From the NCBI GenBank assembly GCA_015178975.1, contig WHVD01000045.1:186001-250000 (forward strand): a DNA stretch of 64,000 nt, read 5' to 3'. The translations under genes were made by a program, and so were the position numbers. Numbering within the stretch: the stretch's first letter is position 1; every line of letters starts with the position of its first letter. Shown here in pieces: positions 1-64,000 of this stretch. The DNA is from Hysterangium stoloniferum. Lineage: Eukaryota > Basidiomycota > Agaricomycetes > Hysterangiales > Hysterangiaceae. Under the pieces are notes generated by a model. It searched no databases. It was not told where the DNA came from and worked only from the letters and a program-made list of their open reading frames with translations.

Positions 1-58
1 TGGTGGAAGAGAAGACCCAGTGAATATCGTATAAAACGGACTCCATGAGCGAGAAACA

Positions 59-362
59 TTAATCAATGCTCTCGTGAACTAGTCTGCCTAGTTTTGTGAC
101 AGTTACATTATCGAGCAGGAACCTGTCAAGCCAAGATACTTTGAGGCCATTCCCCAGTCCGCGGCATGGCTGGGATATGGGGCAAGGCAGGATGTGGCTT
201 TGGTGGACCTCCTGGCATCCTGACCATAGTCGGGGGGTCCTGGTAATTTGTCTCTCCATGGCAATGAAACATCCACTTTGTCAACCATGTAAACAATAAG
301 GATAATTCATTTTGCACACCTAGAACTAAACTCAAGCCCGCTGTCATTTGAATAATGGCCAT
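59..362 (-). pseudogene. B-type exon-2-like module (MAIIQ type), stop before its end
   Basis: The minus strand opens with MAIIQMTAGLSLVL and runs into HCHGETNYQDPPTMV, the counterpart of CQGETGYHDPPNVV at the start of family A exon 2. The end, near 70-110, matches the A exon 2 end (LGRLVHESID), but the codon after the aspartate is TGA where A genes have a leucine or similar residue. The same TGA recurs in other B-type copies. The middle of A exon 2 is missing. I see no exon 1 in front of it. Whether this is a short real gene or a relic is open. Confidence 0.45.
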
Positions 363-920
363 TCATACTCTGACGACGGAATATCGGTGATATGTAAGCG
401 TGTCCTCGAACTCTTACTGATAGGTATCGCTGGACATCTAATGTCGGACTGTTTTCTATCAAGGGATTATGATCATCGCCTCTGGATTCCTCAGTTCTAC
501 AGCACGAACAGGCTTAGGATGTTTCAAGCGTACTTTGGGGCTATGTCTAACCTTGCATCAAAGATTTGCTGAAAGAAATTGTTGTCTTGTCATGTCGAAT
601 CCCACGGGAAATATGCCCCTGCAGCATCACGGTAAGGCTTTGAACGGAGGGAATACTTTAGGGAATCAGCCCAACACTGACTGGAATAACCCCCCTCTCC
701 AAAGATTTTTAGGATCTTTGGTAGAGCCTTATTTTATATAAACTCCAACAATCATCCATTGAATCCTTATAAGAGTTAAAATTGGTTAGGGATCTTTTAA
801 GGTCCTAAATTTCATTGAATTCTAAGCCCTGCAATCACATGTTAGAACCTTATAGCTGTTCCGAGTACCTATGACTCTCAGACAATCTCAAGTGAAGCAG
901 GATAACAACAAAATTATGTC
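363..920. other. Stretch with no recognised gene
   Basis: The short open frames here do not resemble the family modules or any protein I know. The segment 700-870 is AT-rich. From about 890 the sequence rejoins a block repeated at about 52670-52990 and 61900-62220, so 363-890 may be an insertion or a piece private to this arm. Confidence 0.4.
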
Positions 921-2420
921 TTGGGAATACCATTTGGATCACTCTTGGCGACAATTATACTTTGGTATGCTGCTACCAGACCGAAAACGACAGTAATTCC
1001 AAGACAGTGGCAATGGTCGAGCTCGGTCTCAGACTGGTTCAGAAACAGTCTAGGAATATTTGCTGCCATGAGACGTATATATATAGTCTTACAATATATT
1101 CAATTATTAGTCACAAAACACAAAGCCCTACAAAGCCAAAGGTATCATCGATACAATTCTCGTCAGCAATGAATTCCAGAGTTGCAGTGACCATAAGAAG
1201 TGATTGAATAAGATTTCAACCCGACTCAAATGATGTAAGTTTATGCAACTATTAATGCCACCAAAGTGAGCGGAAAAAAAAGGAAAAAGGAAAAAGGAAA
1301 GATATTATCCTCTCCCTTGCTTGCTTTCAATATACGAGTAAAAGGTGTGGCCACCGTGCCAAGGAAGGAATGAGGGATAAAAACTAAATTCCCAAGAGAT
1401 TCAAGGTTGAACCGGTTTGTTGATGAGCTGCACATTGTCCCTTACTATGTAAGGAGACAAACAAGAATGGTGAGGGGAGAGCGCTTGAGAGCTGTGGTAC
1501 ACGCAGATTCTGGGTCAGATAATCCACCTATTAGTTCAGTATAACCGCAATTATTCCTTGAGAGCCAACACTGGTGGTCAATATGATCTCCCAGTCATTT
1601 GCGTCAGAAATGGACTGGTGAGGGAACATGCACGAATTAAAGACAATACTGCAAGATAAAAGATGGTGAACATAGTGTATTAAGGACTGCACAAGCAAGG
1701 AAACCACCCAAGTTGATGTGAGTAGAGAGCAGCACCGTGTGATCATTGAAGAAGGTTGGCAAGGCGAAAATTTTCCACGACAGTGATTGCTATGTCGAAA
1801 AATGAATATGACCCCCCAAGGATGCCATATTTATGTTTATTCCATCCACCACAATATTGAATATGGGTTAAAGACCCTTGTGTATTGCGAGGTTTTGGGG
1901 TATAAGATCGCCGACCCTGGAGATTGAACATGGATTTTGAAGATAAGATTCGCGTGAATAAGAGAAATGTTGTCATGGATCAGTGATTAATCCCACTGTT
2001 CTCTGTTATTCTTCAATGACTTCCTTCGTGTAAGTGACGTGGGAACTGAGGTGGTGGGGCTTCTTCGAGATTGGGTAGCGGTATTCTATATGATGGGATG
2101 GTCATTAATGAATTGGATGTGGTTCTAGCCACGACTAGCACTTAATATGTTCAATATGTGTGTGAGGAAGAGCTGTAGAGCATGCGTGAGGGAAAAGTAG
2201 CTGTATGCGCTCTTAAATTGGATCATATTACTATGTGGCTTGAAAATACGGTGACAAAGTGAGTCAAGAAAAGATCAATAGGACTATGCTCCTGCCAGTC
2301 TGGTTGAAATGTGAAGAGATATGGTTGAAAATCAAAGGGAATTGATCGAGAAAGACCTTCCCCTGGGCAACCATATTAAATCAAAACTGAGGCCAGGTTA
2401 GAATTAGACGACACGGACGC
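921..2420 (-). repeat. C-type modules of the left arm
   Basis: Minus-strand frames at 1976-1743 (KSMFNLQGR, then FFDIAITVVENFRLANLLQ), 1746-1531 and 1435-1241 have counterparts at 57629-58215 (+), 62960-62134 (-) and 53570-53000 (-). The 1746-1531 region aligns loosely with A exon 4 (a threonine/serine-rich start followed by an IHYVHHLLS-like segment matching VRYVHYILS). The 1435-1241 region aligns with the A exon 5 end (FLGTVATPFT against FLCVVATPST). Frames are interrupted between modules, so I treat this as a decayed or still unmodelled multi-exon relative of family A. Confidence 0.5.
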
Positions 2421-2447
2421 ACCAGTGAGAGGTGTGGCGACGATGCA

Positions 2448-2828
2448 TCAGAAGGCATTGACAGTGAGGAATAGACCTTCATAGTCGATCATGGATGCTT
2501 CCTTGATTGAGCCGCGGATCACATCCCAATGTACAAGGAGAGAAACGAGAATGGTGATGGTATTGAAGTTGCGCACTGTGGGACACGCAAGACCAGGGTC
2601 GGAACATCCAGCTATTAGGATCAGAGTAACCCCGATTATTTCTTTGGCGCATAATATAGCAACTCTGTTCGATGTTATGAGACGATGGCAAGGTAGATTG
2701 AGGATTGTGAAGTACTGTGAGTCCTCGTCAATATTAAAGCTGACATCTGGCGGTTTCTCCTTGACTAGCATGATTGCGGTGACTAACTCACCAGTATGAT
2801 TTTTGATAAAACAGTCTGGAACCCTCAT
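2448..2828 (-). pseudogene. C-type exon related to family A exon 5, 126 codons open
   Basis: This open minus-strand frame starts MRVPDCFIKNHTGELV. Its second half (AKEIIGVTLILIAG, then TVRNFNTITILVSLLVHWDVIRG) lines up with A exon 5 (GERIIALTLKLIAG, then TVRSLDTIAILVSLLPHCDIMRG). Its first half has no counterpart in the A genes but recurs at 11076 (+), 17723 (+) and 63692 (-). It therefore shows that A and C genes share a module. The codons upstream (about 2880-2829) also stay open and read NNPRNI-like in several copies, so the true exon may begin earlier. Function is unknown. Confidence 0.5.
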
Positions 2829-2829
2829 A

Positions 2830-4279
2830 GTTATGTTCCGGGGGATTTTTTCCAGAAAATGGAGACGTAAGTCAAATTCGTCAATGCTACCGACACATCA
2901 GTGAAAGGTGTGGTGACTATGCATAGGAAGGAACAGGTGATGCCAATTAACAGTCAAGAGTCCGACGTATCTTGTCGAAGAGTTCTTTAATATTAGATTG
3001 AATCAAATGATTGTTTCGTTACTACTCTAAATGAAATAATTCAAACATGTCAATTGGAATGAAATCCAGTCAACAGAAATAGAAGCAGTAGGGGAAATGT
3101 CGGGATAGCGAGTAAAATAAGTTGTTGTGGCGTGTAGTGTGGCGGTACCTACTGAAACATTGAAACACAACACAAACAGGATTTCTCGTGGATTGGCTGC
3201 TCCACGCGGCGGGTAGTGGGTATTCTTCAGCTCTTAGTTAATATGTCATTCCACCTGACATGACCACGAGCTACATTTCTCTTACCCAAGGTGACAGTTC
3301 ACGACAATCTGAAGAAGTGTGGGTATGGTGTTGCACAATGGCTTGGCTCGGCTTCCTGGTCTCCCAAACAAATGACACCAGAATAACGGTGGGACCACCT
3401 TCTTTGAGATGTCCTAGTGGTATTCGATTGAAATTGTTATCGCTAGTATATGCGATGTAATTTCAGCGACGGGTAGTCTTCCGAATATATTCAACACCAG
3501 TCTAGAGAACGTCAGAGCGATCATTCCAAGTGACTATCTTCGCTTTAAACTGTGTCAAATTACGTAGCTTCATACAACTCTCAAGTCCGCGTCCCGTTCT
3601 AAATGGTTGTCATTTATAGTTTGTCTAGCCACCGTTGGTGCCTGCAAGTGTATTCAACTCATGTATGGTATCAACGCTTGGAACATGCAGAGCTCACGGC
3701 AATTGTGAAAAGTGACTGTATGCGCTCTGATATTTGTTTGACTTATGGCATCTTTATTTTCAAGTTTTCAATGGAAGATAATTAGTTTAAGGAGTTCGCC
3801 GAACAAATTTCCTCGCACGGTGTGAAGGCCTGCAGTTTTAAGATCATGGATCTTGTTGATTGAACACTGGCGAAGATATGATGAGCCTGAACAAGACACG
3901 CATCAAAATGGCAATGAGGGAGGACTTTTTCAGACATTCAGTTATATCTTATCTAAAAAATATTTCGTTCATGATTCGAATGTTGGCCTAGGCACGGCTG
4001 GTGGCTCCAAATGTATTCAACACATGGATGGGTACAACTGCAGAACTCGCGGCGATAATACAAAGTGGCTGATGCATTCTTACATAGGCCCAAATCGTAT
4101 AGCTTTATAAGATCTGCAACCCCGGGTGCAAAGTGACTTGAATCAAGGGTGATGCTATTCAGCTCCTGGTTTGATTGAGATGTGTCAGCAGTATCGAAGA
4201 GAAATGATTAGCAAATGTGTCCATTTGATGGTGCAAAACCTTTGAGGGGAACCATGTTTTCCAACAGTGGTATGGAGTC
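2830..4279 (-). repeat. Conserved blocks downstream of an A-type gene (left arm)
   Basis: These blocks follow the A exon 5 stop in nearly every copy. They include a stretch near 4050-4130 matching the LYxLxLCKN block and two related AT-rich blocks around 3480-3800. Both strands show short open frames: 3260-3460 on plus (MTTSYISLTQGDSS) is an antisense frame kept in several copies, and 3603-3785 and 3853-4110 on plus are also open. I cannot decide whether these are untranslated sequence, further exons or an antisense gene. Confidence 0.45.
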
Positions 4280-4925
4280 CTAATTATATTCTACCAACAC
4301 ATGAGTGGAAGGAGTGGCGACCACACAAAGGAAAGAGCGTGCGGTCAAATCTAAACGCTCAAGCGTGTAACTGATGTATTGGTCACTGGTCGAGCCACAC
4401 ATTACATCAAAATGTAGAAGGAGAGAAACGAGAATGTAGATGGTATCAAGGCTGCACACTGTGGTACATGCGGATTCGGGCTCAGAAGATCCAGTTATCA
4501 GCGCCAGAGTAACCGCCATTATATTCTCACCAGACTCCAGGAGCTCCCAACTTGGATTTATGTGCGTCAGAATCAGCCTGGCAGGAAAGTTTCATAGGTG
4601 GATGTAAGAAACTGCTGGAAGATAAAAGATTGTGAACGTACTGTACGATAGGCCCAATGAACGAAGAAACCACATTCAGCTGGTTGATGTGATCGGTGAG
4701 AAGCATGCTGTCGTTGAGGAAGATTTGCAAGGAGTGAATACTCCAGTACAGTAAAAGTGATGCCTTCGAATCAATATAAAGTGTCAATGACACTATATGC
4801 ATGTTTATGTCGTCCAATGAAATCCTCAATACAGCTCCAGCAATATCTTGAAACCATGCATCTTGGTGGATGCAACACACGAGAAGCCATGTAGGATGGT
4901 CATAAAAAGGAGATGGTCACTGGTG
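4280..4925 (-). pseudogene. Family A gene fragment: exons 4 and 5 only
   Basis: Exon 4 is open from the MULE junction to a GTACGT donor, and exon 5 follows a short intron ending TGCCAG. The split codon joins in frame (CA plus G gives Q), and exon 5 runs to a conserved stop after VLVEYN. Residues read DAWFQDIAGAVL, then LLTDHINQLNVVSSFIGPIV in exon 4. Exons 1-3 are missing because sequence above about 4925 is transposon-derived. So this is a clean 3' half of an A gene, cut by a rearrangement rather than by point mutation. Confidence 0.7.
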
Positions 4926-7900
4926 AGCTTTAATTCCACCTTGCAATACATATATAACAGCATTAGTATATGAAGATGTACCTGAAACTGTTTGAATCTT
5001 CTCTTTAAGGTATCATGATATAGTACTTTTTGTATTTTTACTGAGGATCCTGAATGATGTAAACCATCATGCTCATAGATAGCATTGCCATTATGGAACC
5101 TTGATGTAAAGTGTTGAACAGATGGTGAATAGATAGCTTTGCCTACAAGGTTATAGTGGAGACCTTCAAGATGGCTTGAATTCTGAAATAATGTGAGCTT
5201 TTTAGGCAGACACCATGTCTCTGTCAACCCCTCATAATCTAGGGACAAAATAAGTATGATAGGAATGTGTATCCAGATTTCCATTGTAGAGGGTGTACTC
5301 TTGCATATCTGTTCACTTGTACACCTTTTCAAACAAGATTCTATATGATCTGAGCTTGGAAGAACCTGTGAGTATAACCATGATTGTAAATTGCCATTTG
5401 CCATCTGGTAGTGTTTGAGTTGAAGGTAGTGAACTATTCGTGTCTTTGGCAGGCTGGTGAGTTGATAATGGGCCTCTTGTTGGGCTTTACAAGAGTGGAG
5501 TTGGATTATTTGGGCTTCAAGAAATGGAAGTGTCGCATTATCACAAGAATGGCTATGAAACTGTCCAATAGCCCTCTCAAACCAACCCATAAGAACATCA
5601 GGCTCATTAATTGTTTTGATAAACCTCTTTTGAAGGAATTGTTCACGTAATTGATGACATTTGGTAGAAATCAATATATTCTCTTGACTATTGAATATCC
5701 CACCAACAGTAATTAAACGCTCTTCAAAAATATGGTATAAAAATGAGAGTAATAACTGGGTATCCAGTTGTGAAAAATCTTGACGTAATGCTTGCCAATG
5801 GTGATCAACTGCCTGGTATATGAGTTCAAGAGAAGTATCCAACCAACAAGGGTTTTCTTTCCATTGGTATCCTGGAATAAAGACAGATTTCTTTTTCTTG
5901 CCTTTGGTACCAAGGATAAGTGCCTTAGCAGTATCTGGTGGATGACCATCATTTTGAAATCTTTTAGAAATTTCAGTGGACTTTAGTTTGTCCTAACCGA
6001 TGAGCATTCTTAGTCCAAGGTTTCATAGTCCCATATGCTACTGGTATCCTTGATTGCTTGGCAATACCCTGCATCTCTAAAAGATTCACAAATGAAAATA
6101 ATCCTTCTAGACCTTCCATTAGTCCTAAATTGCGACCAAGCCCACTGTAAAGTCTAAAATGCATGGCTTCTTCAGCATTTGTAGTATCTGGTAGTCGCTC
6201 CCAGAGATCTTCTTTCATGGTTCAAAATGGCTTAAAAAGCATTCGGGAAGTTCTGTCCTGCTGCCACCATTGTATCCAGTTTTTAACACCTGGAAAGTCA
6301 CATATAAGTGCTGCAGCATGTGCTTTAAAGGCCTCTTCATTGATAGCCTCTAACAAACCTAGAGCACGTGATTCAAAAATGTCCTGTAGCTGGGGCTGTA
6401 CCACACCACTAATATTTTTGAGATGAGTGATGCCAGTACGAAAATGCTGATAGCATCCTTTCAAAAGTGAATTTGCTGCCTTATTTAATTCCTCATTATT
6501 TCGTGTATTGCCTTCCATAGTTGACCAAAACTGAATAAAAGCCTCCACAAAGCCATTTGCTTGGGCTTGACTGAAATCAACAACACATGCAAACATTTCA
6601 TCAGTTAATTGGTGTCCCTGCTTCTGACATTGAGAGGCAATACTTTGAAACAGCATTAGAAAGTGTATTTGATAATGATTGGAAGTGGTGCCATTAGCTG
6701 CTGAGAAGAGAACTGGAACCTAACAATAAAGATGTCGAGAATATACAGATGATACTATAAGTACCCAATCACTCATTCTCCAATAACCATGTGCAGCATC
6801 AGAGACAAATCCATGGACAGCATCATACTGAACAACATCTAGCATTATTTGTAGCTCCATCCAAGAAGTTTGAAGTAGAAGGATTGTAGTTGGTCCAACC
6901 TCACTATAGCATAGAAAATCAGAATGACGAGATCCAAACTCAGCTAGCTGTTCTAATCCTGATTCTGCAGTCCCTCCAATAATATTATTTCCTTTGTGAA
7001 CAATTTTCTTCTCATACCGAACACGATCAACATTTAATAGAACTGGGGATATCTCTGTGACAGATTTACCTGGACCAGAAAATCCAGGAATACCAACAGC
7101 TAATTGTAGTGATCCCATTTTTGGATGTTGCTAAAATATTTTGTGGAGCTGAGATCTTTCATTGGCAAGAAGATGGAGTCTATGAGTAAGTCATTGGTGA
7201 AGGTGTGTCCCACCATTGTGATACATAATCCCATTCTTATAATGAATAATTGTGGACAATACATTGCATATCACATGTTGTAAATTCCATCCACAGTCAC
7301 AACTGCGGTTTAATTGTTTTTGAATACCAGTATCTCTAGTCTGAGGTCGAATAATAATATCACAGTCAGGATTTTTGCAATGTATGATACCCAAACATTT
7401 ACGTTTTGTATGGTTTCCATGATCTAAAGTTAGAGAATTTATATTGTGGTGTTTATCCCCACCTAGCACTACAGTTGCCCAGTGAACAGATAACTTGTTG
7501 AGGGCTTCATATTCAAAATGTGTAAACTGATGTGACTATTCACCATCAGGCCATCCATCCCAGTCTTGAACTTTTTTATTCTCCATTGGTCTGATAGATG
7601 ATTGTGGAGCCTTGACATGGTTTTTAGACATGAAGTTGGGAGATGGTGATAATTGCTCTAATTTTGGTAAAGGAACTGAGGGAGTAGCAATGATAATGCT
7701 AGGCTTTGATGGCTTGGAAGTAACATCATCAGAAATAGTGTGAGGTGGGGCTTGGGAATTGAATATAGATGGAGTGATGTGATTTGGATTTAAAAAATAA
7801 CCAAAAGGATTTCCTATCAATAATGAATTAATTATTCTGTATTAAATAATTGAGTATAACTTGTACCTTCCAGGTCATAACCAGGTAACATCCTAGGTGG

Positions 7901-8038
7901 ATAAGGTTCATGATGGTATAGTCCAGCAACTACATATATAATTTAGTAAAACATAGAAATGATTAAAGGAAACTTGGCATACCTTTTCCAGGGGTAGATA
8001 TTGTTGGTTCACAGTCTTTGATATTGACAATATCAGGC
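4826..8038 (-). pseudogene. MULE-like transposase with a zinc-finger N-terminus, multiply broken
   Basis: Three N-terminal exons can be followed by splice signals: 8038-7983, 7929-7867 and 7813 onward (PDIVNIKDCEPT, then LYHHEPYPPRMLPGY, then NPFGYFLNPNH). Next comes a cysteine/histidine-rich region (about 7470-7200: CKNPDC, then CDCG, then a GGTHLH end), like the GCM/WRKY-type finger of fungal MULE transposases. The DDE region follows (HGFVSDAAHGYWR near 6790; TTNAEEAMHFRLYSG near 6150). In-frame stops occur near 7540, 7200, 7150, 6720 and 6220, and the frame shifts near 6000. The last open stretch (5842-4826) includes YDLVG-like and YEHDGLHH-like segments, possibly a protease-like tail, and then reads straight into family A sequence. 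The element is dead. Confidence 0.7.
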
Positions 8039-8892
8039 CTGGAATGAAATCCAAATAACTTGTGAAAATAATGGAACAGAAACTATATAAATAGTATATA
8101 AGAATTAATTCAAAAGGTATTATAATAATATACCATTAGAGAAATAAGAGAGATAGTTCCCAGATAAGAGGAATGGCTGAATAAATTTCAAAAAGTCTAA
8201 TAAGCAGTGTAAGTGATCCAGTAAGCCGAGACTTCCAAAGTATACATTCACAGGGATCCAAAGTGTCCACAGATGATGCTTCTTGACTGATATGATATTC
8301 CACCAGCAGAGAAGGAAAAGAGATGGCTATCTAAGAGAATGGATAGTATCTTTCCAAAGCAAGAGATTCCCAAAACTCTTACAGAAGTGTAGAATAACTG
8401 GAAAGAAACAATGCTCTATAACACTGGATGAATAGAGAAGCTGATCAGAGTGTCACCAAAAGATATAGTGTGGTTTGGCTCAAGAGTTGGAGAGGTTGAC
8501 TGTCGAGGCTCGAAAAACTTTCAAACTCCGACATTGAATCTCACTGTGGGGGTGCGGCGCACTGCTGTGAGGGGTGCCGCGAAAAGTGGACAATTGCCGC
8601 GAATATACATTTTGGCTTCAAACTAAAACATAGCTATATTTTGAATGGTAATACTCAAAATACCATTTTAAATGATATATGCTCTTCAAAAAAGGACTAT
8701 TTACAATTTTAAACATCCAAACCCAATCTTAAAGTAAATTAACAGGGCCCCAATGAACAGATTGATATATTATGAAGAACATAAACAAAACTATGTCTAT
8801 TTTATGCTAGGTAAATGTGTCTTTGAAGGCATTTTGAGGTGTTCGCGGCAGTCGCGGCAGTCGCGACACCTGCCCGGCACTTTCCCATGGCC
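4925..8892 (-). mobile_element. Degenerate MULE-type DNA transposon between two inverted family arms
   Basis: The segment is visibly more AT-rich than its flanks and carries one minus-strand transposase relic with several introns. The left junction (near 4925) falls inside the A intron 3/exon 4 region and the right junction (near 8893) inside A exon 3, but the two flanking A fragments point in opposite directions. I found no matching terminal inverted repeats or target duplication. The right end has a GC-rich patch at about 8845-8885 with a repeated GCGGCAGTC, and another near 8550-8610. A simple insertion does not explain the flanks; an inversion or deletion after insertion is needed. Confidence 0.65.
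8039..8892. other. 5' part of the MULE element, no gene seen
   Basis: AT-rich sequence upstream of the first recognisable transposase exon. The only notable structure is the pair of GC-rich patches near 8550-8610 and 8845-8885. I see no convincing upstream exon, although one is expected before the acceptor at 8039. Confidence 0.4.
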
Positions 8893-9660
8893 CGGTTGCA
8901 TCAACATTTATCATACACATCGCCGGTTATTTAACCTTATCTCATAATCCCCGGATCATTATCGGCCTCTGGTATATCGTGGAAGCGATCTGCCACGTGC
9001 GTCAACTATCTGTAGCGGAGCTCTCGGCGATCAGAGGTTTCATTGAATTCTGGTTACAACAGTGCGTCGCGACATGACATCATTTCATCCAGCCAGCCCA
9101 CCAAGCCATAACAGACAAAATCACCCACAACCACTTTACTTTGATGAATATCCTATCCGGCTTTTTGTGTGTTGCATCCACCAAGATGCCGGTTTCGAGA
9201 TATTGCTGGAGCTGTATTGAAGGCTATAGTGAACGACATAAACGTGCATATAGCGTCATTGGCACTTCATCTTGATTTGTGGACATCCCATCCACTGTAC
9301 TGGAGTATTTACTCCTTGCAAATCTTCTTCTCACCGATCACATCAACCAGCTGAATGTGGTTTCTTCACTCATTGGGCCCCGCAAGGTACGTTGATAAGA
9401 TTTTACCTTATCGCACCATCTTACATCCGCCAATTAAACTGTCCCACCAGTCTGATTCTGATGGGCGCGAGTCCAGATTACTCGCTCTGGATGTCTGCCG
9501 AGAAAATAATGTTGATCACTCTGAAACTGATAACTCGATCTTCCGAGCCCGAATCTGCGTGTACCACAGTGCGCAGCCTCGACACCATCGCCGTGCTGGT
9601 TTCTCTTTTTCCACATTGTGACATTGCGCGGTTGGAGAAATGACCAATCCATCAATTACC
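8893..9660 (+). pseudogene. Family A gene fragment: part of exon 3, exons 4 and 5, frameshifted
   Basis: Family sequence starts at about 8893 inside exon 3 (ASTFIIHIAGYL) and stays open to the LQQ|GTGCGT donor near 9062. Exon 4 begins after the CATAACAG acceptor near 9110. It has a one-base deletion where other copies read DAWFR (near 9187) and a further 16-base deletion near 9330. Exon 5 is recognisable to about 9640 (PESACTTVRSLDTI). The 5' half of the gene is replaced by transposon sequence, mirroring the fragment at 4280-4925. Confidence 0.65.
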
Positions 9661-12480
9661 CGATCGAGCATTTAGAGTTGAACATACGTTTTTTCCTTTC
9701 CGTGGTCGCCACACCTTCCACTCGTGTTTCAGTGGACCCCCATATCGGTGGTGGATGAACATTGTTGCCCTGAAAGTCTTGCACCATCATTTGGATACAC
9801 TCGCTGACCATTCCTCTTCGATAATGCCGACACATCTCGCAGTTGTCCCCATACATGTTGAATACATTTGGAGGAACTAGCCGTGCCTACACTAACATCC
9901 GAACCATGAACGACACTTGTTTGAAATAAGATGTCCCTGCATGCCTCAAATTTCCCCCCCCTTGTCGCCATTTCGATGCATGTCTCCTTCAGGCTCATCA
10001 TACGTTCAGGCCAGGGTTCAACTGACAAGATCCATGATCTGCAAACCGAGTGCCTTCACCACACCGTGCGAGGCAATGCATTGGCCAAATTCCTTAAACT
10101 GAGTTTCTTCCATTGACAACTTGACAATAAACCTGCCATAGGTCGAGCAAATATAAGAGCGCATACAGTCACTTTTCACGATTGCCCCGAGCTCTGCAGC
10201 TTGTACGCGTTGATGCCATACCTGAGTTGAATATCCTTGCGGGCACCACCCGTGGATAAACTGACATCCTATTTATAAATGACAATCATTTCAAACAGAC
10301 CGCGGACTTGAAAGTTGTATGAAACTACATAATTTGATGCAATTTAAAAGTGAAGATATTCACTTGTAATGATCGCTGCGAGGTTCTCTAGACTGGTGTT
10401 AAATATATTCCGTGGACTACTCGCTGAAATCACACTGTATATACTAGCGGTAATAAGGTCAATCGAATACCACTAGGGGTACTCGAAGAAGGCCGTCCCA
10501 CCGTTATTCTCGTGTCACTTGTTTGGGAAAACAGGAAGCTGGGCCAAGTCATTGGAAAACACCATCATTAAAAACACCGACACACTTCTTCACCTTGTCG
10601 TGAGCTTTCACCTTGGATAAGAGAAACGTAGCTCGTGGTCATGTGGTGGGATCACTTATCAACTCAGAGCTGAAGAATACAATACCCATGACGACCCGCC
10701 GCGTGCAGAAGCTAAGCCCCCGAGAAATCTCTGTGTTTCAATGTTTCAGTCGCTAGCGTGGCACTTCGCCCCACGGCAGTTTATTTTACTCGCTATCCCG
10801 ACATTTCCCCTATTGCTTCCATTTATGTTCACTGGATTTTATTCCACCAATTTTCATGTTTGAATTGTTTCATTTCTAGTAGTAGCGAAAAAGCCATTTG
10901 ATTTGATCTAATATTAAAAAACTCATTGACTAGATCCGTGGGCCTCTTGAATGTTAGTTGTCGACACCTGTTCCTTCCTATACGCAGTCGCCACACCTTT
11001 CACTGATGTGTCGGTAGCATTGACGAATTCGACTTACGTGTCCATTTTCCGGAAAATAACCCCCGAAACATAACTATGAGGCTTCCAGGCCGTTTTATCA
11101 AAAATAATGCTGGTGAGTTAGTCGCCATAATGGTGCTAACCAAGGAGACACTCCCAGATGTCAGCCTTAACATTGGAAAGGACTCACACTACTTCATCAT
11201 CTTTAATCTACCTTGCCATTGTCACATCGAACAGAGTTGCTACATTATGGGGCGAAGAAATAATCGGGGTTAGTCTGATCCTGATAGCTGTGGATCTCTC
11301 GACCCCGGACCCGCGTGTACCACGGTACGCAGCTTCAATACCATCGCCATTCTGGTTTTACTCCGTACACATTGGGACGCGATCCACGGTTCAATCAAAG
11401 AAGGATCCACGATCGACTATGAAGGTCTAATTCTCACCGCCAATTCCTTCTTATGTATCGACACCACACTTTTCACTGTCGCATCCGTATCATCTAATTC
11501 AAACGTGGTCTCAGTGGTGAAGAAACATCGTTAGCCTGGGGAAGGTCTTGCTCGATCTATTTGGCCCGATTTATAATCGTCTCTCTTCGATAATGCCGAC
11601 ACATCTCACTAGGAGGATAGTGCTATTTCACTTTTAATTTCTGCACTTCGTACCTGGATTTCCAAGTGGTATAAAGCTACATATTTTTAGTCCATGTAAG
11701 AGCATATATTGCTACTTTTTACCTTCGCGGATTCTCCGCACCTCCTATTCGTTGATGGCAAGCGTATACGTTGAATATATTGGCAGGTGGTTAGAATAAC
11801 ATCCGATTTATGAACGACAATCACTTCAATTAGAATACCGCTGGAAAGTGTCAAAGAAAGCCCCGCGATTGTTATTCTCAGGTCAATGGGGATGGCACGA
11901 AGCAAGCCATTGAAGAACAACAAAGAACACTGCAACTGACCAATCCACTGGTGCCAATATTTGTATCTGATCTGTTGAGATAAACTCGAGCGCCCAAGTC
12001 TACGTCAAGTCAATATGACAACGCTAAGTAGTATCGCCTTACTCTATGTCAAGTTAACACGACCATACCAAGCCGTTACGCGCCTTGGACACGTATACCA
12101 CTATTGTAGTTCTTTTCCGTCGCATATCCGAAACATATTTAGCTAGCACAGTAGCAGCATCATACCTCAGTCGAACCACTCTTACGTGTCGACTGAGCAT
12201 ACTTTGTTACAGTATCGGTCAAGCTGATCTTTCCTTCAAAACGCATGCTCTATCTCCAGAAGCAGCGATGCCGTCGGCGGACTGGGGAATGGTCTCAAAG
12301 CATCTTGGCTTGACAGGTTCCTGCGCAAGAATTTAACTGTGGCAAGGCTAGGCGGACTAGTTCACGAGAACATTAAATAATGTTCCTCGCTCATGGAGTC
12401 CATTTTATGCTATATTCGCTATGTCTTCTCTTCCACCGTTGTCTTACATTTGCCCATTAAATTACCTCTCCAGTCTAATT
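9640..12480 (+). repeat. Right arm of the large inverted repeat
   Basis: Downstream of the A fragment come the A downstream blocks (about 9650-10800), the C-type exon at 11076-11430 (MRLPGRFIKNNAGELV), C-type blocks to about 11935, and a B-type exon-2 end at about 12240-12345 (MPSADWGMVSKHLG; a TTAAATAATG stretch where the stop lies). At about 12435-12480 this joins a piece that matches A intron 4/exon 5 (TCTTACAT to CTCTCCAG|TCTAATTCTGAC), an order not found in the other units. The whole arm mirrors 1-4925 on the opposite strand. Confidence 0.65.
11076..11430 (+). pseudogene. C-type exon related to A exon 5, frame-broken
   Basis: The counterpart of 2828-2448. The first 65 codons are open (FIKNNAGELVAIMVL, then DSHYFIIFNLPCHCHIEQ), then the frame must shift to continue as EEIIGVSLILIAV, the exon-5-like part. 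Compared with the left-arm copy, this suggests a small indel near 11235. Function unknown. Confidence 0.45.
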
Positions 12481-14410
12481 CTGACTGAAACGAGCCCATA
12501 TAATTGTTAACTGGGGAAAAACTAGTTGCTGTCATGCAGGGGGCGGTAACTGGATCTTCTGACAAAGGAATTCACGTGGACCACAGCTCAGATCTCAATG
12601 GAATCCCAATTCCTGTTTGTCTCCTTACAGAATAAGACATCATGACACAATACGCAGCCCATCAAGAAGTGGTTCAGCCTTGGGTGTCTCGAAGATTTAG
12701 TTTCCACCGCTCATTCCTTCCTTTCTGTGGTGGCGACACGTTTCTCTGGTGTGGCAGTAGCATCTTCGTCGAACTCCATATCAGCCTTGGAAAGATGTTG
12801 TTTGACCTGGCGAAGGTGCTGCTCCATAATTCGATACGATTTCTACTCAGATAACGCCAACATACCAGGAACAAACTAACAGGAGGGTTGCATCATTCCC
12901 CTTGTTTAACTCGCTTTGGAGGGCGAATAAAAGTTGAATAAACCTGCGTAGTTTGGGGCAATTTCAGAGCACGTACAATCATTTATTAATTTGTAGGATT
13001 CGTGGTTGTGACTAATAGTTAAATATATTGTAGGACTACATGTCTACATCTCACCGGGAACAATTATTCCTGGTCCATTGTTGAACCGAACGGAGATGAC
13101 TTGATCACAAATGTTTAAACCAATCCAAGACCGGGTGTGGCCATTGTCACTGTCTTTAAAGGGAATTCCTGTCATTTTTGGTCTGGCCCCAGGATACTGA
13201 AGTTTAACTGTCGTCGCGTAATCCCAACTGTATTCTGAAGGAATATTTTTGTTGTCATCTTGCTGGACTGAATATCATCCTCAGAGTCATTACATTATGA
13301 TACATTACCTTGGCAAGCACCGTATCTTCTACACCCATTTGTTGATGACAATAGCCATTGATCAGCTAAGAAGTTCATATGGACCCACAGAGTTCGTTAT
13401 TTCCCTGACAAACAATCATGAAACACGAGAAAATGAAGGATGGATTGGGGTCACAAACTGAGACCTGGGATGAATGACCATCATGTGGGAGAGAAGAGGG
13501 TCTGTGACGGCCACCTTTGTGGAGCTCAAAGTGGAGTGGGCAGCAACGAAGGGACAGGTCCGATTGCAGAAAAGGACACGTGCAGGCGCAGCCAGGCATG
13601 GTGAATCTTTAGATATTGGAAGAACTCCGCCTGCAATAGTTCAAGCTACAGGTGGGTCACAACCATTGGCCTACGTGATCATCATAGTATCAAAGAATCA
13701 ATTCCATTCAGTCATACAGGAAATAATAGAGCCTTCTGTGAGTAAGTAACACTTGACACGCGATTATATGTACAATTTGTCAATACAAATTCTGATGGAC
13801 ACGCCATAATCAAAATAATTCCAAGTCGGGCCCTTATGTACCTCAAGAAAATCTACGATGAGAAATGTGGTCTTGTGTCACTATTTGTTTTGCGCAGACG
13901 TTGCACAAATTCAAGCGGATTGATATGTCAAGGGTGAATGATGAAACGACGTTGCTTGCCATCAACCCGACTAGACCATCACTTGCCGTGGGGTTCTCCT
14001 CGTTGAAGGTTGTGATAAAATTAAACAGGCAGCCCGCACTCTCACAAGAAAAGCTTTCAGGTTAACAACGACAACTTGAAAGCAGCAGCGGATTAGCATA
14101 GCTCTGGACTGCATTTATAATTGAAGGTAATGCCAGTTCTCGAATAAGAGAAAAGCTGTTTTACTTTCAACCCTGACGCTCAATAACACCCTTAAATACT
14201 ATATCATGGGGTCACAATTGTCTAAAATATTATTATATACTGTGTGAGCCTTCAGCAGAAGGCATAAGAAAGTAGTAAAGTCACTACGTCCACTGGAATC
14301 TATACAGGTTAAGGAAGGTGAAGGGATTTTGCTTCCGATGGCAGGGATGACATGCTGTGAATCCTGTGTAAGCACGGCCATAAGGCTGTACCTTGGTGGA
14401 ATTAACTCTC
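12481..14410 (+). repeat. 5' flank of the first A gene, conserved in other units
   Basis: Open frames at 13249-13461 (ending NHETRENEGWIGVTN) and 13474-13749 (GSVTATFVELKVEWAATKGQ) recur, with changes, on the minus strand at 24858-24460, 46690-46059 and around 52500 and 61700, always upstream of an A exon 1. Frames differ between copies and contain stops, so a coding role is unproven. A block at about 13900-14060 (ETTLLAINPTRPSLA) is likewise shared with 18747, 52087 and 61398. About 12480-13240 holds only short unrecognised frames. Confidence 0.4.
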
Positions 14411-14413
14411 CGA

Positions 14414-14430
14414 CCAATGGGGGAATAAAG
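14414..14430 (+). promoter_or_regulatory. CCAAT and TATA-like motifs before the first A gene
   Basis: CCAAT at 14414-14418 and AATAAAGG from 14424 lie 44-60 bases before the ATG at 14474. Other copies have GCATAAAAGC or a close variant at the same distance, which supports a core promoter element, but no transcript data are available. Confidence 0.35.
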
Positions 14431-14473
14431 GCGAGGCACCCCCTTCTCGTGTAAGTACTACTGCTACCCACCA

Positions 14474-16313
14474 ATGTCTACTTCCAACGAGACGACTCTG
14501 GGGAATCACGATTCGGCAACGGCTGGGATCTACCTTGAAGACATTGACGAGCTACCACCCTTAGTTTCCCCGGGTGTATCGACTTCAGAGAAACGGGACG
14601 AGATCGTGAAAGGGATGAGAGATGTATTCAAGGAGAAGCTTCGAAAACGATGGGGTTGTAACGAACCCGGTCATGATTTATGTTATCGGGCCCCGGATGG
14701 TCGGCAACACATACAGCTGTCTGCAAACCATATAGAGATTTGGGTTGACGAGTGGGTGAGTAAAGTGTAATGCTATTTCCATGCGATCTGTGTCACATGT
14801 TGCGCATTCAGTGTCAAGGAGAAACGGGCTATCATGACCCACCGAATGTTGTTAAGAGATCCACCAACACGGCATCCAACCTCAGCCCCTATTCCAGTCA
14901 TGTCGATGACTGGGGAATGATCTCGCGGAGTCAGGGGACAATGTCAAGTATTGACATTGGCCCCGGGTATTACTGTGGAGTCGGTTTGGAAAGGGTTGGG
15001 ATGAAAGTCCTTCACGGTGCTAAGACAGCTTCGCTGATCGCAAAGCTGACAATATACCGGGAAATCACCCGTTTGTTACAAGACCATGGTGCCTTTGGCA
15101 AGTTGCTACACAAGCATCTTACGCTGCCAAAACTGGGAAGACTAGTTCAGGATGGTGCTGATTTAGCGAGGTAGGGATACCTCAATCATTGAATACACTG
15201 GAAATACTCATATCTGAGTCGTAGGCCTATATACCCGCCTCAAATTCGGAGACGAGCGACGGAAAAGGGAGTGTCCCGATAATTTCACACATGCGGGGGA
15301 GCAGCAAAGGTCACACTACCGACCTCATGACATTCTTGGCTTGGGCCTTCTTTTACTGCCCCGGCGTTTATACAGACACGTCACCAACGGTGATTACGTC
15401 ATCACTATACAACGTTTTAGTCAAGTCACCGCTGCACACCAACTTTGATGAGGTCGCATCGACATTTATCATACACATCGCCCGTTATCCCTCAGAATTT
15501 GATGGGCCCTTACCCCTTTTCAGCCTTGCTGATATCGTGGAAGGGATCTGCCACATGCGTCCACTATCTGTAAAGGAGCTCACGGCGATCAGAGGTTGCA
15601 TTGAATTGTGGTTACAACCGTGCGTCGCGATATTCCATCATTTCATCCTTCCCACCAAAACCATCACAGCGAATATCAGACACGAGTTGGATGGAATGAA
15701 TATCCGATACCCAGGCTTCTCGTGTGTTGCATGCATCAAGATGCATGGTTTCGAGATATCGCTGGAGCTGTATTGAAGGTTTTATTGGACGACATAAACA
15801 TGCATATAGCGTCATTGACACCTCATCTTCATTGGTACACGCCACTGTATTGGAGTATTGGCTCCTTGGAAATCTTCTTCAGCGACAGCACGCTTCTCAC
15901 CGATCACATCAACCAGCTGAATGTGGTTTCTTCGTTCATCGGACCCATCGTACGGTACGTTCACTATATTTTATCTTCCAGCACCGTCTTACATCCACCC
16001 ACGAAACTGTCCTACCAGTCTCATTCTGACCCACACGAGTCCTAATCGGGATCACCTTGGGTATGGTGAGCGAATAATCGCGTTGACTCTGAAGCTGATA
16101 GCTGGATCTTCCGAGCCCGAATCTGCGTTGACCACGGTGCGCAGCCACGATACCATCCCCATTCTTGTTTCTCTTCTTCCACATTGTGACATTATGCGCG
16201 GCACGACCAACAACAAATCCTACAATTATTCGGTTAAAGATTTAGATTTCACCGCGCGGGCCTTCCTTTGCGTGGTCGCCACACCTACTTGTGTGTCAGT
16301 ACGGTCTAATTAG
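14474..16313 (+). CDS. Family A protein, intact, five exons, 511 residues, function unknown
   Basis: Exons are 14474-14755, 14812-15170, 15305-15619, 15670-15954 and 16019-16313. All introns are GT-AG (56, 134, 50 and 64 bases), and their phases (0, 2, 2, 2) are the same in every copy. The joined frame is 512 codons with no internal stop. Exon 1 is acidic, then basic, then C62-x4-H67-x2-C70-x8-H79 followed by a tryptophan. Across intron 1 comes CQGETGYHDPPN (95-106). This C/H, W, GE and PPN spacing recalls a short domain of many agaricomycete hypothetical proteins (from memory, unverified). Exons 3-5 are mostly hydrophobic and helical-looking (ITSSLYNVLVKSPLHTNFDE; DAWFRDIAGAVL; LLTDHINQLNVVSSF). 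I saw no signal peptide. The start is the ATG of MSTSNET, conserved in sister copies. Confidence 0.75.
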
Positions 16314-17720
16314 ACCCCCCTATCAGTGTTGAAGGCACATAATTGCCCTGACAAAGGTCTTACACCATCGATTGGACACACTTTGTAATCATTTCTCTTC
16401 GATGATGCCGACACATCTCAACCAAACCAGGGTTTCAGCCGGGGTTGCAGATGTTATAAATCTATATGGTTTGAACCTATGTAAGAATTGTATAGTCACT
16501 TTTCATTATCGCCGCGAGCTCCTCAGTTGTCCCCATAAATGTGTTGAATACATTTGCACTAGCCGTGATTAGACTAACATTCGCATTTTAAAGTAAGGTA
16601 TCACTGGAGGTCTGAAAAAGGTCTCCCCACCCCCAATTCGACGCATGTCTCGTTCAGGCTCATCATACCTTCAGGGTAATAATGTTCAATCGACAAGATC
16701 CATAATCTTCCCACCAAGGGCCTCCACAATGTGCTGGGCGAATTCCTTAAACTAATTTTCTTGCATTGAAAACTTGATGATAAATCTGCCATAGGCCGAG
16801 CAAATATAAGAGCGCATACAGTCACGTTTCGCCGCCGCAGCGCGCTCTGCATGATGCACGCGTTGATGCCATACATGCATTGAATACACTCGCGGCCACC
16901 CAGCGGCTAGACTGATATCCTATTTATCAATGACAATCATTTCAAACAGGACGCGAACTTGTGAGTTATATGGAGGTACATAATTTGATACAATTTTAAA
17001 GTGAAGATAGTCGCTTGTAATAGTCGCTGCGAGGTTCTCTACACTGTTGTTGAATATACTCCAATGACTACTCTCTGAAATCACATCGCATATACTAGCA
17101 GTAACAATGTGAATGGAATACCATTACGGGGGCTCAAAGAAGGGGGTCCCACCATTCTTCTCGTGTCCTTTGTTTGGGAGAACAGGAAGCCAGGGCCAAA
17201 CCAATGGACAACACCATGATCAAGACACCGAAATTTCTTCACATGTGTGAGCTTTCACCTTGTGTAAGAGAAAGGTAGCTCGTGGTCATGTCAGCCGGAA
17301 TCCCATATCAACGACGAGCTGAAGAATACCCACGGCCCGCCGCGTGGAGCAGTCATTCCCCGAGATTTTCTGATTTATGGTCTGTTTCAATCTTTCAGTC
17401 GGTAGCGTCAAACTACACGTCACGACAATTTATTTACTCCCCATCCCGACAGTTCCCTGCTGCTTCCATGCCAGTTGAATGGCGTTCATTCCACCAATTG
17501 GTATGTTTGAATTATTTCATTGCGAATAGTAGGGAAAAATTCATTTGATTCAATCTAATATTAATGAACCATTTGACTAGATCCGTGTGCCTTGAACGTT
17601 AGTTGTCGACCCCTGTTCCTTCTCATGCGTTATTCTCTACACCTTTCACTGCTGTGTCGACACCGTTGAGAATTCGAATTACGTCTTCGTTTTCCGGAAA
17701 ATAACCCCCGGAACATAATT
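16314..17720 (+). repeat. Conserved blocks downstream of the first A gene
   Basis: The first block (to about 16572) is kept open as VLHH...DTLCNHFSSMMPTHLNQTR, then LYGLNLCKN in this and six other units, and so may be 3' untranslated sequence or an extra exon. A related block repeats at 16740-16980, and a third lies at 17282-17548 (AGIPYQRRAEEYPRPAAWSSH). The minus strand is open at 16876-16601. Which strand, if any, is translated cannot be settled by eye. Confidence 0.45.
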
Positions 17721-17722
17721 AT

Positions 17723-17998
17723 GTGGTTTTCAAACTGTTTCATCAAAACAATGCTAGTGAGTTCGTCGCAATAAAGGTGCTCGCCAAGGAGACACAGCTA
17801 GATGTCAGCTTTGACATTAGCAAGGACGTAAAGTACTTCACAATCTTTAATCTACCTTGCAATCGTCACATCGAACAGCCACAGCAATGTTTGGATTATA
17901 TGAGCCTGGGGCGTCGCGGCGAACAGTTCACTGAACAAGACAGAGAACAAAGTATATTCATGTTCGACGGTCAGCCACCTCCTGACAAATTGCTCTGA
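17723..17998 (+). pseudogene. B-type module with the FHQNNASEFVAIKVL exon
   Basis: This 91-codon frame starts MVFKLFHQNNASEFV and carries the same first half as the C-type exon at 2828-2448 (DVSFDISKDVKYFTIFNLPC). It then continues differently, into RRGEQFTEQDREQ and a proline-rich end. Similar sequence lies on the minus strand near 25750-25450, 31780-31400 and 48260-47880. The C-type and B-type lineages therefore share this exon and diverge after the conserved NLPC-x-RHIEQ. Function unknown. Confidence 0.4.
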
Positions 17999-18175
17999 AC
18001 TTCTCTTGCATATTGCGGCCGACTTTTCAATTAGTCATCTTTCTCTCAGACATTTGGGAAGATGCAAGCACCATGATATGGCGAGGGCACACGAGGAATA
18101 CCACCCTCATTGAGGCGATAAAAAGTTGTTTAAACTAGAAATCCTGTGGTGGGATGATGATAGAATTGAATACGG

Positions 18176-18454
18176 ATGGCCATTATTCAAGCAACAGACG
18201 GCTTGAGTTTAATTCTCGCTGAACGACTGTTGTCAAACTGGATGTTTCACTGCCAAGGAGAGACAAATTACCATGACCCCCGACTATGGTTGGGATGCCA
18301 GGGAGTCCACGAACGCCACATCCCGCCTCACCCGGTATCTCAGTCATACCGCGGACTAGGGAATGGTCTCACAGCATCCTGGCTTGACGGGTTCCTGACC
18401 CAGAATTACACTCTGGCAAGACTTGGCAGACTAATTCAACAGAGCATTGATTGA
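18176..18454 (+). pseudogene. B-type exon-2-like frame, 92 codons, stop at the conserved position
   Basis: MAIIQATDGLSLIL leads into WMFHCQGETNYHDP, equivalent to the start of A exon 2. The end reads TLARLGRLIQQSID, then TGA, then ATGAG|GTAGGG, where A genes read DLAR|GTAGGG. The splice donor after the stop is preserved, which suggests descent from a longer gene that acquired the stop before the B copies multiplied. If translated alone it would be a 92-residue protein. Confidence 0.45.
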
Positions 18455-18479
18455 ATGAGGTAGGGAAAGGGGAATGTAT

Positions 18480-19225
18480 TAGCATAGTCAGCGTGGTGAA
18501 TCTTTACATACCGGAAGAGCTCTGCTTGCAATGGGTCAAACTACAGGTGGGTGACAATGCTTGATCTACCTTGTCATCGTCGCTTTGAAGAGCAATGTCC
18601 ACGCATCAATCGTGTGAGCCGGGGGGGGGGACCATTCCACTCAGACAGACAGACAATGATAAGGCTAGCTGTCAGTGTCGCCTGAGACGAGATTATATTC
18701 AGGATGAGTTAATACTCACTCGGATGGATTCGTCACAACCAAGGAAATGGCGAGGGAGAATGAAAAAATCACGTTGCTTACCATTAATGCGACTAGGCCA
18801 TCACTGGCACCGGCTTTCTCCTCGGTGAAAGTTTGCAAAATTAAAACAGGAAGTGTGCGATCTCTCTGGACAAAGCCTGAGGCTGACAGCGGCAACTTGA
18901 CGGCAGCAACCATTGGGCATCGCTCTGGACTGCATTTATATGGCACATGGCAATGTTACTTCTCGATATCAGAAAAGCGGTTTTTCTTTCAACTCTGACG
19001 CTGAGAAATGCTATACTATGAGGTGACCATCGACTGAACTATTATTATATGCTGTGTGAGCCTTCAGTGGAAGGCGTAAGAAGTAATCACCTCATTACAG
19101 TAAAGCCTATAAGGTTCAAGGAAGGTGAGGGAACCTTGTGGACGAAGGCAGGAATGAATGCTGTGTATCCCGTGTAAGTACCGCCATAACGCTATGCCTT
19201 CATGGAATTAACTCTCCGACTTGTT
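18480..19225 (+). repeat. 5' flank of the second A gene
   Basis: Contains the conserved upstream block at about 18595-18998 (ARENEKITLLTINATRPSLAP, then KVCKIKTGSVRSLW), found also upstream of the A copies at 51.5 and 60.8 kb and at 55.4 kb. A run of ten G occurs at about 18620-18629. The open frame is short and lacks a clear start or splice context. Confidence 0.4.
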
Positions 19226-19227
19226 GC

Positions 19228-19240
19228 GGCATAAAAACAA
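19228..19240 (+). promoter_or_regulatory. TATA-like GGCATAAAAACAA before the second A gene
   Basis: Lies about 40 bases upstream of the ATG at 19279. The variant GCATAAAAGC occurs at the matching place on the minus strand at 45650-45641, with a close variant at 35127-35119. Confidence 0.35.
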
Positions 19241-19278
19241 GGCACCCCTTCTAGTGTAGGTGACACTGCTACCCACCG

Positions 19279-21129
19279 ATGTCTACTTCCAACGAGACGA
19301 CTCTGGGGAATCACGATTCGGCAACGGCTGGGATCAACCTTGAAGACATTGAAGAGCTACCACCCTTAGCTTCCCCGGGTGTATTGACTTCAGTGAAACG
19401 GGACGAGATCGTTAAAGGGATGAGAGAGATATTCAGGGAGAAGCTTCAAGAACGATGGCGCTGTAACGAACCAGGTCATGATTTATGTTATCGGACCTCG
19501 GATGGGAGGCAACACATACAGCTGTCCGCAAACCATATAGAGATTTGGGTTGACGAGTGGGTGAGTAAAGTATAATGCTATCTCCATGTGATATGTGTCA
19601 CATGCTGCGCATTTCAGTGTCAAGGAGAAACGGGCTACCATGACCCACCGAATGTTGTTAAGATATCCACCAACACGACATCCAACCTCAGTCCCTATTG
19701 CAGTCATGCCGATGACTGGGGAATGATATCACAGAGTCAGGGGACAATGTCAAGTGTTGAAATTGGCCCCGGGTATTACTGTGGAGTCGGTTTGGAAAGG
19801 GTTGGGATGAAAGTCCTTCACAGGGCTAAGACAGCTTCGCTGATCGCAAAGCTGACAATATACCGGGAAATCACCCGTTTGTTGCGAGACCATGGTGCCT
19901 TTGGCAAATTTCTACACAAGCATCTTACACTGCCAAAACTGGGAAGACTAGTGCAAGACAGTGCTGATTTAGCGAGGTAGGGATACCTCAATCATTGAAT
20001 ACACTGGAAATACTCATATCTGAGTCGTAGACCTATATACCCGCCTCAAATTCGGAGAAGAGCGACGAGGGTTTTAGCAATTTTCCCGATAATTTCACAC
20101 ATGCGAGGGAGCCAGCTTGTGACATCCTTCGCTTGGGCCTTCTGTTGCTGCCCCGGCGTTTATTTGTCAGCGTCAAGCGCGATTACGTCATCACTGTACA
20201 ATGTTTTAGTCAAGTCACCGCTGCACACCAACTTTGATGAGGTTGCATCAACATTTATCATACAAATCACCCGTCATTTCTCAGAATCCCATTATATCTC
20301 AGAATTTGATCGGTGCTTGCCCCTTTTCGGCCTTATGAATATCGTGAAAGCGATCTGCGACATGCGTCCACTATCTGTACAGGAGCTCACGGCGATCAGA
20401 GCTTGCATTGAATTCTGGTTACAACCGTGCGTCGTGCCATCATACCATTTCATCCTTCCCACCAAAACCATGACAGTGAATATCAGACACAACGACTTTA
20501 CTCTTCTGAATCCCCTATCCGGCTTCTATTCTGTTGCATTCACCAAGCTGCATGGTTTCGAGATATCGCCGGAGATGTATTGAGGGTTTTATTGGACGAC
20601 ATACCCATGCATATAGCGGCATTGACACTTCATCTTGATTGGCACACGTCGAACTCACTATATGGGAGTATTGCCTCCTTGGAAATCTTCTTCAACGACA
20701 GCACGCTTCTCACCGATCACATCAACCAGCTGAATGTGGTTTCTTCGTTCATTGGCCCCATCGTACGGTACGTTCATTATATTTTATCTTCCAGCACCGT
20801 CTTACATCCACTCATGAACCTGTCCTACCAGTCCCATTCTGACTCACACGAGTCCTAATCGGGATCTCCTTGGGTTTGGTGAGCGAATAATCGCATTGAC
20901 TCTGAAGCTGATAGCTGGATCTTCCGAGCCCGAATCTGCGTTGACCACAGTGCGCAGCCTCGATACCATCGCCATTCTCGTTTCTCTTCTTCCACATTGT
21001 GACATTATGCGCGGCACGACCACCGACAAACTCTTCAATTACTCGCTTGAAGCTTTAGATTTCACCGCGCGTTCCTTCCTTTGCGTGGTCGCCACACCTT
21101 CCACTTGTGTGTCGGTGCGGTCTAATTAG
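19279..21129 (+). CDS. Family A protein, intact, five exons, 514 residues, function unknown
   Basis: Exons are 19279-19560, 19618-19976, 20112-20426, 20477-20767 and 20832-21129. The sum is 515 codons including a TAG stop, with no internal stop. The CNEPGHDLCY metal-binding-like motif, the WCQGETGYHDPPN junction and the hydrophobic exons 3-5 match its tandem neighbour 4.8 kb upstream. Exon 3 differs: the acceptor is GAGGGAG|C and four codons after it are lost (where the neighbour reads KGHTTDLM), but an ESHYISEFD segment missing from the neighbour is present, so the length is unchanged. Conservation of phase and frame in two close copies argues that the gene is, or recently was, translated. 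Confidence 0.75.
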
Positions 21130-22385
21130 ACCCCCCTATCAGCGTTGAAGGCACATGGTTGCCCTGACAAAGGTCTTACACCATCGATTGGACACACTTT
21201 CTAATAATTTCTCTTCGATGGTACCGACACATCTCAACCAAACCAGGATTGCAGCAAATGTTATAAATTTATATGGTTTGAATCTATGTAAGAACTATAT
21301 AGTCACTTTTCATTATCGCCGCGAGCTCCTCAGTTGTCCCCATAAATGTGTTGAATACATTTGCACTAGCCGTGATTAGACTAACATCCGCATTTTAAAG
21401 TAAGATATCACTCTGAAAAAGGTCTCCCCCACCCCAATTCGATGCATGTCTCGTTCAGGCTCATCATGCCTTCAGTGTAATGTTCAATTGACAAGATCCA
21501 TAATCTTCCCACCAAGGGCCTCCACCCCGTTCGAGTCAATGTGCTGGGCGAATTCCTTAAACTAATTCTCTTCCATTGAAAACTTGACAATAAAGCTGCC
21601 ATAGGTCAAACAGATATAAGAGCGCATACAGTCACTTTTCGCCACCGCCGCGCTCTGCATGTTGCACGCGTTGATGCCATACATGCATTGAATACATTCG
21701 CGGCCACCACCAGCCGCTAGACTGATATTTATCAATGACAATCATTTAAAACAGGACACGAACTTGAGAGTTACGAACCTACATAATTTGATGCAATTTA
21801 CAAGCGGAGATAGTCACTTGTAATTGTCGCTGCGAGGTTCTCTACACTGGTGTTGAATATACTCCAATGACTACTCTCTTAAATCGCATCGCATATACTA
21901 GCAGAAACAACGTCAATCGAATACCACTACGGCGTCTCAAAGCAGGCGATCCCGAGGTCAAGTCAAGCGGAATCCCACATCAACTAAGAGCTGAAGGATA
22001 CCCACGACCCGCCGCGTGGAGCAGTCATTCCCCGAGAATTTCTGGTTTTTGGTCTGTTTCAATGTTTCAGTCGTTAGCGTCAAAGTACACGCCACAACAA
22101 TTTACTTTACTCCCCATCCCGACAGTATGTGGCCATAAAGGTGCTCGCCAAGCAGACACAGCTAGATGCCAGCTTTGACATTCGCAAGGACGTACAGTGC
22201 CTCACAATCCTTAATCTACCTTGCCATCGTCACATCTAACTGCTACAATAATGGATGAATAGTATGATCCTGGAGCGTCGCGGCGAACAGTTCGCTGAGC
22301 AAGACAGAGAACAAAATGTATCCATGTTCGACGATCAGCCACGGGTCAACTATAGTTATCTTTCTTGCTTTGGTTACCACACATA
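21130..22385 (+). repeat. Downstream blocks and B-type remnant, ending at an inversion junction
   Basis: 21155-21379 repeats the VALTKVLHHRLDTLSN block. 21867-22178 carries the EYPRPAAWSSH-like block (here GYPRPAAWSSH), after which a deletion brings in the B-type sequence (CGHKGARQADTARCQL, near 22130-22180). At about 22385 the orientation switches to minus, where the next A copy ends. The minus strand is open at 21602-21408. Confidence 0.45.
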
Positions 22386-23910
22386 AGGAGACGCCAATTA
22401 GGACTCGTGTGGCTCAGGACGAGACTGGTAGGACAGTTTCATGGGCGGATGTAAGACGGTGCTAAGGTAACATATTGTGAACATACCGTACGATAGGCCC
22501 AACGAGCGAAGAAACCACTTCAGCTGGCAGATGTGATCGGTGAGAAGCGTGCTGTCGTTGAAGAAAATTTGCAAGGAGTAAATACTCCCCCACAATAAAT
22601 CTAATATCTCCAAATCAAGATGAAGTGTCAATGACGCTATATGCACGTTTATGTCGTCCAATATAACCTTCAATGCCGCTGCAGCAAAATCTCGAAACCA
22701 TGCATCATGGTGGATGCAACACACGAGAAGCCGTATAGGATGTTCAGATGAGGCAATTAGCGGCCGGTGACTTTGTCTGTTATGCTTTTGGTGGGCGGGA
22801 TGAAATCATGTGATGTGGCGACGCACGGTTGTAACCAGAATTCAATGTAACCTCTGATCGCCGTGAGCCCCTCTACAGATAGTTGACGCAGGTGGCAGAT
22901 CGCTTCCACGATATACACAAGGCCGAAAATTGGTGAGAGATGATAAAATTCTATTAGATAACGGGCGACGTGTATGATAAATGTCGATGCGACCTCATCA
23001 AAGTGGGTGTGCAGCGGTGACTTGACTAAACCATTGTAAAGTGATGACGTAATCTCATTTGACGTATCGCTATATGACGAATGAACGCCGGGGAACCATA
23101 GGAAGGCCGAAGCCAAAAATAGTATCAGGTGGTGGGTGTAACTTTTGCCACCCCGCCTGCATGTGAAGTGAAAATATCGGGAATCTTAAAACCACTGTCG
23201 CTCTTCTCCGAATTTGAGGCGGGTATGTAGGTCTACGACTCAGACATGAGTATTTCGAGTGTATTTAATGATTGAGGTATCCCTACCCCGCTGAATCAAC
23301 ACTCTCCTGAACCAGTCTTCCCAGTCTTGGCAGCGTAAGATGCTTGTGCTGAAACTTGCTAAAGGCACCGTCGTCTTGAGACAATCGACCCATAATTTGC
23401 CCGTATATTGTCAGCTTTGCCATCAGCGAAACCTTTTTTGCATTGTGAAGGACTTTGATCCCAACCCTTTCCAAACCGACTCCGCAGTAATACCCTGGGC
23501 TAATTTCCATACTTGATGATGTCAGAATCTGTGAGATCATTCCCCAGTCATCGGCATGACTGCGATACGGGGTGACGTTGGATGTCGTTGGTGGATATCT
23601 TAACAACATTCGGTGGGTCATGGCACCCCGTTTCTCCTTGACACTAAAATGTGCAGCATGTGACACAGATCACATGGAAATAGTATTGTACTTTACTCAC
23701 CCACTCGTCAACCCAAATCTCTATATGGTTTTCAGACAGTTGTACGTGGTGCTCGTCATCGGGGGCCCGATAACATAAATCATGACCGAGTTCATTACAG
23801 CCCCATCGTTCTCGAAGCTTTTCCCTGAATATCTCCTCAACGCCTTCAAGGTAGGTCTGACCCGTTGCCTCATGATGGTTTCCCAGAGTTGTCTCGTTGA
23901 AAGCAGACAT
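22386..23910 (-). pseudogene. Family A pseudogene with two frameshifts and a lost 3' end
   Basis: Exon 1 (23910-23701) has a clean ATG but lacks 24 codons in frame (the PPLVSPGV part). Exon 2 (23643-23287) is two bases short near 23590, shifting the frame before DDWGM. Exon 3 ends at 22827, but its usual acceptor is altered (GTGGC in place of GTAGC). Exon 4 starts at 22776 and loses one base near 22530 (LTDHICQLK then out of frame). The copy stops near 22386 inside exon 5, at the junction with the plus-strand unit. Introns 1 and 3 keep GT-AG ends. Confidence 0.7.
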
Positions 23911-26000
23911 TTGTGCGTAGTAGTCGTGCTTATACTAGAAGGTGGTGACGGGTTTTTAATAGCGCAGCCAGTCACAATGTTCTATAGACTTGTGGCTGTG
24001 CTTACACAGGATTTACAGTCGCCTTCATAACCAAAATCCCCTTACCTTCCTTGAACTATTTGGGCTCCAGTAAACTCAGTTACCTCATTAATTTTTTACG
24101 CCTGCCCCTGAAGGCTCACACACCATTTAAGAATAGTTTACGCAATTGTCACCACATAATATAGTATTTCGGATATTATTGCGCGTCAAAGTTGAAAGCA
24201 AAACGGCTTTTCATTGGAGGCGTGGATATGCAGTTCAGAGCTATGCTTTCCGGCTGCTGCTTTCAAGTTGGCGTTGTCAGCCTCAAACTTTTTCTGGAAA
24301 GAGTGTGCGCTGCCTGTTTAATTTTATCAAACTTTCAACGAGTTAATGGTAAGCAACGTGATTTCTTCCTTCACCCATGCCGTATCAATCGGCTTGACGT
24401 TTGTGCAATGTCTGAACAAGACAAAGAGTGACGTAAGACCAAATTTCTCATTGTAGATTTTATTGAGGTACCATCAGAATTCTTATTGACACACCGTACA
24501 TATAATCCCGTCTCATATCGTACTTACTTACAACTAGCTTTATTATTACCTGGATGACTGAATGGAAATTATTATTTGATGCTACGATGACAACGTAGGT
24601 CAATAATTGTGACCCACCTGTCACTTGAGCTATTGTAGGCGGATGTAAAGATTCACCATGCCCGGCTGCGCTTACACTCTCCCTTTTCTGCCATCGCACC
24701 TGCCCCTTCGTTGCTGTCCACTCCACTTTGAGTTCATTCTCTCGTGTTTCATGATTGTTACTCAGGGAAATAATGAAGTTTGTGGGTCCATACGAACTTC
24801 TTTGTTGATAAATGGCTATTATCATCACTAAATGGGTAGAAGACACAGAGCTTGCCAAGGTAATGCATCATAATGCAATGACTCTGGCGCAAATCTTCAG
24901 TGCAGTAGAACAATAACACACATATTTTTTCAGAATACAATTGGGACCACTCGACGACAATTAAACTTCAGTGTCCGAGGGCCAGACTAACAATGACAGG
25001 AACTTCATTTCAAGACAGTGGCAATGGTCACACCCGGATTGGTTTAAACAGTCTGATCAGGTCATCTCCGTTCGGTTCAAAAACGGACCAGGAACCCGTC
25101 AAGCCGAGATGCTGTGAGACCATTCCCCAGTCCGCGGTATCACTGACATGCGGGATGTGGCGTTCGTGGACTCCCTGGCATCCCAACCATACTCGAAGGG
25201 TCATGGTAAGTTGTCTCTCCTTGGCAGTGAAACATCCAGTTTGTCAACAGTCGTGGATCGAGAATTACACTCAAGCAGGCTGTTGTTTGAATAATGGCCA
25301 TCCGTATTCAATTCTATCATAATCCCGACACAAGATTTATAGCTTAAACAATGTTATCGCCCCAATGAGGAGTGTATTCCTCGTGTGCCCTTGTCATATC
25401 AAGGGGCTTGCTTCTTCCGAAAGGTCTGAGAAAAACAAGAAAGACGACTATAGTTGACCCGTCCGCTGCAATATCCAAGAGGAGTTCAGGGCAATTTTTC
25501 ACGAGGTGGCTGATCGTCGAACGTGAAGATATTTTGTTCTCTGTCTTGCTCCGTGAACTGTTCGCCGCGACGCCCCAGGCTCATACTATTCATCCATTGC
25601 TGTACCTGTTAGATGTGACGATGGCAAGGTAGATTAAGGATTGTGAGGCACTGTACGTCCTTGCGAATGTCAACACCAACATCTAGCTGTGTCTCTTTGG
25701 CGGGCCCCTTTATGGCGACGAACTCACTAGCATTCTTTTCATGAAACGGTCTGGAAGCCACGTAATTATGTTCCGGGGGGTATTTTCTGGAAAACGAAGA
25801 CGTAATTCGAATTCGTCAACGGTGTCAACACACCAGTTAAAGGTGTAGAGAATAACGCATAGGAAGGAACAGGTCGACAACTAACGTTCAAGGCCCACAG
25901 ATCTAGTCAAATGGTTCTTTAATATTAGATTGAATCAAATGACTTTTTCGCTACTACTCGCAATGACATATTCAAACATGACAATTGGTGGAATGAACTC
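23911..26000 (-). repeat. 5' flank of the 23.9 kb A copy with B-type remnants
   Basis: Minus-strand block 24858-24460 (NHETRENELKVEWTATKGQV) matches 13430-13750. A B-type MAIIQ module lies at about 25301-25000, with MAIIQTTACLSVIL and then HCQGETTYHDP, and an early stop. 25770-25450 carries the FHxNNAS and RRGEQF modules. Everything is in the same order as at 17723-18454 on the plus strand. No complete gene is visible. Confidence 0.45.
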
Positions 26001-27160
26001 CAGTCGACTGACATGGAAGCAGCAGGGGAACTGTCGGGATGGGGAGTAAAGTAAATTGTTGTGGCGTGTAGTTTGACGCTAACGACTGAAACATTGAAAC
26101 AGACCATAAACCAGAAATTTTCGGGGAATGACTGCTCCACGCGGCGGGTCGTGGGTATTCTTCAGCTCTTAGTTGATGTGGGATTCCTCCTGACATGACC
26201 ACGAGCTACCTTTCTCATATACATGGTGAAAGCTCACGACATGTGAAGAAATGTCGGTGTCTTGATCATGGTGTTTTCCATTGGTTTGGCCCCGGCTTCC
26301 TGTTCTCCCAAACAAAAGACACGAGAAGAATGGGGGGACCGCCTTCTTTGAGACGCCGTAGTGGTATTCGATTGGCGTTGTTACTGCTAGTATATGCGAT
26401 GTGATTTCAGCAAGTAGTCATTGGAGTATATTCAATACCAGTGTAGATAGCCTCGCAGCGACCATTACAAGTGACTATCTTCGCTTTAAAATTGTATCAA
26501 ATTATGTACCTTCATATAACTCTCAAGTTCGCGTCCTGTTTGAAATGATTGTCAGGATATCAGTCTAGCCGCTGGTGGTGGCCGCGAGTGTATTCAATGC
26601 ATGTATGGCATCAACGTGTGCATCATGCAGAGCGCGCTGCGGCGGCGAAACGTGACTGTATGCGCTCTTATATTTGCTCGGCCTATAGCAGATTTATCAT
26701 CAAGTTTTCAATGCAAGAAAATTAGTTTAAGGAATTTGCCCAGCACATTGTGGAGGCCCTTGGTGGAAAGATTATGGATCTGGTCGATTGAACATTACTC
26801 TGAAGGTATGATGAGCCTGAACGAGACATGCATCGAATTGGGGGTGGGGAGACCTTTTTCAGACCTCCAGTGATACCTTACTTTAAAATGTGGATGTTAG
26901 TCTAATCACGGCTAGTGTAAATGTATTCAACACATTTATGGGGACAACTGAGGAGCTCGCGGCGAAAATGAAAAGTGACTATATAGTTCTTACATAGATT
27001 CAAACCATATAGATTTATAACATCTGCAACCCCGGCTGCAATCCTGGTTTGGTTGAGATGTGTCGGCATCATCGAAGAGAAATGATTACAAAGTGTGTCG
27101 AATCGATGGTGTAAGACATTTGTCAAGGCAACCATGTGCCTTCAACACTGATAGGGGGGT
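26000..27160 (-). repeat. Downstream blocks of the 29 kb A copy
   Basis: In minus-strand order: VALTNVLHHRFDTLCNHFSS (27135-26902), then the block at 26873-26601, then EYPRPAAWSSHSPKIS (26202-25972). On the plus strand, 26195-26404 (MTTSYLSHIHGESSRH) and 26601-26873 are open and are also conserved in other units. Confidence 0.45.
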
Positions 27161-29046
27161 CTAATTTGACCGTACTGACACACAAGTGGAAGGTGTGGCG
27201 ACCACGCAAAGGAAGGAACGCGCGGTGAAATCTAAATTTTCCCAGTAATTGACGGATTTGTCGTTGGTCGTGCCGCGCATAAGCTCACAACGTGGAAGAA
27301 GAGAAACGAGCATGGCGATGGTATCGAGGCTGCGCACTGTGGTCAACGCAGATTCGGGCTCGGAAGATCCAGCTATCAGGTTTAGAGTAAAGTCGATTAT
27401 TCTTTCGCCAGACACTAGGAGAACCCAATATGGGCTCGTGTGTGTCAGAATGGGACTGGTAGGACAATTGTATGAGCGGATGTAAGACGGTGCTGGAAGG
27501 TAAAATATAGTGAACGTAGCGTACGATGGGCCCAATGAGCGAAGAAAGCACTTTCAGCTGGTTGATGTGATCGGTGAGAAGCGTGCTGTCGTTGAAGAAG
27601 GTTTCCAAGGAGGGAATACTCCGATACAGTGAGTACGACGTGTGCCAATCAAGATGAAGTGTCAATGACGCTATATGCATGTTTATGTTGTGCAATAAAA
27701 CCCTCAATACAGCTCCAGCAATATCTCGAAACCATGCATCTTGGTGGATGCAACACACGAGAAGCCGTATCGGATATTCATAAAATATAAGTCGTTGTGT
27801 CTGATATTCTCTGTTGTGGTTTTGGTGGGAAGGATGAAATGGTGTGATGGCACGACGCACGGTTGTAACCAGAATTCAATGCAACCTCTGATCGCCGTTA
27901 GCTCCTTTACAGATAGTGGACGCATGTGGCAGATCCCTTCCACGATAGGAATAAGGGGGGAAAGGGGTAAGCGCCGATCAAATGAGACATTATGAGATTC
28001 TGAGAAATGACGGGCGATGTGGATGATAAATGTTGATGCAACCTCATCCAAGTTGGTGTGCAGCGGTGACTTAACTAAAACGTTGTGTAGTGATGACGTA
28101 ATCGCAGTTGACGCGTCTGTATCCCACCACTGAACGCCGGGACACCGCATGAAGGTCCAAGCCAAATATGTCATAAGCTGGGTAGTGTGACCTTTGCTAC
28201 TCCACTTCATTTTAAGTGAAGACACCCAGACATCAACTAAAACCCCCGTCGCTCTTCTCCGAAGGTGAAGGGGATATGTGGGTCTACGGATGTCGGTATT
28301 TCGAGTGTATTCAACATTGACGCTGAGCTATCCCTACCTCATTAAATCAACACTCTCTTGAACTAGTCTTCCAAGTCTTGGCAGTGTAGATCGCTTGTGC
28401 AGAAACTTGCTGAGCGCCCCGTCGTCTTGATCCAATCGATTCACGATTTCCCGTATATTGTCAGCTTTACCATCAGCAAAGCTGTCTTAGCACTGTGAAG
28501 TGCTTTCATTCCAACCCTTTCCAACCCGACTCCCCAGTAATACCCGGGGCCAATTTCAACACTCGAAGATGTCTCAACATACTGCGAGTCCATTCCCCAG
28601 TCCTCGCCATGACCGCGATATGGGCTGAGGTTAGATGTCGTGTTGGTGGATATCCGAGACATAACAAAAATCGGTGGGTTATGGCAGGTCGTTTCTCCTT
28701 GACACTGAAATATGCTGGATGTGACACAGATCCCATGAAAATAGCGTTATACTTGACTCACCAACTCGTCAACCCAAAGCTCTATATGGTTTACAGACAG
28801 TTGTATGTGCTGCTCGTCATCGGGGGCCTGATAACATAAATAATGGTCTGGTTCGTTACAGCTCCATCGTTCCCTGAGCTTCAGCCTGAATTGATTCCTC
28901 ATCCACGCCTCATTGATATTCTCCTGCTGAGTTGAACTCAATACACCTGGGGAAACTAAGGGTGGTAGTTCCTGAACGTCTTCACTGTAGGACGCAGCAG
29001 TTGCCAAATCGTGATTCCCCAGAGTCGTCTCATTGAAGGTAGACAT
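27161..29046 (-). pseudogene. Family A pseudogene with an exon 2 frameshift and a lost intron 4 donor
   Basis: Exons: 29046-28762, 28704-28338, 28196-27861, 27810-27520 and 27455-27161. Exon 2 is 367 bases where the frame needs a length of the form 3n+2; one base is missing near 28455, after KLTIYGK, giving an early TGA. The intron 4 donor is CTACGT instead of GTACGT. All other exons are open, including the full exon 5 to VRSN and its stop. The start ATG and the CNEPDHYLCY motif are kept (the family has GHDLCY). Confidence 0.7.
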
Positions 29047-30460
29047 TGGTGGGTAGCAGTCGTACTTACACTCGAAAGAGGTGCTGAGCAATTATGCCAC
29101 AGTCAGTCGGAGAGTCAATTCCACCAAGGTACAGCTTTGTGGCCGTGCTTACACAGGATCCACAGCCTGTCATCTCTGCCTTTGTAAATCACACCCCCTC
29201 ATCCTTCATAAAGGCTACTGTACACTAAGCAACCTTCCTACTTTCTTACGCCTTCTGCTGAAGGCTCACACAGCATTTAATATAATAGTTCAGTCAATTG
29301 TCACCACATGGCATAATAGTTCTGACATTATTGAGCGTCAGAGTTGCATGCGGCTTTTCTGACATTCCAGAAGTGACATTGCCAAGGATAATATGAATGC
29401 ACTTCAGAGCGATGCTCACTCGGTGCTGCATTCAAGTTGGCGCTGTCAACCTCAGACTTTATCCGGCGAGAGTGCGCGCTTCCTGTTTAATTTTATCAAA
29501 ACTTTCAACACACTGGTCAATGATAGTCTAGTCGGGTTAATGGTGCAACGTGGTTTCTTCATGCACGCTTGCCGCATCAAATGGCTTGAATTTTGTAGAA
29601 TGTCTGAACAAAGGCAAGACCAGAGTTCTCAGGGTAGATTTTATTGAGGTACGTAAGGGTCGAACGTGGAATATCTTCGATTGTGACGTGTCCATCAGAA
29701 TTTGTCCTAATAAACTGCACACATAACCGCATATCAGGTCATAATTGCTTACACCCAGCCTTATTATCTGTCTTTCCAAATGGAGTGTTTCGCCCCAGGC
29801 TCACACTCTTGATGTGTGGACATGGCTCTTCAATGCGACGATGACAATGTAGATCCATGATTGTGAGCCATGCAGCTTGACCTATCGCAGGCAGAGTTCT
29901 TCTGGTACGTACATATTCACCATGCTGGGAATGCTTATATGTCCCCCTTTTCTGCTTTCTCGCTGGCCCCTTTTGGGACGGGATGACAGTCCCTCTTCTG
30001 TCCCACAGGATGGGCAGTCATCCCAGCTCTGAGTTTGATGCCCCATCCATCCTTCATTTTCTCGTTTTGAATGATTGTCATACAGGGAATTAATCAGGTA
30101 CTGTGAGTTGATATGAATTTCCAAGTTGATCATCGGCTATTGTCATTACAAAGTAGGCAGAAGATACGAGGCGTGCCGGGGCAATGCATCATAATGTAAT
30201 GACTCCGGGGATAGTGTTCAGTGCAGCAGGAAAAATAGAATACCATTTGGATCACTCTCGGCAACAATAAAACTTCGGTATACTAGTACCAGACCGAAAA
30301 GGACAGAAATTCCCTTCAAGCACAGTGGCAAAAGCCGGACCTGGTCTTGGACTGGTTCAAGAATTCCTACCGATGTCGTCACGGTTCGGTTCAAAAATGG
30401 TAGGGGAATAATTATTGCCTGTGAGATATGTATATATCTAGCCCTACAATATATTTAATT
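29047..30460 (-). repeat. 5' flank of the 29 kb A copy
   Basis: Carries the upstream conserved blocks seen at 45.6-46.9 kb: minus frames 29779-29537 (ISTSQSKIFHVRPLRTSIK-like) and 30133-29882 (INSQYLINSLYDNHSKRENEGW). The TATA-like element near 29097-29088 is altered (GCATAATTGC). No complete reading frame. Confidence 0.4.
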
Positions 30461-30465
30461 ATGAG

Positions 30466-31350
30466 TCACAAAACACGAGGGTGGATGCAACTCACGAATG
30501 ACTGATTAGGAGCTTGGTTAACCCAACGTCGTTCCTGGCTATTCTGGTTATAATGGTTTTCATCAGCAGGCAACAGGATGGGGCGTGATGGCGCGATGCA
30601 CTGTTGTAACAAGTAGCCTCTGATCGAAGTCACTTCCACACTGCTGACGGACATGGGAGATGGTTTCCGCGATATACGCAAACCTCCCAATGAGGAAAGT
30701 ATCTTGACCATCAAATGTTGATACATATCGGGCGATTTGCATGATAAATGTCGATGCGACATCAGCAAAGTTGGTATTTAGTAGTGGCTTGGCGGTAGTA
30801 TTATAAAATAACGACCTCATTGCAGTTGACGTATTACTTCTATCTGACCGATCGCGACCGGGGGCATCATATGAAGGTGAAACCCAAAGTGGTCAGGAGC
30901 TTTCCAATGTGATCTCTCCGCTGTATATAGAGTGAATACCAGCGGAACAGGCATAAAATCATCGACGCTCCCTCCGGAATTTCGTGGTTCTATGAAGCCG
31001 TGAGGATGTCGAGTATATTCGTTGATTGACGCTGAGCTATCCCTACCTCATTCAATCAATGCTCTGTTGAATTAGTCTGCCTAGTCTTGCCACAGTTTAA
31101 CTCTAAATCAAAAACCCATCAACCCAAAATACTGTGAGACCATTCCTCAGTCGACGGTGTGACTAAGATACGGTGTGAGGCAGGATGTCGCGTTCGTGGA
31201 CTCCCTGGCATCTCACCATGGTCAGGGGGTCATGGTAATTTGTCTCTCGGCAGTGAAACATCCAGCCTGTTAACAGTCGTGCACCGAGAATTAAACTCAA
31301 GCCAGTTCGTTATTTTTCAATTATATCATCCTCCCACCACAAGATTTCTA
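30466..31350 (-). pseudogene. B-type relative of exons 2 and 3
   Basis: Minus 30820-30563 reads TSFADVASTF-like sequence (NTNFADVASTFIMQIARYVSTFD, then IGRFAYIAETISHVRQ), clearly homologous to A exon 3 (NTNFDEVASTFIIHIARYLSEFD, then YIVEAICHMRQ). The exon-2-like part lies at about 31300-31030 and ends with the B-type stop. Similar pairs occur at 47.8-47.1 kb and 36.3-35.7 kb. Exon 1 and exons 4-5 are not found nearby. Confidence 0.5.
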
Positions 31351-33230
31351 GTTTAAACAATGTTTTATCGCCCCAATGAGGACTGTATTCCTCGTGGGCC
31401 TTTGCCATATCAAGGGGCTTGGCATCTTCCGAAAGGTCTGAGAAAAGCACGAAAGATGACTATAGTTGACACGTCTGCTGCAATGTCCAAGAGGAGTTCA
31501 AAGCACGCTTTCACGAGGTGGCTGACTGTCGAACGTGAATATATTTTGTTCTCCGTCCCGCTCAGTGAACCGTTCGCCCCGACGCCCCAGGTTCATACTA
31601 TTCATTCATTGCTGTGGCTGTTCGATTTGATGATGGGAAGGCAGATTAAGGATTGTGAAGTAATGTTCATCCTTGCGAATGTCAAAGCTGACATCTGGCC
31701 ATGTCTCCTTGGCGAGCACGATTATGACGACTAACTCACTAGCATTGTTTTGACGACACGGTCTGGAAGCCACATAATTATGTTCCGTGGGTTATTTTCC
31801 GGAAAAGGAAGACGTAATTCGAATTCGTCAACGGTGTCGATACACCAGTGAAATGTGTAGAGACTAACGCACAGGAAGGAACAGGGGACGACAACTAACG
31901 TTCAAGAGGCCCACGGATCTAGTCGAATAGGTCTTTAATATTGGATAGAATCAAATGACCTTTTCGCTACTACTCGCAATGAAATAATTCAAACATGACA
32001 ATTGGTGGAATGAACTCCAGTCAACTGAAATGGGAGCAGCAGGGGAACTGTCGGGATAGGGAGTAAAATAAATTGACGTGGCATGTAGTATGACATTAAC
32101 GATTGAAACATTGAAACAGAAGACACACGCGAAAATCTCGGGGAATGACTACTCCACGCGGCGGGTCGTGGGTACTCTTCAGCTCTTCGTTGATATGTGA
32201 TTCCCCCTGACATGACCACGCGCTACTTTTCTCTCAACCAAGGTGAAGGTTCACTACATGTGAAGAAATGTCGGTGTCTTTATCATGGTGTTATCCATTG
32301 GTTTGGCCCCGGCTTCCTGTTCTCCCAAACAAAGAACACGACAAGAATGTTTGGACCCCTGTCTTTGAGACGCCCTAGTGGTGTTCGATTGACATTGTTA
32401 CTGCTAGCATATGCGATGTGATTTCAGCGACGGGTAGTCCTCGGAATCTATTCAACACCAATCCAATCTAGAGAACCCCGCAGCGATCATTACAAGTGAC
32501 TATCTTCGCTTTTAAATTGTGTAAAATTATGTAGCTTCATACAACTCTCAAGTCCGCTTCTGTTTAAAATGATTCTCATTTATAAATAGGATGTCAGTCT
32601 GGTGGTGCCCGGAAGTGTATTCAATGCATATATGACATCAACGCGTGCAACATGCAGAGCTCACCGCAAAGGTCAAAAGTGATTGTATGCGCTCTTATAT
32701 TTGCTCGACTTATGGCAGCTGTATTGTCAAGTTTTCAATGGAACAGCATTAATTTAAGGAATTCCCCCAACACATTGACTCGCACAGTGTGAAGGCCCTT
32801 GGTTTTGAGATCATGGGTCTTGTTATTGAACACTGGCGAAGATATGATGAGCCTGAACAAGACATGCATCAAAATGGCGACGGGGGAGGACTTTTTCAGA
32901 CATTCAGTAATATCTCATTTAAAACATATCTTGTTCATGATTCGAATGTTAGTCTGGGCACGGCTGGTGGCCCCAAATGTATTCCACACATGGATGGGTA
33001 CAACTACAGAGCTCGCGGCGATAATACAAAGTGGCTATATGCGTTCTTACATAGGCCCAAATCATATAGCTTTATAGTGGGTGCAAAGTGACTTGAATAA
33101 AGGGGGACGCTATTCGGCTCCTCCTGATTTGATTGATATGTCTCGGCATTATCGAAGCGAAATGATGAGCAAGGGTGTCCATTTGATGGTGCAAAACCTT
33201 TCAGGGCAACCATGTTTTCGAACAGTGGTA
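31351..33230 (-). repeat. B-type and downstream modules between two minus-strand A copies
   Basis: Contains the FHxNNAS and RRGEQF modules (31790-31400), EYPRPAAWSSHSPRFS (32219-31989) and the LYDLGLCKN block (33110-33004). Plus-strand open frames at 32197-32421, 32789-33091 and 32799-33077 are antisense to this order and recur elsewhere. Confidence 0.4.
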
Positions 33231-33237
33231 TGGAGTT

Positions 33238-35076
33238 CTAATTATACCCTACCAACACACGAGTGAAAGGAGTGGCGACCACGCAAAGGAAAGAACGTGC
33301 GGTGAAATATAAACGCTCAAGCCTGTAACTGATGTATTGGTCGTTGGTCGAGCCGCACATTACGTCAAAATGTAGAAGGAGAGAAGCGAGAATGGAGATG
33401 GCATCGAGGCCGCGTACTGTGGTACACGCAGATTCGGGCTCGGAAGATCCACCTATCAGCTTCTGAGTAACCGCCATTATTATCTCACCAGACTCCAGGA
33501 GATGCCAACTTGGATTCCTGTGCGTCAGAATCAACCTGGTAGGAAAGTTTCATGGGCGGATGTAAGACGGTGCTGGAAGATAAAATATAGTGAACGTACC
33601 ATACGATGGGCCCAATGAGCGAAGAAACCACATTCAGCTGGTTGATGTGATCTGTGAGAAGCGTGCTGTCGTCGAAGAAGGTTTGCAAAGGGCGCATACT
33701 CCAATACAGTAAACGTGATGCCTCCGAATCAATATGACGTGTCAATGACGCTATATTCATGGGTATGTCGTCCAATACAACCCTCAATACAGCGCCAGCG
33801 ATATCTCGAAACCATGCATCTTGTTGGATGCAACACACGAGAAGCTCTATAGGATATTCATAAAATCTAAGTGGTTGTGTCTGATATTCTCTGTTATGGT
33901 TTTGGTGGGAAGGATGAAATGGTGTGATGGCACGACGCACGGTTGTAACCAGAATTCAATGCAACCTCTGATCGCCGTGAGCTCTTTTACAGATAGTGGA
34001 CGCATGTCGCAGATCGCTTCCACGATAGGAATAAGGGCGAAAAGGGGTAAGCGCCAATCAAATTTTGAGACACAGTGAGATTCTGAGAAATAACCGGCCA
34101 TGTATATGATAAATGTTGATGCGACCTCATCAAAGTTGGTGTGCAGCGGTGACTTGACTAAAACGTTGTACAATGATGACGTAATCACAGGCGACGCGTC
34201 TCCACCTAACCAATGAACGCCGGGGCAGGAAAAGAAGGCCCAAGCCAAGAATGTCATAAGCTGGGTAGTCTGACGTATGCTACGCCGCTGCATATAAAGT
34301 AAAGGCATCGGGTCCCATAAAATCATCCAAGCTCGTTTCCGAATTTGAGGCGGGTATGTGGGTCTACAAAGACGTTGATATTTCGAGTGTATTCAACATT
34401 GACGCTGAGTTATCCCTACCTCATTAAATAGACACTCTCTTGAATTAGTCTTCCCAATATTGGCAAGGTGAGATGCTTGCGTAGAACCTGGCTAAAGGCA
34501 CCGTTGTCGTGAGACAATTGACTGATTATTTTCCCGTATATTGTCAGCTTTCCCATCACCGAAGCTTTCTTTGCACTGTGCAGGACTTTCATCCCAACCC
34601 TTTCCAAACAGACTCCACAGTAATACCCAGGGCTAATTTCAATACTTGATGATGTCCCAAGACTCCGTGAGCTCACTCCCCAGTCATCGTCATGACTGCG
34701 ATACGGGCTGAGGTTGGATGCCGTGTTGGCGGATATCCAAGACATCTTGACAACAGTCGGTGACACAGATCCCATGGACATAGTATTTTACTTCGCTCAC
34801 CAACTCGTCGACTCAGACCTCTATATGGTTTGCAGACAGCAGTATGTGTTCCTCATCATCGGGGGCCCGATAACATAAATCATGGCCGGGTTCGCTACAA
34901 CCCCATCGTTCTTGAAGCTTTTGCCTAAATATCTCTCTCATCCCCTTCTGAATGATCTGGTCCCGTTGCTCTGAACTCAATACATCTGGGGGAAGTAGTT
35001 CATCAACGCCTTCAACGTAGGGCTCAGCCGTTGCCAAATCGTGATCTCTCAGAGTCATCTCGGTGACAGTAGACAT
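33238..35076 (-). pseudogene. Family A pseudogene: nonsense in exon 1 and deleted exon 2 start
   Basis: Exon 1 is 35076-34801; the tryptophan codon of the conserved IEVW is TGA at 34815-34813. The end of intron 1 and the first codons of exon 2 (CQGETGYHDPP) are deleted, with GTGTCAC joined directly to the TVVKMSW part near 34760. Exons 3 (34279-33941), 4 (33890-33600) and 5 (33535-33238) are all open and splice in frame, ending VLVGYN and stop. Its exon 5 groups with the left-arm fragment at 4280 (HFDVMCGST, Y-N end) rather than with the other copies. Confidence 0.7.
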
Positions 35077-35118
35077 TGGTGGGTAGCAGTCGTACTTACA
35101 TTCGAAAGGGGTGCTGAA

Positions 35119-35127
35119 CTTTTATGG
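35119..35127 (-). promoter_or_regulatory. TATA-like CCATAAAAG upstream of a damaged A copy
   Basis: About 45 bases before the ATG at 35076 on the minus strand, at the position of GCATAAAAGC in the 45.6 kb copy. Confidence 0.3.
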
Positions 35128-36302
35128 CGCGGTCAGTCGGAGAGTTAATTCCACCAAGGTATAGCCTTGTGGCTGTGCTTACACAGCATTCACAGTCTGT
35201 CGCTGCCGTCTTTGTAAATAACATCCCCTCACCTTCCATACAGGCTCCAGTGCACTAAGTTACCTTACTACTTTCTTACGCCTTCTGCTGAAGGCTCACA
35301 CAGCATTTAATAATAGTTTAGCCAATTGTTACCCCATAGTATAATATTATTGAGCGTCAGAGTTGCAATGCAGCTTTTCTGACATTCCAGAAGTGGGTTC
35401 AAGAATTTCTAATGAAGTCATCACGGTTCGGTTCAAGAAAGGTCCGGGAATCATCATTGCCTGTGAGATATATATATCTAGTTACAACATATTTAATTAT
35501 TAGTCACAAAACACGAGCCCTACAAATTCAAAGGGATCATCGATCCAGCTTTTGTCACGGACTCCGCACAGAACTGCATTAAGAATAAGAAGTGATTATA
35601 TGCGCTCTGAAATCGCTTCACACCATAATATTGAATACCGCTCCAGCAACATGTCGAAACCATAAATCTTGGTGGATGCAGCCGAATTGCTGAATAGGAT
35701 CTTGGGTAACTCAACGTCAGCAGGATCAGGTGTGATGGTGTGATGCACTGTTATAACAAGAATTCAAGTAGCCTCTGATCGAAGTCACTTCCACACTGGT
35801 GACGGTCGTGGGAGATGGTTTCCACGATATATACAAACTTACCAATGAGTAAAGTATCTTGACCATCAAATGTTGATAGATTTCGGGCCATTTGCATGAT
35901 AAATGTCGATGCGACATCATCAAGGTTGGTGTTTAGTGGTGGCTTGGCCGCAGTATTATAAAATAACGACCTCATTGCAGTTGCTTCTATCTGATTGATC
36001 GAGACCGGGGTATCATATGAAGGTGAAACCCAAAGGTGTCAGGAGCTTGCCAATGTGATCTCTCCGCTGTATATAGAGTGAATACCAGCGGAACAGGCAT
36101 AAAATCATCGACGCTCTCTGCGGATTTTCGTGGTTCTACGAAGATGTGAGGATTTCGAGTATATTCAATGATTGACGCTGAGCTATCCCTACCTCATTCA
36201 ATCAAAGCTCTGTTGAATTAGTCTGCCTAGTCTTGCCAGATTTCAATTCTAAATCAAAAGCCCATCAACCCAAAATACTGTGAGACCATTCCCCAGTCCA
36301 CG
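35128..36302 (-). pseudogene. B-type exons 2 and 3 remnant and flank, cut by the copia element
   Basis: B-type exon 3 is at 35975-35750 (NTNLDDVASTFIMQMARNLSTFD). Part of exon 2 lies at 36302-36190 and breaks off at about 36302, where copia sequence begins. The piece at 35400-35720 is a shortened upstream flank. Same lineage as 30466-31350. Confidence 0.5.
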
Positions 36303-38682
36303 ATCCTGGTGGAGGAATGGCAGGTAAGACTCTTGATGAATCCAAGCAGGCTTGCCGTCTCGCCCGTGGCTCCAAGTCGAATAGTTCAAACTCGCCTACC
36401 ATTAGCCCTGGTTCCAAATCGAGCGGTTCAACTATAACTGCCATTAGCTCTACTCCTGCACCCACTACACCGAAGGTTCCCATTAAGTTGCAAGGTGCCG
36501 ACGGTAAAATCTACATTGTCAACATGGACTCATCGGACTTCTCCTCTTCGGACACCCCTACTGCCAATGTTGCTTTTTCCTCTAACTCCATCTCATTACC
36601 CCCCCCCTTCGATATCTTTGTCACCACAAGACACTATTGAGTATGATGGATGGCTTGTCATTGAGGAGGAGTTAAAAACGAATATCGACTGGTCCAAACA
36701 TAGCCAATCTACCAAGGCAGCTATTAATACAACCGACATCATTCCTGTATCCTCCCCTACTCGCACACCTATCTCCAATGACTCGCATCCATTCTGGATG
36801 GACAGTGGTGCCTCCATTCATATATCTCCTGACCGAACTGACTTCCTAACCTTGAAAGCCGTTACCCCCCGCTCTGTTAAAGGCTTGGGTGGCTCCTCTG
36901 TATGGGTGATCGGCATTGGGGATATCAAATTATGGATAGGTCGAGGCACACATATACTATTACAAAACGTTTTATATATTCCAGATGCCACTGTACGATT
37001 AATTTCAATCCACTGCGTCATGAAAGACTCGAATGTCATTGCACATTTTGATGATGCCTCCTGCTGGCTTAGCACAAAGTCATCTGGAACAATTATAGCT
37101 CGAGGAAACTTACTTCCACAAAAACACCTTTATTCTCTGAACCTTTACTCAGCCCAAACTGAACATGCTCTCATTGCTCATCGCGCACCCACCATTGAAT
37201 CGTGGCACCATCGACTTGGCCATGTGAACTATCAAGCTATTCATGATATGTTCCACTCTGGCCTCATCCAAGGTACGACAGCCCCCAACCCCTCCATCAC
37301 TCCCACTAAATGTGATGCCTGTATTCTTGGTAAACAGACTAAGACATCTATTCCAAAAACACGTGAAAAGGGGGAAGGGCATAGAGCGACAAGGCAATTA
37401 GAGAAAGTATGGATCGATTTGTCTGGACCTAGTCCTGTCACCTCACGAACTGGAAATAACTACGTCATGAATATTGTAGATGACTATTCAAGTTACTGTT
37501 GGACAATCTTACTAAAACTTAAAAGTGATGCTTTCTCGCAACTTCAAATTTGGGAACATGCACGGGAAGTTGAAATGGGGTTAAAGGTTGGAATTTACTG
37601 GACAGACAATGGAGAACTTAAAAGCCATGAAATGGTTCATTGGTTAGCCTCTAGAGGGACTGATCATCAATTCACAGCTCCATACACATCAGCACACATT
37701 GGACGCGTTGAACGATTGCACTGCACCTTAATGGGCAAGGCTAGAACTATGCACATTTACGCCGGACTACCTACATATTTGTGGGATGAATTTTACCTCA
37801 CCACAGCTCATTTGCATGTCAAAACAACTACCAAATCCCTGATAGGCAAAACACCCTGGGAATCATGGTATGGCAGAAAACCAGACTATTCTTACATGCG
37901 GGAGATCGGGTGCCGTGCATTCGTCTTAATTCAAAACAGGGTCAACCCAAAGATTTATGAGTGATCTATTGAGTGCATTTTAATTGGATACGATGACAAA
38001 TCTAAGACATACAGGTGCTACAACCCAAAAACACGACTAATCTACAGTTCCTATCATGTTCGATTTCTCGAAAGCCATGATGGTCACCCACGCCCTACCA
38101 CGAATGAGTCTATCACCTCCCATAGTACGAATTTAGAATCGGATCTGATCCCTCCTTCTCAGGATCACTACTCTACCAGCATACCTCTTGAATTTCCTGA
38201 TCCGAATCCTACCTTGCCAATACAAGAAATTCCTCCCATTCAGGAGATTGGCGAATCATCAGATCTACCCCTTCGGCATTCCAATAGGACCACAGCTGGC
38301 CAACCTACTTCAACTGCTCGACTTGATCGTGCTGTTCAGGAATCCAAAGATAGTGCTGAGCATTTACGAGTACAATGACAGGAACGCTTGACTGCCATCA
38401 ATGAATTACATACTACTGCTCCTGCATCGACACCACCTGTTGACAATGATGAGTTACAGCGTGTTTTGTTATCCCTTCAATGCCGCTCTGACCTACCAGA
38501 CGAGAATGTCACCTTAGCCGCTTTAACTGATACACTTGGCATTGATCCGTTAACATGCAATGATGAACCACAAACTTGGGCGGAAGCCCTCCATTCTGGA
38601 GATGCCTCTCGATGACGGGTTGGTTACCAGGAGGAGTTGGACTCACTCAAACAAATGGGCATATATAAATTGGTTCCCCAGT

Positions 38683-39646
38683 GTTAGGATACACACACAG
38701 GCCGGGTTTCCGGAGAAACCCGTGGGATATCCGGTAGGACTTGGCTTCAGCTTATAGGCTGCACCCTCGCTAGATCGTGTTGTCCAATTTCAAACGGACG
38801 GACGGGGATCCCGGGGAGTCCGGGCGGGGTTCGTGGGTCGTAGGTCATAAGTCAGAGGTCGTGGGTCGTGAGTCGAGTTGGTTGAGAGAGATAGATGTGT
38901 CGGAGCCCATGGGCTCCGACTAGTGCAAGCGATGTGAATTGAGTAAGGTTTTTAGAGTGGAAAATTTTATTAGATTACTGGGGGGAATCTAAGCTAATTT
39001 TCTGACTGGATTGTATGTACAACATCTGCCAGTTTATATAGACCATGGAGTGAATGACATACCAAATCCAGTAATGGCGAAACGAAACTAACAAAACATG
39101 AAACGGGAATAGTAAACACCAAATTGGTGTTAGGAACGGAACGAATGGAACGGAACGGAACGGAACGGAACGGAACGGAACGGAACGGAACGGAACGGAA
39201 CGGAACGGAACGGAACGGAACGGAACGGAACGGAACGGAACGGAACGGAACGGAACGGAACGGAACGGAATGGAATGGAATGGAACGGAACGGAGCGGAG
39301 TCCGAATCGTGACAAAGCATAACCCATAACGGGAAACGGAGCGGGAGCGGAGTCCTAAATCGTGACAGGTCATTTGACTAAAACGGGAACGGGGCTCGAT
39401 TAGAGCGGTGACGGGATTCTGAGCGGGTTCCGGTGACTGATGCATGGGACGAAGACGGACATAGACAGAGACGGGATCCGGGGGAAGTCCGGTGACTGAT
39501 ATGTGTCTTAATGAGGTCGAACGTAACAAGTCTTGACGTAACGGAGTCCGGGCGGGAAATCCTATAAACAGACGATTGGTGCTTGTAGCGCGTGGGGGCG
39601 TACGAGTTAGTGCCCGGAGTCTGGCGGGATTTGTCTGGTCGTAACA
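38683..39646 (+). mobile_element. Solo LTR, 964 bases, nested in the copia reverse transcriptase
   Basis: The insert begins TGTTAGGATACAC and ends GGTCGTAACA, the TG...CA ends of an LTR. It is flanked by CCCAG (38678-38682) and CCCGG (39647-39651), a five-base target duplication differing by one G-to-A change. Removing it restores the copia frame: KLVP from the left joins SEVPQGCKIRKGRPVF on the right. It holds an inverted repeat near its start (CGGGTTTC...GAAACCCG, 38703-38722), a 22-base perfect palindrome (38899-38920), a GGAAC microsatellite and a TATAAA at 39563. No internal region is present. Superfamily unknown. Confidence 0.85.
39133..39300 (+). repeat. GGAAC pentanucleotide microsatellite
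   Basis: About 25 perfect copies between 39147 and 39270, with variant copies (GGAAT, GGAGC) on the right and an ATG-containing variant on the left. Open frames on both strands here (NGTER and SVPFR repeats) are by-products of the repeat and not genes. Confidence 0.95.
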
Positions 39647-41151
39647 CCCGGTCTGAAGTTCCTCAGGGATGCAAGATCCGAAAAGGACGTCCTGTATTTC
39701 ACATTAAACGAGATGAGTCTGGCTGGGCCATTCGTTGGAAGGTGCAATTGGTCTTTAAAGGGTTTGAGCAAATATATGGTAAAGATTATCATAAAACAAC
39801 CTCACCGACTGCATGCATGGAATCCTGGCATATTTTGCTGCACATTGCCACTACTCTTGGTTGGGATGCACAACAAATCGACATCAAAACCACTTTTCTT
39901 TATGGTCTCCTACCTGAGGATGAGGTGCAATATATGGTACAACCAGAAGGATTTGAGGAACCTGGCAAAGAAGATTATGTTTGGATGATAGTTCGGGGCC
40001 TATATGGCATGAAACAAAGCGGCTGGATATGGAACAAAACCATGAACGAACAAATGTTAAGTTGGGGTTTCACTCACCTTACATCAGAATCTTGCATTTA
40101 TTATAGACAAACTACTACTGGAGTTATCATTGCTGCCATACATGTGGATGATTTCCTCTCTATTGCCAGTTCTGCTGCCGAGAATAACACTTTCAAGGAT
40201 CAGATGCATCATGTGTGGACCATTTCCGACCTTGGCTCTGTCCACTTTGTTGTTGGAATTGCAGTGGAATGGGATCGGCCAAATAATTCTGTTTACCTTT
40301 CCCAAACTGCCCTTATCGACAAAATTATATGTCAATTTGGCCAAGACACTTCCACCACTGTTTCTACACCTATGGATCATAGTTTGAAACTTCGCAGATT
40401 CGATCGTACTTCACTATCAACAATCGAGGTTGACGACCTACTCAAAATCCCATATTGATCTCTCATTGGCTGTTTACTTTATTTAGCCATTTCCACATGT
40501 CCTGACATTTCTTTTGCTGTTCAACAACTCTCACATTTTCTTGACTCTTATTCTACACCGCATTGGCATGCCGCCATTTGAGTTTTTTGGTATCTAAAAG
40601 GCACACGAAACCTTAAGCTATGCCTGGGTGGTTCCAATAAAATTGACCTCACTGGGTATACAGATTCTGATTGGGCCAATTGTCTTGACACTCGACGCAG
40701 CATTAGCAGTTATGCCTTTACTCTGGGATCTGGCCTTATCTCATGGGTCACAAAAAAGCAAAAGACTGTCACTGCCTCTTCCTGTGAGGCTGAATATGTT
40801 GCTGCTTTCGAAACCATCAAGGAGGCTAGCTGGCTTCGTGCATTATTCACCGGGATTCACTTTCCTTGTCCTGTGTCCACCTCTATTTTTTGCGATAACA
40901 ACACCGCTATCTCTTTATCTGAAGACCCCCTCTTGCATTCCCGGGTCAAACATATTGATATTAAATACCACTTCCTCCGCGAGCGGGTCCATACTGGTGA
41001 CATTATCCTGCATTATGTCAATACTGTGAATAATCTTGCCGATATTTTCACCAAAGCACTGGAACCTTCCAAATTCACTTATCTCCGTAATTTACTAGGT
41101 CTTAGATAACTGGATTTCCATGCGAGGAGGAGTATCTACGGTGAGGAGGAG

Positions 41152-41415
41152 TGTTGGATAACACTGTAGAAATCCCATCACCATATATGGGCAAACAATA
41201 ATACAAAAGGATCGAAACAACAAAGGAACTATGTGTCCAAGCATATCCTATTGTTCTCTTTTTTGTTTCATACTTTTCTTTGTTCTACATCCCTATTGTC
41301 CGTCTTACTTATTGTTTACTTCTGGTATATATGTAGTAGCTAGAACGTCTCTATACCTCAGTCCGTTATACACTAATACGAGACTGAGATTACTATTAGG
41401 TCTTACTTTCTAACA
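41152..41415 (+). repeat. 3' LTR of the copia element
   Basis: Starts TGTTGGATAACACTG directly after the purine tract and ends CTTACTTTCTAACA, 264 bases. It is followed at once by family A sequence (CCTTCACTTGATATGCAG, the end of intron 2). Confidence 0.8.
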
Positions 41416-41429
41416 GCCTTCACTTGATA

Positions 41430-42630
41430 TGCAGTGGAGTGGCAGAGGTCACACTACCCGGCTTATGACATATTTGGCTTGGGCCTTCACGTGGTGTCCC
41501 GGCGTTCATCCATCAGCTAGAGACGCGTCAACTGCGATTACGTCATCACTTTACAACGTTTTAGTCAAGTCACCGCTGCACACCAACTTGGATGAGGTTG
41601 CATCAACATTTATCACACACATCGCCCGTGCTGTAATAGAATTCCATGATCCCTTACCCCTTTTCTGCCTTCCGTATATCGTAAAAGTGATCTGCCACGT
41701 GCGTCAACTATCTGTAGAGGAGCACACGGCGATCAGTGGTTGCATTGAATTCTCGTTACAACCGTGCGTCGCGACATTCCATCATTTCATCTTTCCCACC
41801 AAAAGCATAACAGACAAAATCACCGGCGACTATCTCCTTTTTATCACCATCCTACACGGCTTCTCGTGTGTTGCATCTGTTGTAATACGAAGCTATAACA
41901 AATGTACTCAGTCTCGTAGTAAAACGAGCACTATGCTAACCTATAACAAATGTACTAATAATGAATTAGTATCAGTTATAGAACATCATTATCTAGAATA
42001 TCTACTGACCTCAGTCTCGTAGTAAAACGAGCACTGAGGAAAAACTTTTCTAACTCAGAAGTATAGCATATAGATCCGGCAGTTGTGGACCGTAGTGGAC
42101 CTAAACACCGTCACAGACGCGTCGCGCTAATATTCCAACAGCATCCAAGATGCATGGTTTCGAGATATTGCTGGAGCTGCATTTAAGGTTTTGGTGGACA
42201 TAAATATGCATTCAGTGTCATTGACTCATACTGATTCGGAGATATCATATTCACTGCATTTGAGTATCCACTCCTTGCAAACCTTCTTCGGCGACAGCAC
42301 GCTTCTCATCGATCACATCAACCAGCTGAATGTGGTTTCTTCGCTCATTGTGCCCATCGTAAGGTACGTTCACACTATTTTACTATAGCACTGTCTTACA
42401 TCCACCCATGAAATTGTCCTACCAGTCTGATTCTGATGGAAGCGACTCCACATTTCGCACTCTTGCGTTCTGCTGAGAAAATAATAGCGGTTACTCAGAA
42501 GCTGATAGCTGGATCTTCCGAGCCCGAATCTGCGTGTACCACAGTGCGCAGCCTCGATACCATCTCCATTCTCGTTTCTCTCCTTCTACATTGTGACATT
42601 ATGCGCGGCTCGACCAATTACCAATCCATT
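41430..42630 (+). pseudogene. Family A gene fragment (exons 3-5), plus strand, with an LTR in exon 4
   Basis: Exon 3 is open from about 41440 (RGHTTRLMTYLAWAF) to the GTGCGT donor near 41764. Intron 3 ends CATAACAG near 41812. Exon 4 begins with CAA AAT CAC and is interrupted at 41878 by a 263-base solo LTR, resuming at 42141 with DAWFRDIAGAAFKVL. Exon 5 (from about 42433) is open through ACTTVRSLDTISILVSLLLHCDIMRGST, then fuses at about 42630 to downstream-block sequence, giving a false end (LGEREAGPSH). Exons 1-2 are missing behind the copia element. Confidence 0.7.
41878..42140 (+). mobile_element. Small solo LTR, 263 bases, with perfect target duplication GCATC
   Basis: Begins TGTTGTAATACGAAG and ends AATATTCCAACA. 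GCATC flanks it at 41873-41877 and 42141-42145. Removing the LTR and one GCATC gives VCCIQDAWFR-like sequence, continuous with other A copies (one codon differs). It contains a repeated stretch (CTCAGTCTCGTAGTAAAACG at about 41908 and 42011). It is not the same sequence as the neighbouring copia LTR, although both contain CCTCAGTC. Confidence 0.85.
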
Positions 42631-43786
42631 TGTTTGGGAGAACGGGAAGCCGGGCCAAGCCATTAGAAAACACGATGATTAAACCACCAACACTTCTTCA
42701 CATTGTCGTGAGCTTTCACCTTGTGTCAGAGAAACGTACCTCGTGGTCATGTCAGGTGGGATCTGGCAATGACATAATTCAAACATGACAATTGGTGGAA
42801 TGAACTCCAGTCAACCGACATGGAAGCAGCAGGGGAACTGTTGGGATAGGGAGTAAAATAAATTTTCGTGGCGTGTAGTTTCACGCTAACGAGTGAAACA
42901 TTGAAACAGACCATAAACAAGAAAATCTCGGGGAATGACTGCTCCACGCGGCGGGTCGTGGCTATTCTTCAGCTCTTAGTTGATATGGGATTCCGGCTGA
43001 CATGACCACGAGCTACCTTTCCCTTATACAGGGTGAGAACTCACGACGTGTGAAGAAATGTCGGTGTCTTGATCATGGTGTTGTCCATTGGTTTGCCCCC
43101 GGCTTCCTGTTCTTCCAAACAAGGGACACGAGAAGAATGGTGGGACCCCCTTCTTTGAAACGCCGTAGTGGTATTCGATTGACATTGTTACTGCTAGTAT
43201 ATGCCATGCGATTTAAGAGAGTAGTCATTGGAGTATATTCAACACCAGTGTAGAGAACCTCGCAGCGACAATTACAAGTGACTATCTTCGCTTTAAAATT
43301 GTATCACATTATGTAGCTTCATACAACTCTCAAGTCCGCGTCCTGTTAGAAATGATTGTCATTGATAAATAGGATCTCAGTCTAGCCGCTGGTGGTGGCC
43401 GCGAGTGTCTTATATTTGCTCGGCCCCTTTTTCATACCTCTGGTGATATCTTACATTAAAATGCGGATGTTAGTCTAATTACGGCTAGTGCAATGTATTC
43501 AACACATTTATGAGGAGAACTGAGGAGCTCGCGGCGATAATGAAAACTGACTATATAGTTCTTACATAGGTTCAAACCATATAGATTTATAACATCTGCA
43601 ACCCCGGCTGCAATCCTGGTCCGGTTGAGATGTGTCGGTATCATCGAAGAGAAATGATTAGAAAGTGTGTCCAATCGATGGTGTAAGACCTTTGTCAGGG
43701 CAACCATGTGCCTTCAACACTGATAGGGGGGTCTAATCGGACCGTACCGACGGTGTGGCGACCACGCAAAGGAAGGAACGGGCGGT
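42631..43786 (-). repeat. Downstream blocks around an orientation switch at about 42764
   Basis: 42630-42764 is plus-oriented downstream block. From about 42764 the minus-oriented block resumes (SPAASMSVDWSSFHQLSCLNYV, 42947-42770). 43707-43456 holds the VALTKVLHHRLDTLSNHFSS block. A deletion has removed part of the next block near 43410-43430. The antisense frame at 43002-43253 (plus) is open. Confidence 0.5.
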
Positions 43787-45580
43787 TTAATCTAAAGTTT
43801 CAAGCGAGTAATTGATGAATTTGTCGTTGGTCGTGCCGCGCATAATCTCACAATGTGAAAGAAGAGAAACGAGCATGGGGATGATATCGAAGCTGCGCAC
43901 TGTGGTCAACGCAGATTCGGGCTCGGAAGATCCAGCTATCAGCTTCCAAGTCAATACGATTATTCGCTCACCATACCCAAGGAGATCCTGATGAGGACTC
44001 GTGTGGGTCAGAATGAGACTGGTAGGACAGTTTCATGGACGGATGTGAGACGGTGCTGGAAGACAAAATATAGTGAACGTACCGTACCATGGGCCCGATG
44101 AACGAAGAAACCACATTCAGCTCATTGATGTGATCGGTGAGAAGCGTGCTGTCGTTGAAGAAGGTTTCCAAGGAGTCAATACTCCAATACAATGAGTTGG
44201 ACGTGTGCACATCAAGATGAAGTGTCAATGACGCTACATGCATGTTTATGTTGTCCAATAAAACCCTCAATACAGCTCCAGCAAAATCTCGAAACCATGC
44301 ATTTTGGTGGATGCAACACACGAGAAGCTCTATAGGATATTCATAAAAGCGAAGTCGTTGTGTCTGATATTCTCTGTTGTGGTTTTGGTGGGAAGAATGA
44401 AATGGTGTGATGGCACAACGCACGGTTGTAACCAGAATTCAATGCAACCTCTGATCGCCGTGAGCTCCTTTACAGATAGTGGACGCATGTCGCAGATCCC
44501 TTCCACGATATACGTAAGGCGGAAAAGGGGTAAGCGTCGATCATAATGAGATTCTGGTAGAGAATGGGCGATGTGTATGATAAATGTTGATGCAACCTCA
44601 TCCAAGTTGGTGTGCAGTGGTGACTTGACTAAAGCATTGTAAAGTGATGACGTAATCGCCGGTGACGCGTCTCTCTCCAACCAATGGACGCCGGGACACC
44701 ATATGAAGGCCGAAATGAAAGATGTCATAACGCGGGCAGTGTGACCTTTGTTACCCCAAAGTGCAGACCTCGGGTACTTATTGAAAACCAACTGTGCTCG
44801 TTTTCGAATTTGAAGCGGGTATGTGGGCCTACAAAGGACGTGAGTATTTCCAGTGTATTCAACATTGACGCTGAGTTATTCCTACCTCATGAAATCAACA
44901 CACTCTTGAAGTAGTCTTCCAAGTCTTGACAGTGTGAGATGCCTGTGCAGAAACTCGCTGAACACCCCTTCGTCTTCAGACAATCGAGCTAAAATTTGCT
45001 CGTATATTGTCAACTTTGCCCTCAGCAAACCTGTCTTCGCACTGTGAAGGACTTTCATCCCAACCCTTTCCAAACCGACTCCACAGTAATACCCGGGGCC
45101 AATTTCAATACTCGAAGATGTCCCAGCATACTCCGAGTCCATTCCCCAGTCCTCTGCATGACTGCGATATGGGCTGAGGTTGGATGTCGTGTTGGTGGAT
45201 ATCCAAGCCTTCTCAACAACAGTCGGTGGGTCATGGCAGGTCGTTTCTCCTTGACACTGAAATGTGCCGCATGTGACACAGATCCCATGGAAATAGCATT
45301 ATACGTGACTCACCAACTCGTCAACCCAAAGCTCTATATGGTTTGCAGACAGTTGTACGTGCTGCCCGTCATCGGGGGCCCGATAACACAAATCATGGCC
45401 TGGTTCGTTACAGCTCCATCGTTCCCTGAGCTTCAGCAGGAATACATTCCTCATCCACGCCTCATTCATCTTCTCCTGTTGAGCTGAACTTAATACACCT
45501 GGTGAAACTAAGGGTGGTAGTTCCTCAACGTCTTCACGGTAGGACTCAGCAGTTGCCAAATCGTGATTCCCCAGAGTCAT
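43787..45580 (-). pseudogene. Family A copy, nearly intact: lost start codon and shortened C-terminus
   Basis: The usual start is ATA instead of ATG (about 45601-45599). The next in-frame ATG is at 45580 (MTLGNHDLATAES). From there the exons are 45580-45314, 45256-44886, 44768-44424, 44373-44083 and 44018-43787, 502 codons with no internal stop. The normal intron 2 acceptor TAG|C is TAA|C, but CCGAG|G upstream joins in frame and adds about six residues. Exon 5 ends early at a TAA after NYSLETLD, about 20 residues short of its sisters. It could still make a 501-residue protein; I list it as a pseudogene because three separate signals are damaged. Confidence 0.6.
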
Positions 45581-45640
45581 CTCGTTGAAGGTAGATATTG
45601 GCGGGTAGCAATCGGACTTGCACTCGAAAAGAGGTGCTGA

Positions 45641-45650
45641 GCTTTTATGC
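45641..45650 (-). promoter_or_regulatory. TATA-like GCATAAAAGC
   Basis: On the minus strand about 40-60 bases upstream of the ancestral start of the 45.6 kb A copy. The same sequence or close variants recur before other A copies. Confidence 0.35.
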
Positions 45651-47080
45651 CGCAGTCAGTCGGAGAGTTAATTCCACCAAGGTACAGCCTTGTGGCCGTG
45701 CTTACACAGGACCCACAGCCTGTCATCCCTGCCTTTGGAAATCACACCCCCTCACCCTCCATAAAGGCTGCAGTACACTAAGTGACCCTACTACCTTCTT
45801 ACAACTTCTGCTCAAGGCTCACACAGCATTTAAAATACTAGTTCAGTCAATTGTCACCACATGGCACAATAGCTCTGGCATTATTGAGCGTCAGAGTTGC
45901 AATGCGGCTTTTCTGACATCCCACAAGTGGCATCGCCAAGGATAATCTAAATGCACTCCAGGGCGATGCTCACTGGGTGCTGCCTTCAACTTGGCGCTGT
46001 CAACCTCAGACTTTATCCGGCGAGATTGCCCGCTTCCTGTTTAATTTTATCAAAACTTTTAATGAGAAGAAACATGGGTCAATGATAGTCTAGTCAGGTT
46101 AATGGTAAGCAACGTGGTTTCTTCATGCACGCTTGCCAGATCAAACGGCTTGAATTTTGTAGAATGTCTGAACAAAGGTAAGATCAGAGTTCTCATGGTA
46201 TATTTTATTGAGGTCGAACTTGGAATATCTTCGATTGTGACGTGTCCATCAGAATTTGTATTAATAAACTGCACACATAACCACATATCAGGTAATGGTT
46301 GCTTACACCCAGCCTTATTATTATCTGTCTTTCCAAGTGGAGTGTTTCGCCACAGGCTCACACTCTTGATGTGTGGCCATCGCTCTTCAATGCGAAGATG
46401 ACAGTGTAGATCCATGACTGTGACCCATGCAGCTTGACCTATTGCAGGCGGAGTTCGTCTGGTACGTACAGATTCACCATGCTGGGAATGCTTATATGTC
46501 CCCTTTTTCTGCTTTCTCGCTGGCCTCTTTTGGGACTGGAGATGACAGTCCCTCTTCTGTCCCACACGATGGGCATTCATCCCATCTCTGAGTTTGATGC
46601 GCCATCCATCCTTCATTTTCTTGTTTTGAATGATTGTCATTCAGGGAATTAATGAGGTACTGTGAGTTGATATGAATTTCCAAGTTGATCATCGGCTATT
46701 GTCATTATAAAGTGGGCAGAAGATGCGATACTTGCAGGGGCAAAGCATCATAATGTATTGACTCCGGGGATAGTCTTCAGTGCAGCAGGAAAAAATAGAA
46801 TACCATTTGGATCACTCTCAGCGACAATGAAATTTTGGTATACTAGTACCAGATCGAAAAGGACAGGAATTCCCTTTAAACAGTGGCAAAAGCCGGACCT
46901 GGTCTTAGACTGGAATTCCTACCGATGTCGTCACGGTTCGGTTTAAAAATGGCCCGGGAATAATTATTGCCTGTGAGATATGTATATCTAGTCCTACAAT
47001 ATATTTAATTGTTAGTCACAAAACACGAGGGTGGGTGCAACCCACGAATGACTGAATGGATCTTGGTTAACTCAACGTCG
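45651..47080 (-). repeat. 5' flank of the 45.6 kb A copy, with a 193-codon open frame
   Basis: 46640-46059 on the minus strand is open for 193 codons (MTIIQNKKMKDGWRIKLRDG, then QKRPARKQKKGTYKHSQHGE, then NTNSDGHVTIEDIPSSTS). Parts of it recur upstream of most A copies but with stops and frame changes, so this copy may simply be the longest chance or decaying frame. No splice-supported gene was found. It is basic and glutamine-rich in its first third. Confidence 0.4.
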
Positions 47081-47815
47081 TTACTGGCTATTCTGGTTAT
47101 CATCAGCAGGCAACAGGATGAGGTGTGATGGCGCGATGCACCGTCGTAACAAGTAGCCTCTGATCGAAGTCACTTCCACACTCCTGACGGACATGGGAGA
47201 TGGTTTCCACGATATACGCAAACCTGCCAATGAGTAAAGTATCTTGACCATCAAATGTTGATAGATTTTGGGCGATTTGCATGATAAATGTCGATGCGAC
47301 ATCATCAAAGTTGGTGTTTAGTAGTGGCTTGGCGGCAATATTATAAAATAACGACCTCGTTGCAGTTGATGTATTACTTCTATCTGACCGATCGAGACCG
47401 GGGTATCATATGAAGGTGAAACCCAAAGATGTCAATAGCTTGTCAATGTGATCTCTCCGCTGTATATGGAGTGGATACCAGCGGAACAGGCATAAAACCG
47501 TCGACGCTCCCTCCGGAATTTCGTGGTTCTACGAAGACGTGAGGATTTTGAGTATATTCAATGATTGACGCTGAGCTATCCCTACCTCATTCAATCAACG
47601 CTCTGCTGAATTAGTCTGCCTAGTCTTGCCAGAGTTTGATTATAAATCAAAGACCCGTCAACCCAGAATACTGCGGGACCATTCCCCAGTCCACGGTACG
47701 ACTGAGATACGAAGTGAAGCAGGATGTGGCATTCGTGGACTCCTTGGCATCCCAACCATACTCGAGGGTTCATGGTAAGCTGTCTCTCTTTGGCAGTGAA
47801 ACATATCCGCACTCA
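47081..47815 (-). pseudogene. B-type relative of A exons 2 and 3
   Basis: The exon-2-like part is 47812-47591 (CFTAKERQLTMNP... in one frame; end TLARLGRLIQQSVD then stop). The exon-3-like part is 47345-47081 (NTNFDDVASTFIMQIAQNLSTFD by comparison with 30.8 kb). Same arrangement as 30466-31350. Confidence 0.5.
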
Positions 47816-49690
47816 ATTGTATCCTAATCCCACCACACGATTTCTAGTTTAAGCTATTTTTTATCACCTCAATGAGGACTGTACTCCTCGTGTACCCTTG
47901 CCATATCAAGGGGCTTGCATCTTCCGAAAGGTCTGAGAAAGCAGGAAAGATGACTATAGTTAACCCGTCCGCTGCAATATCCAAGAGGAGTTCAGGGCAA
48001 TTTTTCACGAGGTGGCTGATCGTCGAACGTGAATATGTTTTATTCTTTGTCTTGCTCAGCGAACTGTTCGCCGCGACGCCCCAGGCTCATACTATTCATC
48101 CATTGCTGCAGCTGTTAGATGTGACGATGGTAAGGTAGATTCAGGATTGTGAGGTACTGTACGTCCTTGCGAATGTCAAAGCTGACATCTAGCTGTGTCT
48201 CCTTGGCGAGCACCTTTATGGCGACGAACCCACTAGCATTGTTTTGATGAAATGGTCTGAAAGCCACGTAATTATGTTCCGGGGGTTTTTTTCCGGAAAA
48301 CGAAGACGTAATTCGAATTCGTCAACGGTGTCGACACACCAGTGAACGGTGTAGAGACTAATGCATAGGAAGGAACAGGGGACGACAACTAACGTTCAAG
48401 AGGCCCACGGATCTAGTCGAATAGTCCTTTAATATTAGATTGAATCAAATCAATTTTTCGCTACTACTGGCAATGACATAATTCAAACATGACAATTGGT
48501 GGAATGAACTCCAGTCAACTGACATGGAAGCAGCAGGGTAACGGTCGGGATAGGGAGTAAAATAAATTGTCGTGGCGTGTAGTTTGACGCTAACGAGTGA
48601 AACATTGAAACAGACCATAAACAAGAAAATCTCGGGGAATGACTGCTCCACGCGGCGGGTCGTGGCTATTCTTCAGCTCTTAGTTAATATGGGATTCCGC
48701 CTGACATGACCACGAGCTACCTTTCTCTTATACAAGGTGAGAACTCACGACGTGTGAAGAAATGTCGGTGTCTTGATCATGGTGTTGTCCATTGGTTTGC
48801 CCCCGGCTTCCTGTTCTTCCAAACAAGGGACACGAGAAGAATGGTGGGACCCCCTTCTTTGAAACGCCGTAGTGGTATTCGATTGACATTGTTACTGCTA
48901 GTATATGCGATGTAATTTCAGCGAGTAGTCATTGGGGTATATTCAATACCAGTGTAGAGAACCTCGCAGCGACTATTACAAGTGACGATCTTCGCTTCTA
49001 AATTGTATCAAATTATGTAGCTTCATACAACTCTCAAGTTCGCGTCCTGTTTGAAATGATTGTCATTGATAAATAGGATGTCAGTCTAGCCGCTGGTGGT
49101 GGCCGTGAGTGTATTCAATGCATGTATAGCATCAACGCGTGGAACATGCAGAGCACGCGGCGGCGGCGAAAAGTGACTGTATGCGCTCTTATATTTGCTC
49201 GGCCTATGGCAGCTTTATTGCCAAGTTTTCAATGGAAGAGAATTAGTTTAAGGAATTCGCCCAGCACATTGACTCGCACGGTGTGGATCTCTCTTGGTGG
49301 GAAGATCATGGATCTTGTCGATTGAACATTACCCTGAAGGTATGATGAGCCTGAACGAGACATGCATCGAATTGGTAGTGGGGAGACCTTTTTCAGACCT
49401 CCAGTGATATCTTACTTTAAAATGTGGATGTTAGTCTAATCACGGCTGGTGCAAATGTATTCAACACATTGATGGGGACAATTGAGGAGCTCGCGGCGAT
49501 AATGAAAGGTGACTATATAGTTCTTACATGGGTTCAAACCATATAGATTTAGAACATCTGCAACCCCGGCTGCAACCCTGGTTTAGTTGAGATGCGTCGG
49601 CATTATCGAAGAGAAATGATTAGAAAATGTGTCTAATCGATGGTGTAAGACCCTTGTCAGGGCAACCATGTGCCTTCAACACTGATAGGG
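47816..49690 (-). repeat. B-type and downstream modules between A copies
   Basis: Minus order: the VALTKVLHH block (about 49680-49440), the module at 49325-49080, EYSHDPPRGAVIP-like sequence (48650), and the FHQNNASGFVAIKVLAKE and RRGEQFAEQDKE modules (48270-48030). Antisense frames at 48706-48915 and 49122-49325 on plus are open. Nearly the same sequence as 42.8-43.4 kb over the first part. Confidence 0.45.
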
Positions 49691-49693
49691 GGT

Positions 49694-51554
49694 CTAATTA
49701 GACAGTACCGACACACAAGTGGAAGGTGTGGCGACCACGCAAAGGAAGGAACGCGCGGTGAAATCTAAAGTTTTAAGCGAGGAATTGAAGAATTTGTCAT
49801 TGGTCGTGCCGCGCATAATGTCGCAATGTGGAAGAAGAGAAACGAGAATGGCGATGGTATCGAGGCTGCACACTGTGGTCAACGCAGATTCGGGCTCGGA
49901 AGATCCAGCTATCAGCTTCAGAGTCAATGCGATTATTCGCTCACCATACCTAATGAGATCCCGATTAGGACTCGTGTGGGTCAGAATGAGACTGGTAGGA
50001 AAGTGTCGTGAGTGGATGTAAGACGGTGCTGGAAGATAAAATATAGTGAACGTACCGTACGATGGGCCCAATGAACGAAAAAACGACATTCAGCTGGTTG
50101 ATGTGATCGGTGAGAAGCGTGCTGTCGTTGAAGAAGATTTCCAAGGAGCCAATATTCCAATACAGTGAGTTGAACGTGTGCACATCAAGATGAAGTGTCA
50201 ATGACATGTTTATGTCGTCCAATAAAACCTTCAATACAGCTCCGGCGATATCTCGAAACCATGCATCTTGTTGGATGCAACACACGAGAAGCCGGATAGG
50301 ATCTTCATAAAATTTAAGTTGTTGTGGCTGATATTCTCTGTTATGCTTTTGGTGGGAAGAATGAAATGGTGTGATGGCACGACGCACGGTTGTAACCAGA
50401 ATTCAAAGTAACCTCTGATCGCCGTGAGCTCCTTTACAGATAGTGGACGCATGTGGCAGATCCCTTCCACGATATACGTAAAGCGGAAAAAGGGGAAGGG
50501 CCAATCAAATTTTGAGACATAATGAGATTCTGAGAAATAACCGGCTAAGTGTATGATAAATGTTGATGCAACCTCATCCAAGTTGGTGTGCAGCGGTGAC
50601 TTGACTAAAACGTTGTATAATGATGACGTAATCGCCGTTGGGTGACGCGTCTCTATAAACGCCGGGGCAGTAAAAGAAGGCCCAAGCCAATAATGTCATA
50701 AGGTCGGTAGTGTGACCTTTCCTGCTGTGTGAAATTATCGGGACACTCCCTAAAACTTGCGTCGCTCGTCTCCGAATTCGAGGCGGGTATATAGGTCTAC
50801 GACTCAGATATGAGTATTTCCAGTGTATTCAATGATTGAGGTATCCCTACCTCGTTAAATCAGCACCATCCTGAACTAGTCTTCCCAGTTTTGGCAGCGT
50901 AAGATGCTTGTGTAGCAACTTGCTAAAGGCACCATCGTCTCCTAACAAACGGGTGATTTCCCGGTATATTGTCAGCTTTGCGATCAGCGAAGCTATCTTA
51001 GCACTGTGAAGGACTTTCATCCCAACCCATTCCAAACCGACTCCACAGCAATACCCGGGGCCAATCTCAATACTTGACATTGTCCCCTGACTCCGTGAGA
51101 TCATTCCCCAGTCATCGGCATAACTGCGATATGGGCTAAGGTTGGATGTCGTTTTGGTGGATATCTTAACAACAGTGGGTGGGTCATGGCAGGTCGTTTC
51201 TCCTTGACACTGAGATCTGCCGTATGTAACACAGATCACATGAAAATAGCATTATACTTTACTCACCAACCCGTCAACCCAGACCTCTATATGGTTTGCA
51301 GACAGCTGTATGTGCTGCTCATCATCGAGGCCCCGATAACATAAATCATGGCTTGGTTCGTTACAGCGCCATCGATCTTGAGGCTTCTCCCTGAATATCT
51401 CTCTCATCCCTTTAACGATCTCGTCCCGTTTCTCTGAAGTCAATGTCAATACACCCGGGGAAACTAAGGGTGATAGCTCTTCAATGTCTTCAAGGTATAT
51501 CCCAGCCGTTGCCGAATCATCATTCCCCAGAGTCGTCTCGTTGAAAGTAGACAT
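49694..51554 (-). pseudogene. Family A copy with a single one-base frameshift
   Basis: Exons: 51554-51267 (96 codons), 51209-50851, 50721-50388, 50337-50056 and 49991-49694. All splice sites are GT-AG. Exon 3 is one base too long: three Gs at 50640-50642 (CCC on the coding strand) where the sister gene at 60.8 kb has two, which puts DEVASTF out of frame with the exon start. Everything else is open to VLSN and stop. Exon 4 lacks three codons (HIA) in frame. The C-x4-H-x2-C motif is kept (CNEPSHDLC). If the extra base were a sequencing error the gene would be intact. Confidence 0.7.
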
Positions 51555-53530
51555 TAGTGGGTAGCAGTCTCACCTACACTAGAAGGGGGTGCCTTGCTTT
51601 TGTGCCGCCACCAGTCGGAGAGTTAATTCCATGAAGGTACAGCGTTATGGCTGTACTTACACGGGATACACAGCATTTCATTCCTGCCTTCGTCCATAAG
51701 GTTCCCTCACCTTCCTTGAACCTTATAGGCTCCACCGTAATGAGGTCACTACTTCTTACACCTTCCACTGAAGGCTCACACAGCATATAATAATGGTTCA
51801 GTCGATTGTCATCTCATAGTACAGCATTTCTCAGCGTCTGAGTTGAAAGCAAAACCGCTTTTTTGATATCGAGAAGTGACATTGCCATGTACCTTATAAA
51901 TGCAGTCCAAGTGATACCCAATGGTTGCTGCCTTCAAGTTTCCGCTGTCAGCCTCAGGCTTTGTCCAGAGAGATCGCACACTTCCTGTTTTAATTTTGCA
52001 AACTTTCACCGAGGAGAAACCCGGTGCCAGGGATGGCCTAGTCGCATTAATGGTAAGCAACGTGATTTTTTCATTCGCCCTCGCCATATCCTTGGTTGTG
52101 ACGAATCAATCCGGGTGTGTATTAACACATTCTAAATATAATCTCGTCTCAGGCGACACTGACAGCTAGCCTTATTATTATCTCTCTGTCTGAGTGGAAT
52201 GTTTCGCCCCACGCTCACACGATTGATGCGTGGACATTGCTCTTCAAAGCGACGATGACAAGGTAGATCAAGCATTGTGACCCACCCGTAGTGTGACCTA
52301 TTTCAGCTCTTGCGGTATGTAAAGATTCACCATGCTGGCGATGCTAATTTACATTCCCATTTTCTGCCATCTTTCTACCCCCTTCGGTGCTGCCAATTCC
52401 ACTGTGCCCTTGGAGCTCCACATAGGTCACCGTAGCAATCCCTCTTCGTTCCCACACGATAGCCATTCATCGCAGCCCTGGGTTTGTCACCACAATCGAT
52501 CCTTCATTTTCTCGTTTTGGCTAATTTGTCGGTGAAGGAATGGACGAGGTATCCTGAGTCTTAACATACTTCCGAGCTGATAATCGGCCATTGTCGTCAA
52601 AAAATGGGCGGAACATGCGACGCTTGCCACGGCAATACATCATAGTGGCTCTCAGACAATCTCGAGTGCAGCAGGAAAACAAAAGGATTATGTCTTGGGA
52701 ATACCATTTGGATCACTCTTGACGACAATTATACTTCGGTACGCTTGTACCGGACCGAAAACGACAGCAATTCCTTTCAAAGACAGTGGAAATGGTCGAA
52801 CCCAGTCTCAGAATGGTTCAGAAACACTCCAAGGATATTTGCTGCCGTGAGACGTATATATATAGTCTTACAATATATTTAATTATTAGTCACAAAACAC
52901 AAAGTCCTACAAAGCCAAAGGTATCATCAACACAATTCTCGTCAGCGATGAATTCCAAAGTTGCAATGAGCATAAGAAGTGATTGAATGAGCTTTCAACT
53001 CGACTCAAATGATGTAAGTTTATGTAACTATTAATGCCGCCAAAGCGAGCTGAAAAAAAAAGGAAACAGGAAAGATATTATCCTCTTCCTTGCTTGCTTT
53101 CAATATACCAGTGAAAGATGTGGCCACCGTGCAAAGGAAGGAACGAGGGGTAGAAACTAAATTCCAAAACATTCAAGGTTGAACCGGTTCGTCGAGATGC
53201 ACATTGTCCCTTAATGTGGAAGGACATAAATAAGAATGGTGAGGGGAGAGAGCTTGAGAGCTGTGGTACATGCAGATTCCAGGCCAGATGATCCAGCTAT
53301 TAGTTCAGTACAACCGCAATTATTCTGTTGAGAGCCAACACCCGTGGTCAACATGGTCTCCGAGTGATTTGCGTCAGAAATGGACTGGGGAGGAGATCTC
53401 ATGCACAAATGAAAGACAATATTGGAAGAGAAAAGATGGTGAAAATAGTATATTAAGGACTCCACAAGCAAGGAAACCACCCAAGTTGATGTGAATGGAG
53501 AGCAGCACCGTGTTATCATTGAAGAAGGTT
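51555..53530 (-). repeat. 5' flank of the 51.5 kb A copy, duplicated at 60.8-62.76 kb
   Basis: Matches 60785-62758 almost base for base, including minus frames 52087-51809 (ARANEKITLLTINATRPSLAP) and plus frames 52332-52535 and 52786-52986. The first 1.4 kb is the usual upstream region; 53570-53000 is C-type module sequence. The match ends sharply at GAAGAAGGTT (53530 and 62758). Confidence 0.6.
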
Positions 53531-54841
53531 CGCTTACCAAAATTCTGAGAGCCATAGTGTAATCGCTCAACGATATTGGAGTAGGGAACGTTTAAAAGTG
53601 TCCCTGCTGACTCTGTTCCACAAAAGGTCAAGTGGCCTAGTTACACACCTTGATATAGTTATAAACAATGCAAGATTTGAATGACTCACTCCAGAAATTT
53701 ATTGAATCATCTCCACCTCGTTTGTGGTACGACATATTGATAAAATCCTCTAATAACCGGTCCAAAGAATCAAGGGATGATTCGGACAATAGGGTCGGCG
53801 ACACGGGATGAAGCTCGGGAGAAATGTATGCTATTTGGCTCGCCAATCGGGACGTTGCGCGAGAATGATGAGAGGATGCACCTAATTCCAATTGACGACT
53901 TCTCAGTTGTATCTCAAGGGGAGGTATGAAGGGCTTGCCGGAAACTGTTGAAGAATTATCGTTCAGCATTATTCACAATTTGCAGGGGAGTATCTTCTTT
54001 CATTCCATCTAGGAACTTGGCATGGCCATGATCTACATCCAATGACAACATATCAATTAATGGAACTAATATTAGACTCAGTCACTCATGAGAAATTGTT
54101 GATAAATGATCCGCTGTGCCGTCAAGAGGTGGTAAGGATGGGTCTCAAGAATATAGCAGCAAGTCAGTGATCGACCCAGAATTCAAAGTATGTCTATGTG
54201 TAACCACTCTGTGCGAATGAAAGGGGATTGACGCCTTCTTGTCGTCGTATAGTGGTGGTGGTGGGGTAATGGACTCATCTGTCTGTTAGCGGTGGCTCAA
54301 CAAAATCATCGTAATAAAAAAGGCATTACGCTACATACCGAGAGGTGTTTCAGGGAATATTGTTGGTATTTCACACGATATATGTTTGGATGAATCAAAA
54401 TCCTTTGGTAAGGTTGGAGACGGGGAGGCACCACGGGGAAGGTCTTGAGTAGAGTCTTCGCAGCCTGGAGTTGACTGGCCTTTGCCGATAGAGCCGATCG
54501 ATTTCCAGGTGACATTTAAAAATGAAATTTTGGATACCAGCAGGTATAGATGGTGGGCAGCAGTAATTGGAAGTTTAAGTCGAAGATGACACAGAATAGT
54601 GTTGTACCAGCGTTGATTCTACGTGAAGTATAGAAGTGGGCAACGAGTTGCTAACCTTCTTATACAACGAGCTTGACACAAAGGTAAATGAAATTCGCTG
54701 TCGTTGTTGGACTGTAGGAGATGTCGAAGGTGCGTTTTATAGACCGTTTGAAGCCATCTTGGAACTACTCCGGCGGAGGGCTTGAAATTCCGAATGTGGA
54801 GTGCCACGGCGGTGGCCGATGCCTTATCTTCACTTATTACA
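53531..54841 (-). other. Non-family insert with remains of an unidentified multi-exon gene
   Basis: This 1.3 kb does not match the repeat units. On the minus strand 54515 onward is open (MSPGNRSALSAKASQLQAAK) up to a GTATGT donor near 54341. Another frame in the same place reads GASPSPTLPKDFDSSKHISC. 53969-53637 is open (LEIQLRSRQLELGASSHHSR, then SSLDSLDRLLEDFINMSYHKRG). Serine/proline-rich composition and splice-like signals suggest a captured gene piece or a transposon interior. The first 42 bases (53532-53573) recur at 63959-64000. I do not recognise the protein. Confidence 0.45.
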
Positions 54842-55083
54842 AGATGAAATTCTGACAGAGAACGGGCGATGTTTATGATAAACGTTGATGCAACCTCATC
54901 AAAGTTGGTGTGCAGCGGTGACTTGACTAAAGCGTGATGACGTAATCGCAGTTGACGCGTCTCTATCACCAATGGACGCCGGGAGACCACGTGAAGGCCG
55001 AAGCAAAAGATAGCAAAAGTTGGGTAGTGACCCTTGCTACTCCGCTGTACATAAAGTGAAGACACTGGGAGCCTTAAAATCAT
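54842..55083 (-). pseudogene. Family A exon 3 fragment
   Basis: The minus strand shows the exon 3 start (RSSKGHYPTFAIFCFG with a GTAG|C-like acceptor), a frameshift, then LVKSPLHTNFDEVASTFIINIARSLSEFHL, after which sequence changes to the non-family insert at about 54842. Exon 2 is absent; upstream flank begins directly at about 55090. Confidence 0.6.
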
Positions 55084-55089
55084 CGCCGC

Positions 55090-56050
55090 TGTAATGAGGT
55101 TGCCTTGCTACTTTCTTACGCCTCCCACTGAAGGCTCACACAGCATCTAATAATAGTTTAGCCGATGTGTCACCCCATTGTATAGTATTTCTAGCATCCT
55201 TGCGCGTCAGAGTTGAAAGCGAATGGCTTTTCTGATATCGAGAAGTGACATTGCCATGTGTAATATAAATGCAGTCCAGAGCGATGCCCACCGGTTGCTG
55301 TCTTCAATTTGGCGCTGTCAGCCTCAGGCTTTGTCCAAAGAGATTGCATATTTTCTGTTTAATTTTACAAACTTTCACCCAGGAGAAACACAGGGCAAGT
55401 GATGGCCCAGTCACGTTAATAGTAAGCAACCTGATTTCTTTATTTGCCTTCGCCATATCCTTCATCGTGACGAATCCATCCGGATGTGTATTAATAGATT
55501 CTAAATATATATATAATCCCCCGTCAGGCAACACTTACTTACAGCCAGCCTTTTTTATTATCTGACTGTCTGAGTGGAATGTTTCGCCCCAGGCTCATAT
55601 TGATGCGTGGATATGGCGCTTCAAAGCGACAACAAGGGTGACCCCCAGTAGCTTCACGTATTAGGTGGATCTCTTCCGGTATGTAAAGATTTACCATGCT
55701 GGGCTATGCCTATACATCCCCCTTTTCTGCCATTTTTCTGCCCCCTTCGTTGCTGCCCATTTCCCTCTGCCCTTTGAGCTCCACATACGTCACTGTAACA
55801 GTCCCTCTTCGTGCCCACACGATGGTCATTCATCATAGCTCTGGGCTTATCACTCCAATTCATCCTTGATTCTCTCGTTTTTGCTGATTTATCATTCAAG
55901 GAGTTATCGTGGCACTCTGAGTCTTAAAAAACTTCTAAGCTGATAATTGGTTATTGTCATAACGAGAATGGGCAGAGTATACGACACTTGTCAAGACTAT
56001 GCATCATAATGTCATGGCTCTCAGATATTGTCAAGTGCAGTGTAATCCCG
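55090..56050 (-). repeat. A-type upstream flank, minus strand
   Basis: Carries the upstream blocks (55534-55304: NTHPDGFVTMKDMAKANKEI; 55899-55654: SRMNWSDKPRAMMNDHRVG), but the A exons 1-2 that should follow are missing. It therefore marks a deleted A gene between 55090 and the exon 3 fragment. Confidence 0.45.
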
Positions 56051-56740
56051 TCGTCAATTGGGATCACTGGCGGTCACACAAGTTGACAGGACCATGGTGT
56101 ATTGTCAGAGCAGAACAAGATACAGGCAAGTGCAGCGTACGGTGAGATCTAAGGTTCTGAAAACTTCCCGGCTACTTATACCGTGCAACCACGGTGATTA
56201 TGTAATCACGTAAAACTAAAGGTCCGTGCGTAAGACTGGGGGCACCAGGATTACATGCAGCAGGATAACAACAAAATCATCCCTCAAAATTTCTTTGAGA
56301 TAACTAATGGACAAAAATATTTCTTGGGAATATAGTATTGAGTGACGACGCTGTCGATCCACAGTCTTTAGTTTTCACCCACTGACGTCTTATAATTTCT
56401 CTATAAAGCTTATCTAATTAATTTTCACCCACCCACCCTGGCCCTTTCCTCGAAGACAGTTGCATTATTGCAATAATCATTCGTTTTCGAAGTAGTATAT
56501 TGATCACATTATATCGGATTAGACAATATCATGAGCTGTTAATGCGCAATGAATACCTGCCCTCCCGAGCGGTGAGTCTTCCTTCCCACACACGCAGAGA
56601 GCTAACGCTCTCCCTCTACCCAACCATACAGCTCTTTACAGTGTCTGTCCGAAATAGACAAAGCTGGACCATTAGGATGAGACAACTATCGGCATCGTAG
56701 TGGATTGGTCAGTGATTGTTGTAGTGTTCTTTATTATTCT
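56051..56740. other. Stretch with no recognised gene at an orientation switch
   Basis: Mostly not matched elsewhere in the window, except GCAGGATAACAACAAAAT (about 56260), which also occurs near 897. It separates minus-oriented flank from plus-oriented C-type modules. An open frame at 56500-56700 (+) has no supporting feature. Confidence 0.35.
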
Positions 56741-58130
56741 TCAATGGCTTGCTTCGTGCCATCCCAATCGACATGAGAATAACAATCGCGGGGCTTTCTT
56801 TGACACTTTCCAGCGGCATTCTAATTGAAGTGATTGTCGTTCATAAATCGGATGTCATTCTATCCACCTGCCAATATATTCAACGTATACGCGTGCCATC
56901 AACGAATAGGAGGTGCGGAGAATCCGCGAAGGTGCTGTATACGCTCTTACATTGACTCAAACTATGTAGCTTTATACCACTTGGAAATCCAGGTACGAAG
57001 TGAAGAAATTAAAGTGAAATAGCACTATCCTCCTCCTAGGGAGATGTGTTGGCATTATCGAAGAGAAACGATTATAAATCGTGCCACATTGATCGAGCAA
57101 GACCTTCCCCAGGCCAACGATGTTTCGACCACGTTTGAATTAGACGATACGGATGCGGCAGTGGAAAGTGTGGTGTCGACACGTAAGAAAGAATTGGCGG
57201 TGACAACTAGACCTTCATAGTTGATCATGGATCCTTCTTTGATTGAACCGCGGATTGCGTCCATTTTCAACCCTCTCTCTTCACATTTCAACCACACCGG
57301 CAGGAGCAGTCCTATTGATCTTTTCTTAACTCGCTTTGTAAACGTATTTTCAAGCCACATAGTAGTATGATCCAATTTAAGAGCGCATACAGCCACTATT
57401 TCCCTTGCAGCATGTTCTACAGCTCTTTCTCACACACATATTGAATATATTAAGTGCTAGTCGTTGCTAGGACCACATCCGATTCATTAACGACCATCCC
57501 ATCATATTGAATACCACTACCAAATCTCGAAGAAGCCCCGCCACCTCGGTTCCCACGTCACTTACCTAGGATTACACGAAAGAAGTCATTCAAGAATAAA
57601 AGAGAACAGTAGGAATAATTACTGATCCATGACAACATTTCTCTCGTTCACGCGAATCTTATCTTCAAAATCCATGTTCAATCTCCAGGGTCGGGGATCT
57701 TATACCCCAAACCCTTGCAATAAACAAGGGCCTTTAACCCATATTCAATATCGTGGTGGATGGAATAAACATAAATATGACATCCTCGGGGGGTCATATT
57801 TATTTTTCGACATAGCAATCACTGTGGTGGAAATTTTTCGCCTTGCTAACCTTCTTCAATGAGAAAAGGGTGCTGGTCTCCATTCACATCAACTTGGGTG
57901 GGTTCCTTGCTTGTGAAGTCCTTAATACACTATGTTCAGCATCTTTTCTCTTGCAGTATTGTCTTTCATTTGTGCATGACATTACCACACCAGTCCATTT
58001 CTGATGTAAATGACTTGGAGACCACATTGGCCATGGGCGTCGGCTCTCAAAGGAATAATTGGGGCTATACTGAACTAATAGCTGGACCATCTGACCAAGA
58101 ATCTGCGTGTACCAGGGCTCTCTCCCCTCT
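56741..58130 (+). repeat. Plus-oriented C-type modules
   Basis: 56749-56955 (AIPIDMRITIAGLSLTLSSG) matches 11935-11687 on the opposite strand. On the minus strand, 57396-57055 (IRGSIKEGSMINYEGLVVTANSFLRVDTTLSTAA) matches A exon 5. On plus, 57629-57862 (KSMFNLQGRGSYTPNPCNKQ) and 57859-58215 (IHYVQHLFSCSIVFHLCM, then ELIAGPSDQESACT) match 1976-1531 and A exons 4-5. At about 58130 the sequence jumps to a minus-oriented downstream block. So 57055-57396 and 57629-58215 face opposite ways only a few hundred bases apart. Confidence 0.45.
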
Positions 58131-58911
58131 TTCAGCGAGTAGTCATTGGAGTATATTGAATCCCAGTGTAGAGAACCTTGCAGCAACTATTACAAGTGAC
58201 TATCTTCGCTTTTAAATTGTATGAAATTATGTAGCTTCATACAACTCTCAAGTTCGTGTCCTGTTTGAAATGATTGTCATTGATAAATAGGATATCAGTC
58301 TAGCCGCTGGTGGTGGCCGCGAGTGTATTCAATGCATGTATGGCATCAACACGTGCAACATGCAGAACGCGCGGCGGCGGCGAAAAGTGACTGTATGCGC
58401 TCTTATATTTGCTCGGCCTATGGCAGCTTTATTGTCAAGTTTTCAATGAAAGAGAATTGGTTTAAGGAATTCCCCCAGCACATTGACTCGCACAGTGTGG
58501 AGGCCCTTGGTGGGAAGATCATGGATCTGGTCGATTGAACATTACCCTGAAGGTATGATGAGCCTGAACGAGACATGCATCGAATTGGGGATGGGGGAGA
58601 CCTTTTTCAGACCTCCAGTGACATCTTACCTTGAAATGTGGATGGTAGTCTAGTCACGGCTAGTGCAAATGTATTCAACACACTTATGGGGACAACTGAG
58701 CAACTCGCGGCGATAATGAAAAGTGAAGACTTTATAGTTCTTACATAGATTCAAATCATATAGATTTATAACATCTGCAACCCCGGCTGCAATCCTGGTT
58801 TGGTTGAGATGTTTCGGCATCATCGAAGAGAAATGATTAGAAAGTGTGTCCAATCGATGGTGTAAGACCTTGGTCAGGGCAACCATGTGCCTTCAACACT
58901 GATAGGGGGGT
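58131..58911 (-). repeat. Downstream blocks of the 60.8 kb A gene
   Basis: 58886-58650 is the VALTKVLHHRLDTLSNHFSS block. 58538-58323 on plus is the longest version of an antisense frame (KSDCMRSYICSAYGSFIVKF, then IDSHSVEALGGKIMDLVD), which in other copies is split by a TAG (EEN, stop, FKEF). Direction of any transcription is unknown. Confidence 0.45.
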
Positions 58912-60784
58912 CTAATTAGACCGTACTGACACACAAGTGGAAGGTGTGGCGACCACGCAAAGGAAGGAACGCGCGGTGAAATCTAAAGTTTTAAGCGAGT
59001 AATTGAAGAATTTGTCGTTGGTCGTGCCGCGCATAATCTCACAATGTGGAAGAAGAGAAACGAGCATGGCGATGGTATCGAGGCTGCGCACTGTGGTCAA
59101 CGCAGATTCGGGCTCGGAAGATCCAGCTATCAGCTTCAGAGTCAATGCGATTATTCGCTCACCATACCAAAGGAGATCCCGATGAGGACTCGTGTGGGTC
59201 AGAATGAGACTGGTAGGACAGTGTCGTGGGTGGATGTAAGACGGTGCTGGAAGATAAAATATAGTGAACGTACCGTACGATGGGCCCAATGAACGAAGAA
59301 ACCACATTCAGCTGGTTGATGTGATCGGTGAGAAGCGTGCTGTCGTTGAAGAAGGTTTCCAAGGAGCCAATACTCCGAGACAGTGAATTCGACGTGTACC
59401 AATCAAGATGAAGTGTAAATGAGGCTATATGCATGGGTATGTCGTCCAATAAAACCCTCAATACAGCTCCAGCGATATCTCGAAACCATGCATCTTGGTG
59501 AATGCAACACAATAGAAGCTGGATAGGAGACTCATAAAAGTTAAGTCGTTGTGTCAGATATTCTCTGTTATGGTTTTGGTGGGAAGGATGAAATGGTGTG
59601 ATGACATGACGCACGGTTGTAACCATAATTCAATGCAACCTCTGATCGCCGTGAGCTCCCTTACAGATAGTGGACGCATCTGGCAGATCTCTTCCACGAT
59701 ATACGTAAGGCCGAAAAGGGGTAAGTGCCAATCAAATAATGAGACATAATGAGATTCTGAGAAATAACGGGCGATGTGTATGATAAATGATGATGCAACT
59801 TCATCAAAGTTGGTATGCAGCGGTGACTTGACTAAAACGTTGTATAATGATGACGTAATCACCGTTGGTGACGCGTCTCTATCTACCCAACGGACGCCGG
59901 GGCAGTGAAAGAAGGCCGCAGCCAAGAATGTCATAAGCTTCATAGTGTGACCTTTGCCGCTCCCGTAAGAAAATATCGGGAAACTCTCTAAAACCACTGT
60001 CGCTCTTCTCCGAATTTGAGACGGGTATATAGGTCTACGACTCAGATGTGAGTATTTCCAGTGTATTAAATGATTGAGGTATACCTACCTCGCCAAATCA
60101 GCACTGTCTTGAACTAGTCTTCCTAGTCTTGGCGGCGTGAGATGCTTGTGTAGAAACTTGCCCAAGGCACCACCGTCTTGTACCAAACGGGTGATTTCCC
60201 GGTATATTGTCAGCTTTGCGATCAGCGAAGCTGTCTTAGCACTGTGAAGGACTTTCATCCCAACCCTTTCCAAACCGACTCCACAGTAATACCCGGGGCC
60301 AATGTCAATACTTGACATTGTCCCCTGACTCCGTGAGATCATTCCCCAGTGATCGGCATGATTACAATAGGGGCTGAGGTTGGATGTCGTGTTGGTGGAT
60401 ATCTTAACAAAATTCGGTGGGTCATGGTAGCCCGTTTCTCCTTGACACTGAATACGCAGCATGTGACACATATCACATGGAATAGCATTATACTTTACTC
60501 ACCCACTCGTCAACCCAAATCTCTATATGGTTTGCAGACAGCTGTATGTGTTGCCTACCATCGGGGCCCCGATAACATACATCATGGCCGGGTTCGTTAC
60601 AACCCCATCGTTCTCGACGCTTCTTCCTGAACATCTCTCTCATCCCTTTAACAGGCTCGTCCCGTTGCTCTGAACTCAATACACCAGGGGAAACTAAGGG
60701 TGGGAGTTCCTCAATGCCTTCAAGGTCGATCTCATCCGTTGCCGAATCGTGATTCCCCGGAGTTGTCTCGTTGGAAGTAGACAT
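58912..60784 (-). CDS. Family A protein, intact, five exons, 524 residues, function unknown
   Basis: Exons: 60784-60503, 60447-60089, 59959-59615, 59564-59274 and 59209-58912; introns of 55, 129, 50 and 64 bases with GT-AG ends. Total 525 codons including the stop. N-terminal MSTSNETTPGNHDSAT, the motif CNEPGHDVCY, the WCQGETGYHDPPN junction, then the hydrophobic exons 3-5 ending FLCVVATPSTCVSVRSN. The exon 3 acceptor is ACGGGAG|C; the second AG of the tandem acceptor seen elsewhere is lost here. This is the longest intact member and the only intact minus-strand one. Its 5' flank is duplicated at 51.5 kb, where the sister copy carries one extra base. Confidence 0.75.
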
Positions 60785-60825
60785 TGGTGGGTAGGAGTCT
60801 CACCTACACTAGAAGGGGGTGCCTT

Positions 60826-60838
60826 GCTTTTGTGCCGC
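60826..60838 (-). promoter_or_regulatory. TATA-like element of the 60.8 kb A gene (weak)
   Basis: CGGCACAAAAGCAA on the minus strand sits about 45-55 bases before the ATG, matching CGGCATAAAAGC of other copies with T changed to C. Weak as a TATA box. Confidence 0.25.
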
Positions 60839-62758
60839 CACCAGTCGGAGAGCTAATTCCATGAAGGTACAGCGTTATGGCTGTACTTACACAGGATACA
60901 TTGCATTTCATTCCTGCCTTCGTCCACAAGGTTCCCTCCCCTTCCTTGAACCTTATAGGCCCCACCGTAATGAGGTCACTACTTCTTACACCTTCCAGTG
61001 AAGGCTCACACAGCATATAATAATGGTTCAGTCGATTGTCACATAGTATAGCATTTCTCAACGTCAGAGTTGAAAGCAAAACCGCTTTTCTGATATCGAG
61101 AAGGGACATTGCCATATACCTTATAAATGCAGTCCAAAGCGATACCCAATGGTTGCTGCCTTCAAGTTGCCGCTGTCAGCCTCAGGCTTTGTCCAGAGAG
61201 ATTGCACACTTCCCGTTTTTAATTTTGCAAACTTTCACCGAGGAGAAACCCGGGGCCAGTGATGACCTAGTCCCATTACTGGTAAGCAACGTGATTTTTT
61301 CATTCGCCCTCGCCATATCCTTGGTTGTGACGAATCAATCCGGGTGTGTATTAACACATTCTAAACATAATCTCGTCTCAGGCGACACTGACAGCTAGCC
61401 TTATTATTATCTCTGTCTGAGTGGAATGTTTCGCCTCACGCTCACACGATTGATGCGTGGACATTGCTCTTCAAAGCGACGATGACAAGGTAGATCAAGC
61501 ATTGTGACCCACCCGTAGTTTGACCTATTTCAGCTCTTGCGGTATGTAAAGATTCACCATGCTGGCTATGCTAATTTACATTCCCATTTTCTGTCATCTT
61601 TCTACCCCCTTGGGTGCTGCCAATTCCCCTGTGCCCTTGGAGCTCCACATAGGTCACCGTAGCAATCCCTCTTCGTTCCCACCCGATAGCCATTCATCGC
61701 AGCCCTGGGTTTGTCACCACAATCGATCCTTCATTTTCTCGTTTTGGCTAATTTGTCAGTCAAGGAATGGACGAGGTATCCTGAGTCTTAACATATTTCC
61801 GAGCTGATAATCGGCTATTGTCGTCAAAGAATGGGCGGAACATGCGACGCTTGCCACCGCAATACATCATAGTGGCTCTCAGATAATCGCAAGTGCAGCA
61901 GGATAACAAAAGGGTTATGTCTTGGGAATACCATTTGGATCATTCTTGACGACAATTATACTTCGGTACGCTGGTACCGGACCGCAAACGACAGCAATTC
62001 CTTTCAAAGACAGTGGAAATGGTCGAGCCCAGTCTCAGAATGGTTCAGAAACACTCCAAGGATATTTGCTGCCGTGAGACGTATATATATAGTCTTACAA
62101 TATATTTAATTATTAGTCACAAAATACAAAGTCCTACAAAGCCAAAGATATCATCGACACAATTCTCGTCAGCAATGAATTCCAGAGTTGCAATGAGCAT
62201 AAGAAGTGATTGAATGAGCTTTCAACCCGACTCAAATGATGTAAGTTTATGTAACTATTAATGCCGCCAAAGCGAGCTGAAAAAAACAGGAAAACAGGAA
62301 AGATATTATCCTCTTCCTTGCTTGCTTTCAATATACCAGTGAAAGGTGTGGCCACCGTGCAAAGGAAGGAACGAGGGGTAGAAACTAAATTCCCAAAACA
62401 TTCAAAGTTGAACCGGTTCGTTGAGCTGCGCATTGTCCCTTAATGTGGAAGGACATGAACAAGAATGGTGAGGGGAGAGAGCTTGAGGTACATGCAGATT
62501 CCAGGCCAGATGATCCAGCTATTAGTTCAGTATAACCGCAATTATTCCGTTGAGAGCCAACATCCGTGGTCAACATGGTCTCCGAGTGATTTGCGTCAGA
62601 AATGGACTGGGGAGAAGTTCTCATGCACAAATGAAAGACAATATTGCAAGAGGAGAGGTGGTGAACATAGTGTATTACGGACTCCACAAGCAAGGAAACC
62701 ACCCAAGTTGATGTGAATGGAGAGCAGCACCGTGTTATCATTGAAGAAGGTTAGCAAG
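60839..62758 (-). repeat. 5' flank of the 60.8 kb A gene (duplicate of 51.6-53.53 kb)
   Basis: Same blocks in the same order as 51555-53530, with scattered single-base differences. 62741-62134 on minus is C-type sequence (FTSTWVVSLLVESVIHYVHHL, then ELIAGSSGLESACT, then FLCTVATPFTGILKASKEE), i.e. an A exon 4-5 relative. After 62758 this copy continues as C-type sequence, whereas the other switches to the non-family insert. Confidence 0.6.
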
Positions 62759-63956
62759 GCGAAAAAATGCCACGACAGTGATTGCTATGTCAAAAATGAA
62801 TATGACCCACCAAGGATGTCATATATATTCCATCCACCACGATATTGAATGAGTTAAAGGCCCTTGTTTATTGCGAGGTTTTGGGATATAAGATCGCTGA
62901 CCCTGGAGATTGAACATGGATTTTGAAGAGAAGATTCGCGTGAACAAGAGAAATGTTGTCGTGGATCAGTGATTATTCCTACTGTTCTTTGTTATTCTTC
63001 AATGGCTTCCTTCATGTGAGCCTAGGTAAGTGACGTGGGAACTGAGGTGGCGGGGCTTCTTCGAGATTTGGTAGCGGTATTGCATATGATGGGATAGTCA
63101 TTAATGAATTGGATGTGGTTCTAGCCACGACTAGCACTTAAAATATTCAATATATATGTGAGAAAGAGCTGTAGAGGATGCTGGGAGTGAAAAAGTGGCT
63201 GTATGAGCTCTCAAATTTACTATGTGGCTTGAAAATACGGTTACAAAGCGAGTTAGGGAAAGATCAATAAAACTATGATCCTACCGGTCTGGTTGAAATG
63301 TGAAGAGAGAGGGTTGAGGTGCGGCGACGATGCATCAAGAGGCATTGACAGTGAGCACTAGACCTTCATAGTCGATTATGGATGCTTCGTTGGTTGAGCC
63401 GTGGATAACGTCTCAATGTACAAGGAGAGAAACAAGAATGGCGATGGTATTGAAGCTGCGCATCGTGGGACACGCGAGACCGGATCAGGGTAACCCCGAG
63501 TATTTCTTCGGCGCATAATGCAGCAACTCTGTTCGATGTGATGAGACGATGGCAAGGTATATTGAGGATTTTGAAGTACTGTGAGTCCTCGCCAATGTTA
63601 AAGCTGACATCTGGCGCTTTCTCCTTGGCTAGCATGATTGCGGTGACTAACTCACCAGTATTATTTTTGATAACACGGCCTGTCACCCTCATAGTTATAT
63701 TGCGGGGGTTATTTTCCGAAAAATGGAGATGTAAGTTGAATTCGTTAATGCTATCGACACATCAATGAAAGGTGTGGCGACTACGCATAGGAAGGAACAG
63801 GTGACGACAATTAACGTTCAAGAGTCCGACGTATCTTGTAGAAGAGTTCCTTAATATTAGATTGAATCAAATGATTGTTTCGTTACTCCTCTAACTGAAA
63901 TAATTCAAACATGACAATTGGCATGAAATCCAGTCAACCGAACGCACTCAATTGCG
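62759..63956 (-). pseudogene. C-type modules upstream of the last A gene
   Basis: 63692-63366 starts MRVTGRVIKNNTGELVTAIM and reads DVSFNIGEDSQYFKILNIPC, then LCAEEILGVTLI. It lacks part of the exon-5-like continuation found at 2828-2448 (a deletion near 63485). 62960-62820 holds a damaged KSMFNLQG module. The block is close to 1740-3090 of the left arm in order and sequence. Confidence 0.45.
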
Positions 63957-63958
63957 GT

Positions 63959-64000
63959 GCTTACCAAAATTCTGAGAGCCATAGTGTAATCGCTCAACGA
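63959..64000. repeat. Start of a second copy of the 53.53 kb insert
   Basis: The last 42 bases are identical to 53532-53573 (GCTTACCAAAATTCTG onward) but follow a different family position (after AGTCAACCGAA). The element therefore continues beyond the window. Confidence 0.7.

Follow-up and report, generated by a model that had tools for sequence, protein, structure and literature searches.

A genome-wide five-exon gene family of Hysterangium stoloniferum with diversifying sites in a predicted alpha-solenoid

In the repeat domains of fungal NLR proteins, positive selection is reported to map to the binding surface, and repeats are described as shuffled within and between family members (PMC4986451; PMC10197012). 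The record number of NLR genes given in PMC10197012 is 602. Like the WD, ANK and TPR/HEAT domains summarised for Podospora anserina, the H. stoloniferum family described here combines a superstructure-forming domain, a large repertoire and diversifying sites, as judged from a predicted fold and a site model. In contrast to fungal NLRs, the family showed neither a NACHT nor an NB-ARC domain in Pfam scans of six relatives and of two proteins encoded in the window, the 64,000-nucleotide stretch of contig WHVD01000045.1 (positions 186,001 to 250,000) that was analysed. The solenoid sequences examined also lack near-identical internal repeats, and the variation compared here is that between paralogues. 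Among genetic drivers, the wtf genes are a lineage-restricted family with paralogues, and their proteins have membrane helices. The Spok spore killers are likewise presented as a lineage-restricted family with paralogues (PMC6660238). The H. stoloniferum family differs from both in its many more copies, and from wtf also in the absence of membrane helices by hydropathy in the two intact window copies, B and C. Titles and opening lines of abstracts yielded no paper on this solenoid family.

Three gene copies, A, B and C, lie at the coordinates given in the original prediction (Table 1), and their spliced models have four introns. With family-wide splice sites, copies B (19279-21129) and C (60784-58912) have unbroken frames of 541 and 549 codons, not the predicted 511-524, and show the expected intron phases of 0, 2, 2, 2. 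Copy A, also thought to be intact, has with the same splice sites an exon 3 of 395 nt, and its frame breaks there and ends in a stop at codon 232. Nine donor/acceptor combinations of intron 2 other than the family-wide one open the frame; its predicted 511 codons require exon 3 to start at 15305, which makes intron 2 134 nt long and not 54. The family-wide acceptor is favoured because it keeps the segment RPxYPxxIRxxA, which is conserved (~50% identity) in H. stoloniferum proteins. The idea that the frame lesion of copy A belongs to a special hotspot was rejected: the exon 3 shifts in nine non-open copies fall five before and four after the ITSSLYN motif. Lesion-bearing sisters are present as predicted, with four other full-length or near-full-length copies and one truncated copy in the window.

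Table 1. Family members in the window (window positions; C388 positions in brackets).
Feature	Position	Strand	Remarks
Copy A	14474..16313	+	full length; exon 3 frame-broken with family-wide splice sites
Copy B exon 1	19279..19560	+	N-terminal C..H..C motif region; spliced model
Copy B exon 2	19618..19976	+	contains GYYCGVG motif used for genome count; spliced model
Copy B exon 3	20031..20426	+	solenoid, indel-rich segments; spliced model
Copy B exon 4	20477..20767	+	solenoid; spliced model
Copy B exon 5	20832..21129	+	solenoid, stop codon; spliced model
Copy C exon 1	60503..60784	-	spliced model
Copy C exon 2	60089..60447	-	spliced model
Copy C exon 3	59615..60034	-	spliced model
Copy C exon 4	59274..59564	-	spliced model
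Copy C exon 5	58912..59209	-	spliced model
Sister copy, full length	27161..29046 (C388:213161-215046)	-	frame lost in exon 2; non-GT donor at intron 4
Sister copy, full length	33238..35076 (C388:219238-221076)	-	frame lost in exon 2; non-AG acceptor at intron 1
Sister copy, near-full-length (98% covered)	43749..45598 (C388:229749-231598)	-	start position without ATG; early stop near 3' end
Sister copy, full length	49694..51554 (C388:235694-237554)	-	exon 3 out of frame
Sister copy, truncated (84% of gene)	22376..23910 (C388:208376-209910)	-	
Partial copy adjoining Copia-like element	41438..42618	+	pieces of exons 3, 4 and 5
Partial copy, exons 4 and 5	4283..4907	-	
Degenerate copy	8895..9734	+	protein identity 38-50%, internal stops

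The five-exon gene is amplified genome-wide, with several hundred copies or fragments, and its earlier description as locally amplified was too narrow. In the 111-Mb genome, the exon 2 motif has 342 matches, the exon 3 motif 349, and the exon 1 donor motif, with up to two mismatches allowed, 322; controls gave 0 for each. The protein database yielded 13 family members, all from H. stoloniferum, as against more than 300 genomic motif matches. Protein searches, including one with residues 45-225 at E<=10, found no homologue outside the species; they require shared 5-residue words and scored the 7,997 best candidates in the other two runs, a design that could miss distant relatives. A similar W.C..H..CY..H motif may occur in other basidiomycetes. 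The 11 telomeric TTAGGG matches include none on contigs C388, C8, C11, C16, C28, C63, C257, C522 or C547, and so gave no support for a connection with telomeres.

Five of the 16 full-length copies in C388:1-250000 are open, as are 21 of 45 in a larger, similarity-biased set of aligned full-length copies, at open lengths of 541-566 residues. Intron positions are shared as predicted, with GT..AG at all four introns in 37 of the 45. In simulations of neutral substitution alone, the share of copies still open is 15% at 0.03 substitutions per site, 5.9% at 0.045 and 2.6% at 0.06. Over all pairs of ten stop-free copies, 233 of 237 exonic indel runs comprise whole codons, in line with the original prediction, as against 9 of 76 intronic runs. 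The ten include the near-identical L007 and L008, and C388:64659, which has no stop within its cut-out and was not scored open. Exons 1-2 are under purifying selection, with a pN/pS of 0.52 (0.39-0.70); the value for exons 3-5 is 0.77 (0.62-0.97). The proposed selection on the protein is supported by open frames at ~12% mean exon divergence, codon-sized exonic indels and the ratio in exons 1-2. A dN/dS near 1 had been named as a contrary outcome; a ratio near 1 throughout was not seen, and the mean lies below 1 but is not low.

On its N-terminal side the protein has a short C..H..C region that spans exon 1 and the first part of exon 2. An all-helical solenoid is predicted from late exon 2 to exon 5, and most of this ARM/HEAT-like alpha-solenoid would be encoded by exons 3-5. 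In the AF2 model, the N-terminal domain is poorly modelled, the chain is helical from residue 145, and the mean pLDDT of 10-residue blocks ranges from 65 to 94 across residues 161-530. Importin alpha, beta-catenin, APC and WAPL, which are all-helical solenoids like the model, were among the top structural matches. Among the 50 Foldseek matches listed, the best E was 0.0047 and TM-scores reached at most 0.36, scores that point to a general architecture only in common with ARM/HEAT proteins. Unlike those proteins, copies B and C match no Pfam family at E<=1, and the PDB sequence profile search returned two non-credible matches (E 0.38 and 0.9). With homologues found in H. stoloniferum only, the earlier view that no named family applies therefore stands. 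At E<=5, four of the six relatives had sub-cut-off Pfam matches only and two were unmatched; a recognisable ARM or HEAT sequence profile was found neither in copies B and C at E<=1 nor in P0006 at E<=5. No effector domain was found by Pfam in the two window proteins and six relatives. By hydropathy, copies B and C also lack a hydrophobic N-terminus (best 19-residue means in residues 1-38 of 0.33 and 0.60).

Codon models were fitted to 18 of the 21 open copies, leaving out L009, which belongs to another subfamily, and the near-duplicates L008 and L039. Columns with a gap, and three on each side, were masked, so the 429 of 587 columns that remain place the most indel-rich segments outside the test. 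The site model was a custom implementation in which a single scaling factor was the only freedom given to the branch lengths. A single-tree comparison of M2a gave a likelihood ratio of 216; its chi-square p-value was rejected, as a single-tree recombination null reaches 71 (24 runs). Because recombination inflates the single-tree statistic strongly, it was replaced by M2a against M1a with an own tree per exon, which gave 2dlnL of 2.5, 1.9, 22.6, 47.6 and 48.8 for exons 1-5. These values were reached by 8, 20, 0, 0 and 0 of 37 simulations under a recombination null whose trees switch about every 25 codons, the finest scale simulated. By the site model and this null, a minority of sites in exons 3-5 is diversifying. 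The tree-free pN/pS intervals of the hot segments include 1 (for C403-480, 0.96 (0.65-1.46) versus a model omega of 1.68), so it is the site model that carries the case for diversifying selection. The 22 sites are also more variable in seven relatives from another subfamily, with an entropy of 1.00 versus 0.44 bits (1/20,000 permutations); against other variable columns the same test is weak (805/20,000 permutations). By DSSP, 20 of the 22 sites lie within helices of the AF2 model, and in three of the five helices with at least two sites, the sites oppose the hydrophobic moment. A helix-face test on this model, for which residue 456 was added to one helix so that 21 of the 22 sites counted as helical, is no more than suggestive (322/20,000 with the span kept, 1319/20,000 without).

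The copies are mosaics, with exons of different histories. Distances in different exons correlate at -0.17 to 0.16 in eight of ten exon pairs. These low values are partly noise, as the odd/even ceiling is low in exons 3 (0.42) and 4 (0.27); exons 1 and 5 correlate at 0.03 despite ceilings of 0.78 and 0.72. Among 16 copies compared with 6 kb on each side, upstream homology stops anywhere between -119 and the limit of the cut-out, and downstream homology anywhere between +1.9 kb and that limit; the end points vary among pairs, and the copies share no fixed element ends. The single copies C388:119457 and C388:64659 show homology limits of their own. No transposase, integrase or reverse transcriptase domain was found by Pfam in the two window proteins and six relatives, so the known transposon interior that the original prediction named as a refuting case was not seen; family proteins without such domains and copies without fixed common ends also led us not to prefer a transposon or provirus. 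Of ten other ORFs scanned in the region, three are retroelement-derived, one is Tc-like, one has a weak RING match and five are unmatched at E<=0.01; several clusters of other conserved ORFs exist in the array.

The Copia, RVT_1-type and Tc-like ORFs among the copies would fit a gene captured and copied as a passenger of repeat-rich DNA, its open frames marking a few functional source copies. In keeping with this, 11 of the 16 full-length copies of C388:1-250000 did not score as open, and on large contigs poor in family members two full-length copies are heavily damaged. Passenger amplification is nevertheless unlikely given the retained introns, the want of fixed unit ends and a site-specific diversification unexpected of passengers. 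Broken copies, together with recombination between copies, rapid change at some sites and a one-species range in searches, could also suggest a selfish family of the spore-killer or meiotic-driver type, which would spread by transmission advantage, diversify against suppression and decay when suppression succeeds. The copies or fragments, several hundred in number, are far above the fungal driver families wtf and Spok, copies B and C are without membrane helices by hydropathy, and nothing links the solenoid genes to spores, all of which makes a selfish origin improbable.

Non-classically exported or decoy effectors of symbiosis are a further candidate, as H. stoloniferum is listed as ectomycorrhizal (PMC7550596) and the family is lineage-specific in searches, expanded and diversifying. 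The N-termini of copies B and C, which are not hydrophobic by hydropathy analysis, speak against this. Typical small secreted effectors are, moreover, shorter than the open copies, and we regard an effector role as distinctly unlikely. The reading we prefer, with a probability of about one half, is an intracellular recognition repertoire that arose through duplication and ectopic recombination. It would resemble the repeat sensors of fungal NLRs, although no nucleotide-binding domain was detected. Its computed support comes from the motif counts, the frames, purifying selection, diversifying selection at individual sites, mosaicism and the predicted fold; cellular location, ligand, signalling and an immune or allorecognition role are inferred.

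Under the recognition reading, a lineage-specific family of several hundred copies, encoding a protein without evident signal peptide or membrane helix, would have grown within repeat-rich arrays through tandem and segmental duplications, and ectopic recombination would swap pieces between copies, giving exons their different histories. Purifying selection maintains the reading frame, splice sites and N-terminal half, and diversifying selection alters a minority of positions in the solenoid, of which some lie on helix faces away from the hydrophobic core. Each intact protein may be an intracellular binder whose variable face touches a variable partner (non-self, symbiont, parasite or allelic protein), while the N-terminal part may pass on or anchor the outcome; the set would be renewed as copies are born, lost and shuffled. 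A more specific proposal, which we put forward tentatively, is a NOD-less, germline-diversified system in which hundreds of shuffled solenoid copies, perhaps some dozens of them open, bind non-self or allelic partners and exchange exons 3-5 to yield new specificities. The recognition reading predicts binding residues, exchanged exons and a copy content that differs among wild isolates. If true, H. stoloniferum would have a fungal recognition repertoire without a detected nucleotide-binding switch and with a copy number on the order of large NLR sets. The family also shows that a repeat-rich contig can consist of densely arrayed genes on which selection acts, and its members are largely missing from protein databases.

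Spliced gene models bear out the boundaries originally predicted for three members of the family, copies A (14474–16313), B (19279–21129) and C (60784–58912), and the four introns of phases 0, 2, 2 and 2 are recovered in copies B (541 codons) and C (549 codons). The prediction that copy A is also intact did not hold: with the acceptor used by B and C, its exon 3 is 395 nt long and a stop occurs at codon 232. Nine alternative donor and acceptor combinations in intron 2 restore an open frame, and the 511 codons first proposed fit an exon 3 start at 15305, with an intron 2 of 134 nt versus 54 nt under the common acceptor. We prefer the common acceptor, since this choice keeps an RPxYPxxIRxxA stretch in the protein; the stretch is also conserved in relatives at about 50% identity, and its end falls in a predicted helix. 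Four relatives on other contigs (P0001, P0002, P0004 and P0010) have roughly four C..H..C modules one after another at the N terminus, followed in all but P0010 by a shortened solenoid.

Across the 111-Mb assembly (554 contigs), motifs for exon 2, exon 3 and the exon 1 donor (two mismatches allowed for the donor) have 342, 349 and 322 matches, counts that include fragments, while reversed control motifs have 0. The first 100 exon 2 matches fall on 20 contigs (C5 to C114), and 89 of these matches lie on nine (C8, C11, C16, C22, C24, C28, C63, C106 and C114). Within C388:1–250000, on the contig containing the window (C388:186001–250000), family-protein matches cover 65.6 kb (26%), and 23 exon 2 motifs lie on the plus (11) and minus (12) strands. 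Extrapolation from 5 open copies per 23 motifs gives roughly 75 open copies genome-wide. Identity between contigs reaches 99.8–99.9% in two pairs of open copies: L007 (C547) and L008 (C316) differ by 0.12%, and L038 (C316) and L039 (C257) by 0.18%. These represent either very recent duplications or haplotype duplicates in the assembly; a single locus may therefore sometimes be represented by alternative haplotypes, so that the copy numbers may be too high.

Copies at 27161, 33238, 43749, 49694 and 58912 share a single orientation, with a spacing of about 6 kb in places. A two-gene block of 8.7 kb is repeated at 84% identity (26853–35395 and 43426–51878), and its recurrence constitutes a higher-order repeat. 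In cut-outs reaching 6 kb to each side of the 16 full-length copies of C388:1–250000, the shared flanks break off at a wide variety of positions, in some cases only at the cut-out edge, and certain single copies have their own flank limits. Variable flank ends and arrangement are consistent with tandem and segmental duplication, and do not demonstrate a unit of transposition. Interspersed among the copies are ORFs of Copia, RVT_1-type retroelement and Tc-like kinds. The 388-aa ORF listed below has no Pfam match at E ≤ 0.01.

Other features among the family copies (window positions, except for L021)
Feature	Position	Strand	Remarks
Copia-like element	36438–41109	+	Recognised by eye from ORFs; interrupts array
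Opposite-strand ORF with SVPFR repeat	38975–39703	−	From simple repeat between ORFs of Copia-like element
Pair of long ORFs (388 aa and 165 aa), different in kind	4826–6719	−	3′ end of 388-aa ORF lies in family sequence
545-aa ORF inside array contig	L021:7833–9467	+	Weak RING finger match, below curated cut-off

Open frames are found in 21 of 45 aligned full-length copies. Of these 45, 16 from C388:1–250000 (5 open) and two from C388:600001–610000 (1 open) were taken by place, 22 were chosen by similarity to copy B, three with P0005 or P0006, and two came from motif places on large contigs. Under simulated neutral substitution without indels, 2.6–15% of copies stay open. Indel runs in ten stop-free copies are multiples of three in 233 of 237 exonic and 9 of 76 intronic cases, and in 575 of 884 exonic cases in 14 broken copies; runs were counted over all pairs and are hence not independent, and openness itself already favours codon-sized indels. 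Two full-length copies on large family-poor contigs, L031 (C112) and L033 (C46), each contain 24 stops when spliced, unlike many array copies.

Distances between copies correlate between exons 1 and 2 (0.71) and exons 2 and 3 (0.57), with the other eight exon pairs between −0.17 and 0.16. Odd/even ceilings for exons 1–5 are 0.78, 0.61, 0.42, 0.27 and 0.72, and exons 1 and 5 correlate at 0.03 despite high ceilings. The low correlations are thus partly noise, yet the copies recombine. For this reason, the single-tree comparison of M1a with M2a over 429 codons (2ΔlnL 216, 22 sites above 0.9) is to be read with reservation; M1a simulations with one tree per exon, analysed on a single tree, reach 71 (24 runs). 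With per-exon trees, observed values for exons 1–5 are 2.5, 1.9, 22.6, 47.6 and 48.8, reached in 8, 20, 0, 0 and 0 of 37 null runs in which the tree switched about every 25 codons. Diversifying selection in exons 3–5, most of the predicted solenoid, therefore survives control for recombination blocks; none is detected in exons 1–2. All codon models are our own implementation with relative branch lengths fixed.

Divergence in the ten stop-free copies is slightly higher in exons (0.122) than in introns (0.110), and pooled pN/pS in 18 open copies is 0.52 (0.39–0.70) for exons 1–2 and 0.77 (0.62–0.97) for exons 3–5. Tree-free pN/pS is 1.70 (0.86–4.25) in segment C405–425, 0.73 (0.43–1.30) in C455–475 and 0.96 (0.65–1.46) in C403–480, so that no average in these segments is confidently above 1; the site model gives an omega of 1.68 for C403–480, versus 0.96 tree-free. 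In seven relatives of another subfamily (P0005–P0009, P0011 and P0013), the 22 sites have an entropy of 1.00 versus 0.44 bits elsewhere (1 of 20,000 permutations), a contrast that is less clear when the comparison is limited to other columns that vary (805 of 20,000).

As a working analogy, the repeat region of fungal NLRs comes closest; two published accounts describe its evolution under positive selection, at sites located on binding surfaces, and the shuffling of repeats within and between members (PMC4986451; PMC10197012). The family is not placed among the NLRs, because Pfam scans of two window proteins and six relatives found no nucleotide-binding domain. Amplification of the genes as passengers, a selfish gene family and a role as decoy effectors are less probable alternatives. 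The best fit is an intracellular binding repertoire, to which we assign a probability of about 0.5, and which would be renewed through duplication, loss and exchange between copies.
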